NCBI RefSeq assembly: GCF_902859745.1
Contig: NZ_CADIJW010000004.1
Span: forward strand, 1 to 64,000
Direction of reading: 5' to 3'
From: Achromobacter dolens
Lineage (GTDB): Bacteria > Pseudomonadota > Gammaproteobacteria > Burkholderiales > Burkholderiaceae_B
DNA length: 64,000 bases
Shown here: positions 1 to 64,000 of the stretch, piece after piece
How positions within the stretch are numbered: position 1 is the first letter of the stretch
How the letters are laid out: every line of letters begins with the position of its first letter
The notes under the pieces: model-generated
Told to the model about the DNA's origin: nothing
The model's database searches: none
The model's input: the letters and a program-made list of their open reading frames with translations, nothing else
Program-made: the position numbers and the translations under genes

Positions 1-100
1 CGGGCGCCGCGGCGGCGGCGGGTGCCGCGGCCGCCGGAGCCGCTGCCGGGCTGGTGGCCGCCTGCGCCACCAGGGTGGCGCTGTGCATTGCGTTGGACAT
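1..100 (-). CDS. exbB: ExbB, energiser of TonB (N-terminal fragment)
   Basis: Only the first 33 codons are in the window; the gene runs off the left edge. The start ATG (98-100) lies one base after the tonB stop, so the two are translationally linked. The visible N-terminus is a short polar segment followed by an Ala/Pro-rich stretch, which is common at the start of proteobacterial ExbB proteins before the first membrane helix. ExbB forms the inner-membrane proton channel with ExbD and powers TonB. The assignment rests mostly on its position directly behind tonB. Confidence 0.75.
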   Translation of the reverse strand, partial: MSNAMHSATLVAQAATSPAAAPAAAAPAAAAAP

Positions 101-101
101 C

Positions 102-899
102 TCAGTTCCTCATTACGAAATCGAACGGAATCTTTGCTCTGGCGGGATATGCCACGCCATTGCGGCTATAGGGTTTCATGCGGGCCTTGCGCGCGGCGGC
201 CAGTGCCGACTCGTCCAGCCTGGGAAAGCCCGAGGACGCGTCGATCGTGGCCCGCTCGACCAGCCCCTGGGTATTGATTTCCACCAGCACCACCACCCGC
301 CCCTCTTCCCGCATGCGGCGCGATGCCATCGGGTAGTTGGGCATCGGTCGCGCGCCCAGGTATTCGATCTGGGTTTCCTGCAGGATCTGGTCGGGCGGCG
401 GACCCTGGCGCGGGGCCTGGGTGGTCTGCGCGCCTTCCGTGGCGCCGGCCGGCGGCGTTTCCACCGGCGGCGTCTCTGGCTTGGGCTCGGGTTTGACTTC
501 CTGCTTGGGCTGGGGCTTGGGTTTGGGTTTGGGCTTCGGCTTGGGGGCCGGCATCGGCGGCTTCTCGACCACCGGCTCGGGTTCGGGCTCGGGTTCCGGC
601 TCCACCTTGGGATCCGGTTCGGTTTCGGGCTCGATCTCGGGCTGCGGCTCGGGCGGCGGTTCCGTCACCGGCTGCGGCACTTCCGGCGTGGGCTCGGCTT
701 TGGCGATCTGCGGCGTGGGCGCATCCACCACACTGACCATGATGGCCTCGGGTTCCTCCAGTTCAGGGCGGTTCTCGGGCGCCAGGTAAATGGCATAGAC
801 CACCGCGGCATGTAGCGCAACGACCGCCAGGCCTGCGCCTATGCGTATACCAAGGGAAGACGGCGGTGAAGAGTTCAAACCACGTTGAAAGCTAGGCAT
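102..899 (-). CDS. tonB: TonB, energy transducer for outer-membrane receptors
   Basis: A 265-aa protein that couples the proton-motive force to TonB-dependent outer-membrane receptors for iron chelates and haem. Residues 20-39 form the N-terminal membrane anchor with a histidine at 30. A long periplasmic spacer follows (about 70-150), made of Pro-Glu and then Pro-Lys repeats. The globular C-terminal domain (about 175-265) contains the YP..A...G.V.V family pattern around Tyr189 to Val203. It is first in a leftward operon with exbB. A Fur-like palindrome about 100 bp upstream suggests iron-repressed expression. Confidence 0.95.
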   Translation of the reverse strand: MPSFQRGLNSSPPSSLGIRIGAGLAVVALHAAVVYAIYLAPENRPELEEPEAIMVSVVDAPTPQIAKAEPTPEVPQPVTEPPPEPQPEIEPETEPDPKVEPEPEPEPEPVVEKPPMPAPKPKPKPKPKPQPKQEVKPEPKPETPPVETPPAGATEGAQTTQAPRQGPPPDQILQETQIEYLGARPMPNYPMASRRMREEGRVVVLVEINTQGLVERATIDASSGFPRLDESALAAARKARMKPYSRNGVAYPARAKIPFDFVMRN

Positions 900-1000
900 G
901 AATCAGCCAGGGTGCATTAACTTATCTGGCCAGCCAGGAAAAAACGCGCGCAACGAGCGCACGCCGGCTGACCGGTACAAGCCAAAGATCATAGCTTAAA

Positions 1001-1015
1001 TGCGAATGATTCGCA
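1001..1015 (-). promoter_or_regulatory. Fur-box-like palindrome upstream of tonB
   Basis: TGCGAATGATTCGCA is a perfect 7-1-7 inverted repeat. It matches the 7-1-7 Fur consensus (TGATAATNATTATCA) at the outer TG/CA and inner AAT/ATT positions. It lies 101 bp upstream of the tonB start, where iron-dependent repression of tonB-exbB is expected. The central AT core is partly replaced by GC, so affinity is uncertain. Confidence 0.6.
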
Positions 1016-1188
1016 CGTCATATTTCGTCTGCAATAGCGTAACACCCTGATGCGGCGCCAACCCCGCGCCGGAATACACGCCACCAACGCACACCACCAA
1101 CGCGCGCTCCCAATGCACGCAACCCATACCGCAACCCAGGCATGCGAACGAAACACGAAGCCGAAACACGAACCCGAAGCGCGCAAAC

Positions 1189-1220
1189 AAAAAACCCGCC
1201 ACGTTACCGTGTGCGGGTTT
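1189..1220 (-). terminator. Rho-independent terminator after tRNA-Val
   Basis: On the minus strand, an AACCCGC stem pairs with GCGGGTT and is followed by a run of six T. It lies just downstream of the leftward tRNA-Val gene. Confidence 0.75.
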
Positions 1221-1237
1221 CTGTTTTGGCTTGCTGA

Positions 1238-1313
1238 TGGTGGGTGCTACAGGGGTCGAACCTGTGACCTACGCCTTGTAAGGGCGCCGCTCTACCAACT
1301 GAGCTAAGCACCC
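1238..1313 (-). tRNA. tRNA-Val (anticodon TAC)
   Basis: A 76-nt cloverleaf including encoded CCA. The acceptor GGGTGCT pairs with AGCACCC. The D-arm contains TAGCTCAGTTGGTAGAGC. The anticodon loop is CTTACAA, giving anticodon TAC, and the T-arm contains GTTCGAACC. It decodes GUA and, by wobble, other GUN codons. Confidence 0.96.
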
Positions 1314-1461
1314 GTCCTGATGATGGTTTCGCCGCGAACGAACTGCGGAGAAAACGCTAGCCGGGGTACTCAAAAGCAATACGCGGGCCGGAGTATACCG
1401 GACCGCGTACCTGTCGGCAAATCAACGCAGGCCGCGCCCGCTCGATTCGCCGATCCGTCAA

Positions 1462-1734
1462 TTAGTTGACGGCGTCCTTCAGGGCCTTGCCCGGACGGAA
1501 CTTCGGCACCTTGGCCTTCTTGATCTTGATGGTTTCGCCCGTGCGCGGGTTGCGGCCGGTGCGAGCGGCGCGAGCCGACACGGCAAACGTGCCGAAGCCC
1601 ACCAGGGTGACCGTACCGCCCTTCTTCAGGGTGGTCTTGACGGCGCCAATCAGGGCGTCAAGCGAACGACCGGCGGCAGCCTTGGAGATATCGGCCTTGC
1701 TGGCAATGTGATCGATGAGTTCGGTTTTGTTCAT
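1462..1734 (-). CDS. hupB: DNA-binding protein HU-beta
   Basis: A 90-aa HU/IHF-family nucleoid protein. The N-terminus [11 protein letters not shown] and the signature GFGTF followed by the basic arm GRNPRTGE (about residues 47-67) are diagnostic. The dimer bends DNA non-specifically and compacts the nucleoid. It is monocistronic in a leftward direction. The upstream 356 bp hold no gene, only its leader and the terminator of the next gene. The length is exactly that of the family. Confidence 0.97.
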
Positions 1735-2035
1735 TCAGGTGTACCCCTCACAAGGTATGGAGTCTGCCGGGAGTGCAGTTCATCATGGCTGCCATCTTGG
1801 ACATCACGACTTGCGCGTAGACCCGACAAACGACGAACAGACTAGTGGATAAACTTTTTCTTGCGCTGCAAAGCACAACTTTTAAACTGCTGCGCCGCCT
1901 AGGTTTCAAGGGCTTTCGAGCCCGTGAACCGTCAGCGACGCAGACATGTATTAGGCCTTGGCGTAGAGCGGCTGTCAAGCGAAAACCTCACGTCAAGCCG
2001 CACCAATACTAGCTTTTAGGCCTTTTCGCAATAAA

Positions 2036-2085
2036 CAAAAACGCGCATTTCGGGGTTTGCGCGACACCGGCGCAACGCCCCGAAA
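2036..2085 (-). terminator. Terminator after the PKHD hydroxylase gene
   Basis: On the minus strand, TTTCGGGG (2078-2085) pairs with CCCCGAAA (2048-2055) around a GC-rich loop, followed after a few bases by a T-run. The hairpin begins six bases after the stop codon at 2091. Confidence 0.65.
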
Positions 2086-2090
2086 TTCGC

Positions 2091-2771
2091 TCACACATCG
2101 GCCCAGCGGCGCAGCAGGTTGTGATAGATGCCGGTGAGCTGCACGATCGATGGATGGCCGGCCGCGTCCTGGTTCAGACGCTGTATGGCGACGTCCATGT
2201 CGAGCAGCAAGGCACGCTGGCTGTCCTCGCGCACGAGGCTCTGCATCCAGAAGAACGCGCTCACGCGCGCGCCACGCGTCACCGGGTTGACCTTGTGCAG
2301 GCTGGTGCCGGGATACAGCACCATGTGGCCGGCGGGCAGTTTCACCGTGCGCGGACCGTAGGTGTCGTCGATGACGAGCTCGCCGCCGTCGTAGGAATCG
2401 GGATCGGAAAAAAACAGCGTGGCCGACAGGTCGGTGCGCACCCGCTCGGCGGTGCCGGCGATGCCGCGCACGGCGTTGTCGACGTGATAACCGAAGGCCT
2501 CGCCACCCTCGTAGCGGTTGAACAGTGGCGGGAAGATCTTGCGCGGCAGCGCCGCCGACATGAACAGGTTGTTGCCGGACAGGCGCTGCAGGATCAGGTT
2601 GCCGAGTTCCTGCGCCAGCGGATGCTGCTCGGACAACTGGCGGTTGTGCTTGACCGAGGCGGACTGGAAGCCCGCGGTAACCTTGCCATCCACCCAATCG
2701 GCGGCATCAAGACGCTGGCGGATGGCGGCCGCCTCGTCGGGTGTGAATACTTCGGCGATCTGTATAAGCAT
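2091..2771 (-). CDS. PKHD-type Fe(II)/2-oxoglutarate dioxygenase (PiuC/YbiX family)
   Basis: A 226-aa enzyme of the PiuC/YbiX family, usually associated with siderophore uptake; the substrate is not known. The start at 2771 is chosen over an upstream in-frame one because AGGA lies nine bases before it and because 226 residues matches the family. The double-stranded beta-helix motif is visible: iron ligands His96-X-Asp98 and His159, with Arg169 for 2-oxoglutarate. The PiuC link with TonB-dependent receptors fits with tonB 1.2 kb downstream, but no receptor gene is in the window. Confidence 0.88.
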
Positions 2772-2824
2772 GGGTTCCTGCGCAGGTAACGGCCGGCACG
2801 TCACCGCGCCGAAGCCCCGCCCGA

Positions 2825-4069
2825 TTATCCCTGCAGGCAGCCGTTGAGCGCCTGATCGAAGTCAAATAGCAGATCAGTCTCATCCTCGATGCCCACCGAC
2901 ACCCGGATCAGGCTATCGGCGATGCCCATCTGCTTGCGACGCTCGGCGCCCATCTCGTAGTAGATGGTGTGCGCGGCAGGCAGCGCCAGGCTGCGCGTGT
3001 CGCCCAGGTGCGTGGCCATCAGCACGATGCGCAGGCGGTTCAGGAAATCGAAGCAGTCCACGCCGTCGGCCAGCTCCACGCCCAGCAGCCCGCCGAAGCG
3101 CGCGCCGAACAGCGCCGCGGCGCGCGCATGCTGCGGATGGCTGGCCAGGCCCGGATAATGCACCTTGGCCACGCCGCGATGCTCTTCCAGGAAGCGCGCC
3201 AGCGCGAGTGCGTTGGAACAATGCTTGGCCATGCGCAGCGCCAGCGTCTCGGCGCCCACCGCGATGCGATGCGCGGGCTCGGCCGCGAGCGTGCCGCCCA
3301 TGTCGCGCAGGCCCTTCTTCTTGATCTGGGTCAGCCCCCAACCGGTGGAGGGGCCTTTGCGATAGGCGTCGTAGATGTTCGAATAGCCTGCCCAGTCGAA
3401 CAGGCCGGTGTCGGTGACCGCGCCGCCCAGCGCGTTGCCATGGCCGCCGATGTACTTCGACAGCGAGTTCATGACCAGCGACGCGCCGACCGTCGACGGC
3501 CGGAACATCCACGGCGAGGTCAGCGTGTTGTCCACGACGTAGACCAGCCCCTTCTCGCGGCAGATTTCGCCAATGACCGCCAGGTCCGCGACCTGGGTCC
3601 CGGGGTTGGCGATGGTCTCGGTGAACACCATGCGGGTGTTGGGCTGGATCGCCGCGCGCACCTGCGCCGAATCGGTGGCATCCACGAAAGTGATCTCCAC
3701 GCCCAGTTCCAGCAGCGTGCCCAGCAGGCTGTTGGTGTTGCCGAACACGTACTGGCTCGACACCAGATGGTCGCCCCGGCGCAGCAGCGTGGTGAAAATG
3801 GCGGCCAGCGCGGCCATGCCGGTGGCAAAGCTTACCGTGCCCTTGCCGGCTTCCATGTGGTTGATCTTCGCTTCCAGCGCCGTGGTGGTCGGCGTCCCCT
3901 GGCGAGCGTAGGTGAAACCAGGCTTGCCCTGGAACACCGCGGCCAGCTCGCGCGCATCGGCGTAGGCGAACTCCGACGAGGGATGCATGGGCTTGTGCAC
4001 CGCTCCGTGCTCGACGGATTGCTGGCGGTCGGAATGGAGGATCGTGGTGGTAAAGCCGTTCTGGTGCAT
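2825..4069 (-). CDS. Cystathionine gamma-synthase-family PLP enzyme
   Basis: A 414-aa member of the Cys/Met metabolism PLP family (fold type I), which handles gamma-substituted homoserine or cystathionine. The catalytic lysine is Lys205 in the [10 protein letters not shown] motif. Asp180, in VVDNT, would contact the pyridine nitrogen of PLP. YARQGTP near residue 54 is the phosphate/substrate loop contributed to the partner subunit. Whether it acts as O-succinylhomoserine sulfhydrylase, cystathionine synthase or a lyase cannot be settled from sequence alone. It lies between rlmB and the PKHD hydroxylase on the same strand. No strong Shine-Dalgarno is visible before this start. Confidence 0.85.
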
Positions 4070-4111
4070 GATGGGCTGCGCGGGAAGGAAGATAGCGATG
4101 GAAAAGACAGT

Positions 4112-4849
4112 TCAGGCGCGACGCTGGCGCACGGTTTCGTAAAGGCAGACGGCGCTGGCCACGCTGACGTTCAGGCTCTCGACCGATCCGAGCATCGGGA
4201 TGTTCACGAGCTGATCGCAGGTCTCCCGCGTCAGGCGGCGCATGCCCTCGCCTTCGGCCCCCATGACCCAGGCCATCGGCTGGCGCGCGTCGATCTGGTG
4301 CATGCTGTCGGTCGCCTGGTCGTCGGTGCCCACCAGCCACACGCCACGGTCCTTCAGGCCGCGCATGGTGCGTGCCAGGTTGGTGACCATCAGGTAGGGC
4401 ACGGTATCGGCCGCGCCGCACGCCACGCGCTGCACCGTGCTGTTCAATCCCACCGCGCGGTCGCGCGGCGCGATCACGGCATGCACGCCGGCGGCGTCCG
4501 CCGTGCGCAGGCAGGCGCCCAGATTGTGCGGATCGGTCACGCCGTCCAGGATCAGCAGCAGCGGCGGCCCCTCGATCACGTCGAGCACTTCATCCACGTC
4601 CACCGCCAACTGGCGCTCTTCGGCCAGCGCCACCACGCCCTGGTGGCGGGTGCCGCGCGCCAGGCCATCGAGGCGCTCCATGGCGACCGGATGCAGACGG
4701 CAGCCCGCCTTTTCAACCTGCTCGATGAACGTCTGCATGCGCTTGTCGCGACGCGACGCTTCTACGTAGATTTCCTTGATCGAGTCGGGCGCGTGGCGCA
4801 GCCGCGCGACAACCGCGTGAAACCCGGCAAGGACTTGGGTCGACGCCAT
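4112..4849 (-). CDS. rlmB: 23S rRNA (guanosine-2251-2'-O)-methyltransferase RlmB
   Basis: A 245-aa SPOUT (TrmH/SpoU) methyltransferase that modifies the peptidyl-transferase-region guanosine 2251 of 23S rRNA. It has an N-terminal substrate-binding domain (about 1-80). The three trefoil-knot motifs are present: [14 protein letters not shown] (106-119), VMGAEGEGM (195-203) and [13 protein letters not shown] (226-238). It lies directly downstream of rnr on the same strand, the same gene order as in E. coli. Confidence 0.95.
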
Positions 4850-4877
4850 AAATGCAAATACCTTTAGAAAAACGGAT

Positions 4878-4900
4878 GCCCGCCCCAGAGGGGGGCGGGC
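4878..4900 (-). terminator. Strong hairpin between rnr and rlmB
   Basis: GCCCGCCCC pairs with GGGGCGGGC across a five-base loop. On the minus strand it is followed, after five bases, by TTTTTCT. It lies between the rnr stop and the rlmB start, so it may attenuate rather than end transcription. Confidence 0.45.
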
Positions 4901-4937
4901 CGCCGGACGTATCCGGCCATAGCCGCAATGTTACCCC

Positions 4938-7403
4938 TTAGTGGCGCTTGCGCACCGCCTTCTTGGCCGGCGCGGCGCGTTGCGGGGTCTTGGGCGGCTT
5001 GCCGGCCTTCTTGGCTTCGGCTCGCCGCTCCTTGGCGGTCTGGCCCTTGAGCGCGGCCGGCTTGGGCGCCGCCGCCTTCTTGACGCGGCGCGGACCCTCG
5101 TCCGGACCACGCGCGGACGCCTTGCGCAGGGCGTCGAAACTGGTGCCTTGCACCAGGCGGAACTCGATGCGGCGCGCCTCCAGGTCGACGCGCGACACCT
5201 GCACCTGGACCTTGTCGGTCAGGCGGTAGCGCATGCCGGTGCGTTCGCCGCGCAACTCGTGCAGCGCATCGTTGAACTGGAAGTATTCGCCGCCCAGCTC
5301 GGACACGTGCACCAACCCTTCGACGTGCAGCGTATCCAACGTGACGAAGATGCCGAAGCTGGCCACGCCGGTGACGGTGCCGCTGAAGTCCTCGCCCACG
5401 CGCTCCTTGACGAACCAGCACTTGAGCCAGGCCTCGACGTCGCGCGAGGCTTCATCGGCGCGGCGTTCGCTGGCCGACAGGACAAGGCCCATCTTTTCCC
5501 AGATGGCGTGTTCGTGCTCGCGCTGGGTGCGGCCGATGACGACCGGCTGGTCGTCCAGGCTCGGCACGTAGCGCTGGCCGGCCAGCAAGGCCTTGATGAC
5601 CCGGTGCGTGAGCAGGTCGGGATAGCGCCGGATCGGCGAGGTGAAATGGCTGTAGCCGGGATAGGCCAGGCCGAAGTGGCCCACGTTGTCCGGGCTATAG
5701 ATGGCCTGCTGCATGGAGCGCAGGCACATGGTCTGCAGCAACTGGTAGTCGGGACGGCCGCGCACGGAGTCGAGGAAGTCGCCGTAGTCCTTGGCCGTGG
5801 GCGTATCGCCCCCGCCCAGCGACAGGCCCATCGTGCGCAGGAACTCGCGCAGCGATTGCAGGCGCTCGGGCGTCGGCCCCTCGTGGATCCGGTACAGGCC
5901 CGGATGCTTGCTGCGCGTCATGAAATCGGCCGCGCAGGTGTTGGCCGCCAGCATGCACTCTTCGATCAGCTTGTGGGCATCGTTGCGCACCGACGGCACG
6001 ATCTGTTCGATGCGGCCCAACTCGTTGCAGACGATCTTGGTCTCGACCGTGTCGAAATCGATCGCGCCGCGCTTCTTGCGGCTCTGCGACAGCAGGTGGA
6101 ACAGTTCATACAGGCTCTGCACCTGCGGCATGACGGCGCGCATGGCATGGGCCGCCGGGCCGCCGGGCTGCTGCAGCGCCGCCCAGATATTGGTATAGGT
6201 GGTGCGGGCATGCGAGTGCATCACCGCGTTGTAGAACTGGTATGCCGTAACCGTGCCGGCCTTGGCGCCCGACGCCGGGATCACCATGTCGCAGACCAGC
6301 ACCAGGCGATCGACATCGGGATTCAGCGAGCACAGGCCGTTGGACAGCGACTCGGGCAGCATCGGAATGACGCGGCGCGGGAAATACACACTGGTGCCGC
6401 GCTCGAGCGCGTCATCGTCCAGCGCGTCGCCGGGACGCACGTAGTGGCTGACGTCGGCAATGGCCACCAACAGGCGCCAGCCCGGACGCTTGCGCTGGCC
6501 CGTGCCCAGTTCGACCGCCTCGCAATAGACGGCGTCGTCGAAGTCGCGCGCGTCTTCGCCGTCGATGGTGATCAGGGGCACGTCGCGCAGGTCGACGCGG
6601 TCTTTCAGGTCGCCCTTGCGGACCACGTCCGGCAGGCGGGCGGCCTGCTTGCGCGCGGCCTCGGAGAATTCGACGGGCACATCGAACTTGCGCACCGCGA
6701 TCTCGATTTCCATGCCGGGATCGTCGATCTCGCCCAGCACCTCGGACACGCGGCCCAGCGGCTGCGTATGGCGGGTGGGCTGCTCCATGATCTCGACCGA
6801 CACCACCTGCCCGTGCTGGGCGCCGTTGGTGTCGCTGGGCGGAATCAGGATGTCATGCTTGATGCGCTGGTCTTCCGGCACCACGATGGACAAGCCATGC
6901 TCGTGCAGGAAGCGCCCCACCAGTTTGTTGGTGCGCCGCTCGATGACCTCGACGATGGTGCCTTCCGGCTTGCCCCGGTATTCGCCCGACGGCTTGACCA
7001 GCACGCGGTCGCCGTGCAGCACCTTGAGCATTTCGCGCGGCGACAGGAACAGGTCCGGCCCGCCGTCATCGCGCAGCAGGAAGCCGAAACCGTCGCGGTG
7101 GCCCAGCACCTTGCCCGCCACGAAGTCCAGCTTGGTGGCCAGCAGCAGCACGCCCTTGCGGTTGGGCATCAATTGGCCATCGCGCTCCATCGCGCCCAGG
7201 CGGCGCTCGAATCCCACCATCGTCGCAGGACGCTCCACGCCCATGCGCTCGGCGAGCTCCACCGGAGATAACGGCGCCCCCGCGGATCGCAGCGCTTTCA
7301 GGATGGCTTCACGGGACGGGACATCGGGATCGAAGTCTGGCGGCGCTTCCGGCAACGGAGTGGATCTGTTGTTGTTCGATTCGTTATTCGATCGTTTTGC
7401 CAA
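4938..7403 (-). CDS. rnr: Ribonuclease R
   Basis: An 821-aa 3'-to-5' exoribonuclease that degrades structured RNA and helps in RNA quality control and trans-translation. From the N-terminus: winged-helix domain (about 30-90), two cold-shock domains (about 90-230), the RNB catalytic domain with the acidic cluster IDGEDARDFDD (280-290), an S1 domain (about 660-740) and a Lys/Arg/Ala-rich tail. The start chosen is TTG at 7401-7403 with GGA about ten bases upstream. Longer in-frame versions would read through the neighbouring tRNA-Leu region and add non-conserved residues. E. coli RNase R is 813 aa, so this length fits. Confidence 0.93.
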   Translation of the reverse strand: MAKRSNNESNNNRSTPLPEAPPDFDPDVPSREAILKALRSAGAPLSPVELAERMGVERPATMVGFERRLGAMERDGQLMPNRKGVLLLATKLDFVAGKVLGHRDGFGFLLRDDGGPDLFLSPREMLKVLHGDRVLVKPSGEYRGKPEGTIVEVIERRTNKLVGRFLHEHGLSIVVPEDQRIKHDILIPPSDTNGAQHGQVVSVEIMEQPTRHTQPLGRVSEVLGEIDDPGMEIEIAVRKFDVPVEFSEAARKQAARLPDVVRKGDLKDRVDLRDVPLITIDGEDARDFDDAVYCEAVELGTGQRKRPGWRLLVAIADVSHYVRPGDALDDDALERGTSVYFPRRVIPMLPESLSNGLCSLNPDVDRLVLVCDMVIPASGAKAGTVTAYQFYNAVMHSHARTTYTNIWAALQQPGGPAAHAMRAVMPQVQSLYELFHLLSQSRKKRGAIDFDTVETKIVCNELGRIEQIVPSVRNDAHKLIEECMLAANTCAADFMTRSKHPGLYRIHEGPTPERLQSLREFLRTMGLSLGGGDTPTAKDYGDFLDSVRGRPDYQLLQTMCLRSMQQAIYSPDNVGHFGLAYPGYSHFTSPIRRYPDLLTHRVIKALLAGQRYVPSLDDQPVVIGRTQREHEHAIWEKMGLVLSASERRADEASRDVEAWLKCWFVKERVGEDFSGTVTGVASFGIFVTLDTLHVEGLVHVSELGGEYFQFNDALHELRGERTGMRYRLTDKVQVQVSRVDLEARRIEFRLVQGTSFDALRKASARGPDEGPRRVKKAAAPKPAALKGQTAKERRAEAKKAGKPPKTPQRAAPAKKAVRKRH

Positions 7404-7584
7404 AGCTAATTTTTCCGTATATAATGCGCAGCTTCTGTGGTTCGCCCAAGGCTGAACACTGAAGCAGAAATGGTCAGACGGATTGTAGAGTGGTTTTGCA
7501 ATTACGCTTTGAATACATGAGAATAAAAACCTCATGCAATCGAAGTGGCAGCGTATCACAAAGTTCTGACTGAAATGTCTCAGT

Positions 7585-7669
7585 GCCCAGGTGGCGGAAT
7601 TGGTAGACGCGCATGGTTCAGGTCCATGTGCCGCAAGGTGTGGAGGTTCGAGTCCTCTCCTGGGCACCA
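7585..7669 (+). tRNA. tRNA-Leu (anticodon CAG), copy 1
   Basis: An 85-nt class II tRNA with encoded CCA. The acceptor GCCCAGG pairs with CCTGGGC, the anticodon loop is TTCAGGT, and there is a long variable arm. It is identical base for base to the copy at 8758-8842. Confidence 0.97.
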
Positions 7670-7753
7670 CGGAATTTCAGCTGAGGCTGTTTGGGTTTGC
7701 GATGAAAAAAACATCGCCGTGAAATCAAACAGACAGCATTGGCAAAAAAGTTG

Positions 7754-7787
7754 AAAACCCCGGAAATCGCAAGATTTTCGGGGTTTT
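7754..7787 (+). terminator. Terminator downstream of tRNA-Leu copy 1
   Basis: AAAACCCCG pairs with CGGGGTTTT around an AT-rich upper stem, ending in a T-run on the plus strand. The A-rich upstream side could also make it work leftward, ending the convergent gene at 7954-8565. Confidence 0.75.
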
Positions 7788-7953
7788 TGCTTTGAGCTGC
7801 GTGAATGGTCTGGCGTGAACTGCTTTGCACGGCATCAATTGCCCTGTGCCGACCCATCCGCGACCAGATTCAAAGGCCATCACAAGGATGGTGATGCCCC
7901 CACCCCAACGTTAGCCCCCCCCCCCGGGACAGTATTGCTCGATCGGACAACCT

Positions 7954-8565
7954 TCAGCGCCACGGCACCTTGCGGTTCAGGTGATGGCGCGCATACAGGT
8001 CCGCCCCCATCCCCGCGATCTGGCCATCGATCAAGGCCTCGAACGGCCGCAGCAGTTCATCGAAATTACCAGGCGCCTCCAGCGCATTGAGCGCGTGCGT
8101 CACCGCCTCGATGGTGGACAGCGCACCCGGAATGTCCGCGTGCCGCACCCGGTAGCGCGACGTCAGGCCGGGCGGCAGCATCACGCGCGGCAACGCGGCC
8201 AGTTGCGGATTGATGTGCAGCAGCTTGCGCGCATGAGTCCAGGTGCCATCGGGCACGACCAATTGCACCGGCCCGCCCGTCGCGGCGGCGCACCCCGGAA
8301 TCAATACCTCCGCGCCCTCGCCGGGAAACAGCACGCAGGGTGCATACCCAGGCTCGGCCCACTGCTCATATTGAAAGCGCTCGCCCACCAGGCGCCGCGC
8401 GCCTTGCAGCCCCAGCACCGCCAGCCGCGCCGTGTTCAGCGCATGGCGCGCCTCGCTCGGATGCTGCAACACCACCACGCGGGTGCGCGGAGTCAGCGTC
8501 GGGATCAGGGCGCAAAGGCAATGGGATTCGGGGCGCTTACAGCGCAGGCAAACAGGGCGTGACAT
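7954..8565 (-). CDS. DTW-domain protein, TapT-like tRNA acp-uridine transferase
   Basis: A 203-aa DTW-domain (YfiP/TapT) protein. This family transfers the aminocarboxypropyl group of S-adenosylmethionine to uridine 47 of tRNA (acp3U). A Cys-rich knuckle (Cys6, Cys9, Cys16, Cys18) starts the protein. The QHPSEARHALNTARL segment (about 34-48) and the eponymous DGTW (106-109) follow. It is encoded between two tRNA-Leu genes on the opposite strand, a fitting place for a tRNA modifier, though this may be chance. The start lacks a clear ribosome-binding site. Confidence 0.87.
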   Translation of the reverse strand: MSRPVCLRCKRPESHCLCALIPTLTPRTRVVVLQHPSEARHALNTARLAVLGLQGARRLVGERFQYEQWAEPGYAPCVLFPGEGAEVLIPGCAAATGGPVQLVVPDGTWTHARKLLHINPQLAALPRVMLPPGLTSRYRVRHADIPGALSTIEAVTHALNALEAPGNFDELLRPFEALIDGQIAGMGADLYARHHLNRKVPWR

Positions 8566-8757
8566 GGGGCGACACTATAGCGAAGCCGGCCGCATGGAAA
8601 AAAAAGTGAAAAAAATGCTGCATGACTTGCACACTTCCAAAAAAGTATGCATAATCTCGTTCCTCTGCTGTTGAACACGAAACGAAACGCAGCCGGTAGC
8701 AAGAAGTCGAAAGATGGAATGCAAACTGGAAAGCGACGCGGAAGGTAAGACATCAGC

Positions 8758-8842
8758 GCCCAGGTGGCGGAATTGGTAGACGCGCATGGTTCAGGTCCAT
8801 GTGCCGCAAGGTGTGGAGGTTCGAGTCCTCTCCTGGGCACCA
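8758..8842 (+). tRNA. tRNA-Leu (anticodon CAG), copy 2
   Basis: An 85-nt exact duplicate of the tRNA-Leu at 7585-7669, same strand, starts 1173 bp apart. It has the same TTCAGGT anticodon loop, long variable arm and encoded CCA. Confidence 0.97.
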
Positions 8843-8849
8843 ATTATTA

Positions 8850-8873
8850 CATCACGAGGTACCTGTCGTGATG
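8850..8873 (+). other. Perfect 8-bp hairpin behind tRNA-Leu copy 2
   Basis: CATCACGA and TCGTGATG form a perfect stem around an eight-base loop, eight bases after the CCA end. It is likely a processing or 3'-trailer structure ahead of the true terminator at 8884. Confidence 0.4.
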
Positions 8874-8883
8874 CGCCAAGAAA

Positions 8884-8920
8884 GACCCCGTTCGCGAAAG
8901 CGTCCGGGGTTTTTTCTTTT
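8884..8920 (+). terminator. Terminator for tRNA-Leu copy 2
   Basis: GACCCCG pairs with CGGGGTT, followed by TTTTTCTTTT on the plus strand. Confidence 0.8.
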
Positions 8921-8981
8921 GCGGCCCGAATGATCAGGCCAGCCTGGACAGCCGGCCGATCGTTCGCTCGTTCGCAAGCGC

Positions 8982-9425
8982 CTAGGCCAGCATCCGCGTC
9001 ATGACGACGTGCGCGATGCCGGCCTCCATGAACTCCTCGCCTTCCACCTGGAACCCGTGGGCCTCGTAAAAGCCCTTGGCGTGGGTTTGCGCGTGCAGCA
9101 CCAGCATGCGGTGGCCATCGCCATGACCCTGGCCGATCAGGGCGTCGAGCAACTGGCCGCCCACGCCCAGGCCGCGCGCCCGCTTGTGCACGGCCATGCG
9201 GCCGATGTGGCCGTCGGGCAGCAGCCGGCCGGTGCCCAGCGGCGTGCCGTCGGCGGCGTAGGCCACCGCATGCACCGAGACCGCGTCGTCGTCGTCCATC
9301 TCGACCTCGGGCGGCACGTTCTGCTCGACCACGAAAACGTCATAGCGGACCGACGAGGCGTCGTCGCGCAGGCGATCCCAGGTTCCCAGGGTGATACGTA
9401 CCGTCGGCTTTTGTTGGTTGGCCAT
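8982..9425 (-). CDS. GNAT-family N-acetyltransferase
   Basis: A 147-aa single-domain GNAT protein that would use acetyl-CoA to acylate an unknown amine. The acetyl-CoA pyrophosphate loop is GRMAVHKRARGLGVGGQLL (about 87-105), with the R/Q-x-x-G-x-G/A pattern as RARGLGVG. The C-terminal part has the HAQTHAKGFYEAHGF motif. The start at 9425 follows GAGGG and replaces a longer non-conserved N-terminus. It is transcribed divergently from the EamA transporter at 9544. Confidence 0.85.
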   Translation of the reverse strand: MANQQKPTVRITLGTWDRLRDDASSVRYDVFVVEQNVPPEVEMDDDDAVSVHAVAYAADGTPLGTGRLLPDGHIGRMAVHKRARGLGVGGQLLDALIGQGHGDGHRMLVLHAQTHAKGFYEAHGFQVEGEEFMEAGIAHVVMTRMLA

Positions 9426-9543
9426 TTTTTTCCCTCGCGCCACTGCTGAATATGAATCCACTGTCGACATTTTCGCAGGGATGGCGTGTCGGCGAAACAG
9501 GCGTACCATCGCGGCTGGCCCATTCCCGCAGCTGATCGCCATC

Positions 9544-10452
9544 ATGCCGCAAGCCGCAACGCCCGCCTGGTTGAAATTCGCGCCCGCGCTTTTCCTGCTG
9601 CTGTGGTCCAGCGGCTTCGTCGTGCTGAAAGTGGGGCTGGCCTATGCCGACCCGATGACATTCCTGGCACTGCGCTACGCCTGTGTCGTGGCGCTGCTGA
9701 TGCCGTTCCTGCTGGCGCTGCGGCCGCCGCTGCCGCAAGGCACCCGCGCCTGGGGCCACCTGGCCATGGTCGGCCTGCTGCTGCAGGCGGGCTACTTCTG
9801 TTTCACCTACCTGTCGCTCAAGCAAGGCATGTCCGCCGGCGGACTGGCGTTGATCACATCACTGCAGCCCATCCTGATCGGGCTGCTGGCGCCGGTGATC
9901 GCGCACGAACGCGTCGATGCGCGGCGCTGGGCCGGGCTGGGACTGGGCGTCTCCGGCGCCGCGCTGGTCATCATCGCCAAGGCCTCCATCGACCTGGCCT
10001 CGACGCTCGGGCTGGTGTTCGCGGTGGCCGCGCTGCTCTGCATCACCAGCGGCACGCTGTATGAGAAGCGCTTTGGCGTGCAGACCCACCCCGTCACCTC
10101 CAACACGGTGCAATACGCCGTGGGCCTGGCGGTCACGGCGCCGCTGGCCTTCTGGCTGGAGCCGATGCGCATCGACTGGACCGGGCCGTTGCTGGGTTCG
10201 CTGGCGTACCTGGTGGTGGGCAATTCGCTGGTCGCCATCACGTTGCTGCTGGCCATGCTGCGCCATGGCGAAGCGTCACGCGTGTCGGCGCTGTTCTTCC
10301 TGGTGCCGCCATCGACCGCGGTCATCGCACTGCTGGTGCTGGACGAGCCGATCCCGCCGCTGGCCTGGCCCGGCATGGCCCTGGCCGCGCTCGGCATCCT
10401 GCTGGTGACCCGTTCGGCGCGCACGCCCGCGCCGGCGCGGCAAGTAGAATGA
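9544..10452 (+). CDS. EamA/DMT-superfamily transporter
   Basis: A 302-aa integral membrane protein with about ten helices arranged as two EamA repeats, typical of drug/metabolite exporters. The first repeat begins with LLLWSSGFVVLKVGL. The second ends with LVPPSTAVIALLVLDEPI, the conserved end of the EamA domain. The substrate cannot be inferred. The AEC-family gene follows 31 bases after its stop, so the two may be cotranscribed. Confidence 0.88.
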   Translation: MPQAATPAWLKFAPALFLLLWSSGFVVLKVGLAYADPMTFLALRYACVVALLMPFLLALRPPLPQGTRAWGHLAMVGLLLQAGYFCFTYLSLKQGMSAGGLALITSLQPILIGLLAPVIAHERVDARRWAGLGLGVSGAALVIIAKASIDLASTLGLVFAVAALLCITSGTLYEKRFGVQTHPVTSNTVQYAVGLAVTAPLAFWLEPMRIDWTGPLLGSLAYLVVGNSLVAITLLLAMLRHGEASRVSALFFLVPPSTAVIALLVLDEPIPPLAWPGMALAALGILLVTRSARTPAPARQVE

Positions 10453-10483
10453 GCGCCCTTTCGCGCCCATTTCCGCCGCCGCC

Positions 10484-11428
10484 ATGAATGCCGTCATCAC
10501 CGCCGCCCTGCCGGTCTTCGCGCTGATCCTGACCGGATGGCTGGCGGCGCGCTGGCGCATCCTGGGGCCGGCCGCCACCGACGCCCTGAACCGCTACGTG
10601 GTCTACCTGTCGCTGCCGGCGCTGCTGTTCCGCGCCATGACGCAGGTGGACCTGGCGCACATGGCGCACTGGGGCTTTGTCGGCGCGTTCGCCGGCGGCA
10701 TCGCCGTCACGTTCGCGCTGTCGTTCCTGCCGCGCAAACGCGGCCCGCGCGGCCTGACCGACCGCAGCATCGAAGGACTGGCGGCGGCCTACGCCAATGC
10801 CGGTTATATGGGCATCCCGCTATGCCTGGCGCTGTTTGGCGCCGAAAGCCTGGCGCCGGCGGCCTTCACCACATTGATGACGGCCAGCGTGCTGTTCGGT
10901 TTCGCCATCGCCCTGATCGAATTCGACCGCCAGCAGGCGCCCGGCCTGGGCGCCACGCTGGTGAAGGTCGGCCGCGCGCTCATGCGCAATCCGCTGCTGG
11001 CCGCGCCGGTGCTGGGCCTGGCGTGGGCCGGCACCGGGCTGGCGCTGCCCGAGGGGCTGGATCGCTACGTGTCGCTGCTGGGCGCATCCGCCAGCCCCTG
11101 CGCGCTGGTCACCATCGGCCTGTTCCTGGCGCAGACCGAGACCGCAAGCCCGGGACCAGGCGTGCTGCGGCTGGTGGCCGGCAAGCTGCTGCTGCAACCG
11201 GCCGTGACGGCGCTGCTGGCGTTCCAGGTGTTCTCCATGCCGCCGCTGTGGGCCTGGACGGCGGTGTTGATGAGCGCCCTGCCGATCGGCACAGGCCCCT
11301 TCATGCTGGCGCAGATGTACGGGCGCGACGCGCGCGTCACCTCGCGCGCCATCCTGGTGTCCACGGTGCTGTCCGTCCTGACCGTGAGCCTGCTGGTAGC
11401 CTGGATCAGCGCGCATCCGATCTCCTGA
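10484..11428 (+). CDS. AEC-family (auxin efflux carrier-like) transporter
   Basis: A 314-aa membrane protein with ten predicted helices in two five-helix halves. The family landmarks are the N-terminal ALPVFALILTGW, the NRYVVYLSLPALLF segment (residues about 36-49) and AAYANAGYMGIPL (about 100-112) at the crossing of the first half. Bacterial members export malonate, malate or other carboxylates; the substrate here is unknown. Confidence 0.88.
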   Translation: MNAVITAALPVFALILTGWLAARWRILGPAATDALNRYVVYLSLPALLFRAMTQVDLAHMAHWGFVGAFAGGIAVTFALSFLPRKRGPRGLTDRSIEGLAAAYANAGYMGIPLCLALFGAESLAPAAFTTLMTASVLFGFAIALIEFDRQQAPGLGATLVKVGRALMRNPLLAAPVLGLAWAGTGLALPEGLDRYVSLLGASASPCALVTIGLFLAQTETASPGPGVLRLVAGKLLLQPAVTALLAFQVFSMPPLWAWTAVLMSALPIGTGPFMLAQMYGRDARVTSRAILVSTVLSVLTVSLLVAWISAHPIS

Positions 11429-11519
11429 GCCGCGCATCTTTATATAATCAAAAGTTATTAAAAAAGCACCAATAAATGCTTTGAGAAATTATTGACCGCC
11501 TTTAGACTTTATCCACGAC

Positions 11520-11550
11520 AACGGGTGCGGCTACGCGCCCGTTTGCTTTT
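11520..11550 (+). terminator. Possible hairpin between the AEC and YeeE genes
   Basis: AACGGG pairs with CCCGTT around a 12-base loop and is followed by TGCTTTT. It lies within an unusually AT-rich 149-bp gap that also holds TATAAT at 11443, a possible -10 for the next gene. Confidence 0.35.
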
Positions 11551-11577
11551 CCCTTATCGAATTCCCGGGACTCTCCC

Positions 11578-12801
11578 ATGAGCGCCAACACTTCCACCCT
11601 GCCCCTGCCCTCGGCGCTGCCGCCAATCCAGATCAACCGCAAGCCGCTCTGGATCGCGCTGCTGCTGGTGCTGGCCGGCGCCCTGTACCTGAACCAGACC
11701 GTCAGTTGGCGCCAGGGCGCGTTGTGGATCGTCGGCGCGCTGCTGGGCGTGGCGCTGTACCACGCGTCGTTCGGCTTCACCCAGGCCTGGCGCGTGTTCG
11801 TGTCGGACCGCCGCGGCGCCGGCCTGCGCGCGCAGATGTTCATGCTGGCCATCGGCGTGCTGCTGTTCTTCCCGTTCCTGGCGCAAGGCTCGCTGTTCGG
11901 CCAACCCGTCAACGGCCTGGTCTCGCCACCAGGCGTGTCGGTGCTGCTGGGCGCGTTCCTGTTCGGCATCGGGATGCAGTTGGGCGGCGGCTGCGCCTCG
12001 GGCACGCTGTTCGCGGTGGGCGGCGGCAATACCCGCATGCTGGTCACGCTGCTGTTCTTCATCATCGGCTCGGTCATCGCCACCGCCCACTTCGGCTGGT
12101 GGTCGACCCTGCCCGCGCTGGCGCCGACCTCGCTCATCAAGACCTGGGGCCTGGCGCCCGCCATCATCGCCAACCTGGCGGTGTTCGCGCTGATCGCCTG
12201 GATCGCCACCGTGCTGGAAAAACGCCGCCATGGCCACGTGATCTCGTTCGCCTCGCGCACCGCGCGCCCGGCCTCGCTGCTGCAGGGCCCGTGGCCGCTG
12301 ATCTGGGGCGGCGTGGCGCTGGTGGCGCTGAACTTCGCCACGCTGGCGCTGGCCGGCCGGCCCTGGGGCATCACCTCGGCGTTCGCGCTGTGGGGCGCCA
12401 AGGCGCTGGACGCGATGGGCGGCGACGTGGCCACCTGGGCCTACTGGAGCAAGCAGGCCGCGCTGGGCGCGCCGCTACGCCAGGACGTGACCACGGTGAT
12501 GGACATCGGCCTGATGCTGGGCGCGCTGGCCGCGGCCAGCGCCGCCGGCAAGTTCGCGCCGGTCTGGAAGGTGCCCGCGCGCTCGCTGGCCGGCGCGGTC
12601 ATCGGCGGCCTGCTGCTGGGCTACGGCGCGCGCCTGGCTTTCGGCTGCAACATCGGCGCCTACTTCAGCGGCATCCTGTCGGGCAGCCTGCATGCCTGGC
12701 TGTGGTTGCCGGCGGCGTTTGCCGGCAGCGCCCTGGGCGTGCGCCTGCGTCCGCTTTTTGGCCTGGCGGTGGAAAAAACGCCGTCGGCATCCAGCTGCTG
12801 A
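11578..12801 (+). CDS. YeeE/YedE-family (TsuA-like) sulfur-compound transporter
   Basis: A 407-aa polytopic inner-membrane protein of the YeeE/YedE family, whose best-known member TsuA imports thiosulfate. The conserved cysteine loops are present: GGGCASG with Cys139 in the first half and FGCNIGAYFSG with Cys357 in the second. These relay thiosulfate in TsuA. There is no partner TusA-like or rhodanese gene adjacent, so thiosulfate as substrate is inference. It ends at a strong terminator. Confidence 0.88.
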   Translation: MSANTSTLPLPSALPPIQINRKPLWIALLLVLAGALYLNQTVSWRQGALWIVGALLGVALYHASFGFTQAWRVFVSDRRGAGLRAQMFMLAIGVLLFFPFLAQGSLFGQPVNGLVSPPGVSVLLGAFLFGIGMQLGGGCASGTLFAVGGGNTRMLVTLLFFIIGSVIATAHFGWWSTLPALAPTSLIKTWGLAPAIIANLAVFALIAWIATVLEKRRHGHVISFASRTARPASLLQGPWPLIWGGVALVALNFATLALAGRPWGITSAFALWGAKALDAMGGDVATWAYWSKQAALGAPLRQDVTTVMDIGLMLGALAAASAAGKFAPVWKVPARSLAGAVIGGLLLGYGARLAFGCNIGAYFSGILSGSLHAWLWLPAAFAGSALGVRLRPLFGLAVEKTPSASSC

Positions 12802-12820
12802 GAAACACTGTTCCAGCAAC

Positions 12821-12846
12821 AGCCCCCTTCCGAGGGGGCTTTTTTT
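12821..12846 (+). terminator. Terminator after the YeeE/YedE gene
   Basis: AGCCCCCT pairs with AGGGGGCT through a four-base loop, followed by seven T on the plus strand. Confidence 0.88.
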
Positions 12847-12990
12847 CGTCCATGCCTCGCAACGCCAGCATTGGCGCGGTTTCCGCAATGGCGGACGGGG
12901 TGGTCGCGGCCGCCGGGCCGCGCCTTGCGTTTACCGGTTTTACAGCCGCCCTGGTGTATGGTTGCTGCATTCCGCAATACGGAGACGGAC

Positions 12991-14661
12991 ATGCAATGGA
13001 TTGCCGGCCGCTACACGGCCTTTATCTTGACCCTGGTGGCCGCCGCCGCGACCACCATCCTGGTGTTCACGGATTCGTACTGGTGGCTGTGGGCCGCCGT
13101 GCCGCTGGTACTGCTGGGCCTGCTGGGCGTGTACGACCTGATCCAGACGCGCCACGCCATCCGCCGCAACTATCCGGTGCTGGGCAATCTGCGCTTCCTG
13201 TTCGAATTCATCCGCCCCGAGATCCGCCAGTACTTCCTGGAAGACGACACCCAGGCCTCGCCGTTCTCGCGCGCGCAACGCTCGATCGTGTACCAGCGCG
13301 CCAAGCGCGAGATCGACAAGCGCCCCTTCGGCACACAGGAAGACGTGTACGGCGATCGCTACGAGTGGATCAACCATTCCATGTCGCCCACCCACATCGG
13401 CGACACCGACTTTCGCGTGACCGTGGGCGGCCCGGACTGCACCCAACCGTACGCGATGTCCGCCTTCAACGTGTCGGCCATGAGCTTTGGCGCCCTGTCG
13501 GCCAACGCGGTGCTGGCGCTGAACGAAGGCGCGCGGCAAGGCAACTTCGCGCATGACACGGGCGAAGGCGGCATCAGCCGCTATCATCGCCAGCCAGGCG
13601 GCAGCCTGGTGTGGAACATCGGCTCGGGCTACTTCGGCTGCCGCGACGAGCACGGCGCCTTCTCCGAGGAAGCCTTCGTCAGGAACGCCTGTACGCCGCA
13701 GGTGAAGATGATCGAGATCAAGTTGTCGCAGGGCGCCAAGCCGGGCCACGGCGGCATCCTGCCAGCCGGCAAGGTCACGCCCGAGATCGCCGAGGCGCGC
13801 GGCGTGGCGCCATGGCAGGACTGCAACTCACCCGCCAGCCACTCGGCCTTCGACTCGCCCATTGGCCTGATGAAGTTCGTGGCACGCCTGCGCGAGCTGT
13901 CCGGCGGCAAGCCGGTCGGTTTCAAGTTCTGCGTCGGCCATCCGTGGGAATGGTTCGCCATCGTCAAGGCCATGCTGGAAACCGGCATCACGCCCGACTT
14001 CATCGTGGTCGACGGCGCCGAGGGCGGCACCGGCGCCGCGCCGGTCGAGTTCGTCGACCACGTCGGCACGCCGCTGCGCGAGGCGCTGCGCCTGGTGCAC
14101 AACACGCTGATCGGCGTGAACCTGCGCGACCGCATCAAACTGGGGGCCTCGGGCAAGATCATCACCGCGTTCGACATGGCCCGCGTCATGGCCATGGGCG
14201 CGGACTGGTGCAACGCCGCGCGCGGCTTCATGTTCGCCATCGGCTGCATCCAGGCCCAGGCCTGCCACACCGGCAAGTGCCCTACCGGCGTAACTACCCA
14301 GGATCCGCTGCGCCAGCGCGCCCTGGTGGTGCCGGACAAGGCCCAGCGCGTAGCCAATTTCCACAAGAACACGCTGCACGCGCTGGCCGAGCTGCTGGCA
14401 GCCGCCGGCCTGACGCATCCGAACCAGTTGCGCCCGCACCATATCGCGCGCCGCATTTCATCGAGCGAGATCCGGCTGCTGTCGGCGCTGTTCCCGGAGC
14501 TGGCGCCGGGCGAACTGCTGCGCGGCGAGTTCCGTCACCAGGTGTTCCGCGCCGGCTGGTCGATGGCGCGCGCCGATTCGTTCCAGCCCACCCACGACAT
14601 CAGCACCGCGCTGGCGCAGGAATACGTCATGGCGCATCCGCCCCAGGCGACGCCGGCCTGA
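12991..14661 (+). CDS. FMN-binding glutamate-synthase-like protein
   Basis: A 556-aa protein with two N-terminal membrane helices (about 8-50), followed by the central FMN-binding/alpha-2 domain of glutamate synthase. Key stretches are MSFGALS (about 166-172), GEGG (about 191), GAKPGHGG (about 248-255) and FIVVDGAEGGTGAAP (residues about 331-345). A Cys cluster (CIQAQACHTGKCPTG, about 423-437) corresponds to the iron-sulfur region of GltB. The glutaminase domain is absent, so it is not a complete GOGAT; the reaction is unknown. The start at 12991 has GGAG ten bases upstream. Confidence 0.85.
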   Translation: MQWIAGRYTAFILTLVAAAATTILVFTDSYWWLWAAVPLVLLGLLGVYDLIQTRHAIRRNYPVLGNLRFLFEFIRPEIRQYFLEDDTQASPFSRAQRSIVYQRAKREIDKRPFGTQEDVYGDRYEWINHSMSPTHIGDTDFRVTVGGPDCTQPYAMSAFNVSAMSFGALSANAVLALNEGARQGNFAHDTGEGGISRYHRQPGGSLVWNIGSGYFGCRDEHGAFSEEAFVRNACTPQVKMIEIKLSQGAKPGHGGILPAGKVTPEIAEARGVAPWQDCNSPASHSAFDSPIGLMKFVARLRELSGGKPVGFKFCVGHPWEWFAIVKAMLETGITPDFIVVDGAEGGTGAAPVEFVDHVGTPLREALRLVHNTLIGVNLRDRIKLGASGKIITAFDMARVMAMGADWCNAARGFMFAIGCIQAQACHTGKCPTGVTTQDPLRQRALVVPDKAQRVANFHKNTLHALAELLAAAGLTHPNQLRPHHIARRISSSEIRLLSALFPELAPGELLRGEFRHQVFRAGWSMARADSFQPTHDISTALAQEYVMAHPPQATPA

Positions 14662-14695
14662 GCGCGGGCCGGGCCGCGATGGCGCTCGCCGCGGC

Positions 14696-16090
14696 CTACA
14701 GCCAGCGCTCGAACATGCGCGAGAAGAACTCCATAAAGCGGTCATCCACGCCCCGGGCGCGCCAGGCCTCGGGCGTGATGCGCACCGACTCGGTCACGTC
14801 GCGCTGGAACAGCGCTTCCATGTCGGCCGCGAACTCCGGTCCCAGCACCACCGCGTTGACCTCGTAGTTCAAAGCGAAGCTGCGCCAATCCATGTTGCTG
14901 GATCCCACGGTGGACCAGACGCCGTCGACCACCGCGGTCTTGGCGTGCAGCAGCGCGTCGCGCCGCTCGTAGATCTTCACGCCCGCCTTGAGCAGCTTGC
15001 CGTAATGGGAGCGGCCGGCATTGAACACCAGCGACGAATCGCTGAAGCCCGGCAGCACCAGCGCCACGTCCACGCCGCGCTGCGCGGCCGCGGCCAGCAC
15101 GTCGACAAAGGCCGGGTCGGGCACGAAGTACGCCATGGTGATGTGAATGGAGCGCTGCGCGCTCTCGAACGCGGACATGAGCGTCAGATAGACGGTGTAG
15201 CCGTCACTGCGATCGGGCTGGTTGGCCAGGATACGCACACGCGTCGGCCCGACGGGCGGCGCGATCGCCGTGCCGCCGCCACGCAGGGGCTCCTTGGCCT
15301 GCGACTGCCAGCCGTCCCGGATCACCGCCTCCAACTGGGCCACGGCCGGCCCCTCGATCTGCAGATGCGTATCACGCCAGGGCGCGGCCTGGGCGTCGGT
15401 TCGCTTTGCGTCGGCTCCGCTGCCCACGCCGCCCGATGCGCCGCTGCCGCTGGCGGGCGACGAGGCGTACACGGCGCTGACATTGATGCCCCCCAGGTAG
15501 CCCACCTTGCCATCCACCACCAGGACCTTGCGATGGTTGCGCTGGTTCGGCGACCAGCCGGCGCGGCTGCCATTCACGGGGCTGATCGGATTAAAGACCG
15601 CGACCTGCACGCCGGCGTCGCGCAGGCGCTGGAACAGCGCGTCGGGCGTCTTGATCGTGCCCACCGCATCCACCATCAGCGCGACATCGGCGCCGCGATT
15701 GCGCGCCGCGATCAAGGCCTCGGCAAAGCGCGCCCCTTCCGCATCATCCTCGAAGATGTAGGTTTCCATGTGCACGTAACGCCGCGCCTGCGCGATCGAG
15801 CGCAGCATGGCCTGGTAGGTCCCCGGCCCGTCGGCCAGCAGGCGCACGCGGTTGCCGGCCAACAGCGGCGCGCCGCTGACCGCTTCCTCGACCGCCAGGT
15901 GGCGCGCCAGGAAGTCATTCCTTGCATTGCGGGGATCCGCCGCGATGTCGTGGCCGCGGCGGTAACTGGCCTGCGACGCGTCGGCGGACAGGCCGGCCTG
16001 GGCCTTGCGGACGGCGCGTTCCTGCGCATCGGGCACGCTGGCGCAGGCGGCCAGCAGGGCCGCGCAGCAGGCCAGCGCCGCCGCGCGCAT
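14696..16090 (-). CDS. Phospholipase D-family lipoprotein (cardiolipin-synthase-like)
   Basis: A 464-aa protein with two HKD motifs: HRKVLVVDGKVGYLGG, beginning with the variant N-x-R-N-H-R-K, and HAKTAVVDGVWSTVGSSN. Two such motifs build one active site for phosphatidyl transfer, as in cardiolipin synthases. The start at 16090 gives a compact lipoprotein signal ending LLAAC and has GAGG just upstream. An alternative start at 16153 would add 21 residues. Localisation to the membrane with a periplasmic catalytic domain is inferred. It lies directly behind the DUF883 gene. Confidence 0.82.
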   Translation of the reverse strand: MRAAALACCAALLAACASVPDAQERAVRKAQAGLSADASQASYRRGHDIAADPRNARNDFLARHLAVEEAVSGAPLLAGNRVRLLADGPGTYQAMLRSIAQARRYVHMETYIFEDDAEGARFAEALIAARNRGADVALMVDAVGTIKTPDALFQRLRDAGVQVAVFNPISPVNGSRAGWSPNQRNHRKVLVVDGKVGYLGGINVSAVYASSPASGSGASGGVGSGADAKRTDAQAAPWRDTHLQIEGPAVAQLEAVIRDGWQSQAKEPLRGGGTAIAPPVGPTRVRILANQPDRSDGYTVYLTLMSAFESAQRSIHITMAYFVPDPAFVDVLAAAAQRGVDVALVLPGFSDSSLVFNAGRSHYGKLLKAGVKIYERRDALLHAKTAVVDGVWSTVGSSNMDWRSFALNYEVNAVVLGPEFAADMEALFQRDVTESVRITPEAWRARGVDDRFMEFFSRMFERWL

Positions 16091-16164
16091 GGCGCCTCGC
16101 CATGCGCGCCACCCCCGCGCCAACGGCGCGGGCAGGCCCGGTGGTGGCCTCATGGCGCGAGGGC

Positions 16165-16497
16165 TCAGCGCCGGTTGGCCAGCAGGCAGCAGCCCAGCAA
16201 GACGCCCACCAGCGTCGCCACACCCACCGATTTCCAGGCGTGCTCATGGACGTATTCATCGGCATAGGCCTTGGCGCGGCGGGCGCGCTCGCGCGCCACG
16301 CCTTCCCACTCGCCCGCGGATTCGCGCGCCTCGGCCAACTGGCGCGTCAGGCGCGCGCGCGCCGCTTCGATCTCAGAGCCGGTGTATGAGGCGGTCGAAC
16401 GCAACAGGTCCTCCGTACCGGCAAGCAACTCATGAAGGCTGTCGCTCACGCGATCGCGGTGCAGGGCCATTTCGGCGCGTTGGTGCTTTCTATTCAT
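16165..16497 (-). CDS. DUF883/ElaB-family ribosome-associated membrane protein
   Basis: A 110-aa protein matching the ElaB/YqjD pattern: an N-terminal polar helix, a long amphipathic Ala/Arg/Glu-rich helix (about 35-85), and a single C-terminal membrane anchor (about 90-107) ending in Arg-Arg. The start at 16497 has AGGAG eight bases upstream. Family members tether ribosomes to the inner membrane in stationary phase. It stands head to tail with the phospholipase-D-like gene. Confidence 0.8.
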   Translation of the reverse strand: MNRKHQRAEMALHRDRVSDSLHELLAGTEDLLRSTASYTGSEIEAARARLTRQLAEARESAGEWEGVARERARRAKAYADEYVHEHAWKSVGVATLVGVLLGCCLLANRR

Positions 16498-16822
16498 AGT
16501 CGCTCCTTGTCGCGGGTTGCTCAGACAGTCTTGCGGCTCGCCGCCAGACCGTGCCCACATTGTGGCCATTCCCGCCGCCGCGCGCCCGAGCTTTCGCAAC
16601 CAGCCGTTAACCGATATTTCAGTGGCGCGCCGCTTGCTGAGGCCTCCCGGCACGGTGACGGCCGGACGTACCGTCCCCGTGTGCGGCCGGCCTTTCCGCC
16701 CCCGCCAATTTCGTAAAAGTCCATTGCATTTCAGTGGCTTAACTTGACACCGGAACCCCTCTGGCGGCCACAATGTGTTTTTTGCAATGCGCTTCATCGG
16801 CCTCAAAAAAGGAACTGAACGC
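16498..16822. promoter_or_regulatory. Divergent intergenic region, DUF883 / egtD
   Basis: 325 bp with no supportable gene. A perfect TTGACA at 16744-16749 could be the -35 of egtD, but no good -10 follows at 16-18 bp. The egtD ribosome-binding site (AGGAA) is at about 16809. Confidence 0.3.
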
Positions 16823-17800
16823 ATGGTCTCTCCCTCCGCACTGCTCGCCGGCGCCGCCCCGCGGTTCCTGGCGCCGCAACCCCAGCCCATGACCGCCGAG
16901 CAGCAGGAATTGCGCGACGGACTGCTGGATCATCCCGCTCATATCGACCCCAAGTTTCTCTACGACGCGCTCGGCTCATCGCTGTTCACCGCCATTACGC
17001 AATTGCCGGAGTACTACCCGACCCGCTGCGAAGCAGAGATCTTCACGCGGCACGGGCAGGACATCGCGCGCCACATCGGTCCGGTGCAGGCCATGATCGA
17101 CCTGGGCGCGGGCGACTGCGTCAAGGCCGAGCGGCTGTTTTCCAGCCTGCGGCCGCGCCATTACGTCCCAATCGACATTTCCGCCGACTACCTCCAATCC
17201 GCGGTGCGGCGGCTGCGACTGTCGTACCCGGACCTGCGGATCACGCCCATCGGCCTGGACTTCTCCCAGGCGCTGGCCTTGCCGGCGGATATCGGCACCG
17301 AGCAGCGCCTGTTCTTCTATCCCGGCTCCAGCATCGGCAATCTCGACCCGCAAGCCGCGCTGGCCATGCTGCGGCGGATCCAGCGGCAATGCGCCGGCGG
17401 CGGGCTGCTGGTCGGGGTCGATCGCGTCAAGCCCAGGCAGGTGCTGGAACCGGCCTACGACGACGCCCTGCACCTGACCGCGGCCTTCAACCTGAACCTG
17501 CTGCGCCACGTCAATGACCTGCTGGGCAGCGACTTTGATGTCGATGACTGGCGCCATGTGGCGCTGTTCAACAGCGACCAATCGCGCATCGAGATGCACC
17601 TGGAAGCGCGCCGTTCCGTCACGGTGGCCTGGCCCGGCGGCCAGCGGCGCTTCGCGGCGCAGGAGCGCATCCATACCGAGAACTCCTACAAGTTCACGCC
17701 CGAAGCCTTCACCGAATTGCTGCAGCGCGCGGGATACCACGACATCCACCATTGGTCGGACGCGCGCGGCTGGTTTTCAGTATTCAGCGCCCGTGCCTGA
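16823..17800 (+). CDS. egtD: L-histidine N-alpha-methyltransferase EgtD
   Basis: A 325-aa SAM-dependent methyltransferase that trimethylates histidine to hercynine, the first step of ergothioneine synthesis. The SAM motif is DLGAGDCVKAERLF (93-106). FFYPGSSIGNLD (164-175) is the hallmark EgtD segment. The start at 16823 is preferred over an upstream in-frame ATG because of AGGAA. egtB begins 36 bp after the stop, forming a two-gene operon. Confidence 0.95.
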   Translation: MVSPSALLAGAAPRFLAPQPQPMTAEQQELRDGLLDHPAHIDPKFLYDALGSSLFTAITQLPEYYPTRCEAEIFTRHGQDIARHIGPVQAMIDLGAGDCVKAERLFSSLRPRHYVPIDISADYLQSAVRRLRLSYPDLRITPIGLDFSQALALPADIGTEQRLFFYPGSSIGNLDPQAALAMLRRIQRQCAGGGLLVGVDRVKPRQVLEPAYDDALHLTAAFNLNLLRHVNDLLGSDFDVDDWRHVALFNSDQSRIEMHLEARRSVTVAWPGGQRRFAAQERIHTENSYKFTPEAFTELLQRAGYHDIHHWSDARGWFSVFSARA

Positions 17801-17836
17801 CACCGCGCCCCCTCAACCCGCCCCTGGAGGATCGCC

Positions 17837-19150
<1,314 letters not shown>

Positions 19151-19290
19151 CGGAGTGACTGCGCGGTCGTAGCGGGCCGCCCGCGGCCTGAACAAAAAAA
19201 GCCGCCCCCTACTTGCAATCCTAAAAAATTCCATGCTAGAATTTCGTTCTTCGTTGCTTGGCTTTCATTGAAACCTGCGACGATAAGGAT

Positions 19291-19367
19291 GGCGCATTAG
19301 CTCAGCCGGTTAGAGCGACGGAATCATAATCCGCAGGTCCCCTGTTCGAATCAGGGATGCGCCACCA
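19291..19367 (+). tRNA. tRNA-Met (anticodon CAT, elongator-like)
   Basis: A 77-nt tRNA with encoded CCA. The acceptor GGCGCAT pairs with ATGCGCC, and the anticodon loop reads ATCATAA. A full first acceptor pair (G1-C72) argues against initiator tRNA. Because CAT tRNAs can be lysidine-modified to tRNA-Ile2, elongator Met is the likely but not certain identity. Confidence 0.92.
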
Positions 19368-19373
19368 GAATTC

Positions 19374-19405
19374 AAAAAGGCCTTCACTTGCGTGAAGGCC
19401 TTTTT
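19374..19405 (+). terminator. Terminator after tRNA-Met
   Basis: A 13-bp perfect stem AAAAAGGCCTTCA / TGAAGGCCTTTTT with a six-base loop. Confidence 0.88.
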
Positions 19406-19419
19406 CCATTGGGGCGCCG

Positions 19420-19465
19420 GAACAGGGGTGCGGACCAGGGGTGCGCACCAGGGGGGACCGGGGGT
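19420..19465. repeat. Short degenerate tandem repeat
   Basis: Three to four imperfect copies of a roughly 14-bp unit, ACCAGGGGTGCGN, lie just behind the tRNA-Met terminator in a 265-bp gene-free stretch before the esterase. Nothing else is seen in that stretch. Confidence 0.5.
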
Positions 19466-19670
19466 GCGAACCAAAGCGTGCCGGCCCAGATCGAAGGCCG
19501 AGGGCTCGCCACCCCGACATCACTTTCGCGACCACGTTGCCTGCGGCCCGCATTTGGGCCCTTCACACATTTCCACATATTCCCCACATTTTTCCCGCAT
19601 ACCGGCGCGGTGCGCCCTTTTAGAATCTTCGCGCACCACGCCCACCACAATCTCATGGGGAGAATCTGAC

Positions 19671-20633
19671 ATGCCCTCCAGCCGCATCCAGGCTTGGCGC
19701 CCCGCGCAAGCTCGCCGACCTGTCGCCCCGGCCGCCCCCCTGGCAACGCCTGGCCGCCAAGGCGTCATCATCAGCAGCGGTATCGCTGGAATCGCCGCAC
19801 GCGCCGTGCTCGCCGCGATCCTGGGCCTGACCATCGGCCGCGCCTGTGCCGCGCAAGGCGGCGTGCAAGCCTCGAGCGTCAGCTACGCGCCCACGGCCGC
19901 GCAATTGCAGACCGTCGAGACGCTCAAGCAGGCCCCCATCGACGCCTTCGCGCCGGCGGAATTCGCCCGCGCCGGCAAGGCCCCGCTGCCCTATCGCCTG
20001 GTCTCGCCGGTTGCGCCTGAAAGCGGCAAAAAATACCCACTGGTGGTGATTTTCCACAGTTCGGGCGGCGTCGGCACCGACAACCTGCTGCCGCTGAACG
20101 CGTTCACCCGCGCCTTCGGCTCGGCCGAATCGCGCCGCGATTTTCCCGCCTATGTACTGGTGCCGCAGACACCAGGCCGCACCGCCAACTATGAAAAGGA
20201 CCGCCATGGCGTGCGGGTCTCGAAGGCCGGCGCCGACCTGCCTGACGTCATGCGGCTGGTCGAGGACATCGCCCGGCACCATCCGGTCGACGCCAAACGG
20301 ATCTATGCCGTCGGCTTCTCGATGGGCGCATCGGCCGCGCTGGACGCCGCCGTCGCCTCGCCCGGGCGCTTCGCCGCCATCGTCGCCATGTCGGGCGTGC
20401 CACCGGAGCGCTCGCTCGCCAAGCCGCTGGCGGGCGTCCCCACGCTGCTCGTCCATGGCACCGCCGACCAGGAAAATCCCTACGAGGGCAGCCGGATCTG
20501 GGCCGAAGCGCTGGCGGCCGCGGGCGGCCATCCGATCTTCGTCACCTACCAGGGCATGGATCACCGCATCGCGCCGGAGCTGCTGACCGCCAGGCCCTGG
20601 CGCGAATGGATGTTCCAGCAGAAGCTGCCTTGA
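19671..20633 (+). CDS. Secreted alpha/beta-hydrolase (LpqC/PHB-depolymerase-like esterase)
   Basis: A 320-aa alpha/beta-hydrolase. The catalytic triad is visible: Ser217 in GFSMG, Asp266 in HGTADQE and His298 in GMDHR. An oxyanion strand, VVIFHSSGG, is at about 125-133. The N-terminus has a long basic segment, a hydrophobic core (about 40-58) and a likely cleavage near ACA, suggesting export. The natural substrate is unknown; related proteins hydrolyse short polyesters or feruloyl esters. Confidence 0.82.
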   Translation: MPSSRIQAWRPAQARRPVAPAAPLATPGRQGVIISSGIAGIAARAVLAAILGLTIGRACAAQGGVQASSVSYAPTAAQLQTVETLKQAPIDAFAPAEFARAGKAPLPYRLVSPVAPESGKKYPLVVIFHSSGGVGTDNLLPLNAFTRAFGSAESRRDFPAYVLVPQTPGRTANYEKDRHGVRVSKAGADLPDVMRLVEDIARHHPVDAKRIYAVGFSMGASAALDAAVASPGRFAAIVAMSGVPPERSLAKPLAGVPTLLVHGTADQENPYEGSRIWAEALAAAGGHPIFVTYQGMDHRIAPELLTARPWREWMFQQKLP

Positions 20634-20674
20634 AGCGGCGCGGGGCGTGATGCCCCGCGCCTCGCCTGCCACGA

Positions 20675-21592
20675 TTATGGCTTGAACACCGTGTCGCGGC
20701 GCCGCCCGCCCCAGGTCGCGCACAGGCTGGCCACGAACGCGCCGATCAGCATGGAGGCAAAGCCCCACAGCGCCAGCGCCGCGGCGGCCTTGCGTGCCGC
20801 GTCGGCGGCCTCGCGCGCCTTGTGCTTGGCGTCGTCGGCGGCCTGCCGGGCCTGCTGCAGCGTCTGGTTCACGCGCTGCTGCGCGGCGGCGGCATCGATG
20901 CCCGCCTGCGCCGCGATCACCCGGGCCACATAGTCGCGGTCGGCCGGGGTCATTTCGCCGCGAGCCAGGCTCATGGCGACGATGCGACCGACTTCAGCGC
21001 GGGCCGCGGCGCGATCGCCGCCGGCATCGGGCCGTTCATTGCGCAGCAGCACGTCCGTGAAGTAATCGCCGGCGCCGTCCATGCCGCCCGCCGCGGCTCC
21101 CGCGCCAGCGGCGGCGCTTGCCGTCACCGCTGCGCCCGCGCCCGCCGCCACGGAAGCGCCGGCCTTGGCCGCGCCCGATGCCAGCGTGGCAATTGCCGAG
21201 CCCAGCAGGGCGGCGCTCACGACAGCGCTCAATGCCCACACCAGGAAGCCGTGCGCGGTGTCGCGGAAATAGACCTCGTCGCCATGCACGTCGGCCCATT
21301 TGGTGCGCAGCCGGCCGGCGACATAGCCGCCAACGCCATAGGCCACGATCTGGGTGAACAGCATCCAGGCGATCAGGCCGATGCCCGCCGTGGGCGCGGA
21401 GACGCCCTCCCCGCTCCAAGGCGAGATCGACAGGAAGCCCAGGCCGGAGCCGCCCGCGAATAACGCCAACGACAAGGCCGCGGCGATGACAGCGCCGGCG
21501 AATACCGCGGCCCAGGATACGGCGGACACCGCCGATTCCCTCACCGGCGGCACGCCGTCGTAGGGCCGGTTGGCCGAGAGTGCATTTTCCAT
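20675..21592 (-). CDS. Hypothetical membrane protein with Ala-rich helical domain
   Basis: A 305-aa protein of no family I recognise. It has membrane helices at about 25-47, 70-92, 115-155 (very Ala/Gly-rich) and 283-301. Between the third and fourth lies a charged amphipathic helix rich in Ala, Gln, Lys and Arg (about 235-280). The translation start at 21592 has AGGA upstream. It heads a group of small minus-strand genes, all without recognised function. Confidence 0.72.
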   Translation of the reverse strand: MENALSANRPYDGVPPVRESAVSAVSWAAVFAGAVIAAALSLALFAGGSGLGFLSISPWSGEGVSAPTAGIGLIAWMLFTQIVAYGVGGYVAGRLRTKWADVHGDEVYFRDTAHGFLVWALSAVVSAALLGSAIATLASGAAKAGASVAAGAGAAVTASAAAGAGAAAGGMDGAGDYFTDVLLRNERPDAGGDRAAARAEVGRIVAMSLARGEMTPADRDYVARVIAAQAGIDAAAAQQRVNQTLQQARQAADDAKHKAREAADAARKAAAALALWGFASMLIGAFVASLCATWGGRRRDTVFKP

Positions 21593-21640
21593 GGTGATTC
21601 CTCGTTCACATTGCGCGCCGTGGCGCGGGACCGGACTGGC

Positions 21641-21715
21641 TCAATGCCAGAACAGCGCCAGCAGGATGATGATGGGAATGGGTACCCCCAGCAGCCATAA
21701 CAGGATCGAACGCAT
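21641..21715 (-). CDS. 24-residue hydrophobic membrane peptide
   Basis: A 24-codon gene with a perfect GGAGG five bases before its ATG. The product starts MRS and is otherwise one membrane helix containing VPIPIIILL. It lies 48 bp upstream of the 305-aa membrane protein gene on the same strand, so the two could be cotranscribed. Similar very short hydrophobic proteins are commonly annotated in proteobacteria, but no function is known to me. Confidence 0.6.
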   Translation of the reverse strand: MRSILLWLLGVPIPIIILLALFWH

Positions 21716-21753
21716 GCAAGCCTCCTTGGAAGTGGGATCGGATTTGGTGGCGC

Positions 21754-21945
21754 TCAGGCCAGGTCGATCGTGCCCGGCGCGCGCGGATCGGGCGGCGGGA
21801 CGACGTCGGGCTCGCCCGGATCGTCGGGCGCGTGGTTGGGATTGGGGCGCGGGTCGTCGGGCCGCGGTGGATCGCCGGGCAACGGCGGATCATCGGGCGG
21901 CACGTCGTCGGGCGCGTCCGGCGGGCGATGGTCGGGTGGGAACAT
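21754..21945 (-). CDS. 63-residue Pro/Asp-rich disordered protein
   Basis: AGGAGA lies eleven bases before the ATG at 21945. About two thirds of the residues are Pro, Asp, Arg or Gly in PPD/PDD-type repeats, and there is no hydrophobic core, so it should be intrinsically disordered and acidic. It is 38 bp upstream of the 24-residue membrane peptide gene on the same strand. Function unknown. Confidence 0.55.
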   Translation of the reverse strand: MFPPDHRPPDAPDDVPPDDPPLPGDPPRPDDPRPNPNHAPDDPGEPDVVPPPDPRAPGTIDLA

Positions 21946-22031
21946 GGCGGATCTCCTGGGCGCGCCTATCGCGCCAGCCCGCTGCTCAGCAACTGCCATG
22001 CCCGGCGCGCCGGCCGCCATCGGCCCGACGC

Positions 22032-22056
22032 AAAAAAGCCCTCCAGCGAGGGCTTT
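22032..22056 (-). terminator. Terminator after the 95-aa hypothetical gene
   Basis: On the minus strand AAAGCCCTC pairs with GAGGGCTTT, followed by further T. It separates the 22077 gene from the Pro/Asp-rich gene. Confidence 0.8.
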
Positions 22057-22076
22057 CGGGCATGGCCGGCCGGATA

Positions 22077-22364
22077 TCAGGACCTGGACGGCTTGCCGTC
22101 CTTGGCGGAAGTCCCGGCGTTCGGATCGCTATTGCCCAGGAATTCCACCACGGCGGCCTTGCCAGCGGCGGAGGCCTCGTCCTGGCTGGCATAGCGCCGT
22201 TCGGAATAATTGGTGCTGCGCACATTGCCGGTGTCGGGATCCAGCAGGGTGATGATCCAGGCGAATTCGCCCGGCAGCAACTGCCTGACCTGCAGTGTGG
22301 CGCGCGTGCCCGGGCGGAGTCGTTGCGGCATTTCGCGATCTGGAGAGTGGGTGGACGCCGCCAT
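22077..22364 (-). CDS. Small hypothetical protein
   Basis: 95 aa, or 84 aa if translation begins at the internal ATG at 22331; neither start has a strong ribosome-binding site. The middle section reads like a compact beta-rich domain (ATLQVRQLLPGEFAWIITLLD) followed by a helix ending VVEFLG. It is followed by a good terminator, which supports a real transcription unit. Function unknown. Confidence 0.55.
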   Translation of the reverse strand: MAASTHSPDREMPQRLRPGTRATLQVRQLLPGEFAWIITLLDPDTGNVRSTNYSERRYASQDEASAAGKAAVVEFLGNSDPNAGTSAKDGKPSRS

Positions 22365-22589
22365 CGTAGCGCAAAGCGCGGGCGCGGCGGGGGCGGAAAA
22401 ATGCTGCGCCGCACACCGATTTCATGCTGCACGGTGCGCGGCAAAAACGCCACAGCACGCGCCCGAGCCAGGAAAACCCTAGCGCCACACCCCCGCATAC
22501 AGGCGCACAATCAGACTAAACGTAGCGACGTAGTGACAGACCGCAGTAGCGGCGCCGCATCCCTTTAATCAGGCGAGGACGGAGACATC

Positions 22590-22781
22590 ATGACTTACGT
22601 AGCAGTGGTAATCAGCTGTTTGATGGTTGTGGGTATCGTCGCGTTGGTGGTTCAAACGATACAGAGCGCGGGACCCGAGCCGTGGCTGAAAATATCGGCG
22701 GCGATCGTCAGCTCGCTGTTCGCCTCCCTGTTGCTCATTCCGCTCGGCTACGCCGTGGCGCAGACCATCGTCCTGGAATGA
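22590..22781 (+). CDS. 63-aa two-helix membrane protein
   Basis: A small protein with two predicted membrane helices (about 3-25 and 33-58) separated by a short polar turn. GGAG lies seven bases before the ATG. It is convergent with the YddG-like transporter. I recognise no family. Confidence 0.55.
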   Translation: MTYVAVVISCLMVVGIVALVVQTIQSAGPEPWLKISAAIVSSLFASLLLIPLGYAVAQTIVLE

Positions 22782-22838
22782 GCCGACGGGTTCCTCCGGA
22801 ATCCCCGTCAACCGATGAGCCAGGAGATTGCCACGGGG

Positions 22839-23747
22839 CTACTTGCCCCGGGCGGGCCTGCCGCGCGTCGCCGCCCAGCAGATCAGCGAGCCGGCGGTGA
22901 CCATCGCCACGCCTTGCCAGAATGTCATGGTCAAGCGCGTGGACAGCCATATGGCCGCAAAAAAAGTCGACAACACGGGCGTGAAATAGGACGCCGTGGC
23001 CAGCAGCGTCAGATTGCCGCTGAGAATGCCCACGTTCCAGAGCGCGTAACCGGCCGCCATGGCGCCGCCCGTCACGCACAGCTCGAGCACGGCGGGCCAG
23101 GCGAACGGCAGCGCCGGCTCGGCGCTGAATCCGTATTTGATCCACAGCACGGCCGCGGTCAGCATGAAGAACAACGCCACGCCGTTCTTGCCATCAGCGT
23201 AGCGTTTCGTGACGTTGCAATAGAAGGCCCAGATGACGGCGCCGCTGAACGCCAGACCATAACTGAGGGGATTGCTGGAGACATTGGCCGCCACGCGCGA
23301 CCAGGAAACGCCGCCGTCGCCGCCGACCACCCAGACGATGCCGCACAGCGACAGCGCAATGCCCGGCAGCACCCAGACGCTGGCGCGCTGGCCGTTGATC
23401 AGGATCGCCAGGATGACGGTAAAGCACGGCCACAAGTAATTGACGATCCCCAGCTCGATCGCCTGGCCGCGGTTGGCGGCGAATCCCAGCGACAGCGACA
23501 GGCAGATTTCATAGGCCACGAACAACAGGCTGCCGGAAACCAGGTAGGGGCGCGGGAATGAACGCACCCGCGGCCATCCCAGCAACAGGACGAGAAATGC
23601 CGAACCGACCGTATAGATCAGGGCCGCGCCGCCGATCGGCCCGAAACGCTCGCTGACACCGCGAATCAGGCCGACGACGGTGCCCCAGAGCACCACGGCC
23701 ATCACTCCCATCAATGTCGCCGCATTGCGGCTGGGGGCAGATTGCAT
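22839..23747 (-). CDS. EamA-family exporter, YddG-like
   Basis: A 302-aa inner-membrane protein with about ten helices and two EamA repeats. Its length and the segments ELGIVNYLWPCFTVILAI and AGYALWNVGILSGNLTLLA resemble YddG, an exporter of aromatic amino acids. The start at 23747 follows GGAAA, and the longer reading frame upstream has no membrane character. The substrate is inferred from family only. Confidence 0.85.
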   Translation of the reverse strand: MQSAPSRNAATLMGVMAVVLWGTVVGLIRGVSERFGPIGGAALIYTVGSAFLVLLLGWPRVRSFPRPYLVSGSLLFVAYEICLSLSLGFAANRGQAIELGIVNYLWPCFTVILAILINGQRASVWVLPGIALSLCGIVWVVGGDGGVSWSRVAANVSSNPLSYGLAFSGAVIWAFYCNVTKRYADGKNGVALFFMLTAAVLWIKYGFSAEPALPFAWPAVLELCVTGGAMAAGYALWNVGILSGNLTLLATASYFTPVLSTFFAAIWLSTRLTMTFWQGVAMVTAGSLICWAATRGRPARGK

Positions 23748-23916
23748 TGCTTTTTTCCGATTTCCCGAAGTCCATCCCGGGCGCCGCGCCATGGCGCGCG
23801 CCCAAAACGACGCAGTGTAGCGAAAACGGAAAACCCGCCGCGGGAGGGCCGGCACGGCAATTGCGGGCCGACGCGGCGCGACCGATCGAATATCAACAAG
23901 AAGGAGATCTCGCCGC

Positions 23917-24159
23917 ATGACCATCTCTGTACGCAGGCTGAGCGACGTGCTCGCCACCACGGCATCCGGCCGGCTCTACCGGATCGAAGTGTTCTCGCAC
24001 GCCGACCCGCGCACGGGGCCGCCCATCACGGTCCACTACATTCTCAGGACCTCGGAGGGAGAGCGCGTGATCGCGTTGGGGGAACGGCGCTATCGCCTGA
24101 AATCGGGCGAGGTGCTGACCGCCCTGCCGCCCGCCGCCGCGCCCCGCCACGGCGCCTGA
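23917..24159 (+). CDS. 80-aa hypothetical protein
   Basis: A well-placed AGGAG lies eleven bases before the ATG. The sequence looks like a small soluble beta-rich protein (VHYILRTSEGERVIALGERRY) with a Pro/Ala tail. It is flanked by the divergent YddG-like gene and the convergent diguanylate cyclase. Function unknown. Confidence 0.55.
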   Translation: MTISVRRLSDVLATTASGRLYRIEVFSHADPRTGPPITVHYILRTSEGERVIALGERRYRLKSGEVLTALPPAAAPRHGA

Positions 24160-24178
24160 TGCGCCGGGCGCGGCCGCG

Positions 24179-25756
24179 TCAACGCTCGTCGGACGCGACC
24201 CGCCGCTTGCCCAGACCCTTGGCCCGGTACAGCGCGACGTCGGCCCGCTCCAGCAACTGCAGCATGGTGACGCCCGAATCCGGATAGACGGCGATGCCAA
24301 CGCTGGCCGAGACCGCGACGCGGATCTTGGGGTAGGGCAAAGAGAGGCTCTCGACCAGGGACTCGGCCACCGCCTGTGCGTTTTCCTGGTTGGCGCCGAG
24401 CAGCAGCACGGCGAACTCGTCGCCCCCGAGCCGCGCCGCCACGTCCGAAACGCGAATGGCGGTGGCCATGCGGTCGGCCGCTTCCTTCAGGACGGTATCG
24501 CCGGCGGCATGCCCATGCAGGTCGTTGACCGCCTTGAAACCGTCCAGATCGATCGCCAGGATCGCGAACGTCGCGCCGCTGCGCTGCGCCACCGCCAGCT
24601 CGCGCAGCACCAGCTCGCCGAACAGCACCCGGTTGCACAATCCGGTCAGGGGATCGTAGTGCGCCAGGTGCTGCGCATGCGCCAGCATCCGCGAGGCCTG
24701 CAGCAGCGCCGTGCCGACCTCCTCTGCCTCCTTGACCCGCGTGCCAGGCAGTTCGACGGTGCGGCCTTCGCCCAGCGCCAGAGCCGGGCCGACCAGCCCC
24801 TGCACCGCCGACGTCAGCCGATTGGCCAGCCGCAGGGCCAGCCACAACCCCAGCCCGAACGCCGCCACCGTCCCCAGCGCCAGCCAGGCGATCGAGCGGT
24901 AAAGGTCGGTCGTCACCAGCGTCATCGGCGCGCCCGCCGCCACCGTCCAGCCGGTCAGGCCCGAGCGGCTGAACGCGGTGTAGACCGGCGTGCCTTCCTT
25001 GGTGGTGGACTCCAGCGAACCCTCGTTCTCCAACTGCACCGCGCGCGCCAGCGTCGGCACCGCCTTCTGGCCCACGAATTTCTCGGGATCGCGCGTGCGC
25101 GCGATGATGGTGCCGTTCTTGTCCAGCACTGCCGCCACCCAACCGTCCGGCAGCCCGCGCCGCCCCAGCACGTTGCCGATGCGGTCGGGCGAGAGGCCCA
25201 CGTTCAGGCTGTAGATGACCTCGTCGCCACGCACCACCGGCACCCCCAGCGCGATGGTCGGCGTGCCGCTGAGCGCGCCGATGAACAGGCTGCTCAGGAC
25301 GGGTTCACGCGCGCGGAAAACCCGCGCCAGCTCCTGCGACACCCCCGAAGACGGCAAGGGCGTGCCGTAGGGCACCATGGTGTTGACCACCTGGCGGCCC
25401 TCCTTGTCGGTCAGCACGTAACTGTCGACGATCTGGAACTTGATGGCTTCGCGGGCGCGCTGGTGGAATCCGCCCAGGTCGCCCCCCACCAGGTCGGGGG
25501 ACGACGCCAACATCTGCAAGCCGGCTTCGACGCCGGTCATTTCCCGGTCGAGAATCGCGGTCAGGTTGCGGGCCAGGAAAATGGTGTCGCGGAATATCCG
25601 CTCTTTCTGGATCAGGTAGCTTTCATAAACGGCGATCGAAGACACCGCCAGCGCCGGCGCAATACAGGCGAACACCAGCACCAGCAGTCCGGTTCGCATC
25701 GAATACCGGAGCTTCGGGCGGACCCGCGCGGCGACCAGGCTTTCGCCGTCAGCCAT
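24179..25756 (-). CDS. Membrane diguanylate cyclase (dCache-GGDEF)
   Basis: A 525-aa sensor that would make cyclic di-GMP. Transmembrane helix 1 (about 22-43) and helix 2 (about 288-310) frame a periplasmic double-Cache domain. A short linker leads to the GGDEF domain (about 360-520). The active-site motif GGDEF is intact at 444-448, and RVSD (435-438) five residues before it is an intact inhibitory I-site. It should therefore be an active, product-inhibited cyclase. It is the last chromosomal gene before the phage-tail locus. Confidence 0.92.
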   Translation of the reverse strand: MADGESLVAARVRPKLRYSMRTGLLVLVFACIAPALAVSSIAVYESYLIQKERIFRDTIFLARNLTAILDREMTGVEAGLQMLASSPDLVGGDLGGFHQRAREAIKFQIVDSYVLTDKEGRQVVNTMVPYGTPLPSSGVSQELARVFRAREPVLSSLFIGALSGTPTIALGVPVVRGDEVIYSLNVGLSPDRIGNVLGRRGLPDGWVAAVLDKNGTIIARTRDPEKFVGQKAVPTLARAVQLENEGSLESTTKEGTPVYTAFSRSGLTGWTVAAGAPMTLVTTDLYRSIAWLALGTVAAFGLGLWLALRLANRLTSAVQGLVGPALALGEGRTVELPGTRVKEAEEVGTALLQASRMLAHAQHLAHYDPLTGLCNRVLFGELVLRELAVAQRSGATFAILAIDLDGFKAVNDLHGHAAGDTVLKEAADRMATAIRVSDVAARLGGDEFAVLLLGANQENAQAVAESLVESLSLPYPKIRVAVSASVGIAVYPDSGVTMLQLLERADVALYRAKGLGKRRVASDER

Positions 25757-25979
25757 ATTATTTTTCCCTGCCGCGCATTTGCACGGGGCAAAACGCTTGC
25801 CGACACTGCACCCTCTGACCCATTGCGCCTCTCCTGGAACAGTCATCCGGGCCGACGGCCCGAGGGGACGGAAAACCAGAAATTATTGCAGAACCAGACC
25901 GCAGCACATCATCCATCGCCCCGACGGCGCCGGAAAAAAAGCGCCCTGAAGGTGGAAAAAATCGCGTCCCCAATTTACC

Positions 25980-26198
25980 TCAAAAACAAAGCCGAGAAAC
26001 CATTTCATTGTGCTCGAGCACCTGCCGGCGTATTGCCGCCGGCGTCGCATCCACTTCCGCCGCCGAATTGAAATATATCGGCCGGGCATGGTCGCAATAT
26101 TCAATCCCGGTCCGCGGGGGGAGCGATCCGCACCCAGCCAGACTTGAGCCGATCAGCCACGACATCGTCATCGCTGCGAGCCACTTTTTCCTGCACAT
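25980..26198 (-). CDS. Rz1-like outer-membrane lipoprotein spanin
   Basis: A 72-aa lipoprotein whose reading frame begins inside the Rz-like gene in another frame, the classic Rz/Rz1 overlap. The signal peptide ends LAGC, with Cys23 as the lipidated residue, followed by Pro-rich SLPPRTG. Together with the inner-membrane partner it would fuse inner and outer membranes in the last step of lysis. It extends about 120 bases beyond the end of Rz. It is the last gene of the lysis unit. Confidence 0.75.
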   Translation of the reverse strand: MCRKKWLAAMTMSWLIGSSLAGCGSLPPRTGIEYCDHARPIYFNSAAEVDATPAAIRRQVLEHNEMVSRLCF

Positions 26199-26373
26199 CC
26201 CTGGCCTCCTTGCGGGCCTGGCCCGCCCGCGCCTGGAGGCGGGCCTCACTGTCCGAGCGTTCCTGCGCCCGGCCCATGGCCCGCCCCCGCCAATACACCC
26301 CGGCGACGGCGGCCAGCCCCGCCAGCACTGCCGCCACCACGCCGAGGCCCCGCTTAATCCACTGTTGCAACAT
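26101..26373 (-). CDS. Rz-like inner-membrane spanin
   Basis: 90 aa with one N-terminal membrane helix (about 9-27), followed by a charged Arg/Ala/Gln/Glu coiled coil (about 30-70), the layout of i-spanins. It overlaps the endolysin end by 20 bases and contains the start of the Rz1-like gene. Identification is by topology and position, as spanins share little sequence. Confidence 0.72.
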   Translation of the reverse strand: MLQQWIKRGLGVVAAVLAGLAAVAGVYWRGRAMGRAQERSDSEARLQARAGQARKEARDVQEKVARSDDDVVADRLKSGWVRIAPPADRD

Positions 26374-26884
26374 GCGCCGTGCTCCTGTCGGACCGCGTCC
26401 GGATGGCCGTCACGGCCTGCTGGTAAAGGCCGGCCCAACTGTCCGGCTTGGGCTTGCCCGGCCGCCAGGTGCGCAAATACAGCGCCCAGGCCGCCTGCGT
26501 TTCGCCGACCGGCGGCAGCGCCTTCGGATCGGTCCAGAGCAGCAGCCGCGCAACGCCGGCGGCCAGCACATCGTCATACTCCAGCGCGGCATAGATCGCC
26601 TCCGGATCGCCGGCCACGCCGCGCGACTTGCACAACATGGCCAGGTGATCCCTGCTGGCCGCGTGGAGGAACACACCCCACACGCCGCCGCGGCTGACGC
26701 GCGTGCCCTTCTCGAACTGCCAGAAGCCGCGGGCGGGCCCGCCGATCTGCCGCCGATGCACGAAGCGGCTTTCCTGCAGGCCGATGGCCAGCAGCATGCA
26801 GTCCGCCTCGGGCGTATCCATGCGCGCGGGCAACAGCGCCATCGCCGGCCGCACCGCATCGTCCATGATCTGGTCAAGCGTCAT
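26354..26884 (-). CDS. Phage endolysin (lysozyme/transglycosylase-like)
   Basis: A 176-aa soluble protein with no signal peptide. The LLAIGLQESRF segment puts a candidate catalytic glutamate at residue 38, followed by RGFWQFE, a pattern seen in lysozyme-superfamily phage endolysins. It would cleave peptidoglycan once the holin opens the membrane. It overlaps the holin gene by 11 bases with GGAGG just before its start. Exact bond specificity is not known. Confidence 0.75.
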   Translation of the reverse strand: MTLDQIMDDAVRPAMALLPARMDTPEADCMLLAIGLQESRFVHRRQIGGPARGFWQFEKGTRVSRGGVWGVFLHAASRDHLAMLCKSRGVAGDPEAIYAALEYDDVLAAGVARLLLWTDPKALPPVGETQAAWALYLRTWRPGKPKPDSWAGLYQQAVTAIRTRSDRSTAHVATVD

Positions 26885-27335
26885 GCCTGCCCTCCTTGTC
26901 TGCGTGGGTTTCCATGCCCAGCGTCTTGCGTCGGATCTCGACCGCCCAGTCCACCAGGTCCTGGTTCTGCAGCTTGGCGGTCAGGCGCAGGTAAGCGCCC
27001 AGCACCCACCAGGCCGGCAATCCCGCCAGCAACATGCACGGGCCGAGCACATAGAACATGGCCAGCAGCCCGTCCTCGCCCAGGCCCGTGCGCTGCGCCA
27101 TCCAGTAGGCCGAGGACATCAGGTCGGGCATCCAGGCGATCATGCCGATCGCCAGCAAAGGCCCGAACAGAAATGAGCTGACCACCGTGCAGGCGGTGCG
27201 CGCGACGAATTCGCGCGGCGTGCGCGGCGGCATCAGCAACATGCCGATCAACGCCGCCATCGCGGCCGGCATGCCGAAAGCCAGCGCAATTTTCAGGGCG
27301 GCCCAACCGCCCAAACCCGTAGATGCCGGTTCCAT
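26874..27335 (-). CDS. Holin-like membrane protein
   Basis: 153 aa with three predicted membrane helices (about 13-35, 48-68, 89-115) and a charged C-terminal tail, the class I holin layout but longer than most. It is directly upstream of and overlapping the endolysin. The start at 27335 is chosen because AGGAG lies upstream and because the first ten residues of the longer frame are not membrane-like. It opens the lysis cassette. Assignment is by topology and context. Confidence 0.65.
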   Translation of the reverse strand: MEPASTGLGGWAALKIALAFGMPAAMAALIGMLLMPPRTPREFVARTACTVVSSFLFGPLLAIGMIAWMPDLMSSAYWMAQRTGLGEDGLLAMFYVLGPCMLLAGLPAWWVLGAYLRLTAKLQNQDLVDWAVEIRRKTLGMETHADKEGRHDA

Positions 27336-27576
27336 GGTTACACCGCTCCTGTCGACGGTGCGCATTGCTGCCTCCCGTGAACATCACGGGCGCCGCAGGG
27401 GCGCGCCGGATGGACCAATTCAAATGTGGATGACGCTGCCGTCCGTTTGCCGCAGGCATTGCCAGGACCGGCATACGTTCTGCCGTTGTCTATTGCCTTT
27501 CTCCTATGCCCGGGACACGCAGGCCGAGTCGGCCTTCCTGAGCCGCCATGCCAGTCAGCGACAGGCGGAACCCGAC
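27336..27576. other. Gene-free gap between tail operon and lysis cassette
   Basis: About 240 bp with no gene I can support. It should hold the promoter of the lysis unit, because the tail operon ends at a terminator just to its right. I could not identify a convincing -35/-10 pair. Confidence 0.35.
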
Positions 27577-27600
27577 AAAAAAAGCTCGCCAAGGCGAGCC
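27577..27600 (-). terminator. Terminator ending the tail structural operon
   Basis: On the minus strand GCTCGCC pairs with GGCGAGC around a two-base loop, with seven T after it. It lies 19 bases after the stop of the fibre assembly gene. Confidence 0.85.
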
Positions 27601-27618
27601 ATGATTTGCTTGCGCCGG

Positions 27619-28068
27619 TCAAATGGGCTCAACAGGCCACTCGATCTGCGCGGGGTAGTGGGTCTGCCCGGAGACGCGGTTCAGTTGCACCCGATACGCC
27701 TTCCATGCCGCCAGCGCGGTTCTTTCGGCATCCGTCGCGACGCCAAGATCCACAGCATCCGACAGGGGGGCCATTCGCAGTCCGGCGCGCTCCAGCAGAA
27801 AATCTCGTCGAGCGCGTGCCGCAGCCTCCAGTTGCTCCTTCGTTAGCGATTCCGGCGGAGCGGCGAGGGAAGGGTTCGGAATGTCTTCGGCGGCCCAACG
27901 GCCCTCCACAATCCGGTAACGCTTGCCCTCTTCGATGAGCGCAGGCGGGGCCATATCGATGGAACCGCCCGGCATCAGGAAGACGCCGGATTCCAAGGGG
28001 GACTCGTCTGCGGTGACCTGGCCCACGTAGTAACCCTCATGATTCAGTTGCGAAACCATTTTTTCCAT
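27619..28068 (-). CDS. Tail fibre assembly chaperone-like protein
   Basis: 149 aa, directly downstream of the fibre gene, where phage fibre chaperones are encoded. The C-terminal half resembles the phage tail fibre assembly family: a helical section of the R-RD-LL type (about 86-98), then WKAYRVQLNRV and PAQIEWP at the end. AAGGAG precedes the start. It would help the fibre fold and trimerise. Confidence 0.75.
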   Translation of the reverse strand: MEKMVSQLNHEGYYVGQVTADESPLESGVFLMPGGSIDMAPPALIEEGKRYRIVEGRWAAEDIPNPSLAAPPESLTKEQLEAAARARRDFLLERAGLRMAPLSDAVDLGVATDAERTALAAWKAYRVQLNRVSGQTHYPAQIEWPVEPI

Positions 28069-28079
28069 GCGATATCTCC

Positions 28080-29111
28080 TTAGTATTTGATGCAGGCGAA
28101 CAGTGCCAGGTTGCGTGGGCGAACGGACGCCAGCGCCGCCGAGGTACCCAGAGTCGTGTACGACCAGCCCGCCAGGAAGGAACCAGAGCCGCTGGTGATG
28201 TCATAGCCTTCCGTATAGGCATCGCCCACCTTGAACGAGACGCTCCCGTTATCGGTGCTGAAACGCCACTCACCGTTCTGGGACAGATACGGGAAGGAAG
28301 GATTGCTGACCGCTCCGATCACGCGGGAAGCACGCTGGCTGGATCCCAATTGGCGGCCGGCGTCCGCCCCCCGTCCGTCGTCCCATCCCCGCACGAACTC
28401 GCCGCGCAGATCGGGCAAGACGATGTACGCACCCGTGGTGCTGCGCGTGTTCATCGGATCTGCGGCGTTGGTGCAGCGGTACCCCACCGGCGCGGTCGCG
28501 TTCAATGCATCGCCGCAGTAGATGGCCGACGCCAACGCTCCATAAGCGCTGACAGACGCTGCGGCGCCATTGGCCCGCATCCATCCATAAGGCACTTTCG
28601 AAAACGGGAAGTAGGCGATCTGGCCGCACAGCGGCGAGCGATAACCGGTATGGATGGCAGAAGAACCCCAGATCCAGACCTCACTGCATTCGGCGACGAT
28701 GATGGGGCCGACATCCTGCGTGGGAAGCGCATTGATCGAATACACCCGCGGGAAGTTACCGCTCACGAACGCGGTCGTCGCGATCCTCGTGCTCTTATCC
28801 GCCGCCGCCGGCGTCGGCGCGGTCGGTGTCCCGGTCAGCGCCGGCGACGCCGCCAGCGCCGCCACGAACTTGGCCTGCAGCGCCGCCAGGTCGCCGTCGT
28901 CCAGCACGTCCTGGCCGGCCTTGTCGGCGATGTACTGGCCGATCATGGCAGCCACGAACGCAGCCTGGCGCCAGACGGTGTTGAGTTCCTTCGATTTGGC
29001 CGTGCCGGCCGAGAAGCCGCCCAGCCGGGCGGCCAACGCCTGGTAGTCGGCGGGCGCGAGCACATTGGCGCCGGGAACGGTGCCGAAGGGAAGAATCTGA
29101 TTGATAGCCAC
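28080..29111 (-). CDS. Tail fibre with collar-type C-terminus
   Basis: A 343-aa fibre that would bind the target cell. Translation starts at GTG with AAGGA upstream. The N-terminal ~100 residues (PFGTVPGANVLAPADYQAL, then a helical stretch) attach to the baseplate. A low-complexity Ala/Thr/Pro linker follows at about 88-110. The C-terminus has the phage tail-collar pattern, with LPDLRGEFVRGWDDGRG followed by a terminal RPRNLALFACIKY. It is the only fibre gene in the locus, so it probably sets the killing spectrum. Confidence 0.85.
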   Translation of the reverse strand: MAINQILPFGTVPGANVLAPADYQALAARLGGFSAGTAKSKELNTVWRQAAFVAAMIGQYIADKAGQDVLDDGDLAALQAKFVAALAASPALTGTPTAPTPAAADKSTRIATTAFVSGNFPRVYSINALPTQDVGPIIVAECSEVWIWGSSAIHTGYRSPLCGQIAYFPFSKVPYGWMRANGAAASVSAYGALASAIYCGDALNATAPVGYRCTNAADPMNTRSTTGAYIVLPDLRGEFVRGWDDGRGADAGRQLGSSQRASRVIGAVSNPSFPYLSQNGEWRFSTDNGSVSFKVGDAYTEGYDITSGSGSFLAGWSYTTLGTSAALASVRPRNLALFACIKY

Positions 29112-29124
29112 GGAATGTCCTTAT

Positions 29125-29790
29125 TCAACCGGCAAAAAGCGAACCCCAGAGTCCGCCGTCGAACCCGGAGATGTAGTGGTTTTGAACGTCAAAACCGAAC
29201 AGAGGCCCCTCTTCCGAGGGGATGACGTAGTAACTGATGCGCACGCCTTCCGGCTTGAGCGGGATGTATCCGCCGGTCAGCAGCGCCAGGAACAGCGCGG
29301 ACGGCGGCGCGCCGGCGACGCCGATATCCACCGACATGTCGCCGTTGTCCTGGATGAACACGTGCGTGCCGCCACCGAAGATGCGGTCCAGGATGGCGGC
29401 CGAAGTCTCCAGCGTGCCGTCCCAATGATTCGCCCCGATCTTGGCCCGCAGCAGCAGCCGGTAGGTATCGTCGTCCAGCTCGGTCAGGCCGCTGTCCGGA
29501 TCGAACGGGCCTTGCCACACGCCCTGGTCGAAGCCCAGGCCGTCGATGTCGTGCGAGAAATACACATTGGAGATCGGCGTTCTGACCTTCCGGTCCAGTC
29601 CCACCCAGCGTCCCACCGCATCGAGCTGGGCGCCAATGGCCAGGTCCAGGTCGAACGCTGCCGGCATGCTGCCGTATAGCTCGCGCACGCCCGCCGCAGC
29701 GTCGCACAGCGCGGCCACGGTGGCCTTGAACCGGGGCCTGGCGCGGTGATAGGCCGACAGCCGGCCGATGTAGTCGTCTGTGTTGGCCAT
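29125..29790 (-). CDS. DUF2612 baseplate protein (gpI-like)
   Basis: A 221-aa protein of the DUF2612 type, placed where phage P2 carries gpI, between the wedge protein and the fibre. The N-terminal FDLDLAIGAQLDAVGRWVGL segment (about 45-65) is the characteristic helical repeat. The aromatic-rich C-terminus probably anchors the fibre. It begins just after the gpJ-like stop. Confidence 0.82.
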   Translation of the reverse strand: MANTDDYIGRLSAYHRARPRFKATVAALCDAAAGVRELYGSMPAAFDLDLAIGAQLDAVGRWVGLDRKVRTPISNVYFSHDIDGLGFDQGVWQGPFDPDSGLTELDDDTYRLLLRAKIGANHWDGTLETSAAILDRIFGGGTHVFIQDNGDMSVDIGVAGAPPSALFLALLTGGYIPLKPEGVRISYYVIPSEEGPLFGFDVQNHYISGFDGGLWGSLFAG

Positions 29791-29791
29791 A

Positions 29792-30973
29792 TCAGGTCAC
29801 CGTGAGTTTCACGTCGTCCGGCGTCGCCGCGGCGGCTTCGTTGAAGGCCAGCGACACGTCGGGCGCGCCGCTGCCCGCGGGACTGCGCAGGGTCAGGCCG
29901 GAAATCTTGAACGTGCCATTGCCTGCCACGCCATTGGCGGCCGAGATGGCGTCGGCCCACTCCACCGACGCGCTGGCGCCGCCGCCGATCGGAACGCCAT
30001 TGACGTAATCCGCCACCGCCCGCTGCACCGCGACGCCGATGGCGGTGGTATAGCCGGGCAACGCCCGCAGTTGCACGTCGACCGCCAGCGGCACGATCGT
30101 GGGCCGGAAGAACCGGATGCGGTGCGCGATGCCGTAGATATCCGTCACGACCACCGTGGTGGTGCCATGCGTGCCCGTCCCGGGCGTCTTCTTGGCGGCG
30201 ATGGCCTGGGCGATCAGCGCCGCGTCGCCGCCGTCGACCACCAGGGCGATGCTGTGCGGCGGCAGCCCATGGGCGTCCGCCACCGCGCCATCGTTCTCGA
30301 AGGCCGCGTGGCGCAAGACTCCCGGCACCGACGCAACCGCGCCGATGGTGCCTTCAAGCACGCTGCGCGACGGCAGCGCCACGGAACGGGCCTGCCGCAC
30401 GCGCAGGGCGGCGTCGCTCTCGACCGGCGCGCCCGGCGTCGCGGCGGCCGGATTGGTGACGGACTGCCAGCCCAGCGTCGGCGTGCCGATCTGATTGATA
30501 GTGCCCGCCGGGGCGGTCACGGCGCCCAGCGCCTGGCTCCGGGCGGTGACGGTGATCTCGCCGCCCGGCGGAATCGTCACGCTCGCCGGCAATTGCCAAC
30601 GGCCGCGGTTGGCATCCGTCGCCACCCCGTCGATGATGGTGACGCCGCCCTGCCCCACGATGCGCAGGTCCACCGAGGAGCGCGTCGCCGCGCCGCGCAC
30701 CAGGCCGTTGATCTTCACGTTGCTCGACAGCGCCGCGTTGGCTGCGGTGGCAGGCGAGAAAGCGTTATAGACGCTGATCGCCGCCGAGTTGGCCTCGTGA
30801 ATGGCTAGGGCAAACACGGCCAGTAACTGACCGTCCTGGCTGTCCGCCTCCAGGTACGTATCCGCGCCGTAGATGCCGCGATATTGTTCCTTGAAATACT
30901 GCAGCACCTCGCCATAGCTCGGCGCACGGATGCCCGCGGCGTCGATGACCGGGGCTGTGGAAAGAATCGTCAT
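29792..30973 (-). CDS. Baseplate wedge protein, gpJ/gp47 family
   Basis: A 393-aa baseplate J-like protein that forms the wedges around the hub. The N-terminal section TAPVIDAAGIRAPSYGEVL and a central stretch with ESDAALRVRQARSVALPS (about 188-205) are typical of the family. Its ATG overlaps the stop of the upstream gp25-like gene in an ATGA, showing translational coupling. Confidence 0.9.
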   Translation of the reverse strand: MTILSTAPVIDAAGIRAPSYGEVLQYFKEQYRGIYGADTYLEADSQDGQLLAVFALAIHEANSAAISVYNAFSPATAANAALSSNVKINGLVRGAATRSSVDLRIVGQGGVTIIDGVATDANRGRWQLPASVTIPPGGEITVTARSQALGAVTAPAGTINQIGTPTLGWQSVTNPAAATPGAPVESDAALRVRQARSVALPSRSVLEGTIGAVASVPGVLRHAAFENDGAVADAHGLPPHSIALVVDGGDAALIAQAIAAKKTPGTGTHGTTTVVVTDIYGIAHRIRFFRPTIVPLAVDVQLRALPGYTTAIGVAVQRAVADYVNGVPIGGGASASVEWADAISAANGVAGNGTFKISGLTLRSPAGSGAPDVSLAFNEAAAATPDDVKLTVT

Positions 30974-31323
30974 AATGCCGCCTGCACAGTGGCCGTGCCG
31001 AAAAGGGTTGAAATGGATGCCGTCACGCTCAGGCCGCGGGTTTGCGGGTCGAGCCGGCTCGAATACTCGGCCAGGTCGGTGACGCCGGCGGTGCCCAGGA
31101 TGCGCTGGCGGATGGCCCAGTCGTAGCTGGCGCGGGGCTGCTTGCCCAGCACTTCGCCGTTCCAGGGCATGCCTTCGGTCACGTCCAGGAACCACTCGCC
31201 GCGCGCCAGCATCAGCCGGGTCTTGACCGCTTGCGCCACGGCCTCGGCCGAATCGCGGTGGAAATCGGCCCGTGCCGAGCCGAATGAATAGTCGCCATCG
31301 GCGTCCAGTTTTCGGTAACGCAT
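30970..31323 (-). CDS. gp25-like baseplate wedge protein
   Basis: 117 aa between spike and gpJ-like genes, the slot of gp25/GpW in contractile tails. The sequence shows a conserved helix (AEAVAQAVKTRLMLARGEW) followed by a short turn and FLDVTEGMPW. The family function is to start sheath assembly from the baseplate. Confidence 0.75.
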   Translation of the reverse strand: MRYRKLDADGDYSFGSARADFHRDSAEAVAQAVKTRLMLARGEWFLDVTEGMPWNGEVLGKQPRASYDWAIRQRILGTAGVTDLAEYSSRLDPQTRGLSVTASISTLFGTATVQAAL

Positions 31324-31331
31324 AGGAATCC

Positions 31332-32075
31332 TCAGTTGGGTGGCGTGGTCACCGCGTTGGCGCCTTGCGCGGTATGGGTATGGGTGTCATCGACCCGCTT
31401 GCCGTTGGCCAGGATCTGGCCGATCACGTTGAGCACGCCGGTGATCTGGGCGGTGTTGCCCTGGCCGCCGCTGCCCACCAGTCCCGCCAGATAGCTGAGC
31501 AGGCCGTTCACCAGCACCTGTCCGGAAAACTCGGACACCGGCGCGACCACGTCGAAGCCGCCCGGCGCCACGATCTTCACCTTGCCGGCGGCCGGGTCCA
31601 GCTCCAGGAAAGTCGAGCCATCGTCACTGCGCAGTTGGGTCGCGCTGGTGCTGACCGCCGGCAGCACACGGGGTTGCGAGCGCACGCCCACGTAGACGAA
31701 GCCGTCGGACAGGTCATGCATACGCATCTCGGTCTGGTCCTGCACCTGGCCAGACAGCCACCAGGCGTCGATGCAGCGCGAGGCAAACACCACCAGGCAC
31801 TCATCGCCCGGCTTGACCGGAAAGGTCAGCGTGCAATTGCCGCCCGCTGGGAAATACACGGGGCAATCCACCAGCAGCGGCAGCGCCATGCTGTGCTGCC
31901 GGCCCTCGGGCGTCTTGACCCGCGCGCGGATGGCCGGTTGCGCCGTGCACGTCATCGCCACCGGATCGAAGGCGCCGATGATCGCCGGCATGGCGGTCCA
32001 GGTCTGCGCCAGCGCGCCATGCAGCGCCGCGCCGATCGCGGCTTGCGGATCGTTCAAAGTCTCAAGTCGGTTCAT
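31332..32075 (-). CDS. Gp138-type membrane-puncturing spike
   Basis: 247 aa. It contains an OB-fold N-terminal domain (about 25-115), a beta-helical region with repeated VAPGGFD- and VNGL-type turns, and a C-terminal tip with THTHT, where histidines usually bind an iron ion. It would form the trimeric needle that pierces the outer membrane when the sheath contracts. Confidence 0.85.
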   Translation of the reverse strand: MNRLETLNDPQAAIGAALHGALAQTWTAMPAIIGAFDPVAMTCTAQPAIRARVKTPEGRQHSMALPLLVDCPVYFPAGGNCTLTFPVKPGDECLVVFASRCIDAWWLSGQVQDQTEMRMHDLSDGFVYVGVRSQPRVLPAVSTSATQLRSDDGSTFLELDPAAGKVKIVAPGGFDVVAPVSEFSGQVLVNGLLSYLAGLVGSGGQGNTAQITGVLNVIGQILANGKRVDDTHTHTAQGANAVTTPPN

Positions 32076-32109
32076 GAATCTTCCTGCTGAGATAGGACCT
32101 GGCCGTGCG

Positions 32110-33138
32110 CTACTTGACGACGGCGGCAGGCTGGGCGGCGTCGCCCTCGGCGCCGGCCCGCCCCAGGTCGCCGGGAAACAGGGTGGCGTCGGTGGCCAGG
32201 CAAAGGACCTCCGTGTACCACTCGTCGCCGCGTGTGTTGCCGCGGTGCTCGACTTCCATCACGTAGTAGTAGCCATCGCCGCTGATGCGGCGCTGCTCGC
32301 TGCGATCGATTTCGTTCGCGCCCTTGCCCTCGGAGCGGGCCTGGAAGCCATACTCGGCGATGCGGCTGTTGTCCAGATTGACCAGGCCGCCCACGCGGAT
32401 GCTGGGATTGAGCAACATGCGCAGCTTGATGCCCTTCTCGGTCTGCTCCGGCATGCCGACCAGGCCGCTGTCGTGCGACAGCACGGGCACCGAACCCGGC
32501 ACATAGGCGGTTTCGGGAACCACCACCACCTTGCCGTCCTGGATGCTCCACAAGGTGTTCGCACTGCCGCAGACATCCTGCAGGTAGTCCCGCACCATGC
32601 CGGACATGACGGCCCCGCGGATCGACTTCTTGCCGCCCAGGTCGGGCACGTAGCCCTGGCGCACGCCGTAGGGGTTCATGGCCGAGCACAGCAGCCGCAC
32701 CTTGTCGGCGCGGTCGCTGCCCTTGGGCACGGTGGCGTTGACCACCGCAAAGTTGTAGGCCTTGTCGCCATCGGCCGCGGTGATTTCCAGCACGGTCTCG
32801 GTGTCACCCGAGCCGCCCCATTTGGCGCGCACCACGTTGCCGTGGAAGATCACGCCGTAATTGCCTTCATAGCCGGCCTGCAGCACCACTCGGGTGAATT
32901 CGCGCTGCGCCAGGCTGGCGGTTTCACGGCTGGCGTTCATCACCTTGATGGTGGCGGTGTTGGGGGACTTGGCGTCGTTGCGCTTGATGCCGAAGCTGAA
33001 GCTCAGCGCCGACAGATCCAGCGCCTCCTCGTCGCCGACGATCAGCGACACCTTCCGGCCCCACTGGCGCACGCCCTCATCGTCATCGACCGGATCGCCG
33101 TATACGGCGATCGGCTCCATTGTGGTCGTGTCCGCCAT
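32110..33138 (-). CDS. Baseplate hub protein (gp27/gpD-like)
   Basis: 342 aa, just upstream of the spike gene, as expected of the hub on which the spike sits. Start taken at ATG 33138, adjacent to the stop of the previous gene. There is a beta-rich N-terminal half (DLSALSFSFGIKR, then IKVMNAS) and a second half with YYYVMEVEHRGNTRGDEWYTEVLC, which matches the phage late-control/hub type. Identification combines these features with gene order. Confidence 0.75.
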   Translation of the reverse strand: MADTTTMEPIAVYGDPVDDDEGVRQWGRKVSLIVGDEEALDLSALSFSFGIKRNDAKSPNTATIKVMNASRETASLAQREFTRVVLQAGYEGNYGVIFHGNVVRAKWGGSGDTETVLEITAADGDKAYNFAVVNATVPKGSDRADKVRLLCSAMNPYGVRQGYVPDLGGKKSIRGAVMSGMVRDYLQDVCGSANTLWSIQDGKVVVVPETAYVPGSVPVLSHDSGLVGMPEQTEKGIKLRMLLNPSIRVGGLVNLDNSRIAEYGFQARSEGKGANEIDRSEQRRISGDGYYYVMEVEHRGNTRGDEWYTEVLCLATDATLFPGDLGRAGAEGDAAQPAAVVK

Positions 33139-33139
33139 G

Positions 33140-33439
33140 TCAGTCCGCCACCCAGTAGAGCTTGGCGCCACGGCCCAGGTCGGTGGCCGTCGGCGCGTCG
33201 TCGGGCGACTCCGCCCCGGTCACGCGCAGGCCCCCGGCAAAGCCCAGGTGCCGGTATTGCCCCAGCAGGTTCAGGCCCGTCAACAGCGGAATGCCGGACA
33301 CCAGCGGCTGGCCGAGGTCATCGGCCACGTCCAATATCCAGCCCTCGCGATACTGCAGCGTCAGCCGGTAGTCGTCACCGCCCAGCGAGATGGCGAACAC
33401 CTGCGGAATCGGCGACAGAGGTATCTCGAAGTAGTTCAT
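33140..33439 (-). CDS. Baseplate plug protein (Pam3 gp18-like)
   Basis: A 99-aa beta-rich protein with FEIPLSPIPQVFAISLGGDDYRL at the N-terminus (the residues ISLGG are central) and GLRV at the centre. This small protein class was described as a plug in the simple baseplate of a cyanophage myovirus and occurs between the Dit-like and hub genes, exactly as here. Confidence 0.75.
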   Translation of the reverse strand: MNYFEIPLSPIPQVFAISLGGDDYRLTLQYREGWILDVADDLGQPLVSGIPLLTGLNLLGQYRHLGFAGGLRVTGAESPDDAPTATDLGRGAKLYWVAD

Positions 33440-33448
33440 GCGGATCTC

Positions 33449-34048
33449 CTAGTTCCAATGCAGCGAGCCGCCGTTGGGCGCGGCCGCGGGCCGGGACGCT
33501 TTCACGCCCAGGTTCTGCCTGTCCGCGGTCTTTTCCTTCTCTTTCTGGTGTGCGTAGGGCGGCAGCGACGTGCTGCGGGTCTGCGCCACGATCACTTCGC
33601 GCAGCGTCACGGTCGCGAACACGGCGCCGGAGGTCTCCCGGCTGTTCTCGACCGCGATCTTCTCGATCAGCATGCTGCTGTAGCGGCGCCGGCTGGTGAT
33701 CACATCCACCGGCTCGCGCGACTCCTGCAGATTGAGCAGTTGCGAATAGATCGCGGTGGCGTAGTCGTCGGCGGCCGCCTTGCCATTGGCCACGTCCCTG
33801 GCCCGGGCGCCGCGCAATGCCTCGTACGAGGCATTGCTCCAGGCGCACTTCATGGTCAGCGACAGCGGCAGCTTGAAGGCATGGTCGCTGATCGCCGAGC
33901 GGCCATAGGGGCCCGACTCCACCGGGTGGCTGGTGATCTTGAGCGTATCGTCGTGCGACTCGGTGATGGTCGCCTGCACCACGATGTCGCCGATCTTCTT
34001 CGACAGCAGGCCCACCATGTCGGTGCCCGTGAAATTCGTGTCAGTCAT
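33449..34048 (-). CDS. Dit-like tail/baseplate protein
   Basis: A 199-aa protein with the N-terminal fold features of Dit-like phage tail proteins: a beta strand IVVQATITESHDDTLKIT, then HPVESGPYGRSAISDHAFKLP. It connects tube and baseplate hub. Its start overlaps the end of the tape-measure gene by eight bases. The C-terminal ~35 residues are polar and probably disordered. Confidence 0.78.
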   Translation of the reverse strand: MTDTNFTGTDMVGLLSKKIGDIVVQATITESHDDTLKITSHPVESGPYGRSAISDHAFKLPLSLTMKCAWSNASYEALRGARARDVANGKAAADDYATAIYSQLLNLQESREPVDVITSRRRYSSMLIEKIAVENSRETSGAVFATVTLREVIVAQTRSTSLPPYAHQKEKEKTADRQNLGVKASRPAAAPNGGSLHWN

Positions 34049-35717
34049 AGGAACCCTGCAGGTTGCGCGTCAGGTCGGCATTGACCCGGCTCTGTTGATT
34101 GGCCACGGCCGCTCCGGTCGCGCCAGGATCGGCCGACCCATTGACGTAGATGGTGGTGGTGGCATTGACCGACACCGGCGCAGCGGCGGCCGGCGGCGCC
34201 AGCGCGGCACCACCCGCTTCGCCAAGCGCGAAACCGGAGTGGTAATCCCGCCACGGCTCGATCCGGGCACCGTCCATGGGAGGCGGTTGCCAGATGCCTG
34301 CGGCCCCGTCGACACGCGGCTCCTGCTGCCCGAGACCCACACCCCTGTCGCCTTGCAGCGACTTCAGCGTGCCGTCCCCGAGCGTGCTGGGATACAGGCC
34401 CAGCCCCACTCCCGCCGCCACCGGCGATATCGCCACGCCGCGGGCCAGGCTCTTGGCGCCATCGGCAATGCGGCCGATCCAGGAACTGGCTGAGGCCCAC
34501 AGTGACTGGCCCCATTGCAGGGCGGTGGCGCCGGCGGCCTTGACGCTGTCGACCACGAGTGCGCCGCCGCGGGCGGCCATGTTGCCCATCCAGGACCAGA
34601 CCGCGCTGGCCATGTTGCTCATCTGGGTGACGGCCGTCCGCCCCATCGAGGTCATTCTGCCGAACACGCCGCCCACGAAATTGCTGGTCGCCGTCCAGGC
34701 CCGGCTCACGAAACCGCTGATTTGGCCAGGCAGCGCGGCCAGCCGAGTACCCAGCCCGCCGATGATCGAGCGCATGCCGCCCAGTCGCGAGACCAGGCCC
34801 ATCAAGGCCCCCACCACGCCACCGCCGCCCAGCATCAGGAAGCCGCCGACCAGCACCAGGAGCTGCGAACTCAAGCCCCCGGTCAGCCCGTCGAGCCAGG
34901 TGATCAGGCTGATCACCGGCCCCAGCAACGACATGATCGACAGCACGAAATTGCCGACCTCGCCCAGCCGCTTGCCGGCCGTCTGGCCGTTCTCCTTGAA
35001 CCAGGCCGAAATGCCGTCGAGCGTCTCCTGCAGCTTCGGGCCCATCGTCAGGAGCGCCTGCGCGAACATCGCGTTGACGGAGCCGCTCAATTCACGGATG
35101 GTGCCCATCAACTGATGGGCGCGTTCACCGGCCGCCTCGACGGTGCTGTTTTCCTGGGCATCGCGCTGCACCGACAGGCGCTGCCCGAACTCGGGATCGC
35201 GCAGGGCTTCCATGACGCCTGGTTCCAGCCCCAGGCTCTGGCCCGTCGCCCGGGCCTGCGCCGGATCCATGCGTTTGAGCGCGTCGCTCAGCTCCAGCAT
35301 CAGGTCGGCGCTGTTGCGCTGGGCGCCCGCGCCATCGCTCGACGAGATGTGCAGCTGTTCCAGCAGCGCGGCGATCTTGGGATCGTCGCGCACGTTGCGG
35401 TGCAGCGCCTGGGTACTGTTGCGCATTGCTTCGACGGAGACACCGAAGTCCTGCGCCACCGTCTCCAGCGCCCGCATGTCCCGGCCCGATGTGCCGCCCA
35501 GCTTGGCGGCGAAATAGCCTTGCTCGAACTGGGCGATCTTGTTTTCGGCGAAGTCGACAACGCTCTTGGCCCGCCCCGCGAACACCGCCAGCGCGTCGGC
35601 CAGGCTCTGCTTGCGCGAGTCGCCGATCGCCTGCTTGAGGTCTTTCAGGTCGTCCTTGTCGATCTTGAATATGCCGATCAACCCCGACGGATCGATGGGC
35701 ACGGTTGTATTAGCCAT
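34041..35717 (-). CDS. Tape measure protein
   Basis: A 558-aa protein with a helical N-terminus (about 20-250) and a hydrophobic, Gly-rich centre with several membrane-like segments (about 255-330). A long repeat-like helical section follows, then a Pro/Ala-rich tail. It would fix tail length; at the usual ~0.15 nm per residue this predicts a tail of roughly 80-90 nm (inference). Its ATG lies within the last codons of the frameshifted chaperone product. Confidence 0.85.
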   Translation of the reverse strand: MANTTVPIDPSGLIGIFKIDKDDLKDLKQAIGDSRKQSLADALAVFAGRAKSVVDFAENKIAQFEQGYFAAKLGGTSGRDMRALETVAQDFGVSVEAMRNSTQALHRNVRDDPKIAALLEQLHISSSDGAGAQRNSADLMLELSDALKRMDPAQARATGQSLGLEPGVMEALRDPEFGQRLSVQRDAQENSTVEAAGERAHQLMGTIRELSGSVNAMFAQALLTMGPKLQETLDGISAWFKENGQTAGKRLGEVGNFVLSIMSLLGPVISLITWLDGLTGGLSSQLLVLVGGFLMLGGGGVVGALMGLVSRLGGMRSIIGGLGTRLAALPGQISGFVSRAWTATSNFVGGVFGRMTSMGRTAVTQMSNMASAVWSWMGNMAARGGALVVDSVKAAGATALQWGQSLWASASSWIGRIADGAKSLARGVAISPVAAGVGLGLYPSTLGDGTLKSLQGDRGVGLGQQEPRVDGAAGIWQPPPMDGARIEPWRDYHSGFALGEAGGAALAPPAAAAPVSVNATTTIYVNGSADPGATGAAVANQQSRVNADLTRNLQGSYD

Positions 35718-35916
35718 TTTTTTCTGCCATGTGGCGGCGGTACGCTTCCGCCTTGTTGTCTGCCCGCACCGACAACGCGTCGTTCAGCAGCGCGATGTCG
35801 GCCAGGTCCAGGGTGCCGTCCTTGAGGGACTCGTACTTGCAGAGCCCCTCGAGGACCGGCGCCAGCAACCAGTCCTCGCCACCGGGCAGGCTCTTCAGCC
35901 AGCCTGTGTCGCCTCG
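35710..35916 (-). CDS. Tail-assembly chaperone -1 frameshift extension (DUF6889-like)
   Basis: A 68-codon open frame overlapping the end of the 149-aa chaperone in the -1 frame, ending at TAA 35710-35712. It encodes a conserved-looking domain with GGEDWLLAPVLEGLCKYESL and DIALLNDALSV, like the DUF6889 proteins found at this position in related phages. No ATG, GTG or TTG lies upstream in this frame near the overlap. It is therefore most likely made only as a fusion, by -1 slippage at CCCC (35916-35919) or TTTT (35952-35955), just as lambda makes gpG/GT. Confidence 0.65.
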   Translation of the reverse strand, partial: RGDTGWLKSLPGGEDWLLAPVLEGLCKYESLKDGTLDLADIALLNDALSVRADNKAEAYRRHMAEKNG

Positions 35917-36344
35917 GGGCTGCCGGTCTGGCTGGTAAGCAGCCCTTGAATAAAAGGCCCGAGGCTTGCCACGATGACGCGCACCGCCAGCGGCAGCATC
36001 ACCGCCAGGTCGATGTCCTGGAACATCGGCACGCGCTGGCTTGCCGACCAGATGGCGGTCCAGCCATGCTCCTGCCGGCGCTGGACCACCTGCATGCAGG
36101 TGTCCAGCACATAGTCGGCGTCCTCGTCCTTCATCGCCGCCAGGCCGTCGGCCAGCGGTTGCAGGACATCGGCCATGCCGCCCGGATCCTCGATGATCCC
36201 GCGCCCGCCCGCCGCGAGGCGGACGAACACGGGGATCAGCGTAGGAACGATCGGAGCGATGCGGCGCGACACGTGGAACTGTTGCTTGGCGCTCAGTTTC
36301 CCGATGGAGTACCGGTGGCCGTTCAGATCAAGTTCCTGCGACAT
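35895..36344 (-). CDS. Tail assembly chaperone
   Basis: 149 aa, located between tube and tape-measure genes where contractile phages carry the chaperone pair. It is mainly helical, with MVQ/QVVQRRQ and a C-terminal hydrophobic section RVIVASLGPFIQGLL. The normal stop is TGA at 35895-35897. A -1 shift just before it gives a product of about 205 residues. The chaperone would bind the tape measure during tail assembly. Confidence 0.78.
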   Translation of the reverse strand: MSQELDLNGHRYSIGKLSAKQQFHVSRRIAPIVPTLIPVFVRLAAGGRGIIEDPGGMADVLQPLADGLAAMKDEDADYVLDTCMQVVQRRQEHGWTAIWSASQRVPMFQDIDLAVMLPLAVRVIVASLGPFIQGLLTSQTGSPEATQAG

Positions 36345-36347
36345 GGC

Positions 36348-36788
36348 TTAGTAGGTTCCCAGGATCGTGTCGATCTTCGCGGCGTCGAAGGTCCACTTCA
36401 CCACGTCGCCGTCCTTCTTGTAGGTCAAGTCGGGCTTCTTGCTGAAGGCGCACGAACGGCACGCCGTCACGTCGCCCGTGGCCGGGTTGGTGATGGTGAT
36501 CAGGTTCTTGCCCCACAGGCGGCTGTCCAGCGACTGGGCGTCGTACAGGGCCTGCAGCTGGGCGTTGACGGGCGAGGTCTTCAGGTAGCTCAGCGTCACG
36601 GTGCCGCTCTTGTCGGCGCGCAGCGTGTGCATGACCTCGCCATCGGCGCCCACCGTCATGGCGCTTTTCTCGGCCTTGGCGGCGATGGCGATGCCCTCAT
36701 CGGCCACGCCCGAGCCGGAGCCCAGCGAAATCGCCCCGCCCGGGCCCACGAGACTGGCGCTGATATCAGCGAACGAATAGGTAGACAT
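36348..36788 (-). CDS. Tail tube protein (DUF3277 type)
   Basis: A 146-aa beta-rich protein of the DUF3277 family. It begins MSTYSFADISASLVGPGG, and the central ADGEVMHTLRADKSGTVTL is characteristic. It should polymerise as hexamer rings forming the inner tube. It lies 13 bp behind the sheath gene and 3 bp before the chaperone. Confidence 0.85.
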   Translation of the reverse strand: MSTYSFADISASLVGPGGAISLGSGSGVADEGIAIAAKAEKSAMTVGADGEVMHTLRADKSGTVTLSYLKTSPVNAQLQALYDAQSLDSRLWGKNLITITNPATGDVTACRSCAFSKKPDLTYKKDGDVVKWTFDAAKIDTILGTY

Positions 36789-36801
36789 CTGCTACTCCTG
36801 A

Positions 36802-38277
36802 TTAGCGGTTGACCGTGACCAGAACGTCGACGGTGTGGATGGCGCCGGCTTCCTTGGCGGCGACCTGGAACGGGACGGCCTTGCGCGCTTCACGGTCGGC
36901 CTGCGACTGGGTGGCGATCGCCGGCGCGTAGACGTAATAGCCCTTGGCCAGCGTGTCGCCCTGCTTGAGAGCGCCGAAGCCGGCCGAGTTCCACACGCCC
37001 GGGGCCAGGTAGCCGTTGTTGACGGCGGCCTCGCACGCAGCCTCGATCACCGAGGCGATCAGTTGGTTGCCGGCGTCGGTCTGCGGCACCTTGGTCGGGC
37101 TGGTGTACAGCAGGTTGTAGACGTCGGTCTGGACGCGGTTGCGGAACCAGATCGCGTTGTAGACCGAGTCGATGAAGATGCCGCTGGGCGTCACGCCGTA
37201 CTGGACGATGGCCGTGTCGTTGTCGTAGTTGACGAACACGTTGCAGTTCTTGGCTGCCAGCGTGTCGGCCTGGCTGCTGCTCAGGGTCTCGGCGACGATG
37301 CCGGGCTCCTGCTTGTACATCAGCGTGATGGTGGTGTTGTTGGCGTTGAAGTTCACCGTCAGCAGGCGGCCCAGCAGCGAGGCCACCGCGTACGGGCTGG
37401 CGCTGGAGAACTGCACGATCGAGTACTTGTACTTCAGCGCCTTCAACTGGCTGGCGATGTCGTCGTGGTGGGTCGGATCGAGCACCTGCGGCGCCTGGGT
37501 CGACACGCCGTACAGGTGGCGCTGGTCGGCCTCGATCAGGCCGGCCACGGCCAGGTGCTGGGCGTCGGTGATGTCGGCATCGGCGAAGGCCAGGCCCAGG
37601 AACTTGTTGGCGAAGCGGTCCAGGAACAGCGACACGGCGTCCACCGGGGTTTCGGCGACGATGCCGGCGACGGGCGCCGAGGCCTTGCCCGCGGTCAGGC
37701 CCAGCATCGACGAGATGTCGGTGCCGGCGCCCGCGGCCGTGGCGTAGCCCAGCGTCGAGGTCGCGCCCGAGGTGTTAGAGGTCACGACGAACTGCGAGCC
37801 GTTCCACAGCACCGAGGCCGACGCCAGTGCCGTCGAGATGATCGACGCGACCCCGTTCAGGTTGGTGGCGCCGGAGAAGTCCAGGCCATTGACCGTCTTG
37901 GCGGTGCCGTCGACGGTCAGCGTGAAGGCGCCCGCGGTCACCGCGGTCCAGGCCGACATCTGCTTCTCGGCGGCCGACAGCACGGCACCGCGCAGCGTGG
38001 CCGAGGTCGCGCCCTTGGCCCAGCGGCCGATGTACAACTGCGAGGGCTGGGGCGTCTGCTGGAAGTACAGCAGGGCCGCGCGGTACTCGGGCGCGCCGGT
38101 GCCGAAGTCGGCGGCGACGGCGTCGATGCCGCCATAGGAGCGCATGCGCTCGCCGGTGTCGATGACCGCGGACGAGCCCAGCAGCAGCGCGGTGTTCAGG
38201 CTCGCGCCCTGCGCCGCGAGCGGCGACATGTTGATCGTGACGTTGATCAGGCGTGATACCGGCAATCCATTAGCCAT
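36802..38277 (-). CDS. Contractile tail sheath protein (DUF3383 type)
   Basis: A 491-aa protein of the DUF3383 family, sheath proteins of simple myovirus tails. N-terminal segment: [17 protein letters not shown]. The C-terminal handshake region contains [17 protein letters not shown] and ends with a beta strand ([11 protein letters not shown]). Its presence shows that the tail is contractile. The start at 38277 has AGGG nine bases upstream. It is the second gene of the operon. Confidence 0.87.
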
Positions 38278-38287
38278 GGTAAATCCC

Positions 38288-38881
38288 TTAATCTGCAAGG
38301 TGGTTGATGTTGTCCGTCGGGGACAGCGACGCGGCGTGCGTCGTGACTTGCGCCGACAGGAGATTCAGGACCGGATAGCTGCGCGCGACCCGGCGCGCAA
38401 AACGCAGGGTCATGTCGAACTGCCGTATCCACTGCTGATTCACCAGTTCGTGCATGGCCACGATCGGCCCCGCGCCGCTCACCGCCATGCCTTGCGCCAG
38501 CAAGGGCTCGCGGTTCTGCGGCACGGCGGCGCCGTCGCGCAGCAGCGCCGCGTGGCGCAGCGCGCGCGGCCCGAACATCGAGCAAAGCACCTCGATGTGT
38601 TCGTGCCGAACGTATGAATCAGATCCTTCCCCGGCCGGGTCGTGGGTGACGACCGGACCGGCGTCCGCGGTTTGCGACCGGATGTCCATCAGGCACCAGG
38701 TCTCGGTCTGCGCGGGCGGTTCCACGCCGGCGGCAGGCCAGCGCGTACGAACCAGGTCAAGGGGCAGGCCGGACACGCCGGCGATGAACCCTTGGAACAG
38801 CGCCTCGAGCTCGGCATCCTCCAGGGGCGGAGAAATGGCGATCGGCGCCAGGTAGCCGCCGGTGGCCGAACTGTTCGCCAT
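38288..38881 (-). CDS. Tail/neck terminator protein (LIC_12616/gp12-like)
   Basis: A 197-aa protein that would cap the tail tube and sheath. It sits first in the operon, directly before the sheath gene, the usual place for terminators. The sequence contains [10 protein letters not shown], a WCLMDIRS strand and [18 protein letters not shown]. The start at 38881 has AGGAG eight bases upstream. In a tailocin this protein closes the end to which a capsid would otherwise attach. Confidence 0.78.
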
Positions 38882-39145
38882 GCGTCGCTCCTTTGTCGTG
38901 TTGAGATGCCCGAGGGCGGGTTTGGGGGAATCCAGAGGCCTGGAGGCGGAACGCCGACTTTGCTGCGCCATCGGCGCGGTGCCGCGTTGCGTGATGCGTG
39001 CGGCCGGGTTGCGGCGGATTCCGGCTGTCGCCCACCGGGCTGCCGCCTCGAGCCATTCCAGGTCACCGCGGGCGGGAGAAAGGCCCGGTCATGGAAGGAA
39101 CGGCGAGGCGGCAGGCCGCTGGGCCCCGCCTTGCGGGCGGCGCCT

Positions 39146-39183
39146 AACAAAACGCCCCGCGCTCTCGAAGAGAACGCGGGGCG
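39146..39183 (-). terminator. Leftward terminator T4 before the tail operon
   Basis: On the minus strand CGCCCCGCG pairs with CGCGGGGCG and is followed by TTTTGTT. The hairpin lies 265 bp upstream of the tail terminator gene. Confidence 0.65.
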
Positions 39184-39191
39184 CGCAAATG

Positions 39192-39215
39192 AAAAAGGCC
39201 CGCCAGTGGCGAGCC
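39192..39215 (-). terminator. Leftward terminator T3
   Basis: GGCTCGCC pairs with GGCGGGCC (one mismatch) across a three-base loop, followed by TTTTT on the minus strand. Confidence 0.6.
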
Positions 39216-39292
39216 TGTATCGGAGAACTGCGAAGAACATGAGGGACGCGCATCCGGCGATTCATCCGCCTTCCGGCGCGTTGGCCGGGCAC

Positions 39293-39335
39293 ACGTACCC
39301 TCTCATAAATAAGGCCCGCTGTAGGCGGGCCTGGT
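39293..39335 (-). repeat. Direct repeat copy B with leftward terminator T2
   Basis: About 43 bp nearly identical to 39563-39605. It contains the hairpin AGGCCCGC/GCGGGCCT (39312-39332 with a T-rich tail TTATTTATG) and the adjoining ATGAGAGGGTACGT on the minus strand. The tail is interrupted by A, so termination may be weaker than at copy A. Confidence 0.7.
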
Positions 39336-39360
39336 TTGCTTGCTGTTTGCTGTTTGCTTG

Positions 39361-39615
39361 CTACTTGCTACTGCTCGATTGTCGCGATCCGCTTGTTGCC
39401 TGCGGTGTTTTCGGTGTGCTCGGTGCGCACTTGTTGCTGCCTGCAAGGGGCGTCGATATGAACCGCAACGCCATGAACGAATTGTCGCGCACCGTCTGCC
39501 GCCGAAGCAATCCCGGCATGTCGCACTGCGTTGCGCCGATAACTGACGGCGCGTTCACACGAACGTACCCTCTCATAAAAAAGGCCCGCGGTAAGCGGGC
39601 CTGATTCTCCAGCAT
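39361..39615 (-). CDS. Possible small phage ORF (Ash-like), 84 aa
   Basis: An open frame of 84 codons that reads straight through the terminator hairpin at 39577-39602. An internal ATG at 39576 directly after the hairpin gives a 71-residue version starting MRGYVRVNAP. The RRQTVRDNSFMALRF part resembles small phage 'Ash/Icd-like' ORFs from memory. There is no clear ribosome-binding site for either start. Whether it is translated is uncertain. Confidence 0.3.
   Translation of the reverse strand: MLENQARLPRAFFMRGYVRVNAPSVIGATQCDMPGLLRRQTVRDNSFMALRFISTPLAGSNKCAPSTPKTPQATSGSRQSSSSK
39563..39605 (-). repeat. Direct repeat copy A with leftward terminator T1
   Basis: AGGCCCGC (39582-39589) and GCGGGCCT (39595-39602) form the hairpin, followed on the minus strand by six T. 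It lies 84 bp after the stop of the 85-aa regulator-like gene. It is repeated almost exactly 270 bp further left. Confidence 0.75.
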
Positions 39616-39685
39616 TCCAGCGCATCGGCGCCTGGACGGATCGTCGGCGGGAAGCGCGACGACATGGATGCATTCTGCCGCCGCA

Positions 39686-39943
39686 TCAGGCGTGCAGGCA
39701 ATCCCCCTCGCGTCGCACTTCGCCCCAGACGTAGGTCAGCGAGTTGCGCGCATGCTCGATGCGGGCCACCTGGCCGCCCTCGTGCAGGGCTTCGAGCACG
39801 CGCAGGATCGCCTGTCGCATTGCGTTGCGTTCGCGCCGCGTCAGCTCGCGCGCGCCGGACGCGCCCCGCACCAGTTCGGCCATGCGCCACGGACGCCCCG
39901 GCGCCGCCGCCATGAGGTCCAGCACTTCGGTTGCATATTTCAT
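39686..39943 (-). CDS. Small winged-helix-like protein, candidate tail activator
   Basis: 85 aa, first gene behind the leftward promoter. It reads as a small helix-turn-helix/winged fold: KYATEVLDLMAAAPGRPWRMAELVR, a helix with MRQAILRVLEALHEGG and a wing strand LTYVWGEVRR. GGGAGG lies just upstream of the ATG. Its place between the repressor and the tail operon is the place pyocin loci use for the PrtN-type activator, but no sequence relation to PrtN is claimed. Function is inferred only. Confidence 0.6.
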   Translation of the reverse strand: MKYATEVLDLMAAAPGRPWRMAELVRGASGARELTRRERNAMRQAILRVLEALHEGGQVARIEHARNSLTYVWGEVRREGDCLHA

Positions 39944-40038
39944 CGGGATGCCTCCCCGCCAAGACGCTTATCCATGCTTTTTTTTCCTTGATGCAAGCTT
40001 GCCGTTCGTCATGTCCCCGGAAAGGCTGGCGGGTGAAA

Positions 40039-40058
40039 ATCGCTACCTGGGTAGCGAT
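40039..40058. promoter_or_regulatory. Operator-like palindrome O1
   Basis: ATCGCTACCTGGGTAGCGAT is a perfect 9-2-9 inverted repeat. It uses the same TCGCTACC half-site as the operators at 40192-40259 but with the halves swapped in order. It lies in the leader of the leftward transcript. Confidence 0.6.
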
Positions 40059-40189
40059 GAATGGGCCACATGCCGGTCACCCACCCCCATCGCCACGGAC
40101 GTGGCGGCCAGCCCCGTCGTATCCGCACAAGCCGCAAGCCGCTTGATCGAAGACTTGCGGTCGGCCCGACTATGCCCGGGATGAAAGTC

Positions 40190-40218
40190 ATGGTAGCGAG
40201 TCGCTACCGAAAAATCAA
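40190..40218 (-). promoter_or_regulatory. Leftward promoter PL of the tail locus
   Basis: On the minus strand: -35 TTGATT (40213-40218), exact 17-bp spacer, -10 TACCAT (40190-40195). Each hexamer matches the sigma-70 consensus at four of six positions. The palindromic operator at 40192-40208 covers the -10 and most of the spacer, so bound repressor would block it. Confidence 0.6.
40192..40208. promoter_or_regulatory. Operator O2
   Basis: GGTAGCGAGTCGCTACC is a perfect 8-1-8 inverted repeat overlapping the leftward -10. Confidence 0.75.
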
Positions 40219-40233
40219 CAGCGAATCGCTACT
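40217..40233. promoter_or_regulatory. Operator O3 (degenerate)
   Basis: AACAGCGAATCGCTACT matches O2 well on the right half (one mismatch) and in the inner part of the left half. It begins 25 bp after O2, so both could be bound on the same DNA face region. Confidence 0.55.
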
Positions 40234-40261
40234 GTACTTTCGGGTAGCGGATTGCTACTAT
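40233..40261 (+). promoter_or_regulatory. Repressor promoter PR, likely leaderless
   Basis: TACTAT at 40256-40261 fits a -10 at four of six positions. A weak -35 (TGTACT, 40233-40238) lies 17 bp upstream. Transcription would begin about 40268-40269, at the repressor ATG. No Shine-Dalgarno precedes that ATG, so a leaderless mRNA is plausible. Operator O4 lies within the spacer, allowing autoregulation. Confidence 0.45.
40243..40259. promoter_or_regulatory. Operator O4 and adjacent half-site
   Basis: GGTAGCGGATTGCTACT is an imperfect 8-1-8 inverted repeat of the same motif. A further half-site TCGCTACC (40261-40268) abuts the repressor start codon. Confidence 0.6.
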
Positions 40262-40268
40262 CGCTACC

Positions 40269-41030
40269 ATGGACATCCGCTCGATACGACTGAACAACCT
40301 CAAATACGCCGTGCACGAGGCCGGGGGCGTCGACCGCCTGGCCGAACGCGCTGGCGTCAGTCGCAAATACCTCGACCAGATCCTTCAAGGGTTCCAGGGC
40401 AGGCGCGACAAAAACCCGCGCCGGGTCGGCGACGCGCTGGCCGCCAGGCTGGCCGCCGGCCTCGGCCAGCCCGCCCACTGGATGGACCTGCCGCACCCCG
40501 ATCTGTGGCGCGAACTCTCGCCCGATGTCGTGGCCGACGAGCCCACGGGCCGGCTTGCCTCCTTTCACCCCGCGCGGCTGGGCCGGCCCGACCACGGCAA
40601 CGTCCTCATCGCGCAGTTCGACACCGGCGGCGCCATGGGCAACGGCCTGGAGCTGCGCGACCAACCTGGCGTCATCCAGAGCTGGAACGTCAGCCCGGAA
40701 TGGCTGCAGAAGAACGTGCGCGGCTTTTCCGCCTCGAAGAACCTGTGCATCGTCACCGGGTTCGGCGACTCCATGCGCCCCATGTTCAATCCCGGCGATC
40801 CCCTGATCGTCGACCGTGGCGTGCAGGCCGTCGAATACGACGCCATCTACTTCTTTCGCGTCGGCAGCGAAGGCTTCATCAAGCGGCTGCAGCGCATCCC
40901 CACCGCCGCCGGCCTCGTGGTCCGGGCCAAATCCGAGAACACCAAGTACGATGCCTGGGACATCACCGAAGGCATGGATTTCGAGGTCTTCGGCCGCGTG
41001 CTGAAGGTCTGGCGCAGCGAGGACTTCTAG
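40269..41030 (+). CDS. LexA-type (HTH + S24 peptidase) repressor
   Basis: A 253-aa regulator with a short N-terminal helix-turn-helix (about 5-60; GGVDRLAERAGVSRKYLDQIL) and a C-terminal S24 peptidase domain (about 105-250). Ser168 in GDSM and Lys205 in GFIKRL are the expected catalytic dyad, so RecA-stimulated self-cleavage after DNA damage is plausible. At the usual Ala-Gly cleavage position the sequence reads GAMG (121-124), not Ala-Gly. It is divergent from the tail locus and should repress it through the TCGCTACC operators. The stop is four bases before DUF4153. Confidence 0.88.
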   Translation: MDIRSIRLNNLKYAVHEAGGVDRLAERAGVSRKYLDQILQGFQGRRDKNPRRVGDALAARLAAGLGQPAHWMDLPHPDLWRELSPDVVADEPTGRLASFHPARLGRPDHGNVLIAQFDTGGAMGNGLELRDQPGVIQSWNVSPEWLQKNVRGFSASKNLCIVTGFGDSMRPMFNPGDPLIVDRGVQAVEYDAIYFFRVGSEGFIKRLQRIPTAAGLVVRAKSENTKYDAWDITEGMDFEVFGRVLKVWRSEDF

Positions 41031-41034
41031 CCCC

Positions 41035-42843
41035 ATGGCAATCCCATCGCGCCTGTCGGCGCCCGAGAAAACCATCCTGATCCATGGCGCGCTCGGCGCA
41101 CTGCTGGCCCTGGCGCTGCATGCGGCGCTGTTGAACCGCGCGTGGCCATGGCACAACCCGTTCGCCACCCTTTTCGCGATCCAATGGATCTGGCTGGTGC
41201 CACTGGCCGGCGCCATGCTGGCGGGCATGCGTTCGGGCAGGCGCTGGCTGCTGGCGCTGGCGGCCTACGGCGTGGCCCTGCCGGCGCTGAATGCCTACGG
41301 GCTGGTGACGCTGCAGGGCTGGCAGCCCGCCGCCTACACCGACAGCGGCCCCCGGTCGCTGGCGACGCTGATCACCGCCGCCAGCGGCTTCATGCTGCTG
41401 CCGCTGATCCAGGCGCTCGATCCATCCCGACCCGGCTGGGACTATCCCGCCGTGTTCCGCGCCGCGTGGCGCAATACCGTCAAACTGGCGTTAGCGGGCG
41501 GCCTGACCCTGGCGGTCTGGCTGCTGTTCTGGGCCGCCAGCGCCATGTTCGGCATGATCGGCATCGCCGCGGTCGGCCAGGTCGTCAAATCCACCCGCTT
41601 CCTGCTTGGCGTCATGCCGCTGGTGCTGGCGGTCTGCCTGGTGGGCGTGCACCGCCGCCCGCAACTGGCGGACACGCTGCAGCGTTCGTGGCTCACGCTG
41701 ACCGCGTGGCTGCTGCCGCTGGTCGCGCTGGTGGGTATCGCCTTCGTGCTGGCGCTGGCGGCCCGGCTGACGCTGGACCTGCAGGCGGGCGCCCTGTCGG
41801 CCGGCGCGCTGATCGCCTTCAGCGCGCTGTGGATCAAGCTCATCAACTCCGCCTGGCAGGACAGCCCGCAGGCCCCGCCCTTCGGCCCGCGCCTGCGCGC
41901 GGTGCTGCGTGTGACGACGATCGGCCTGCTGCCGCTGGCACTGGTGGCGTTGTACGGCCTGGTGGTGCGCATCGAGCAGTACGGCTGGACCGTTCCACGC
42001 ATCTGGGGCCTTTACGCTGCGATCCTGCTGACGCTGTACGCGTTGGGCTATGCCTGGGCGGCATTGGCGGCGCGGCGCTTCCACACGATCCTGGGCGGCA
42101 CCAACATCGTCGCGGCGTTCTGCGCGCTCATCATGCTGGCCCTGGCGAACACGCCGCTGCTGAGCCCCGACCGAATCGAGGTCCACAGCCAGGTACAACG
42201 CCTGATCGACGGGCGCATTCCGCCGGAGGAATTCAGCTATCTCTCGGCCGCGCGCGACCGGGGCGAATACGGCCGGCAAGCCATGCGCAAACTGGCCGAG
42301 GGCGCCGCCCAGGCGCAATCCCCCAGGATTGCAACGGCGGCCGCCGACGCCCTGAAGGGTCAGTACCATGATTGGGGGCCGCGAGTCACATCCCGGGAAC
42401 GTTCCCCAGCCAAGCCGGCCAACCTGCAGGCGTATCCGCCGGGCAGCCCGGTGCCGGATGCCTGGTGGCGCTACGCCGCGGCGGAAAATCCTTATGAGGC
42501 AGACAGGTGCGTGCGAGCGGAACAGGCCGCGGCCGACAATCCGGCCGTGGGCGGCGCGCGCTGCTGGCTGATCCACGCGGACATCACCGGCCTCGGCAAT
42601 GACGACCTGGTGCTGTACATACCGCCGCGTGCGGATGCCAGCGCGGGGGGCTACGAAGCGTTCCTCACCTATCAAAGGCTGGGCGACGACACGTGGGGCC
42701 TCGTGTCCTCCAAGAGCAACCGCAAGTCCGAACACGGTCCGGACGTGGACATCGTCAATGCGCTGGCGCAAGGCCAGGTGCGCACCGAACCACGCCAGGA
42801 TCGCGACCTGATCGTCGGCGGGCGCCGCCTGCCACTGCGCTGA
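41035..42843 (+). CDS. DUF4153-family membrane protein
   Basis: A 602-aa protein with about eleven to twelve membrane helices in the first 380 residues and a soluble C-terminal domain (about 385-602). It has the DUF4153 pattern, with RFLLGVMPLVLA and VPRIWGLYAAILLTLYALGYA in the membrane part. The start lies four bases after the tailocin repressor stop, so the two may be cotranscribed. No function is known for the family. Confidence 0.78.
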   Translation: MAIPSRLSAPEKTILIHGALGALLALALHAALLNRAWPWHNPFATLFAIQWIWLVPLAGAMLAGMRSGRRWLLALAAYGVALPALNAYGLVTLQGWQPAAYTDSGPRSLATLITAASGFMLLPLIQALDPSRPGWDYPAVFRAAWRNTVKLALAGGLTLAVWLLFWAASAMFGMIGIAAVGQVVKSTRFLLGVMPLVLAVCLVGVHRRPQLADTLQRSWLTLTAWLLPLVALVGIAFVLALAARLTLDLQAGALSAGALIAFSALWIKLINSAWQDSPQAPPFGPRLRAVLRVTTIGLLPLALVALYGLVVRIEQYGWTVPRIWGLYAAILLTLYALGYAWAALAARRFHTILGGTNIVAAFCALIMLALANTPLLSPDRIEVHSQVQRLIDGRIPPEEFSYLSAARDRGEYGRQAMRKLAEGAAQAQSPRIATAAADALKGQYHDWGPRVTSRERSPAKPANLQAYPPGSPVPDAWWRYAAAENPYEADRCVRAEQAAADNPAVGGARCWLIHADITGLGNDDLVLYIPPRADASAGGYEAFLTYQRLGDDTWGLVSSKSNRKSEHGPDVDIVNALAQGQVRTEPRQDRDLIVGGRRLPLR

Positions 42844-42909
42844 ACGGCGTGGGGCGGGCGCTCCCGAGGCCGCTCGTGCGCGTCGCGCCGACAGCCTCGG
42901 GCATGAAGG

Positions 42910-43134
42910 TTACGGCTTTTCTTCCAGGTCCGGCGTGCCGGCGAACTGGCTCTTGAGCAAGGTCAGCGCGCCCTTTTCCGCCAGCGCCTCATTCGGGAAC
43001 ACGTTCTTGGTGTCTTCCAGCACGGGAAAGCCGAAGACGCGGACGCGGGCGTGGTAGCCCTCGGGGGTTTCGGCCAGTTCGATGTCGAAGTTGCGTTCTT
43101 CGATCCAGCCCGACTTGTGCAGTTTCCAGTCCAT
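42910..43134 (-). CDS. 74-aa hypothetical protein
   Basis: A small soluble protein beginning MDWKLHKSGW with alternating beta strands (FDIELAETPEGYHARVRVFGFPV), then a helix and a short acidic tail. AGGAG lies eleven bases before the ATG at 43134. No family recognised. It is convergent with DUF4153. Confidence 0.6.
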   Translation of the reverse strand: MDWKLHKSGWIEERNFDIELAETPEGYHARVRVFGFPVLEDTKNVFPNEALAEKGALTLLKSQFAGTPDLEEKP

Positions 43135-43284
43135 ATCCGACGTGCTCCTGGTAAGAGAAGGAAAGGCGCGCTGCCGGCGTGCGGCCGGCTGCGGCGTTGG
43201 CGCGTGGCGCCGGCCCGCGAAGACCGGCGCCATCACAACCTTACACCGGCCGCGCTGACGGCGGCTTGACCGGCTGCAATGCCT

Positions 43285-44388
43285 TCAATCCGCCTTCTCG
43301 GGCGAGGACGGGGGCGACGGTTCGGCCGGCTCGACGACGGCCTCGGCGGGAGGCGAGAACAGGTCCCAGGAGGCCATGAACAACGCGGCGATCAGCGGCC
43401 CGATGACGAAGCCGTTCAGACCGAACAGCGCCATGCCGCCCAGTGTCGAGATCAGCACGACGTAGTCGGGCATCTTGGTGTCCTTGCCCACCAGGATCGG
43501 ACGCAGCACGTTGTCGACCATGCCGATCACCAGCACGCCGAACGCGATCAACACCACGCCCTTGATGGTCGCGCCCGTCAGCAGGAAATAGATCGCCACC
43601 GGCGCCCAGATCAGCCCCGCGCCCACCGCCGGCAACAGCGACAGAAAGCCCATGATGACGCCCCACAGCAGCGCCCCCTGGATGCCCAGGATGGAGAAAA
43701 TGATGCCGCCCAAAGCGCCCTGCGACGCCGCCACCGCGATATTGCCCTTGACCGTGGCGCGCACCACCGTGGTGAACTTGCGGAACAGGTGATGCTTGTG
43801 CGTGTCGCTGAGCGGCACCGCGCGCTTGACGCGCTGGGCCAGTTGCGGCCCGTCGCGCAGCAGAAAGAACAACAGGTACAGCATGATGCCGAAGCTGATC
43901 ACGAACTGGAACGTGTCCTGGCCGATGCTCAGGGCCTGCGTGGCCAGGAACTGGCTGGCCTGCATCGCGCCCGCGCTGAGCTTTTCCTGCAGGCTGGGGA
44001 TATCAGCCAGGTCGAACCGCGCCAGAATGTCGTGTACCGAAGGCGGCAACGCCTCCATGGCCTGCTGGAAGTAGGCGCCGAAGTTGATCTGCCCCGACTT
44101 GATGCTCTGGTAGAGGTTCGCGCCCTCGCTCACCAGCGAACCGCTGATGACCACCAGCGGCAGGATCACCAGCAGCAGCACCAGCGCCAGCGTGATCAGG
44201 GCCGCCAGGTTGCGCCTTCCGCCGATGCGCGGCACCAGCCGCCGTTGCAGCGGCGCGAACAGGATGGCCAGGATGGCGCCCCAGAACACCGCGCCGTAGA
44301 ACGGCCACAGCAACCAGCCGAACGCGATGGAGACCACCACCAGCAGGAGCAGGAAAGTCCGGTAATGCAAGCTTGAGGATTGGCTCAT
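43285..44388 (-). CDS. AI-2E/PerM-family membrane transporter
   Basis: A 367-aa protein with eight predicted helices. It shows the family pattern: paired N-terminal helices (WLLWPFYGAVFWGAILAILFAP), a large periplasmic loop (about 75-145), and the C-terminal block with GIQGALLWGVIMGFLSLLPAVG and FGLNGFVIGPLIAAL. The C-terminus is Pro/Glu-rich. The family has been linked to autoinducer-2 export and to sodium/proton exchange; which applies here is not known. Start 44388 was chosen over longer non-hydrophobic extensions. Confidence 0.87.
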   Translation of the reverse strand: MSQSSSLHYRTFLLLLVVVSIAFGWLLWPFYGAVFWGAILAILFAPLQRRLVPRIGGRRNLAALITLALVLLLVILPLVVISGSLVSEGANLYQSIKSGQINFGAYFQQAMEALPPSVHDILARFDLADIPSLQEKLSAGAMQASQFLATQALSIGQDTFQFVISFGIMLYLLFFLLRDGPQLAQRVKRAVPLSDTHKHHLFRKFTTVVRATVKGNIAVAASQGALGGIIFSILGIQGALLWGVIMGFLSLLPAVGAGLIWAPVAIYFLLTGATIKGVVLIAFGVLVIGMVDNVLRPILVGKDTKMPDYVVLISTLGGMALFGLNGFVIGPLIAALFMASWDLFSPPAEAVVEPAEPSPPSSPEKAD

Positions 44389-44431
44389 GTTCCGTCCAAG
44401 GCGCGGCATGCGCCGCGAGACCCGCATTGTA

Positions 44432-45163
44432 CTAAGGGCCTGCCGGCGGCCTGTCTGGAGGCCGGTGCCCAGGGGCCTGCCGCGCCACCACGGCGCGGGC
44501 CTGTTCCAGCGCCCCGGATTGCGCATTCAGGCCCTGCAACCGCCGATTCAGCTCCTGCTGCAGCGATGGCGTGGCGACCTTGGCCTGCCCGTCCGCGAGC
44601 GTGATGTCGCCGGCATGGGTGGCAACGAAGTCGGCCACTCCCAGCGCCTCGCGCGCCACCGTGTCCATCCTGCCCGCGGCGTCAAGCAACTCGGCCGCGG
44701 GGGCCGTGACCGCCTCGTCGTACACACCGTCGTAGACCGACGCGAGATCCGGCGCCAGCTCCATGCCGCCGCGCGCCGTGTCGGCGCGGGCCCGGGCAGC
44801 CTGCAAGCCGCGGGCGCTGTCGGCAAGCGTCACGCGTGCGTCGCTCAGCGCCTGGCGCCGCCGCACGATGTCGTCGACCGATTGAATGCGCTCGGCCGCC
44901 AGCACCGGGCCCAGCGACGTCGCGGTCTTGGCCAGGGCGTCCTGGAAGTCGGTGATGACCGCATAGGCATCGCGATAGCGGCCGATGGCGTCCGACTCGG
45001 CCTCGCTCAGCGCGCCGATCGGCGCCAGCGCGCCAGCGGCGATACGTTGCTGCAGCAGACCGATGAAGGCGGCCCGCTCCTGCGGCTCGCGATTGCCGCA
45101 AGCCGTCAGCGCCAGCGCCATGGCCGCCGCCAGGGTGGCCAGGCAGATCCGCAGCATTGCCAT
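44432..45163 (-). CDS. DUF3053-like lipoprotein
   Basis: A 243-aa exported lipoprotein: hydrophobic signal (about 3-20) ending LALTAC with Cys22 as the lipidation site. The mature protein is nearly all helical, rich in Ala, Glu, Arg and Gln, with ERAAFIGLLQQRIA near the start, matching the YiaF/DUF3053 pattern. It lies 43 bp upstream of the AI-2E-family gene on the same strand. Function unknown. Confidence 0.72.
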   Translation of the reverse strand: MAMLRICLATLAAAMALALTACGNREPQERAAFIGLLQQRIAAGALAPIGALSEAESDAIGRYRDAYAVITDFQDALAKTATSLGPVLAAERIQSVDDIVRRRQALSDARVTLADSARGLQAARARADTARGGMELAPDLASVYDGVYDEAVTAPAAELLDAAGRMDTVAREALGVADFVATHAGDITLADGQAKVATPSLQQELNRRLQGLNAQSGALEQARAVVARQAPGHRPPDRPPAGP

Positions 45164-45317
45164 GCCCTTGCTCCTTGCGTAGTCCGTTGCCGCGCGGCTA
45201 TCGGCCCGCTACGCGGCCGGTGCCCCCGGCCAGATTATCCCGAAGCATCCGCCGCCTGCCGCCGGCGGGCGGATTTTGTTGCCATCGAAGCGATATGACA
45301 CAGGCGGCCCGGCGCGC

Positions 45318-45824
45318 TCAATCGAGCAACGCCAAACGCATCGCGCAGCGGCGGGCAGGATCGAATCCCGCGGCCGCCTCTTCCCGCAGCCGCGCGCGCA
45401 ATGTCGGCGTCAATTGCGCCGCGGGCACTTCGACAAAACCGTGCCGCCGGTAGAACGGGCCATTCCAGGGCAATTCCCGGTCCGTCGTCAGGACGACCGA
45501 GTCGTACTCCCCCGCCGCCCGCGCGACCACCGCGCGCAGCAGCCCGCCGCCCAGGCCTTGGCCCTGCCAAGGCCTGGAGACCGACATTTCCAACAGAAAC
45601 AGGTCGCCGTCCATCGGTTGCGCCAGCGCGAATCCCACGGGCCGGTCGCCGGCGTCCGCCGCGACCCACAGCAATCCCGCTGCGGCCGCATGCGCCAGCG
45701 TCGCTGTTGGCAGGGTTTCCCCCGTGGCCGCCCAGGCCATGGGCGTGCCGAGAAAGCGCTCGGCGGCGGAGCGCTCGATGTCGGGCAGCAAAGCAAGGTC
45801 GGCAGGATGGGCGCGTCGGATCAT
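45318..45824 (-). CDS. GNAT-family N-acetyltransferase
   Basis: A 168-aa single-domain acetyltransferase. The acetyl-CoA loop is QGQGLGGGLLRAVV (about 86-99), preceded by the strand LFLLEMSVSRPW. A late FYRRHGFVEV motif (about 124-133) completes motif B. The substrate is unknown. It has no partner gene in an obvious operon. Confidence 0.85.
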   Translation of the reverse strand: MIRRAHPADLALLPDIERSAAERFLGTPMAWAATGETLPTATLAHAAAAGLLWVAADAGDRPVGFALAQPMDGDLFLLEMSVSRPWQGQGLGGGLLRAVVARAAGEYDSVVLTTDRELPWNGPFYRRHGFVEVPAAQLTPTLRARLREEAAAGFDPARRCAMRLALLD

Positions 45825-45930
45825 GGGGCATCAGTATGCCCCAGGCAGGCGGGCGGGGCCTGTCGTTACCCCCTAGAATGTCGGTTTGCCGGCCCGCCAG
45901 GGCCGCCCTTCCTCCTAGCCATCCCACGGA

Positions 45931-46293
45931 ATGACTCAAGACGTTTCCCCCGACACCTGGGGCTTTGCCCAGCCCGACTGCCGCGGCGCCGCCGCGCTGC
46001 TGTATTTCATGAGCGACCTGGCGCGCGTGGCCAACCAGTACCTGCGCCCCGGCCGCCTGAGCCAGGAAGCGCTGGCCGACGCCCAGAAGGCTGTGGACGC
46101 GCTGCTGGAGCGCTATGTCGAGATCGAAGCCGCCCCCGAGGCCTTTGATGACGAACGCGTCGAACTGGCCCTGGAGACCGACACGCGCCCGGACGGTTCG
46201 ACCGCCGCCCAGGTCGCGTTGCGGATGTCGCCGCGGCTGGAAGGCCTGATCATCGAAGCCCAGCGACAGGCGGCGGGCCCCACCAGCCACTGA
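45931..46293 (+). CDS. 120-aa hypothetical protein
   Basis: A soluble, mainly helical acidic protein with CRGAAALLYFMSDLARVANQYL and a C-terminal alternating stretch. No conserved domain is recognised. GC-rich codon use like that of neighbours supports coding. Confidence 0.6.
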   Translation: MTQDVSPDTWGFAQPDCRGAAALLYFMSDLARVANQYLRPGRLSQEALADAQKAVDALLERYVEIEAAPEAFDDERVELALETDTRPDGSTAAQVALRMSPRLEGLIIEAQRQAAGPTSH

Positions 46294-47105
46294 CAGGGAA
46301 TCGCAGGCGTGTCGACGCCCCCTCGCCCGCGCGCCCTCTCGGTGCGACATGCCTGCTCCATCCAAAAACCCTTGCAAAATCACGGAACTAGATATAGAAT
46401 CATTGATTGAGCCGAAAAGTGCTGGAAAAAGTACGGGAAGCGGCTCATATATTTGGCTCATATAGAGCTGCCCGATTGGCATCGTTATCGTTGCCCAACT
46501 GACTGGCCCGATATTGGCCTGATTTTCGGTTGTTCGCTTTGCCACGCATTTGGCATTTGGCCCGCTTGCCGGGCGCTTGCAAGAAATCCTTCCCTGGGTC
46601 CGGTTTTATCCGTTCTGCGACAGATAACCCTAACAACGCAGACTCGATTGATGCCATCATGATGAATGGCAAGATCATCCCGCCCAGGTTTTCGTCTTAC
46701 GACAAACATTGCAGTTTTCTGATCATTTCGGCCTGATCGTTTCGGCCTGATCGAAAACCCTTATCCGCGGCCCTATCGGCGCGGTAAACCCGCGGCAACC
46801 CGCAGTAACCCCGCAGTAACCCATTCGCGGCGGCGACCCAACGCCACCGCCCGCCAGGAACGCCGTCCGTCATTGACCGACGCGGCCCGGCAACAAGCCG
46901 CAGGCGCATGCCCGCGGTCAGTACCTCCGCCACCGGCGTGACGCGCAACGCAAACCATGAGAATGCGCAAAACGCCGGCAACGGAGATGCGTTAGTGTCA
47001 TGCATGACTCGGCACGCGAACAGGACGCGACAACGCCCGCGCCCGGTCCTCGCGGCATGCAATGCACGGCAATCCCATAACAAGAACTTGAAAGAGAACA
47101 ACACC
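46294..47105. other. Gene-free stretch with an AT-rich patch and small repeats
   Basis: About 810 bp without a supportable gene. Between about 46375 and 46755 the base composition is clearly richer in A and T than the surroundings. It contains two GGCTCATATA copies near 46440-46465 and a tandem 14-bp repeat TTTCGGCCTGATCG (46726-46739 and 46740-46753). The right part has repeats of CGCAGTAACCC. It may be a remnant of transferred DNA. Confidence 0.5.
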
Positions 47106-47387
47106 ATGAATACTCGTTTCACGACCTCGGACCTGATCCGACGCCCGGCCCATACCAAGCTGGACAACATGCCGATCCACATCGGCGACATCGTTTATCT
47201 GCAACCGGCCCACGGCCCCGCCATTCGCGCCGCCGTGATCTTCAACGCGCCGATCGACGGCACGACCACGTACACCACCGAAGTGGTGCCGTGCGGGGCA
47301 GTCGCGCAAAAGGCGCCCGGCCAGCGCATCCGCTTCCGTCACGAGCACGTGCACCGCATCGAACCGGTGCGTCGCGCCGCTCGCTGA
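47106..47387 (+). CDS. 93-aa hypothetical protein
   Basis: A small basic protein with a beta-rich core (IHIGDIVYLQP, TYTTEVVPCG, RIRFRHEHVHRIEPV) suggesting an SH3- or KOW-like fold. This is a guess from pattern only. GAGAA lies about eight bases before the ATG. No neighbour shares its strand closely except cytochrome b561, 87 bp on. Confidence 0.55.
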   Translation: MNTRFTTSDLIRRPAHTKLDNMPIHIGDIVYLQPAHGPAIRAAVIFNAPIDGTTTYTTEVVPCGAVAQKAPGQRIRFRHEHVHRIEPVRRAAR

Positions 47388-47474
47388 GCTAGCGCAAACC
47401 CGCCGCGGTCATGCCGCGGCGGCTTCATTTGTGCGTGATAAAGTCGCAGGCAACGCAGTCATCGCCCGACCATC

Positions 47475-48167
47475 ATGCAAAACAACCGGCTTGCCATCCG
47501 CATCTGGGACCTTCCCACCCGCCTCTTCCACTGGGCGCTCGTCGTCTGTATCGTCGGCGCCTTCGTCAGCGTCAAGCTGGGCGGTCTGTACATGGATTGG
47601 CATGTGCGCTTCGGCTGCGTCGCGCTGGGCCTGATCATCTTCCGCCTGCTGTGGGGCTTTGTCGGCCCGCGCTATGCGCGCTTCGCGCAGTTCGTGCGCG
47701 GCCCGCGCGCGGTGGCCAGCTACCTCAAGGGCGCGGCCGCGCCCGCCGGCCACAATCCGCTGGGTGCGCTGTCGGTGCTGGCGCTGCTGCTGGTGATCGG
47801 TTTCCAGGCCGTGAGCGGCCTGTTCACTACCGACGACATCATGACCCAGGGCCCGCTGTTCGGTCACGTCAGCGAATCCACCGCCAGCCTGCTGACCTCG
47901 TGGCACAAGCTCAACGAATGGGTCATCATCGGCCTGGTCGCCCTGCACTTGCTGGCCGTGGCCTGGTACGCGCTGGTGCGGCGCAAGCGGCTGGTGCGCG
48001 CCATCATCACCGGCAATGTCGACCCGAAAGACGTCCCGGCCGGCACCCCGCCGACCCAGGACGGGTTCGCAATCTGGCTGCGCGCCCTGATCCTGGGCGC
48101 CTGTGTCACCGGCCTGGTGCTGTGGATTCGCTCGCTGGAGATCGCCGCGGACATGTCGTTCTCGTAG
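47475..48167 (+). CDS. Cytochrome b561-family diheme protein
   Basis: A 230-aa inner-membrane protein with four core helices and a fifth near the C-terminus. Candidate haem ligands: His19 (LFHW), His43 (MDWHVRFG), His144 (SWHKLNEW) and His158 (ALHLLAV), the pattern of Ni/Fe-hydrogenase-type/b561 cytochromes. It would pass electrons between quinone and a periplasmic c-type cytochrome. The convergent cytochrome c' gene is the likely partner. Confidence 0.88.
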   Translation: MQNNRLAIRIWDLPTRLFHWALVVCIVGAFVSVKLGGLYMDWHVRFGCVALGLIIFRLLWGFVGPRYARFAQFVRGPRAVASYLKGAAAPAGHNPLGALSVLALLLVIGFQAVSGLFTTDDIMTQGPLFGHVSESTASLLTSWHKLNEWVIIGLVALHLLAVAWYALVRRKRLVRAIITGNVDPKDVPAGTPPTQDGFAIWLRALILGACVTGLVLWIRSLEIAADMSFS

Positions 48168-48213
48168 CTGTCCGGCTCGCGCAGGGCGCGACAACCAAAC
48201 CGCGCGCCAAAAG

Positions 48214-48239
48214 AAAAGCCCCTCGTTCGAGGGGCTTTT
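48214..48239. terminator. Bidirectional terminator between cytochrome b561 and cytochrome c' genes
   Basis: AAAAGCCCCTCG and CGAGGGGCTTTT form a perfect stem around TT, with A/T runs on both sides. It can end both converging transcripts. Confidence 0.88.
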
Positions 48240-48276
48240 CGCATGCGACGGATGCGCCACGGAGGGCGCGGCCGGC

Positions 48277-48735
48277 TTACTTCTTCTTGCGGTAGGCGTC
48301 GTGACAGGCCTTGCAGCTCGCGCCCACGTCGCCGAAGGCGGCGCGCAGCTTGTCCAGGTCGCCGGCGTCGGCGGCGGCCGACAGCTTGACGATGTTGTCC
48401 TGGAACGCCTGCTGCTTCTGCTTGAAGCCGGCCGCGTCGCTCCAGATTTCCGGACGGGCATCGCCGCCTTCCGTGCCCGCGCCGAAAGCCGTCCACGGCA
48501 GCGCCGACAGGGTCTTGAGCACTTCGACGTTGGCCTTGATCTGGGCCGCGTCGTAGGGCGCCTGGCCCTTGATCACCGGCGTCATGCGGCCGAAGTGCGA
48601 TGCCATCAGCGTCAGCGCCGACTGGCGGTACTTGACGGCGTCTTCGGGCTTGGCGAACTGCGCCTGGGCCGAGGTCGCCAGCAGCGACCCGACGGTCATA
48701 CAGGCCAGCGCGGCGAGCGTGGACAACTTCTTCAT
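48277..48735 (-). CDS. Cytochrome c'
   Basis: A 152-aa periplasmic four-helix-bundle cytochrome. The signal peptide is cleaved after AQA (about residue 25). The haem-binding CKACH (141-145) is close to the C-terminus, the diagnostic position in cytochrome c'. The family binds NO and may protect against nitrosative stress. The start at 48735 has GGGAG nine bases upstream. Confidence 0.93.
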   Translation of the reverse strand: MKKLSTLAALACMTVGSLLATSAQAQFAKPEDAVKYRQSALTLMASHFGRMTPVIKGQAPYDAAQIKANVEVLKTLSALPWTAFGAGTEGGDARPEIWSDAAGFKQKQQAFQDNIVKLSAAADAGDLDKLRAAFGDVGASCKACHDAYRKKK

Positions 48736-48791
48736 TGCAATCTCCCGTAAGTACAACAAGAATGCCGCGCGCCCGGCGCGCGGCAAGGCGA

Positions 48792-50279
<1,488 letters not shown>

Positions 50280-50329
50280 TCATGCGGCCTGCTATACTTC
50301 GGCCGCTTTCCGACTCCGCTTGTGAATCC

Positions 50330-50941
50330 ATGAAACTGATCGGCTCGCTTACCAGTCCATACGTGCGCAAGGTGCGTATCGTCATGGCCGAGAAAAAGCT
50401 GGATTACCGGCTCGAACTCGAAAACGTCTGGTCCGCCGACACGCAGATCCAAACGTACAACCCCCTGGGCAAGGTGCCCTGCCTGGTCATGGAAGATGGC
50501 GGCGCCCTGTTCGATTCGCGCGTCATCGTCGAATACCTGGACACCTTGTCCCCCGTCGCCCGCCTGATTCCGCAGCCGGGCCGCGATCGCGCGGCCGTCA
50601 AGTGCTGGGAAGCCATCGCCGATGGCCTGCTGGATGCGTGCGTCACCATCGTCAAGGAAAAGCAGCGCCCCGAGGCGCAGCGCAGCCCCGAATGGATCGA
50701 ACGCCAGTACGGCAAGATCCGCGCCAGCCTGGACGCCATGGACAAGAGCCTGGGCGACAACGCCCACTGCATGGGCATCAACTACAGCCTGGCCGACATC
50801 GCCGTGGGCTGTGCCCTGGGCTACCTGGACCTGCGCTTCGCCGAACTCGACTGGCGCGCCAACCACCCCAACCTGGCGCGCCTGTACGACAAGCTGTCGC
50901 AGCGCCAGTCGTTCGTGGACACCATCCCCAAGACGGCCTGA
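50330..50941 (+). CDS. Glutathione S-transferase (YibF-like)
   Basis: 203 aa with an N-terminal thioredoxin-like domain (1-78). It contains SPYVRKVRIVMAEKKL at the glutathione site, a cis-proline at VPCLV (about 49-53) and DSRVIVEYL (62-70). The C-terminal helical domain has YSLADIAVGCALGYLDLRF (about 151-169). It is divergent from purB. The substrate is unknown. Confidence 0.9.
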   Translation: MKLIGSLTSPYVRKVRIVMAEKKLDYRLELENVWSADTQIQTYNPLGKVPCLVMEDGGALFDSRVIVEYLDTLSPVARLIPQPGRDRAAVKCWEAIADGLLDACVTIVKEKQRPEAQRSPEWIERQYGKIRASLDAMDKSLGDNAHCMGINYSLADIAVGCALGYLDLRFAELDWRANHPNLARLYDKLSQRQSFVDTIPKTA

Positions 50942-50969
50942 CGCGCCTCCGGCGCCCACCCGCAACGCT

Positions 50970-50990
50970 CCGGCCGCCTCGCGCGGCCGG
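50970..50990 (+). terminator. Hairpin after the GST gene
   Basis: CCGGCCGC pairs with GCGGCCGG, followed by only TTTC, so a weak terminator. Confidence 0.4.
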
Positions 50991-51003
50991 TTTCACGTCC
51001 GGC

Positions 51004-51822
51004 TCAGGCCGAGAATGCCTGGCCGGCCTTGAACAGCATGTAGGCCGCCAGCGCAAACAGCAGGCAGGCGAACACCCGCTTCAGCGTCTGCACCGGCAGG
51101 CGGTGCGCCATGCGCGCGCCCAGCGGCGCCGTCAGGACGCTGACGCACACCAGCACCAGCAGGGCCGGCCAGTAGATGTAACCCAGCATGCCGGGTCGGG
51201 TCGCGCCCTCGTTCAGGCCCGACACGACGTAGCCGATGCTGTTGGCCAGCGCGATGGGAAAGCCCAGCGCCGCCGAGGTCGAGACCGCGTTGTGCAGCGC
51301 CACGTTGCACCAGACCATGAACGGCACCGACAGGAAGCCGCCGCCCGCCCCCACCAGCCCCGACAGGAAGCCGATGCCGGCGCCGGCCGCGCTGGTGCCT
51401 ATCACGCCGGGCATCTGGCGGCTCGGCTTGGGCTTCTTGTTGCGCAGCATGTTCCAGCCGGAATAGCCCACGAACAGCGCGAAGAACAGCGACAGCCACA
51501 GGGTGCTGAGCGCCGCGAACACCGCGCCGCCCGACAGCAGGCCGCCCAGGATGATGCCCGGCGCCATGGCCCAGACGATCGGCCACTTGATGGTGCCCTT
51601 CTGCTGGTGCGCGCGCACGCTGGAGATCGAGGTGAACAGGATCGAGGTCATCGAGGTGGCGATGGCGGCGTGCACCACCAGGTCGGCCGGCATGCCCTTC
51701 CAGGCGAACAGCATCGTCAGGAACGGCACCAGCAGCATGCCGCCGCCGATGCCCAGCAAGCCCGCCGCGAAACCCGCCACCGCGCCCAGCGCCAGCAGGC
51801 AAATCACCATCGTTACATCCAC
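51004..51822 (-). CDS. TauE/SafE-family (TSUP) permease
   Basis: A 272-aa inner-membrane protein with about eight helices in two repeats. The repeats begin GAVAGFAAGLLGIGGGMLLVP and GIGFLSGLVGAGGGFLSVP, the duplicated TSUP motif. The family moves sulfite, sulfoacetate or other organic anions. It lies 122 bp downstream of mnmA on the same strand. Confidence 0.9.
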   Translation of the reverse strand: MDVTMVICLLALGAVAGFAAGLLGIGGGMLLVPFLTMLFAWKGMPADLVVHAAIATSMTSILFTSISSVRAHQQKGTIKWPIVWAMAPGIILGGLLSGGAVFAALSTLWLSLFFALFVGYSGWNMLRNKKPKPSRQMPGVIGTSAAGAGIGFLSGLVGAGGGFLSVPFMVWCNVALHNAVSTSAALGFPIALANSIGYVVSGLNEGATRPGMLGYIYWPALLVLVCVSVLTAPLGARMAHRLPVQTLKRVFACLLFALAAYMLFKAGQAFSA

Positions 51823-51944
51823 ATCCCTCTCCTCGTTGTCGGCGTGCGCCGTTTTTCATGAGCCAGGCCCCGCGGACGCGACGCCCGCGGGGCCTGGCTG
51901 GAACTGCTATCGGTATGGCGGCGGCCCGTGGCGGGCCGGGTTGT

Positions 51945-53063
51945 CTAGACGATGATGCCGCCGCCCAGGCAGATATCGCCATCGTAAAGCACCGCGGATT
52001 GCCCGGGCGTGACCGCCCATTGCGGCTCGACGAAGTCGAGCGTGAAGCCTGCGGCGGTCGCATCACCCAGCCGGCAAGCCGCATCGGCCTGGCGGTAGCG
52101 CGTCTTGGCGCCGTATTCCCCGGCGGCGGGCGCCTGCCCGGCCACCCAACTGACGTCCTGCGCCCGCAGCGAGCCGGACAGCAACCAGGGATGGTCGTGC
52201 CCCTGCACCACGTAGAGCACGTTGCGTTCCAGATCCTTGCGCGCCACGTACCAGGCCTCGGCCGTGCCGTCCTCGCGCTGGCGGCCCTTCACGCCGCCGA
52301 CGCCCAGGCCCTTGCGCTGGCCCAGCGTGTAGAACGACAGGCCCTCGTGGCGTCCGACCTTCTGCCCCTCGGGCGTCAGGATCGGGCCCGGCTCGGTCGG
52401 CAGGTAGCGGTTGAGGAACTCGCGGAACGGCCGCTCGCCGATGAAGCAGATGCCGGTGGAGTCCTTCTTGGCCGCGTTGTGCAGGCCGATCTCGTGCGCG
52501 ATGCGGCGCACTTCGGTCTTGTGGATCTCACCCAGAGGGAACAGGGTGCGCGACAGTTGCGCCTGGTTCAGCCGGTGCAGGAAATAGCTCTGGTCCTTGG
52601 ACCCGTCCAGCGCCTTGAGCAGCTCGAAGCGCGATCCGCCGCCCTCGGCCGCCACTTCGCGCACGCGGGCGTAATGGCCGGTGGCGATGTGTTCGGCGCC
52701 CAGCGCCATGGCGTGGTCGAGGAAGGCCTTGAACTTGATCTCGGCGTTGCACAGCACGTCCGGGTTGGGCGTGCGGCCGGCCGAGTATTCGCGCAGGAAT
52801 TCCGCGAACACGCGGTCCTTGTATTCGGCGGCGAAATTGACGTATTCGAATTCCACGCCGACGAGGTCGGCCACGCTGGCCGCGTCCAGCAGATCCTGGC
52901 GGGTGGAGCAGTATTCGGAATCGTCGTCGTCTTCCCAGTTCTTCATGAACAGGCCGACGACCTCGTAGCCTTGCTGCTTGAGCAGCCAGGCGGTGACCGA
53001 AGAATCGACCCCGCCGGACATGCCGACGACAACGCGGCCCTTCTTGGTGGATGTTTGACTCAT
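51945..53063 (-). CDS. mnmA: tRNA-specific 2-thiouridylase MnmA
   Basis: A 372-aa enzyme that thiolates the wobble uridine of tRNA-Lys, Glu and Gln using ATP and a relayed persulfide. The PP-loop is GMSGGVDSS (14-22). The catalytic cysteines are Cys105 ([10 protein letters not shown]) and Cys206 ([10 protein letters not shown]). GHYARV and [13 protein letters not shown] are further hallmarks. It is immediately downstream of a LysR gene (12-bp gap), so probably cotranscribed. Confidence 0.96.
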
Positions 53064-53075
53064 GATGATGCCATT

Positions 53076-53996
53076 TTACTGTGGGCTGGCCGCGTCCTGC
53101 GGCTGCGGCTCGGCCGCCCGCGAGACCTCCATCAGCCAGGTCCGGAACGCCTGCAGCGTCGGCAGGTTGGCCTTCTGGTCCGGGTAGCACAGGTAATAGC
53201 CCATGCGCGCGCGGATCGGTAGCTGCATCGCCACCGCCAGCTTGCCGTCGCGCAGTTCGTCCTCGATCAGGCAGCGCGGGATCAGCGCCACGCCGAAACC
53301 GGCGGCTGCCGCCTGCGACAGCAGCGCATACTGGTCGAAGCGCGCTCCTTCCAGGCTGCGCCGGCTGTCGCAGCCGGCCTGCTCGAACCAGTCGCGCCAG
53401 CCTTCCAGGGCCGAGGTGTGATGCAGCAGGGGGTAGGCCAGCAGGTCCGCCGGCGTGCTACAGCCGCCCGGAATCAGGCGCGGGCTGCAGACCGGCAGGA
53501 TCTCGCGGCCGACGATGTAGTCGGCGCCGCTGCCCGGCCAGATGCCTTCGCCGAAACGGACGGCGGCGTCCAGTTCGGGCGAGGAAAAGTCATAGCCCTG
53601 GCGATGCGGCAGGAATTCCACGTGGATGTCGGGCCGCAGCCGCATGAAAGCCGTGAGACGCGGAATCAGCCAGCGCGCGCCGAAGGTCGGCATACAGGTC
53701 AGGTTGAGCGTGCCGCCCTGCCCCTGGTGCGCGATCAGCTCGACGGTGGCGGCTTCGATCTGCCCCAACCCGGCCTGCACCTTGGTCAGATAGCTGCGGC
53801 CGGCCTCGGTCAGGACCAGGCCTTGCCTGATGCGCAGGAATAGTTCGACGCCAACGAACTCCTCCAGGTGTTTCACTTGCTTACTCACTGCGCCCTGCGT
53901 GACGCACAGTTCCTGGGCGGCGCGGGTGAAGCTGCTATGCCTGGCGGCGACTTCGAAAGCCTGCAGGTCGGTGAGGGAAGGACAGAACCGTCTCAT
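53076..53996 (-). CDS. LysR-family transcriptional regulator (GcvA-like)
   Basis: A 306-aa LysR regulator. The winged HTH occupies residues 6-65, with LQAFEVAARHSSFTRAAQEL and QGAVSKQVKHLEEFVGVELF. The effector-binding domain (about 90-295) has NLTCMPTFGARWLIPRL. The start at 53996 has GGAGG nine bases upstream. It lies divergent from the Bug receptor gene, which is a candidate target, and directly ahead of mnmA. Confidence 0.9.
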   Translation of the reverse strand: MRRFCPSLTDLQAFEVAARHSSFTRAAQELCVTQGAVSKQVKHLEEFVGVELFLRIRQGLVLTEAGRSYLTKVQAGLGQIEAATVELIAHQGQGGTLNLTCMPTFGARWLIPRLTAFMRLRPDIHVEFLPHRQGYDFSSPELDAAVRFGEGIWPGSGADYIVGREILPVCSPRLIPGGCSTPADLLAYPLLHHTSALEGWRDWFEQAGCDSRRSLEGARFDQYALLSQAAAAGFGVALIPRCLIEDELRDGKLAVAMQLPIRARMGYYLCYPDQKANLPTLQAFRTWLMEVSRAAEPQPQDAASPQ

Positions 53997-54186
53997 GGGA
54001 TAGCGCCTCCGCACCGGGGTTTCCGGCAGGCGAAGTTACAAAAAGAAACTCCGCCGAAAGAGAGGCATGAAAAAAAGTCATAGCTTAAGGAGAAACTTTC
54101 GTTTGTGCAAACTAGGGTTGCACGAAAGAATCTTGCTGTTTGCGTCTGCCTTTTGCGCATCCGCGTTCCAATTCATAGGGGAATTC

Positions 54187-55176
54187 ATGCAACGCCGTAA
54201 TGTAGTCCTGGGCCTGTGTGTCGCCGCCGCGACCCTGGCCACGCCGCTGACCTCGGGCATCGCCCATGCCGAGGACGCCTACCCGAGCAAGCCGATCCGC
54301 CTGATCGTGCCGTTCCCGCCCGGGGGCACCACCGACATCGTCGGCCGCCTGTTCGCCGACAAGCTCGGCAAGGAACTGAATCAGACCGTCGTGGTGGAAA
54401 ACCGCGGCGGCGCCGGCGGTTCCATCGGCAGCGCCTTCGTCGCCAGCAGCGCGCCGGACGGCTACACACTGGGCATCGCCACCGTCAGCACGCACGGCAT
54501 CAACCCGGCCATCTACCCGAACCTGCCGTTCGATGGCGAGAAGGACTTCACGCCGGTTTCGAACCTGGCCGCCGTGCCGAACATCATGACCATCAACCCG
54601 AAGGTGCAGGCCAAGGACATGGCCGAGTTCATCAAGCTGGCCAAGAGCCAGCCGGGCAAGCTGACGTACGCCTCGGCCGGCAACGGCTCGGTCTCGCACA
54701 TGATGGGCGAACTGTTCAAGATGGCCTCGGGCACCGACCTGATGCACGTGCCCTATCGTGGCGTGGGCCCGGCGCTGAACGACGCGCTGGCCGGCCAGGT
54801 CGACGTCATGTATGACAACCTGCCGTCCACCCTGCCGCACGTGCAGTCCGGCCGCCTGATCGCCATGGCTGTCGCCGCGCCCAAGCGCGTGGCCAGCCTG
54901 CCGAACGTGCCCACCTTCGCCGAAGTCGGCCTGCCCGCCGTCAACGACGCCTCGTGGTTCGGCCTGGTCGCCCCGGCCAAGCTGCCCGCCCCGATCCTGG
55001 CCAAGCTGAACGCCGCCGTGCAGAAGGTCAGCGCCGAAGCCGACGTCAAGTCGCGCCTGGAAGCGCTGGGCGCCGAACCGGCCGCCAACAGCCCGGAAGC
55101 GTTTGCCAAGCAGATCTCGGCCGAGATCGCCAAGAACAAGCGCATCGCCAAAGAAGCCAATGTGAAGATCGACTGA
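54187..55176 (+). CDS. Bug-family tripartite tricarboxylate-type substrate-binding protein
   Basis: A 329-aa periplasmic binding protein of the Bug (Bordetella uptake gene) family. Signal peptide 1-28 ends AHA. The family motif YPSKPIRLIVPFPPGGTTDIVGR lies at 32-54 (PPGGTTD is the ligand-phosphate-like loop). GGAGGSIGS and HVPYRG follow. Many Bug genes are orphans with no membrane TctAB partner, as here. The ligand is unknown. The start at 54187 has AGGGGA upstream. Confidence 0.93.
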   Translation: MQRRNVVLGLCVAAATLATPLTSGIAHAEDAYPSKPIRLIVPFPPGGTTDIVGRLFADKLGKELNQTVVVENRGGAGGSIGSAFVASSAPDGYTLGIATVSTHGINPAIYPNLPFDGEKDFTPVSNLAAVPNIMTINPKVQAKDMAEFIKLAKSQPGKLTYASAGNGSVSHMMGELFKMASGTDLMHVPYRGVGPALNDALAGQVDVMYDNLPSTLPHVQSGRLIAMAVAAPKRVASLPNVPTFAEVGLPAVNDASWFGLVAPAKLPAPILAKLNAAVQKVSAEADVKSRLEALGAEPAANSPEAFAKQISAEIAKNKRIAKEANVKID

Positions 55177-55185
55177 GCGATCTTC

Positions 55186-55219
55186 GATCCCCGCCGCGCC
55201 CGCGCGGCGCGCGGGGATC
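55186..55219 (+). other. Hairpin between the Bug and N-formylglutamate amidohydrolase genes
   Basis: GATCCCCGC pairs with GCGGGGATC around a long GC-rich loop. There is no T-run, so it may protect the upstream message or reduce readthrough. Confidence 0.4.
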
Positions 55220-55246
55220 TCCGATTCACGAACGCAATACCCCTAT

Positions 55247-56122
55247 ATGCGAATTACCCAACCCCTGTCCTATCGGCTCGACCTCCCGCAGCAATATCCG
55301 AACTCGGCGCCCTCGGCCCCGCTGGTGCTGGACTCCCCGCACAGCGGCACCACCTACCCGCCCGACTTCGCGCCCGCGGTCGATTTTGGCGCCTTGCGCA
55401 CGGCCGAGGACACCTGGGTTGACGATCTGTGGGGCGACGCCATCGACATGGGCGTGCCCATGATCGCCGCGAGCTTTCCGCGCGCCTATATCGACGCCAA
55501 TCGCGCCCCCGACGAAATCGACGAACTGCTGCTGGACCAGGCCTGGCCCGGCGCGGTCAACGCCTCGCCCAAGGTCAAGCTGGGCAAGGGCCTGATCTGG
55601 CGCATGCTGGATGACGGCACGCCGCTGTACGACCGCAAGCTGAGCGTCGAGGAAGTGACGCACCGCATCGAGGCCTGCTGGAAGCCGTACCACGCCGCCC
55701 TCGGCCAGGTGCTCGACAGCGCCCACCAGAAGTTCGGCAAGGTCTGGCACATCAACTGCCACTCCATGCCCAGCGTCGCCGGTGCCTACGCCACCGACCG
55801 TCCCGGCCTGGTCCACCCCGACTTCGTGCTGGGCGACCGCGACGGCAGCACCAGCGACCCGGCCTTCCGCGAATTCATCGCGGCCTGGCTGCGCGAGCGC
55901 GGCTACAACGTGACCGTGAACGATCCCTACAAGGGCGTCGAACTGGTGCGCGCCTTCGGCCGCCCCGAAGAAGGCCGCCACAGCCTGCAGATCGAGATCA
56001 ACCGCAAGCTCTACATGGACGAGGTCAGCCTGCGTCCGTCGGCCAATTATGGCCGCCTCAAGGCAGACCTGCGCGACCTCACCGCCGCGCTGATCGACTG
56101 GACTCGCGCGCAGACGGCCTGA
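55247..56122 (+). CDS. N-formylglutamate amidohydrolase
   Basis: A 291-aa metal-dependent hydrolase that releases formate and glutamate from N-formylglutamate, the last step of one histidine breakdown route. The N-terminal LVLDSPHSGTTYPPDF (26-41), the central HINCHSMPSV (about 168-177) and the C-terminal LQIEINRKLYMDE are the hallmark segments. It is 70 bp after the Bug gene on the same strand. No other hut gene is in the window, so its role in histidine catabolism is inferred. Confidence 0.9.
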   Translation: MRITQPLSYRLDLPQQYPNSAPSAPLVLDSPHSGTTYPPDFAPAVDFGALRTAEDTWVDDLWGDAIDMGVPMIAASFPRAYIDANRAPDEIDELLLDQAWPGAVNASPKVKLGKGLIWRMLDDGTPLYDRKLSVEEVTHRIEACWKPYHAALGQVLDSAHQKFGKVWHINCHSMPSVAGAYATDRPGLVHPDFVLGDRDGSTSDPAFREFIAAWLRERGYNVTVNDPYKGVELVRAFGRPEEGRHSLQIEINRKLYMDEVSLRPSANYGRLKADLRDLTAALIDWTRAQTA

Positions 56123-56197
56123 CGCCGGACGCCTGCGCGCCAGTGCCGGCCAGCAGCCCGTTGTCAGTCTGGCCGGTATGACCGGGGCGCGAGCCCC

Positions 56198-56234
56198 AAA
56201 AGCCCCATGGTTAACCCCATGGGGCTTTTCTTTT
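56198..56234 (+). terminator. Terminator after N-formylglutamate amidohydrolase gene
   Basis: AAAAGCCCCATGG pairs with CCATGGGGCTTTT around a six-base loop, followed by more T. A 13-bp perfect stem. Confidence 0.9.
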
Positions 56235-56307
56235 GGACGGCGCGCAAACTCCTCCCCGGCGCGTATATCCGTTATAACTACGGCGAACCTTCTGAGGAGA
56301 GGCGTCG

Positions 56308-57426
56308 ATGCACATCGGGATACCAAGGGAAACCCGAGACGGGGAAACCCGTGTCGCAGCAACACCGGAGACCGTCAAGAAGTACGTGGGCGGCAAACAC
56401 ACCGTTGTCGTGGAGCGTGGCGCGGGCACCGCGGCGCGCTATCTGGATGAAGCCTACGAGGCCGCCGGCGCCACGCTCGGCAGCGCCCAGGAGGCCCTGG
56501 GGGCGGAGCTGGTCATGAAGGTTCGCGCGCCCTCCGCGGTCGAACTGCCGCAGATGAAGGCCGGCGCCGTGGTCATCGGCATGCTCGATCCCTTCGACGC
56601 CGAGGGCCTCGCGCAGATGGCCACGGCCGGCCTGACCGGCTTCGCGCTGGAAGCCGCGCCCCGCATCACCCGCGCGCAGAGCCTGGACGTGCTGTCGTCG
56701 CAGGCCAACCTGGCCGGCTACAAGGCCGTGCTGCTGGCGGCCCACCACTACGGCCGCCTGATCCCCATGATGATGACCGCCGCCGGCACCCTCAAGGCCG
56801 CGCGCGCGGTGGTGTTGGGCACCGGCGTCGCAGGCCTGCAGGCCATCGCGACGGCCAAGCGCCTGGGCGCGGTGGTCGAGGCCTCCGACGTGCGGCCGGC
56901 CGCGCGCGAGCAGGTCGAATCGCTCGGCGCCAAGTTCATCGACGTGCCGTTCGAGACCGACGAAGAACGCGAGATCGCGCAGGGCGTGGGCGGTTACGCC
57001 CGCCCCATGCCGCCGGCCTGGATGGCGCGGCAGGCGGCGCTGGTGTCGGAGCGCTGCAAGCAGGCCGACATCGTCATCACCACCGCGCTCATCCCGGGCC
57101 GGCCCGCGCCGACGCTGGTGTCGGCCGAAACCGTCGCGGCCATGAAGCCCGGCTCGGTGCTGGTGGACCTGGCGGTCGAGCGCGGCGGCAACTGCCCGCT
57201 GTCCGAAAAAGGCAAGGTGGTCGAAAAGCACGGCGTGACCCTGGTGGGGCTGACCAACCTGCCCGGCCTGGTCGCGACGGACGCGTCGGCGCTCTACGCC
57301 CGCAACATCCTCGACTTCCTGAAACTCATCATCAATGCGGACGGCGCGCTGGCGATCCAGCGCGACGATGAAATCGTGGCGGCCTGCCTGGTGTGCGAAG
57401 GCGGCAATGTGACGCGCAGGAGCTGA
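56308..57426 (+). CDS. pntAA: NAD(P) transhydrogenase, NAD-binding subunit alpha-1
   Basis: A 372-aa soluble subunit dI of the proton-translocating transhydrogenase. It begins MHIGIPRET like alanine dehydrogenase/PntA proteins. The Rossmann motif is GTGVAGLQAIATAKRLGA (about 172-189). It binds NADH and hands hydride to PntB-bound NADP+. The membrane helices found at the end of E. coli PntA are on the separate next gene, giving a three-subunit arrangement. Confidence 0.95.
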   Translation: MHIGIPRETRDGETRVAATPETVKKYVGGKHTVVVERGAGTAARYLDEAYEAAGATLGSAQEALGAELVMKVRAPSAVELPQMKAGAVVIGMLDPFDAEGLAQMATAGLTGFALEAAPRITRAQSLDVLSSQANLAGYKAVLLAAHHYGRLIPMMMTAAGTLKAARAVVLGTGVAGLQAIATAKRLGAVVEASDVRPAAREQVESLGAKFIDVPFETDEEREIAQGVGGYARPMPPAWMARQAALVSERCKQADIVITTALIPGRPAPTLVSAETVAAMKPGSVLVDLAVERGGNCPLSEKGKVVEKHGVTLVGLTNLPGLVATDASALYARNILDFLKLIINADGALAIQRDDEIVAACLVCEGGNVTRRS

Positions 57427-57430
57427 CAGC

Positions 57431-57748
57431 ATGGAAGCGATCAACCCCACCCTGATGAATCTCATCATCTTCGTGCTGGCCATCTACGTCGGCTACCACG
57501 TGGTCTGGAACGTCACCCCCGCGCTGCATACGCCATTGATGGCGGTGACCAACGCGATCTCGGCCATCATCATCGTCGGCGCCATGCTGGCGGCGGCGCT
57601 GACCGAAGGCGGACTGGCGCGCGGCATGGGCGTGTTCGCCGTGGCGCTGGCCGCGGTCAACGTGTTCGGCGGCTTCCTGGTCACGCGGCGCATGCTGGAG
57701 ATGTTCAAGAAGAAAGAGAAGAAGCCGGCCAAGGAGGACGCGAAATGA
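57431..57748 (+). CDS. pntAB: NAD(P) transhydrogenase, membrane subunit alpha-2
   Basis: A 105-aa protein with three membrane helices (about 10-30, 38-62, 66-88) and a Lys-rich cytosolic tail. It corresponds to the membrane part of E. coli PntA. It starts four bases after pntAA and overlaps pntB by four bases (ATGA), so translation is coupled. Confidence 0.94.
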   Translation: MEAINPTLMNLIIFVLAIYVGYHVVWNVTPALHTPLMAVTNAISAIIIVGAMLAAALTEGGLARGMGVFAVALAAVNVFGGFLVTRRMLEMFKKKEKKPAKEDAK

Positions 57749-59184
57749 TCTCGCTGAACCTCGTCACGCTGCTTTACCTGATTGCGTCGGTCTGCTTCAT
57801 CCAGGCGCTCAAGGGCCTGTCGCATCCAACAACGTCGCGCCTGGGCAATGCCTTCGGCATGGCCGGCATGGCGATCGCGGTGCTGACCACCGGCGCGCTC
57901 ATCGTCGGCCTGGCGCGCAGCGGCACCGCCGGCATCGGGTTGGGCTGGGTGCTGCTGGGCCTCTTGGTCGGCGGCTCCATCGGCACGCTGATGGCCAAGC
58001 GCGTCGAAATGACCAAGATGCCCGAGCTGGTCGCATTCATGCACAGCATGATCGGCCTGGCGGCGGTCGCCATCGCGGTCGCGGTGGTGGCCGAGCCGCA
58101 CGCCTTCGGCATCGTCGCCGCCGGCACGCTGATCCCCACCGGCAACCGCTTCGAACTGTTCATCGGCACCTTCGTCGGCGCCATTACTTTCTCGGGCTCG
58201 GTGATCGCCTTCGGCAAGCTGTCGGGCAAGTACAAGTTCCGGCTGTTCCAGGGCGCGCCGGTGGTGTTCGCCGGCCAGCACATGCTGAACCTGGCGCTGG
58301 CGCTGCTGATGCTGGCGATGGGCGTGTGGTTCATGCTGACCCAGGCCTGGACTCCGTTCATCATCATGACGCTGATCGCCTTCGTGCTGGGCGTGCTGAT
58401 CATCATCCCGATCGGCGGCGCCGACATGCCGGTGGTGGTGTCGATGCTGAACAGCTATTCGGGCTGGGCGGCGGCGGGCATCGGCTTCTCGCTCAACAAC
58501 CCGATGCTGATCATCGCCGGCTCGCTGGTGGGTTCGTCCGGCGCCATCCTCTCGTACATCATGTGCAAGGCGATGAACCGCTCGTTCTTCAACGTGATCC
58601 TGGGCGGCTTCGGCGGCCAGGCCGGCGAGGCCGCGGCGGCGGGCGGCGGCCAGCAACGCAGCGTCAAGTCGGGCAGCCCTGACGACGCGGCCTTCCTGAT
58701 GACCAACGCCGAGAGCGTCACCATCGTGCCGGGCTACGGCCTGGCGGTGGCGCGCGCCCAGCACGCGCTCAAGGAACTGGCCGAAAAGCTCACCGAGCGC
58801 GGCGTGACGGTCAAGTACGCGATCCACCCGGTCGCCGGCCGCATGCCGGGCCATATGAACGTGCTGCTGGCCGAGGCGGAAGTGCCTTACGACCAGGTCT
58901 TCGAGATGGAAGACATCAACAGCGAGTTCGGCCAGACCGACGTGGTGCTGGTGCTGGGCGCCAACGACGTGGTCAACCCGGCGGCCAAGAACGATCCCAA
59001 GTCGCCGATCGCCGGCATGCCGATCCTGGAAGCCTACAAGGCCCGCACCGTGATCGTGAACAAGCGTTCGATGGCTTCGGGCTACGCCGGCCTGGACAAC
59101 GAGCTCTTCTACATGGACCGCACGATGATGGTCTTCGGCGACGCCAAGAAAGTGCTGGAAGACATGGTCAAGGCGGTGGAATGA
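57745..59184 (+). CDS. pntB: NAD(P) transhydrogenase subunit beta
   Basis: A 479-aa subunit with about nine membrane helices in the first 290 residues and the NADP(H)-binding domain dIII at about 300-479. Landmarks: VPGYGLAVARAQHALKELAEKL (NADP loop), GRMPGHMNVLLAEA and VVNPAAKNDP. It uses the proton gradient to make NADPH from NADH. Confidence 0.96.
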   Translation: MISLNLVTLLYLIASVCFIQALKGLSHPTTSRLGNAFGMAGMAIAVLTTGALIVGLARSGTAGIGLGWVLLGLLVGGSIGTLMAKRVEMTKMPELVAFMHSMIGLAAVAIAVAVVAEPHAFGIVAAGTLIPTGNRFELFIGTFVGAITFSGSVIAFGKLSGKYKFRLFQGAPVVFAGQHMLNLALALLMLAMGVWFMLTQAWTPFIIMTLIAFVLGVLIIIPIGGADMPVVVSMLNSYSGWAAAGIGFSLNNPMLIIAGSLVGSSGAILSYIMCKAMNRSFFNVILGGFGGQAGEAAAAGGGQQRSVKSGSPDDAAFLMTNAESVTIVPGYGLAVARAQHALKELAEKLTERGVTVKYAIHPVAGRMPGHMNVLLAEAEVPYDQVFEMEDINSEFGQTDVVLVLGANDVVNPAAKNDPKSPIAGMPILEAYKARTVIVNKRSMASGYAGLDNELFYMDRTMMVFGDAKKVLEDMVKAVE

Positions 59185-59265
59185 TGCGCCGGCGCCGCGA
59201 TGCGTGCGCATCGCGGCGTCTTTCCCCGACGCGCTCCAGAGGATTCCCGCGACGCGGCGGCCGGC

Positions 59266-60495
59266 CTAGGCGCGGGCCAGTTGCTCGTCCACCACTTCGA
59301 TCCAGTGCCGCACCGGCGTGCCGGTGCCGCTCTGCAAATGGCCGATGCAACCGATGTTGGCCGACAGGATCACATCCGGCGCGGCCGGCGCGATGGCGCC
59401 CAGCTTGCGGTCGCGCAGCGCCAGCGCGATCTCCGGATTGAGCACCGAATAGGCCCCGGCCGAGCCGCAGCACAGGTGCTGTTCAGCGAACGGCTGCAGC
59501 TCGAAGCCAAGATCGGCCAGCAACCGCTCCGACAAAGGCCGCAGGCCCTGCCAGTGCTGCAGCGTGCAGGGCGGATGGAACGCCGCCCGCACCCGCTTTT
59601 CCGACAGTCGCTGGCGTAGCTCATCGGCCTGCGGCGCGACGATTTCCGCCACATCCTTCACCAGCGCCACGATGTCCGCGGCGCGCTGCGCGTAGGCCGG
59701 ATCGTGACGCAGGTGATGGGCGTATTCCTTGACCATGGCGCCGCAGCCCGACGCATTCATGACGATGGCCTCGACCGCGCCATCGCGCACCAGCGGCCAC
59801 CACGCGTCGACGTTGGCGCGCATCTGGTCCAGCGCGGCCGCCTGCGCGTCCAGGTGGAAACTGGCCGCGCCGCAGCAGCCCGCGTCGGGCGCGATGCGCG
59901 CGCCGATGCCGATGGCGTTGAGCACGCGGATGGTGGCGGCGTCGATCGACGGCATCATCGACGGCTGCACGCAACCGGCCAGCATCAGCACCTGGCGCGT
60001 GTGGCCCTCCACCTGCGGCAACGCGCCGGCCGGACGCCGCTCGGGCACCTTGCGCTTGAGCGATTCCGGCAGGACGCCGCGCACCGCCTGCCCCAGGCGC
60101 ATGGCCGGCCCGAACAGCGGCGACAGCATGGCCCGGCGCAGCATCTTGCGCTTGGCCTTCTCGGCCCACGGCCGCGGCACCCGCTCCTCGACGATCTGGC
60201 GGCCGATGTCCACCAGATGCCCATATTCCACGCCCGACGGGCAGGTGGTTTCGCAATTGCGGCAGGTCAGGCAGCGGTCCAGATGCTGTTGGGTCGATTG
60301 CGTCGGTTCGGCGCCTTCCAGCACCTGTTTGATCAGGTAGATGCGGCCGCGCGGGCTGTCGAGCTCGTCGCCCAGCACCTGGTAGGTCGGACAGGTGGCC
60401 GTGCAGAAGCCGCAATGCACGCAGCGCCGCAGGATCGCATCGGCCTCTTTGCCCAGATCGGTATCGCGGGCCCAGGCTGCCAGATTGGTTTGCAT
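59266..60495 (-). CDS. glcF: Glycolate oxidase iron-sulfur subunit GlcF
   Basis: A 409-aa protein with two [4Fe-4S] motifs: Cys25/28/31/35 (CVHCGFCTATCP) and Cys75/78/81/85 (CLTCRNCETTCP). Two CCG domains follow (MLAGCVQP with GCCGAAS; CTLQHW with CCGSAG). It passes electrons from GlcD/E flavin to quinone. It is last in the leftward glcD-glcE-glcF operon, five bases after glcE. Confidence 0.94.
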   Translation of the reverse strand: MQTNLAAWARDTDLGKEADAILRRCVHCGFCTATCPTYQVLGDELDSPRGRIYLIKQVLEGAEPTQSTQQHLDRCLTCRNCETTCPSGVEYGHLVDIGRQIVEERVPRPWAEKAKRKMLRRAMLSPLFGPAMRLGQAVRGVLPESLKRKVPERRPAGALPQVEGHTRQVLMLAGCVQPSMMPSIDAATIRVLNAIGIGARIAPDAGCCGAASFHLDAQAAALDQMRANVDAWWPLVRDGAVEAIVMNASGCGAMVKEYAHHLRHDPAYAQRAADIVALVKDVAEIVAPQADELRQRLSEKRVRAAFHPPCTLQHWQGLRPLSERLLADLGFELQPFAEQHLCCGSAGAYSVLNPEIALALRDRKLGAIAPAAPDVILSANIGCIGHLQSGTGTPVRHWIEVVDEQLARA

Positions 60496-60500
60496 GATGC

Positions 60501-61604
60501 CTATAGCTCCAGGACCAGCCGGCCGGGATTGAACAACCCCGCCGGATCGAGTTCTTGCTTGAGGCGGCGCGTGATCAACGCCACGCCCGGCGACAGCGGA
60601 TGGAACACGCCGTCGGCCGGCGGCCGCGTGCCGGCCGGACGGAACAGCGTTGCATGGCCGCCCAGCCGTTGCGCCAGTTCGCGCAGCTCGGTGGCGTCCC
60701 GCGCCCCCGACAGCCAGCGCTGGCCGCCGCCCCACTCCAGCAGGGCCTGCCCGCTGCCGATCGCTGCCGCCGTCGGCGGCAAAGCCAGCCGCCACAAGGG
60801 CTGTCCCGGCGCGAAGAACGGATGGGTCTGTTCGCGCAAGCCGGTCCACCAGGCCTGCGCCGCCTCCGGCGGCAGGTGATCGCCGCCGATCACCTGCCGC
60901 GCGCCGGCGATGGCCGGCGGCGCGCCCGACAGGCGCACATGCATCTGGCCTTCCTCGTCAGCGCCGCCGACCCAACTGGTCGCCGAAATCGGCAAGGGTT
61001 TGCCGCGCCACAGGGCGAAGCTGGCCAGCGCCTGGGCCTGCGTCGCCGGCAACGCCAGCGTCAGTTCCTCCATCGGCCGAGGCACGACCTTGAGTGACAC
61101 TTCGAGGATCGCGCCGAAGATGCCATGCGAACCGGCCAGCAGCCGCGACACGTCGTAGCCCGCCACGTTCTTCATGACCTCGCCGCCGAACGACAGCACA
61201 CGGCCGTCCGAATCCAGCAACTGCGCGCCAAGCACGAAGTCGCGCAAGGCGCCGGCGCTCATGCGGCGCGGTCCCGACAGGCCCGCGGCCACACAGCCGC
61301 CAACGGTGGCGGCGGGCGAGAAATGCGGCGGCTCGAAGGCCAGCATCTGGCCGTGTTCGGCCAGCGCCGCCTCCAGCTCCGCCAGCGGCGTGCCGGCCCT
61401 GACCGTCACCACCAGTTCCGACGGGTGATAGCTGACGATGCCGCGATACGGGGTCATGTCGAGCAGGCAATGGCCATCCTGCGGCGTCACTGGCCGGTAG
61501 TTGCCGTAGAACGCCTTGCTGCCGCCGCCCATGACGAACAGCGGCTTGTGACCGGCGCGAGCCGTCATGACCTGGTCGCACAATTCCGACAGGACGAAAT
61601 CCAT
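60501..61604 (-). CDS. glcE: Glycolate oxidase FAD-binding subunit GlcE
   Basis: A 367-aa FAD-binding type 4 protein. PCMH landmarks: GGGSKAFYG near the N-terminus, FSPAATVGGCVAAGLSGPRR (about 94-114) for the FAD pyrophosphate, and GSHGIFGAILEVSLKV (about 157-172). It works with GlcD and GlcF to oxidise glycolate to glyoxylate. The gene begins 12 bases after the glcD stop. Confidence 0.93.
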   Translation of the reverse strand: MDFVLSELCDQVMTARAGHKPLFVMGGGSKAFYGNYRPVTPQDGHCLLDMTPYRGIVSYHPSELVVTVRAGTPLAELEAALAEHGQMLAFEPPHFSPAATVGGCVAAGLSGPRRMSAGALRDFVLGAQLLDSDGRVLSFGGEVMKNVAGYDVSRLLAGSHGIFGAILEVSLKVVPRPMEELTLALPATQAQALASFALWRGKPLPISATSWVGGADEEGQMHVRLSGAPPAIAGARQVIGGDHLPPEAAQAWWTGLREQTHPFFAPGQPLWRLALPPTAAAIGSGQALLEWGGGQRWLSGARDATELRELAQRLGGHATLFRPAGTRPPADGVFHPLSPGVALITRRLKQELDPAGLFNPGRLVLEL

Positions 61605-61616
61605 GGGAGGGACGTC

Positions 61617-63116
61617 CTAGAAGCGTGCGAGATCCGGAAAGCGCAGCTCGCCCGCGTGTACGTGCATCTTGCCGTACTCGGCGCAGCGGGCCAGCGTAGG
61701 GATGACCTTTTCGGGGTTGAGCAGGCACGGCGGATCGAATGCCCGCTTGACCGCCAGGAACGCGTCGAGTTCTTCGCGAGAGAATTGCACGCACATTTGA
61801 TTTATTTTCTCCATTCCCACACCGTGCTCTCCAGTCACGGTTCCTCCCACCTGCACGCACAGTTCGAGTATGGCCGCGCCGAACTTCTCGGCGCGTTCCA
61901 CTTCGTCCGGTTTATTCGAATCGAACAGGATCAACGGATGCAGGTTGCCATCGCCCGCATGGAACACGTTGGCGCAGCGCAGGCCGAACTCGTCTTCCAT
62001 TTGCTCGATGGCGCCCAGCACCCGGGCGAGATGACGGCGCGGAATCGTGCCGTCCATGCAGTAGTAATCGGGCGACACGCGCCCGGCGGCGGGAAACGCG
62101 TTCTTGCGCCCCGCCCAGAATTTGAGCCGCTCGGCCTCCGAGGCCGACACCTGGCAGCGGGTCGAGCCGGCCGCGCGGAAGATGGCTTCCATGCGCGCGA
62201 TCTCGTGCGCCACTTCCTCTGGCGTGCCGTCGGATTCGCACAGCAGGATGGCCTGCGCATCCATGTCGTAGCCGGCGCGCACGAAGGGTTCGACCATATG
62301 CGTCGCGCGCCGGTCCATCATCTCCAGCCCGGCGGGAATGATGCCATCGGCGATCACCCGCGTCACCGCGTTGCCCGCGGCCTCGACGCTGGCGAAACTG
62401 GCCATCACCACCTGGGCGCAGGCCGGCTTGGGAATCAGCTTGACCGTCACCTCGGTCACCACGCCCAGCATGCCTTCCGAGCCGATGAACACCGACAGCA
62501 GGTCCAGCCCCGGCGCGTCCGGCGCCTCCGAGCCCAGCTCGACCACGTCGCCGTCGATCGTGACCATGCGCACCCGCAGCACGTTGTGCACTGTGAGGCC
62601 GTATTTCAGGCAATGCACCCCGCCCGAATTCTCGGCGACGTTGCCGCCGATCGAACAGGCGATCTGGCTCGACGGATCGGGCGCGTAATAAAGCCCGTAG
62701 GGCGCCGCGGCTTCCGAAATGGCAAGGTTGCGCACCCCGGGTTCGACCACCGCGGTCGCGCTGGCCAGGTCGATGTGCTTGATGCGATTGAACTTGGACA
62801 GGCCCAGCAGCACGCCCTGGCTGTGCGGCATCGCGCCGCCCGACAGACCGGTGCCGGCGCCGCGCGCCACCAGCGGCGCATTCAGGCGCTTGCAGATGCG
62901 CATCACCGCCTGCACCTGTTCCTCGGTCTCGGGCAAGGCCACCACTGCGGGCAATGCGCGGTAGAGCGACAGGCCGTCGCACTCGTAGGGGCGCGTGTCC
63001 TCTTCACGAAACAGCACGCAATGCGACGGCAGCGCGGCCGACAACGCCTCGACGAGTTGCTGCAACGAATAAGGCGCCTGCGCTTGTGCCAGGCCGGTTT
63101 CGACCAGTGAATTCAT
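61617..63116 (-). CDS. glcD: Glycolate oxidase catalytic subunit GlcD
   Basis: A 499-aa FAD-linked oxidase. FAD-binding motif: ARGAGTGLSGGAMPH (about 84-98) and GGNVAENSGGVHCLKYG (about 153-169). C-terminal motifs: HAGDGNLHPL (about 394-403) and TGEHGVGMEK (about 439-448), typical of glycolate/D-lactate oxidases. It is first in the glcDEF operon. The start at 63116 gives the family N-terminus. Confidence 0.94.
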   Translation of the reverse strand: MNSLVETGLAQAQAPYSLQQLVEALSAALPSHCVLFREEDTRPYECDGLSLYRALPAVVALPETEEQVQAVMRICKRLNAPLVARGAGTGLSGGAMPHSQGVLLGLSKFNRIKHIDLASATAVVEPGVRNLAISEAAAPYGLYYAPDPSSQIACSIGGNVAENSGGVHCLKYGLTVHNVLRVRMVTIDGDVVELGSEAPDAPGLDLLSVFIGSEGMLGVVTEVTVKLIPKPACAQVVMASFASVEAAGNAVTRVIADGIIPAGLEMMDRRATHMVEPFVRAGYDMDAQAILLCESDGTPEEVAHEIARMEAIFRAAGSTRCQVSASEAERLKFWAGRKNAFPAAGRVSPDYYCMDGTIPRRHLARVLGAIEQMEDEFGLRCANVFHAGDGNLHPLILFDSNKPDEVERAEKFGAAILELCVQVGGTVTGEHGVGMEKINQMCVQFSREELDAFLAVKRAFDPPCLLNPEKVIPTLARCAEYGKMHVHAGELRFPDLARF

Positions 63117-63321
63117 GAGCGCAACAATAGCGCGACCGCTGGCTGGACGCAGGCCGGGATTTACCCGCATCCTGCGTACAGCCAACGGCCGCGCGGCCCC
63201 GCAGAAGTAACCAGCCGTAAAGCCCCTGCGCATCGCGTGGACAAGCGCGTCGCGCCCCCGCACCATTCCCACTCATTGAGAACGCCCGTCGGCCGCGCGG
63301 GCTGCCCGTTCCCGCTGGCCG

Positions 63322-63350
63322 AAAAAAAACCGGCGGGTCATCCCCGCCGG
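63322..63350 (-). terminator. Terminator between the second FAD oxidase and glcD
   Basis: On the minus strand CCGGCGGG pairs with CCCGCCGG around a four-base loop, followed by eight T. It ends the gene entering from the right edge, so glcD has its own promoter in the 260-bp gap 63117-63376. Confidence 0.88.
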
Positions 63351-63376
63351 CCTTGATCCGCGTCCCTCCGGACGAC

Positions 63377-64000
63377 TCACCAGGAAACGATCTTGCCCGG
63401 GTTGAGGATGTTGTTCGGATCGAACGCATGCTTGAGGCTGCGCATCAGATCCAGCGCGTCATCGCCATGCTCTTCGGCCATGAACTGCATCTTGTGCAGG
63501 CCGATGCCATGCTCGCCGGTGCAGGTGCCATCCGCGGCGATGGCGCGCCGCACCAGGTTGTGGTTGATGGCCTCGGACTCCTGCCATTCGCGCTCGCTGT
63601 CGGCGTCCAGCAGCATCAGCACGTGGAAGTTGCCGTCGCCGACGTGGCCGACGATGGTGTACGGGAAGCTGGCGCGGTCCAGTTCCTCGACGGTGTCGCG
63701 CACGCAGTCAGCCAGGCGCGAGATCGGCACGCAGACGTCGGTGGTGCTGGCGCGGCAGCCGGGGCGCAGTTGCAGGCCGGCGAAGTAGGCGTTGTGGCGC
63801 GCGGTCCACAGGCGGCTGCGGTCCTCGGGGCGCTCGGCCCATTCGAAATCCATGCCGCCATGCTCGGCGGTGATGGCCTGCACGGTCTCGGCCTGCTCCT
63901 GCACGCCCGCCGGACTGCCGTGGAATTCGAACACCAGCAGCGGCGTCTCGCGCAGCGTCAGCTTGCTGTGGAGGTTGACGGCGCGCACGCTGGCCGCGTC
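63377..64000 (-). CDS. FAD-linked oxidase (D-lactate/glycolate oxidase type), C-terminal part
   Basis: The 207 C-terminal residues of a gene that enters from the right edge. VGHVGDGNFHVLML and TGEHGIGLHKMQFM are the conserved metal/flavin motifs of the GlcD/D-lactate dehydrogenase family. It ends with FDPNNILNPGKIVSW, as is usual for the family. It is paralogous to GlcD next door but separated by a terminator. Confidence 0.88.
   Translation of the reverse strand, partial: DAASVRAVNLHSKLTLRETPLLVFEFHGSPAGVQEQAETVQAITAEHGGMDFEWAERPEDRSRLWTARHNAYFAGLQLRPGCRASTTDVCVPISRLADCVRDTVEELDRASFPYTIVGHVGDGNFHVLMLLDADSEREWQESEAINHNLVRRAIAADGTCTGEHGIGLHKMQFMAEEHGDDALDLMRSLKHAFDPNNILNPGKIVSW

Follow-up and report, generated by a model that had tools for sequence, protein, structure and literature searches.

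The window (the whole stretch of 64,000 nucleotides from Achromobacter dolens analysed here) contains at positions 25980-41030 a complete set of contractile tail genes, in which every frame is open according to gene calls and to Pfam and PHROG families (Table 1). Genes were called with a simple script trained on the window itself, and the family scans covered the 20 called proteins of 26101-42843, none of which matched a capsid, portal, terminase or integrase family. A preceding sequence-only reading had proposed a complete contractile tail with intact frames and without head or packaging genes, and both the families and the open frames bear this out. PHROG lists phrog_587, phrog_349 and phrog_280 (DUF2612, plug and tube proteins) as “head and packaging”, but from Pfam and the gene order of phage Magia (see below) these families are tail proteins here. 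The 52-codon frame beside the tail assembly chaperone is matched at 92-98% in nine relatives and at 65% at Magia 11786-11938, i.e. inside the annotated frameshifted chaperone product of this phage; no slippery site for the frameshift is evident by eye. An Rfam scan returned tRNAs only.

Table 1. Genes and sites of the tail locus in window coordinates.
Feature	Position	Strand	Evidence and remarks
Rz1-type outer spanin frame	25980..26198	-	lipobox LAGC; embedded in/overlapping Rz; start codon uncertain
Rz-like inner spanin	26101..26373	-	phrog_1026, E 5e-14
Probable endolysin	26354..26884	-	phrog_3108 (family function unassigned); 75% homologue beside holin-like gene in other prophage
Probable holin	26874..27335	-	phrog_1024 (family function unassigned); hydrophobic segments
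Tail fibre assembly chaperone	27619..28068	-	Caudo_TAP, E 4e-17
Tail fibre, collar domain	28080..29111	-	PF07484 (4e-10), phrog_11303
DUF2612 baseplate/fibre adaptor	29125..29790	-	PF11041, E 1e-56
Baseplate wedge, gpJ-like	29792..30973	-	PF04865 Baseplate_J (8e-11); phrog_6, E 4e-59
gp25-like baseplate wedge	30970..31323	-	phrog_120, E 6e-29
Spike-like baseplate protein	31332..32075	-	PF18352, E 2e-36; role from position and Magia annotation
Baseplate hub	32110..33138	-	PF22759; phrog_196, E 6e-73
Baseplate plug, Pam3_gp18-like	33140..33439	-	PF22479, E 1e-22
Dit-like protein	33449..34048	-	PF21821, E 1e-30
Tape measure protein, 553 aa	34041..35702	-	phrog_2276 (2e-21) and further tape-measure families
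Probable frameshift extension of tail assembly chaperone	35710..35868	-	52-codon frame; sequence comparison
Tail assembly chaperone	35895..36344	-	PF21822, E 2e-26
Tail tube	36348..36788	-	PF11681 (KPP10_Orf10), E 1e-56
Tail sheath	36802..38277	-	DUF3383, E 5e-154; phrog_205
Neck/tail terminator	38288..38881	-	PF23961, E 1e-27
Leader; four terminator-like hairpins in tandem, same strand as tail operon	38882..39685	-	terminator scan; hairpins 39602-39582, 39332-39312, 39216-39196, 39184-39152
p85, 85-aa proposed late-operon regulator	39686..39943	-	phrog_20616
Palindromic operator candidate GGTAGCGAGTCGCTACC	40192..40208	.	pattern search
Second, imperfect operator-candidate site	40243-40259
S24 (CI/LexA-type) repressor	40269..41030	+	PF00717 (1e-14), phrog_4, phrog_6201

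Holin, endolysin and spanins as well as an S24 repressor at the opposite end had also been named beforehand. The repressor is recovered by its PF00717 domain, and a lysis set for release appears to be present, in which the spanin is assigned by family. Holin and endolysin are assigned from hydrophobic segments, position and paired homologues (54% for the holin, 75% for the endolysin) that are neighbours behind the fibre genes in another prophage of the same genome. Homologues of p85 sit between replication-like and terminase-like genes in two prophages (L270 and L273). Its predicted fold (pLDDT 75) is a weak winged-helix model, and neither this model nor that of a Q-like protein (pLDDT 63) gave a significant match, with no antiterminator among the matches. 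The leader holds 10 terminator-like sites on both strands versus 1.3 expected, and its sequence is different in two relatives (G006 and G025). Its conserved stretch 39019-39049 has a single occurrence in the window and is not structured beyond the level of shuffled sequences (z 1.07); a promoter scan gave no sigma-70 promoter at this locus.

The nearest phage is Burkholderia phage Magia (MT701587), with matches of 74% for the sheath and 65% for the tube. Both have the order terminator, sheath, tube, frameshifted chaperone, tape measure, baseplate, DUF2612 and fibre, but Magia additionally possesses terminase, portal, capsid, neck, integrase and replication genes. A P2-like tailocin is ruled out by the DUF3383 sheath, the KPP10-type tube and this gene order, and the suggested lineage apart from P2-like pyocins and close to simple-baseplate myophages can now be specified as that of Magia-type myophages. 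Ten Magia head proteins found no match in six Achromobacter loci (L131-L136); in the same search the portal was matched in 26 of 41 related loci. Beyond Achromobacter, four loci (L140, L151, L153 and L160) are headless as judged from this search and from gene calls read by eye. Three further ones (L142, L147 and L164) end too near for their heads to be judged, L159 is poorly called and L144 has neck homologues. The tape measure comprises 727 residues in Magia versus 544-578 in the ten Achromobacter carriers, but headed relatives also vary widely and its length is no guide to whether a relative has a head, in a comparison where several lengths are missing or wrong owing to failure of the gene caller on low-GC loci.

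Among 43 Achromobacter genomes, one per species, the locus (locus 1 hereafter) is found in ten, beside the same chromosomal genes and with sheath matches of 91-100%; in G006 and G018 it is split over two contigs. In 32 of the 33 non-carriers the two flanks adjoin each other and enclose no gene of the locus, and the remaining one (G033, 57% complete) shows one flank only. In a tree of the two flanking genes the ten carriers form one side of one branch with support 93. The same headless block at a conserved site, for which the sequence-only reading had suggested a search in other genomes, is therefore present within Achromobacter.

We consider a domesticated contractile tailocin of Achromobacter as the best explanation, with a probability of about 0.82 when its proposed mode of action is included. 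The tailocin interpretation, already made from the sequence, is supported by gene content, headlessness, the fixed site, the restriction to one clade and low dN/dS of most genes, and the headless tail is very probably a particle for killing competing bacteria. In the course of events that we infer, tail, lysis and control genes would descend from a temperate myophage of Magia type that lost its genes for head, packaging, replication and integration. The S24 repressor would occupy GGTAGCG-N3-CGCTACC sites in the divergent promoter region until DNA damage leads to its self-cleavage triggered by RecA. The late regulator p85 would then be produced, allowing transcription to read past the four terminators in tandem and reach the tail operon. 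After assembly of the tails, holin, endolysin and spanins would lyse the cell, and the particles set free would bind a target cell by their fibre, contract and depolarise it.

A prophage remnant in decay that no longer has a function would equally descend from a temperate phage, and some pairwise dN/dS values (up to 1.06 for the spanin and 0.80 for the hub) as well as the loss of a second, flexible tail in G018 would fit such decay. Nevertheless we regard it as improbable, since the tail frames are open at the shared site of all ten carrier species and dN/dS against nine relatives is low for sheath (0.09-0.21), tube (0.03-0.40) and S24 (0.03-0.14), as it is for the holin in seven relatives (0.04-0.13). 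Moreover, in G006, G029 and G031 the module from tube to wedge was replaced by a diverged version but its frames are still open, and the loss of head and replication genes was clean and left tail, lysis and control genes in place. Simple decay of the tail block in sister strains, named beforehand as contrary evidence, is seen in no sister genome. One clade and apparent purifying selection on most genes hence argue for a domesticated tailocin. Even less probable is a tail store, in which head genes of a phage or satellite elsewhere use this tail for DNA-carrying particles. Such co-used head genes had likewise been named as contrary evidence, and the search for them elsewhere in the genomes, which was limited to the Magia-type capsid protein, gave one distant match (25%) in the window's own genome, located in a myophage-like prophage on contig C11. 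This prophage, however, has its own contractile tail (sheath-, tape-measure- and baseplate-like gene calls, read by eye), and in the other nine carriers such a distant match occurs in G018 and G020 only. The contractile apparatus would finally also suit an injector of eCIS type that delivers a protein payload instead of depolarising membranes. The mark of eCIS is an AAA+ ATPase, but neither such an ATPase nor a toxin family is found among the 20 scanned proteins, and lysis set and fibre are of phage type, which makes this the least probable of the three.

The tailocin appears to share its control with a second locus (locus 2). Like the operator shared with it and the fibre cassettes of relatives, it was absent from the sequence-only reading. 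In the window's genome the two loci are on different contigs (C4 and C26); in G011, a single contig, they are about 2.6 Mb apart by coordinates, taking the shorter way round if it is circular. On C26 locus 2 shows the families for tube, chaperone, M, L, K, I and J and none of its scanned proteins matches a head family; it is a headless lambda-like flexible tail. Its S24 repressor is present in the same 10 of 43 genomes, all ten carriers, and the lambda-like tail tube (F tube) in nine, every one a carrier, G018 being without it. As both loci trace to one clade, this co-occurrence represents one event and not ten. The exact palindrome GGTAGCGNNNCGCTACC has 17 sites in the 43 genomes, nine at locus 1 and eight at locus 2, with none in the 33 non-carriers and seven hits in all for the reversed control pattern. 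The three remaining places show it with 1, 1 and 2 mismatches, and each of the ten carriers retains the identical 7-bp half-sites at both loci, with 0-2 mismatches. With one mismatch allowed the operator appears in 32 of 43 genomes and the control is equally frequent, hence this relaxed pattern is not specific. Confinement of the palindrome to two loci suggests one repressor that governs both tailocins, and it probably holds both. At locus 2 the operator stands before a late-regulator-like gene, so that the flexible tail would come under the same repressor; terminators at this locus are not above chance. A comparison of the locus-1 lysis proteins with 40 kb around locus 2 gave nothing below E 0.3, thus locus 2 would depend on lysis from locus 1, although the C11 prophage could also supply it. 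Alternatively the two tailocins might merely coexist, with each locus under its own S24 only and the palindrome left over from ancestral repressors that were related, and the locus-2 operator could be bound by the locus-2 S24 of the same family. The C-terminal parts of the two repressors are 62% common, which indicates common ancestry, and further inverted repeats are seen by eye near the locus-2 repressor gene. Their DNA-binding N-termini differ, yet the half-sites are the same at both loci, and we therefore consider mere coexistence as rather unlikely.

Achromobacter is a cystic fibrosis pathogen, and in the literature searched no described Achromobacter tailocin was found. If our reading is true, 10 of 43 species genomes possess an inherited contractile killing particle of non-P2 lineage and, as its partner, a second tailocin that shares the operator. 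This raises the questions whether one repressor holds two tailocins in trans and whether a flexible tailocin that has no lysis genes needs another locus to be released. In Pseudomonas aeruginosa R- and F-type pyocins are neighbours under PrtN/PrtR. The Achromobacter pair resembles them in that one genome encodes both a contractile and a flexible tailocin, apparently with joint control and one lysis set, but differs by separate contigs and two S24 paralogues. With R-type pyocins and BceTMilo locus 1 shares the headless contractile tail with lysis genes; in contrast, it is of DUF3383-sheath type, from another phage lineage, and has no integrase in the window. BceTMilo, a UV-inducible, P2-like contractile tailocin of the same order, is described as syntenic with P2/KL3 and as having kept an integrase gene (PMC5411513).

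The N-terminal part of the fibre is common to all nine relatives, its distal part only to G020. Eight of the ten carriers, the window's genome not among them, contain a tyrosine recombinase at locus 1 between fibre cassettes and lysis genes, in seven without internal stop. Absence of an integration gene, as previously stated, is therefore correct for the window but not for the locus in these eight genomes, whose recombinase is better read as a fibre shufflase. We reject the integrase of the ancestral phage as an alternative in view of the position, of phage homologues (35%) annotated as shufflon-specific, and of close homologues elsewhere in Achromobacter genomes including 7 of the 33 non-carriers. 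We found 33 alternative C-terminal cassettes with the core CACTGCAAATGC or near variants, up to five per array; inverted cassettes occur in seven of the eight carriers having the core. In these eight carriers the fibre tip appears as a shufflon-like cassette array, and if so, most carriers can probably switch it, which raises the question whether shufflons diversify tailocin targets. In the literature searched no paper deals with both tailocin and shufflon, and as far as this search goes a multi-cassette shufflon would be new for a tailocin. Towards the wider picture of one SOS regulon with two split tailocins, S24 acting in trans, one lysis set and Rci-like fibre shuffling in most species we lean slightly. 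Carotovoricin Er and Pantoea tailocins are described with fibre-gene inversion and a DNA invertase gene at the locus (PMC13280938). The probable alteration of the fibre end by site-specific DNA inversion in Achromobacter resembles these systems but would depend on a tyrosine recombinase and on arrays of up to five cassettes. When compared across genomes, one per species, six of the seven multi-member cassette families are found in both orientations.

The sequence-only reading of locus 1 as a headless contractile tailocin was right: its tail, lysis and S24 repressor genes were confirmed, and among the 20 locus-1 proteins scanned there was no match to capsid, portal, terminase or integrase families. 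The PHROG label "head and packaging" falls on three generic structural families, namely the DUF2612, plug and tube proteins. As such the locus is of a known kind; a second tailocin locus, a shared candidate operator and the cassette arrays of its relatives make it a new variant of a tailocin finding. In the literature searched (mainly non-subscription papers) no paper mentions a tailocin together with a shufflon, or a tailocin together with both Burkholderia and Cupriavidus, and by title and start of abstract, with the same restriction, no Achromobacter tailocin or R-type bacteriocin is described. Related literature comprises PMC10457797, which is on Achromobacter phages and contains the word "tailocin", PMC13280938, PMC10598620 and PMC5411513.

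Positions of locus 1, of the probable second tailocin locus and of associated features
Feature	Location	Strand	Remark
Contractile tail operon	38881 down to 28080	minus	gene calling and family scans
Fibre chaperone, then holin-like, endolysin-like and spanin genes	after tail operon, down to 25980		
85-aa gene	39686-39943	minus	half of divergent pair with S24 repressor at other end of locus 1
S24 repressor	40269-41030	plus	divergent from 85-aa gene
Leader stretch	39019-39049		downstream of terminators
DUF4153-like membrane protein gene	41035-42843		4 bp behind S24 stop
tRNA-Leu (CAG) pair	7585-7669 and 8758-8842	same strand	1.1 kb apart, called gene between
Flexible headless tail locus (locus 2)	L116 6474-20632 (G000:C26)		paralogous S24 repressor, duplicated lambda-I-like gene
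P2-like tail genes	G000:C74:8000-18586 (L301)		shufflon-type recombinase homologue; cassette end of same type as in relatives' tailocins
Myophage-like prophage	G000:C11 (L298-L300)		terminase-, portal-, sheath- and tape-measure-like genes
Shufflon-like fibre-tip cassettes with tyrosine recombinase	fibre region of L017, L019, L031 and other relatives' loci		

The genus is Achromobacter, and the sheath occurs at 91-100% identity in 10 of its 43 genomes (one per species). The search for this gene block in other Achromobacter genomes, as proposed by the earlier reading, showed a conserved insertion site: each of the window's nine relatives has the same neighbouring genes (in G006 and G018 the left flank lies on a different contig). 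Of the two flank genes, the one for the AI-2E-type transporter occurs in all 43 genomes and the GGDEF gene in 42. Both stand together on one contig in 32 non-carriers, with no locus-1 gene between them at E 1e-3, and in 14 of these 32 a DUF4153 gene occupies the empty site (homologues 49-53%); G033, 57% complete, has only one flank. Because in the tree of the two flank proteins all ten carriers fall on the same side of a single branch (support 93), a single acquisition followed by inheritance is indicated. The DUF4153-like gene behind the repressor evolves fast (dN/dS up to 0.70) and is missing in G018.

Comparison of the window with the nine relatives gave dN/dS values of 0.09-0.21 for the sheath, 0.03-0.40 for the tube, 0.03-0.14 for S24 and 0.04-0.13 for the holin (seven pairs), the AI-2E flank gene showing 0.02-0.17 for comparison. 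Higher values were 0.61 for the tape measure in G025, up to 1.06 for the spanin and, in G006, G029 and G031, the genomes with a diverged tube-to-wedge module, up to 0.80 for the hub. This divergence is read as module exchange at one locus. The tape measure in these three genomes (L006, L008-L010) shows 27-28% identity versus 94-95% for the sheath.

At E 1e-20 the S24 search recovered one more S24 gene from each of the ten carriers and from none of the 33 other genomes. On contig C26 of the window's genome it adjoins a gene for a 196-aa Q-like protein and a lambda-like tail with tube, assembly chaperone, 427-aa tape measure, M, L, K, I and J homologues and a large fibre; the family scan matched no head family at this locus 2, and no homologues of the locus-1 lysis proteins were found there. 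The flexible-tail tube is present in nine of the 43 genomes, all of them carriers. It is missing in G018, where the reading frames of the S24 and Q-like genes are still open. In G025 it lies (C1:346384) 28 kb from the repressor (C1:374929), and an integrase-like gene adjoins the repressor pair, probably after insertion of another element into locus 2.

The two S24 proteins are 62% identical across residues 58-253; their DNA-binding parts are different. At locus 1 the sequence GGTAGCGNNNCGCTACC lies 61 bp before the S24 gene; at locus 2 it lies in the gap separating the S24 gene from the Q-like one. Of its 17 exact matches in the 43 genomes, locus 1 accounts for nine and locus 2 for eight; the 33 non-carriers have none, and the reversed control pattern has seven matches in all 43 genomes. 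The remaining three places show one mismatch (G018 locus 1, G040 locus 2) or two (G025 locus 2); with one mismatch allowed, specificity is lost (32 of 43 genomes, control equally frequent). Since the carriers form one clade, it is the sharing by two loci that counts and not the number of genomes. We infer that the locus-1 S24 repressor probably controls both tailocins via this candidate operator.

Eight of the ten carriers have a fibre whose last part is a cassette; it starts at the core CACTGCAAATGC, which reads TANA, and closes with a motif like ETRPxNxAYxPRIH. Behind it follow further, mostly inverted cassettes in seven of these eight (the contig of G006 ends there), and all eight have a 340-aa tyrosine recombinase beside the cassettes; the G031 copy contains one internal stop, and the G011 copy has 69% identity. 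The 33 cassettes fall into 20 families, and across genomes six of the seven multi-member families occur in both orientations. Locus 1 of the window's genome and of G020 has a fibre with Caudo_TAP chaperone instead of cassettes, and the core site is absent there. Recombinase homologues are found in 17 of the 43 genomes, including seven non-carriers, and are therefore not limited to tailocins; in the window's genome the homologue (82%) is next to P2-like tail genes on C74. Those from phages are distant (35%), 12 of 15 among the matches listed carry shufflon-specific annotation, and four of ten IMG/VR tailocin records contain the recombinase, the six others being shorter fragments.

On the operon strand, the stretch from the 85-aa gene to the neck/tail terminator gene holds four hairpins with T-runs, and terminator-like sites in the leader number 10 on both strands versus 1.3 expected. 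Four tandem hairpins would require antitermination or another read-through device. Nine of the ten carriers, all but G006, conserve the leader stretch downstream of them, and its RNA folding is no better than that of shuffles. Late regulators usually lie between replication and terminase genes, and in full prophages 85-aa homologues lie between replication-like and terminase-like genes (gene calls judged by eye). The predicted fold of the 85-aa protein is winged-helix-like at best.

The closest phage match is the temperate Burkholderia phage Magia (sheath 74%, full length), which differs from locus 1 by a complete head module upstream. Of 41 loci taken from genomes of other bacteria, 26 encode a Magia-type portal; none of the six Achromobacter loci searched does. 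Four more loci, each with 10 kb of upstream sequence, have no Magia-type heads: Bordetella genomosp. 1 (L151), Cupriavidus pampae (L140), Pandoraea aquatica (L160) and Pseudomonas sichuanensis (L153). Therefore headless forms of this tail lineage probably arose more than once. The Bordetella locus has the 85-aa gene in common with locus 1 (44-46%). Some of the four retain replication-like genes upstream. The lysis genes of the C11 prophage in the window's genome are 54-75% like those of the tailocin.
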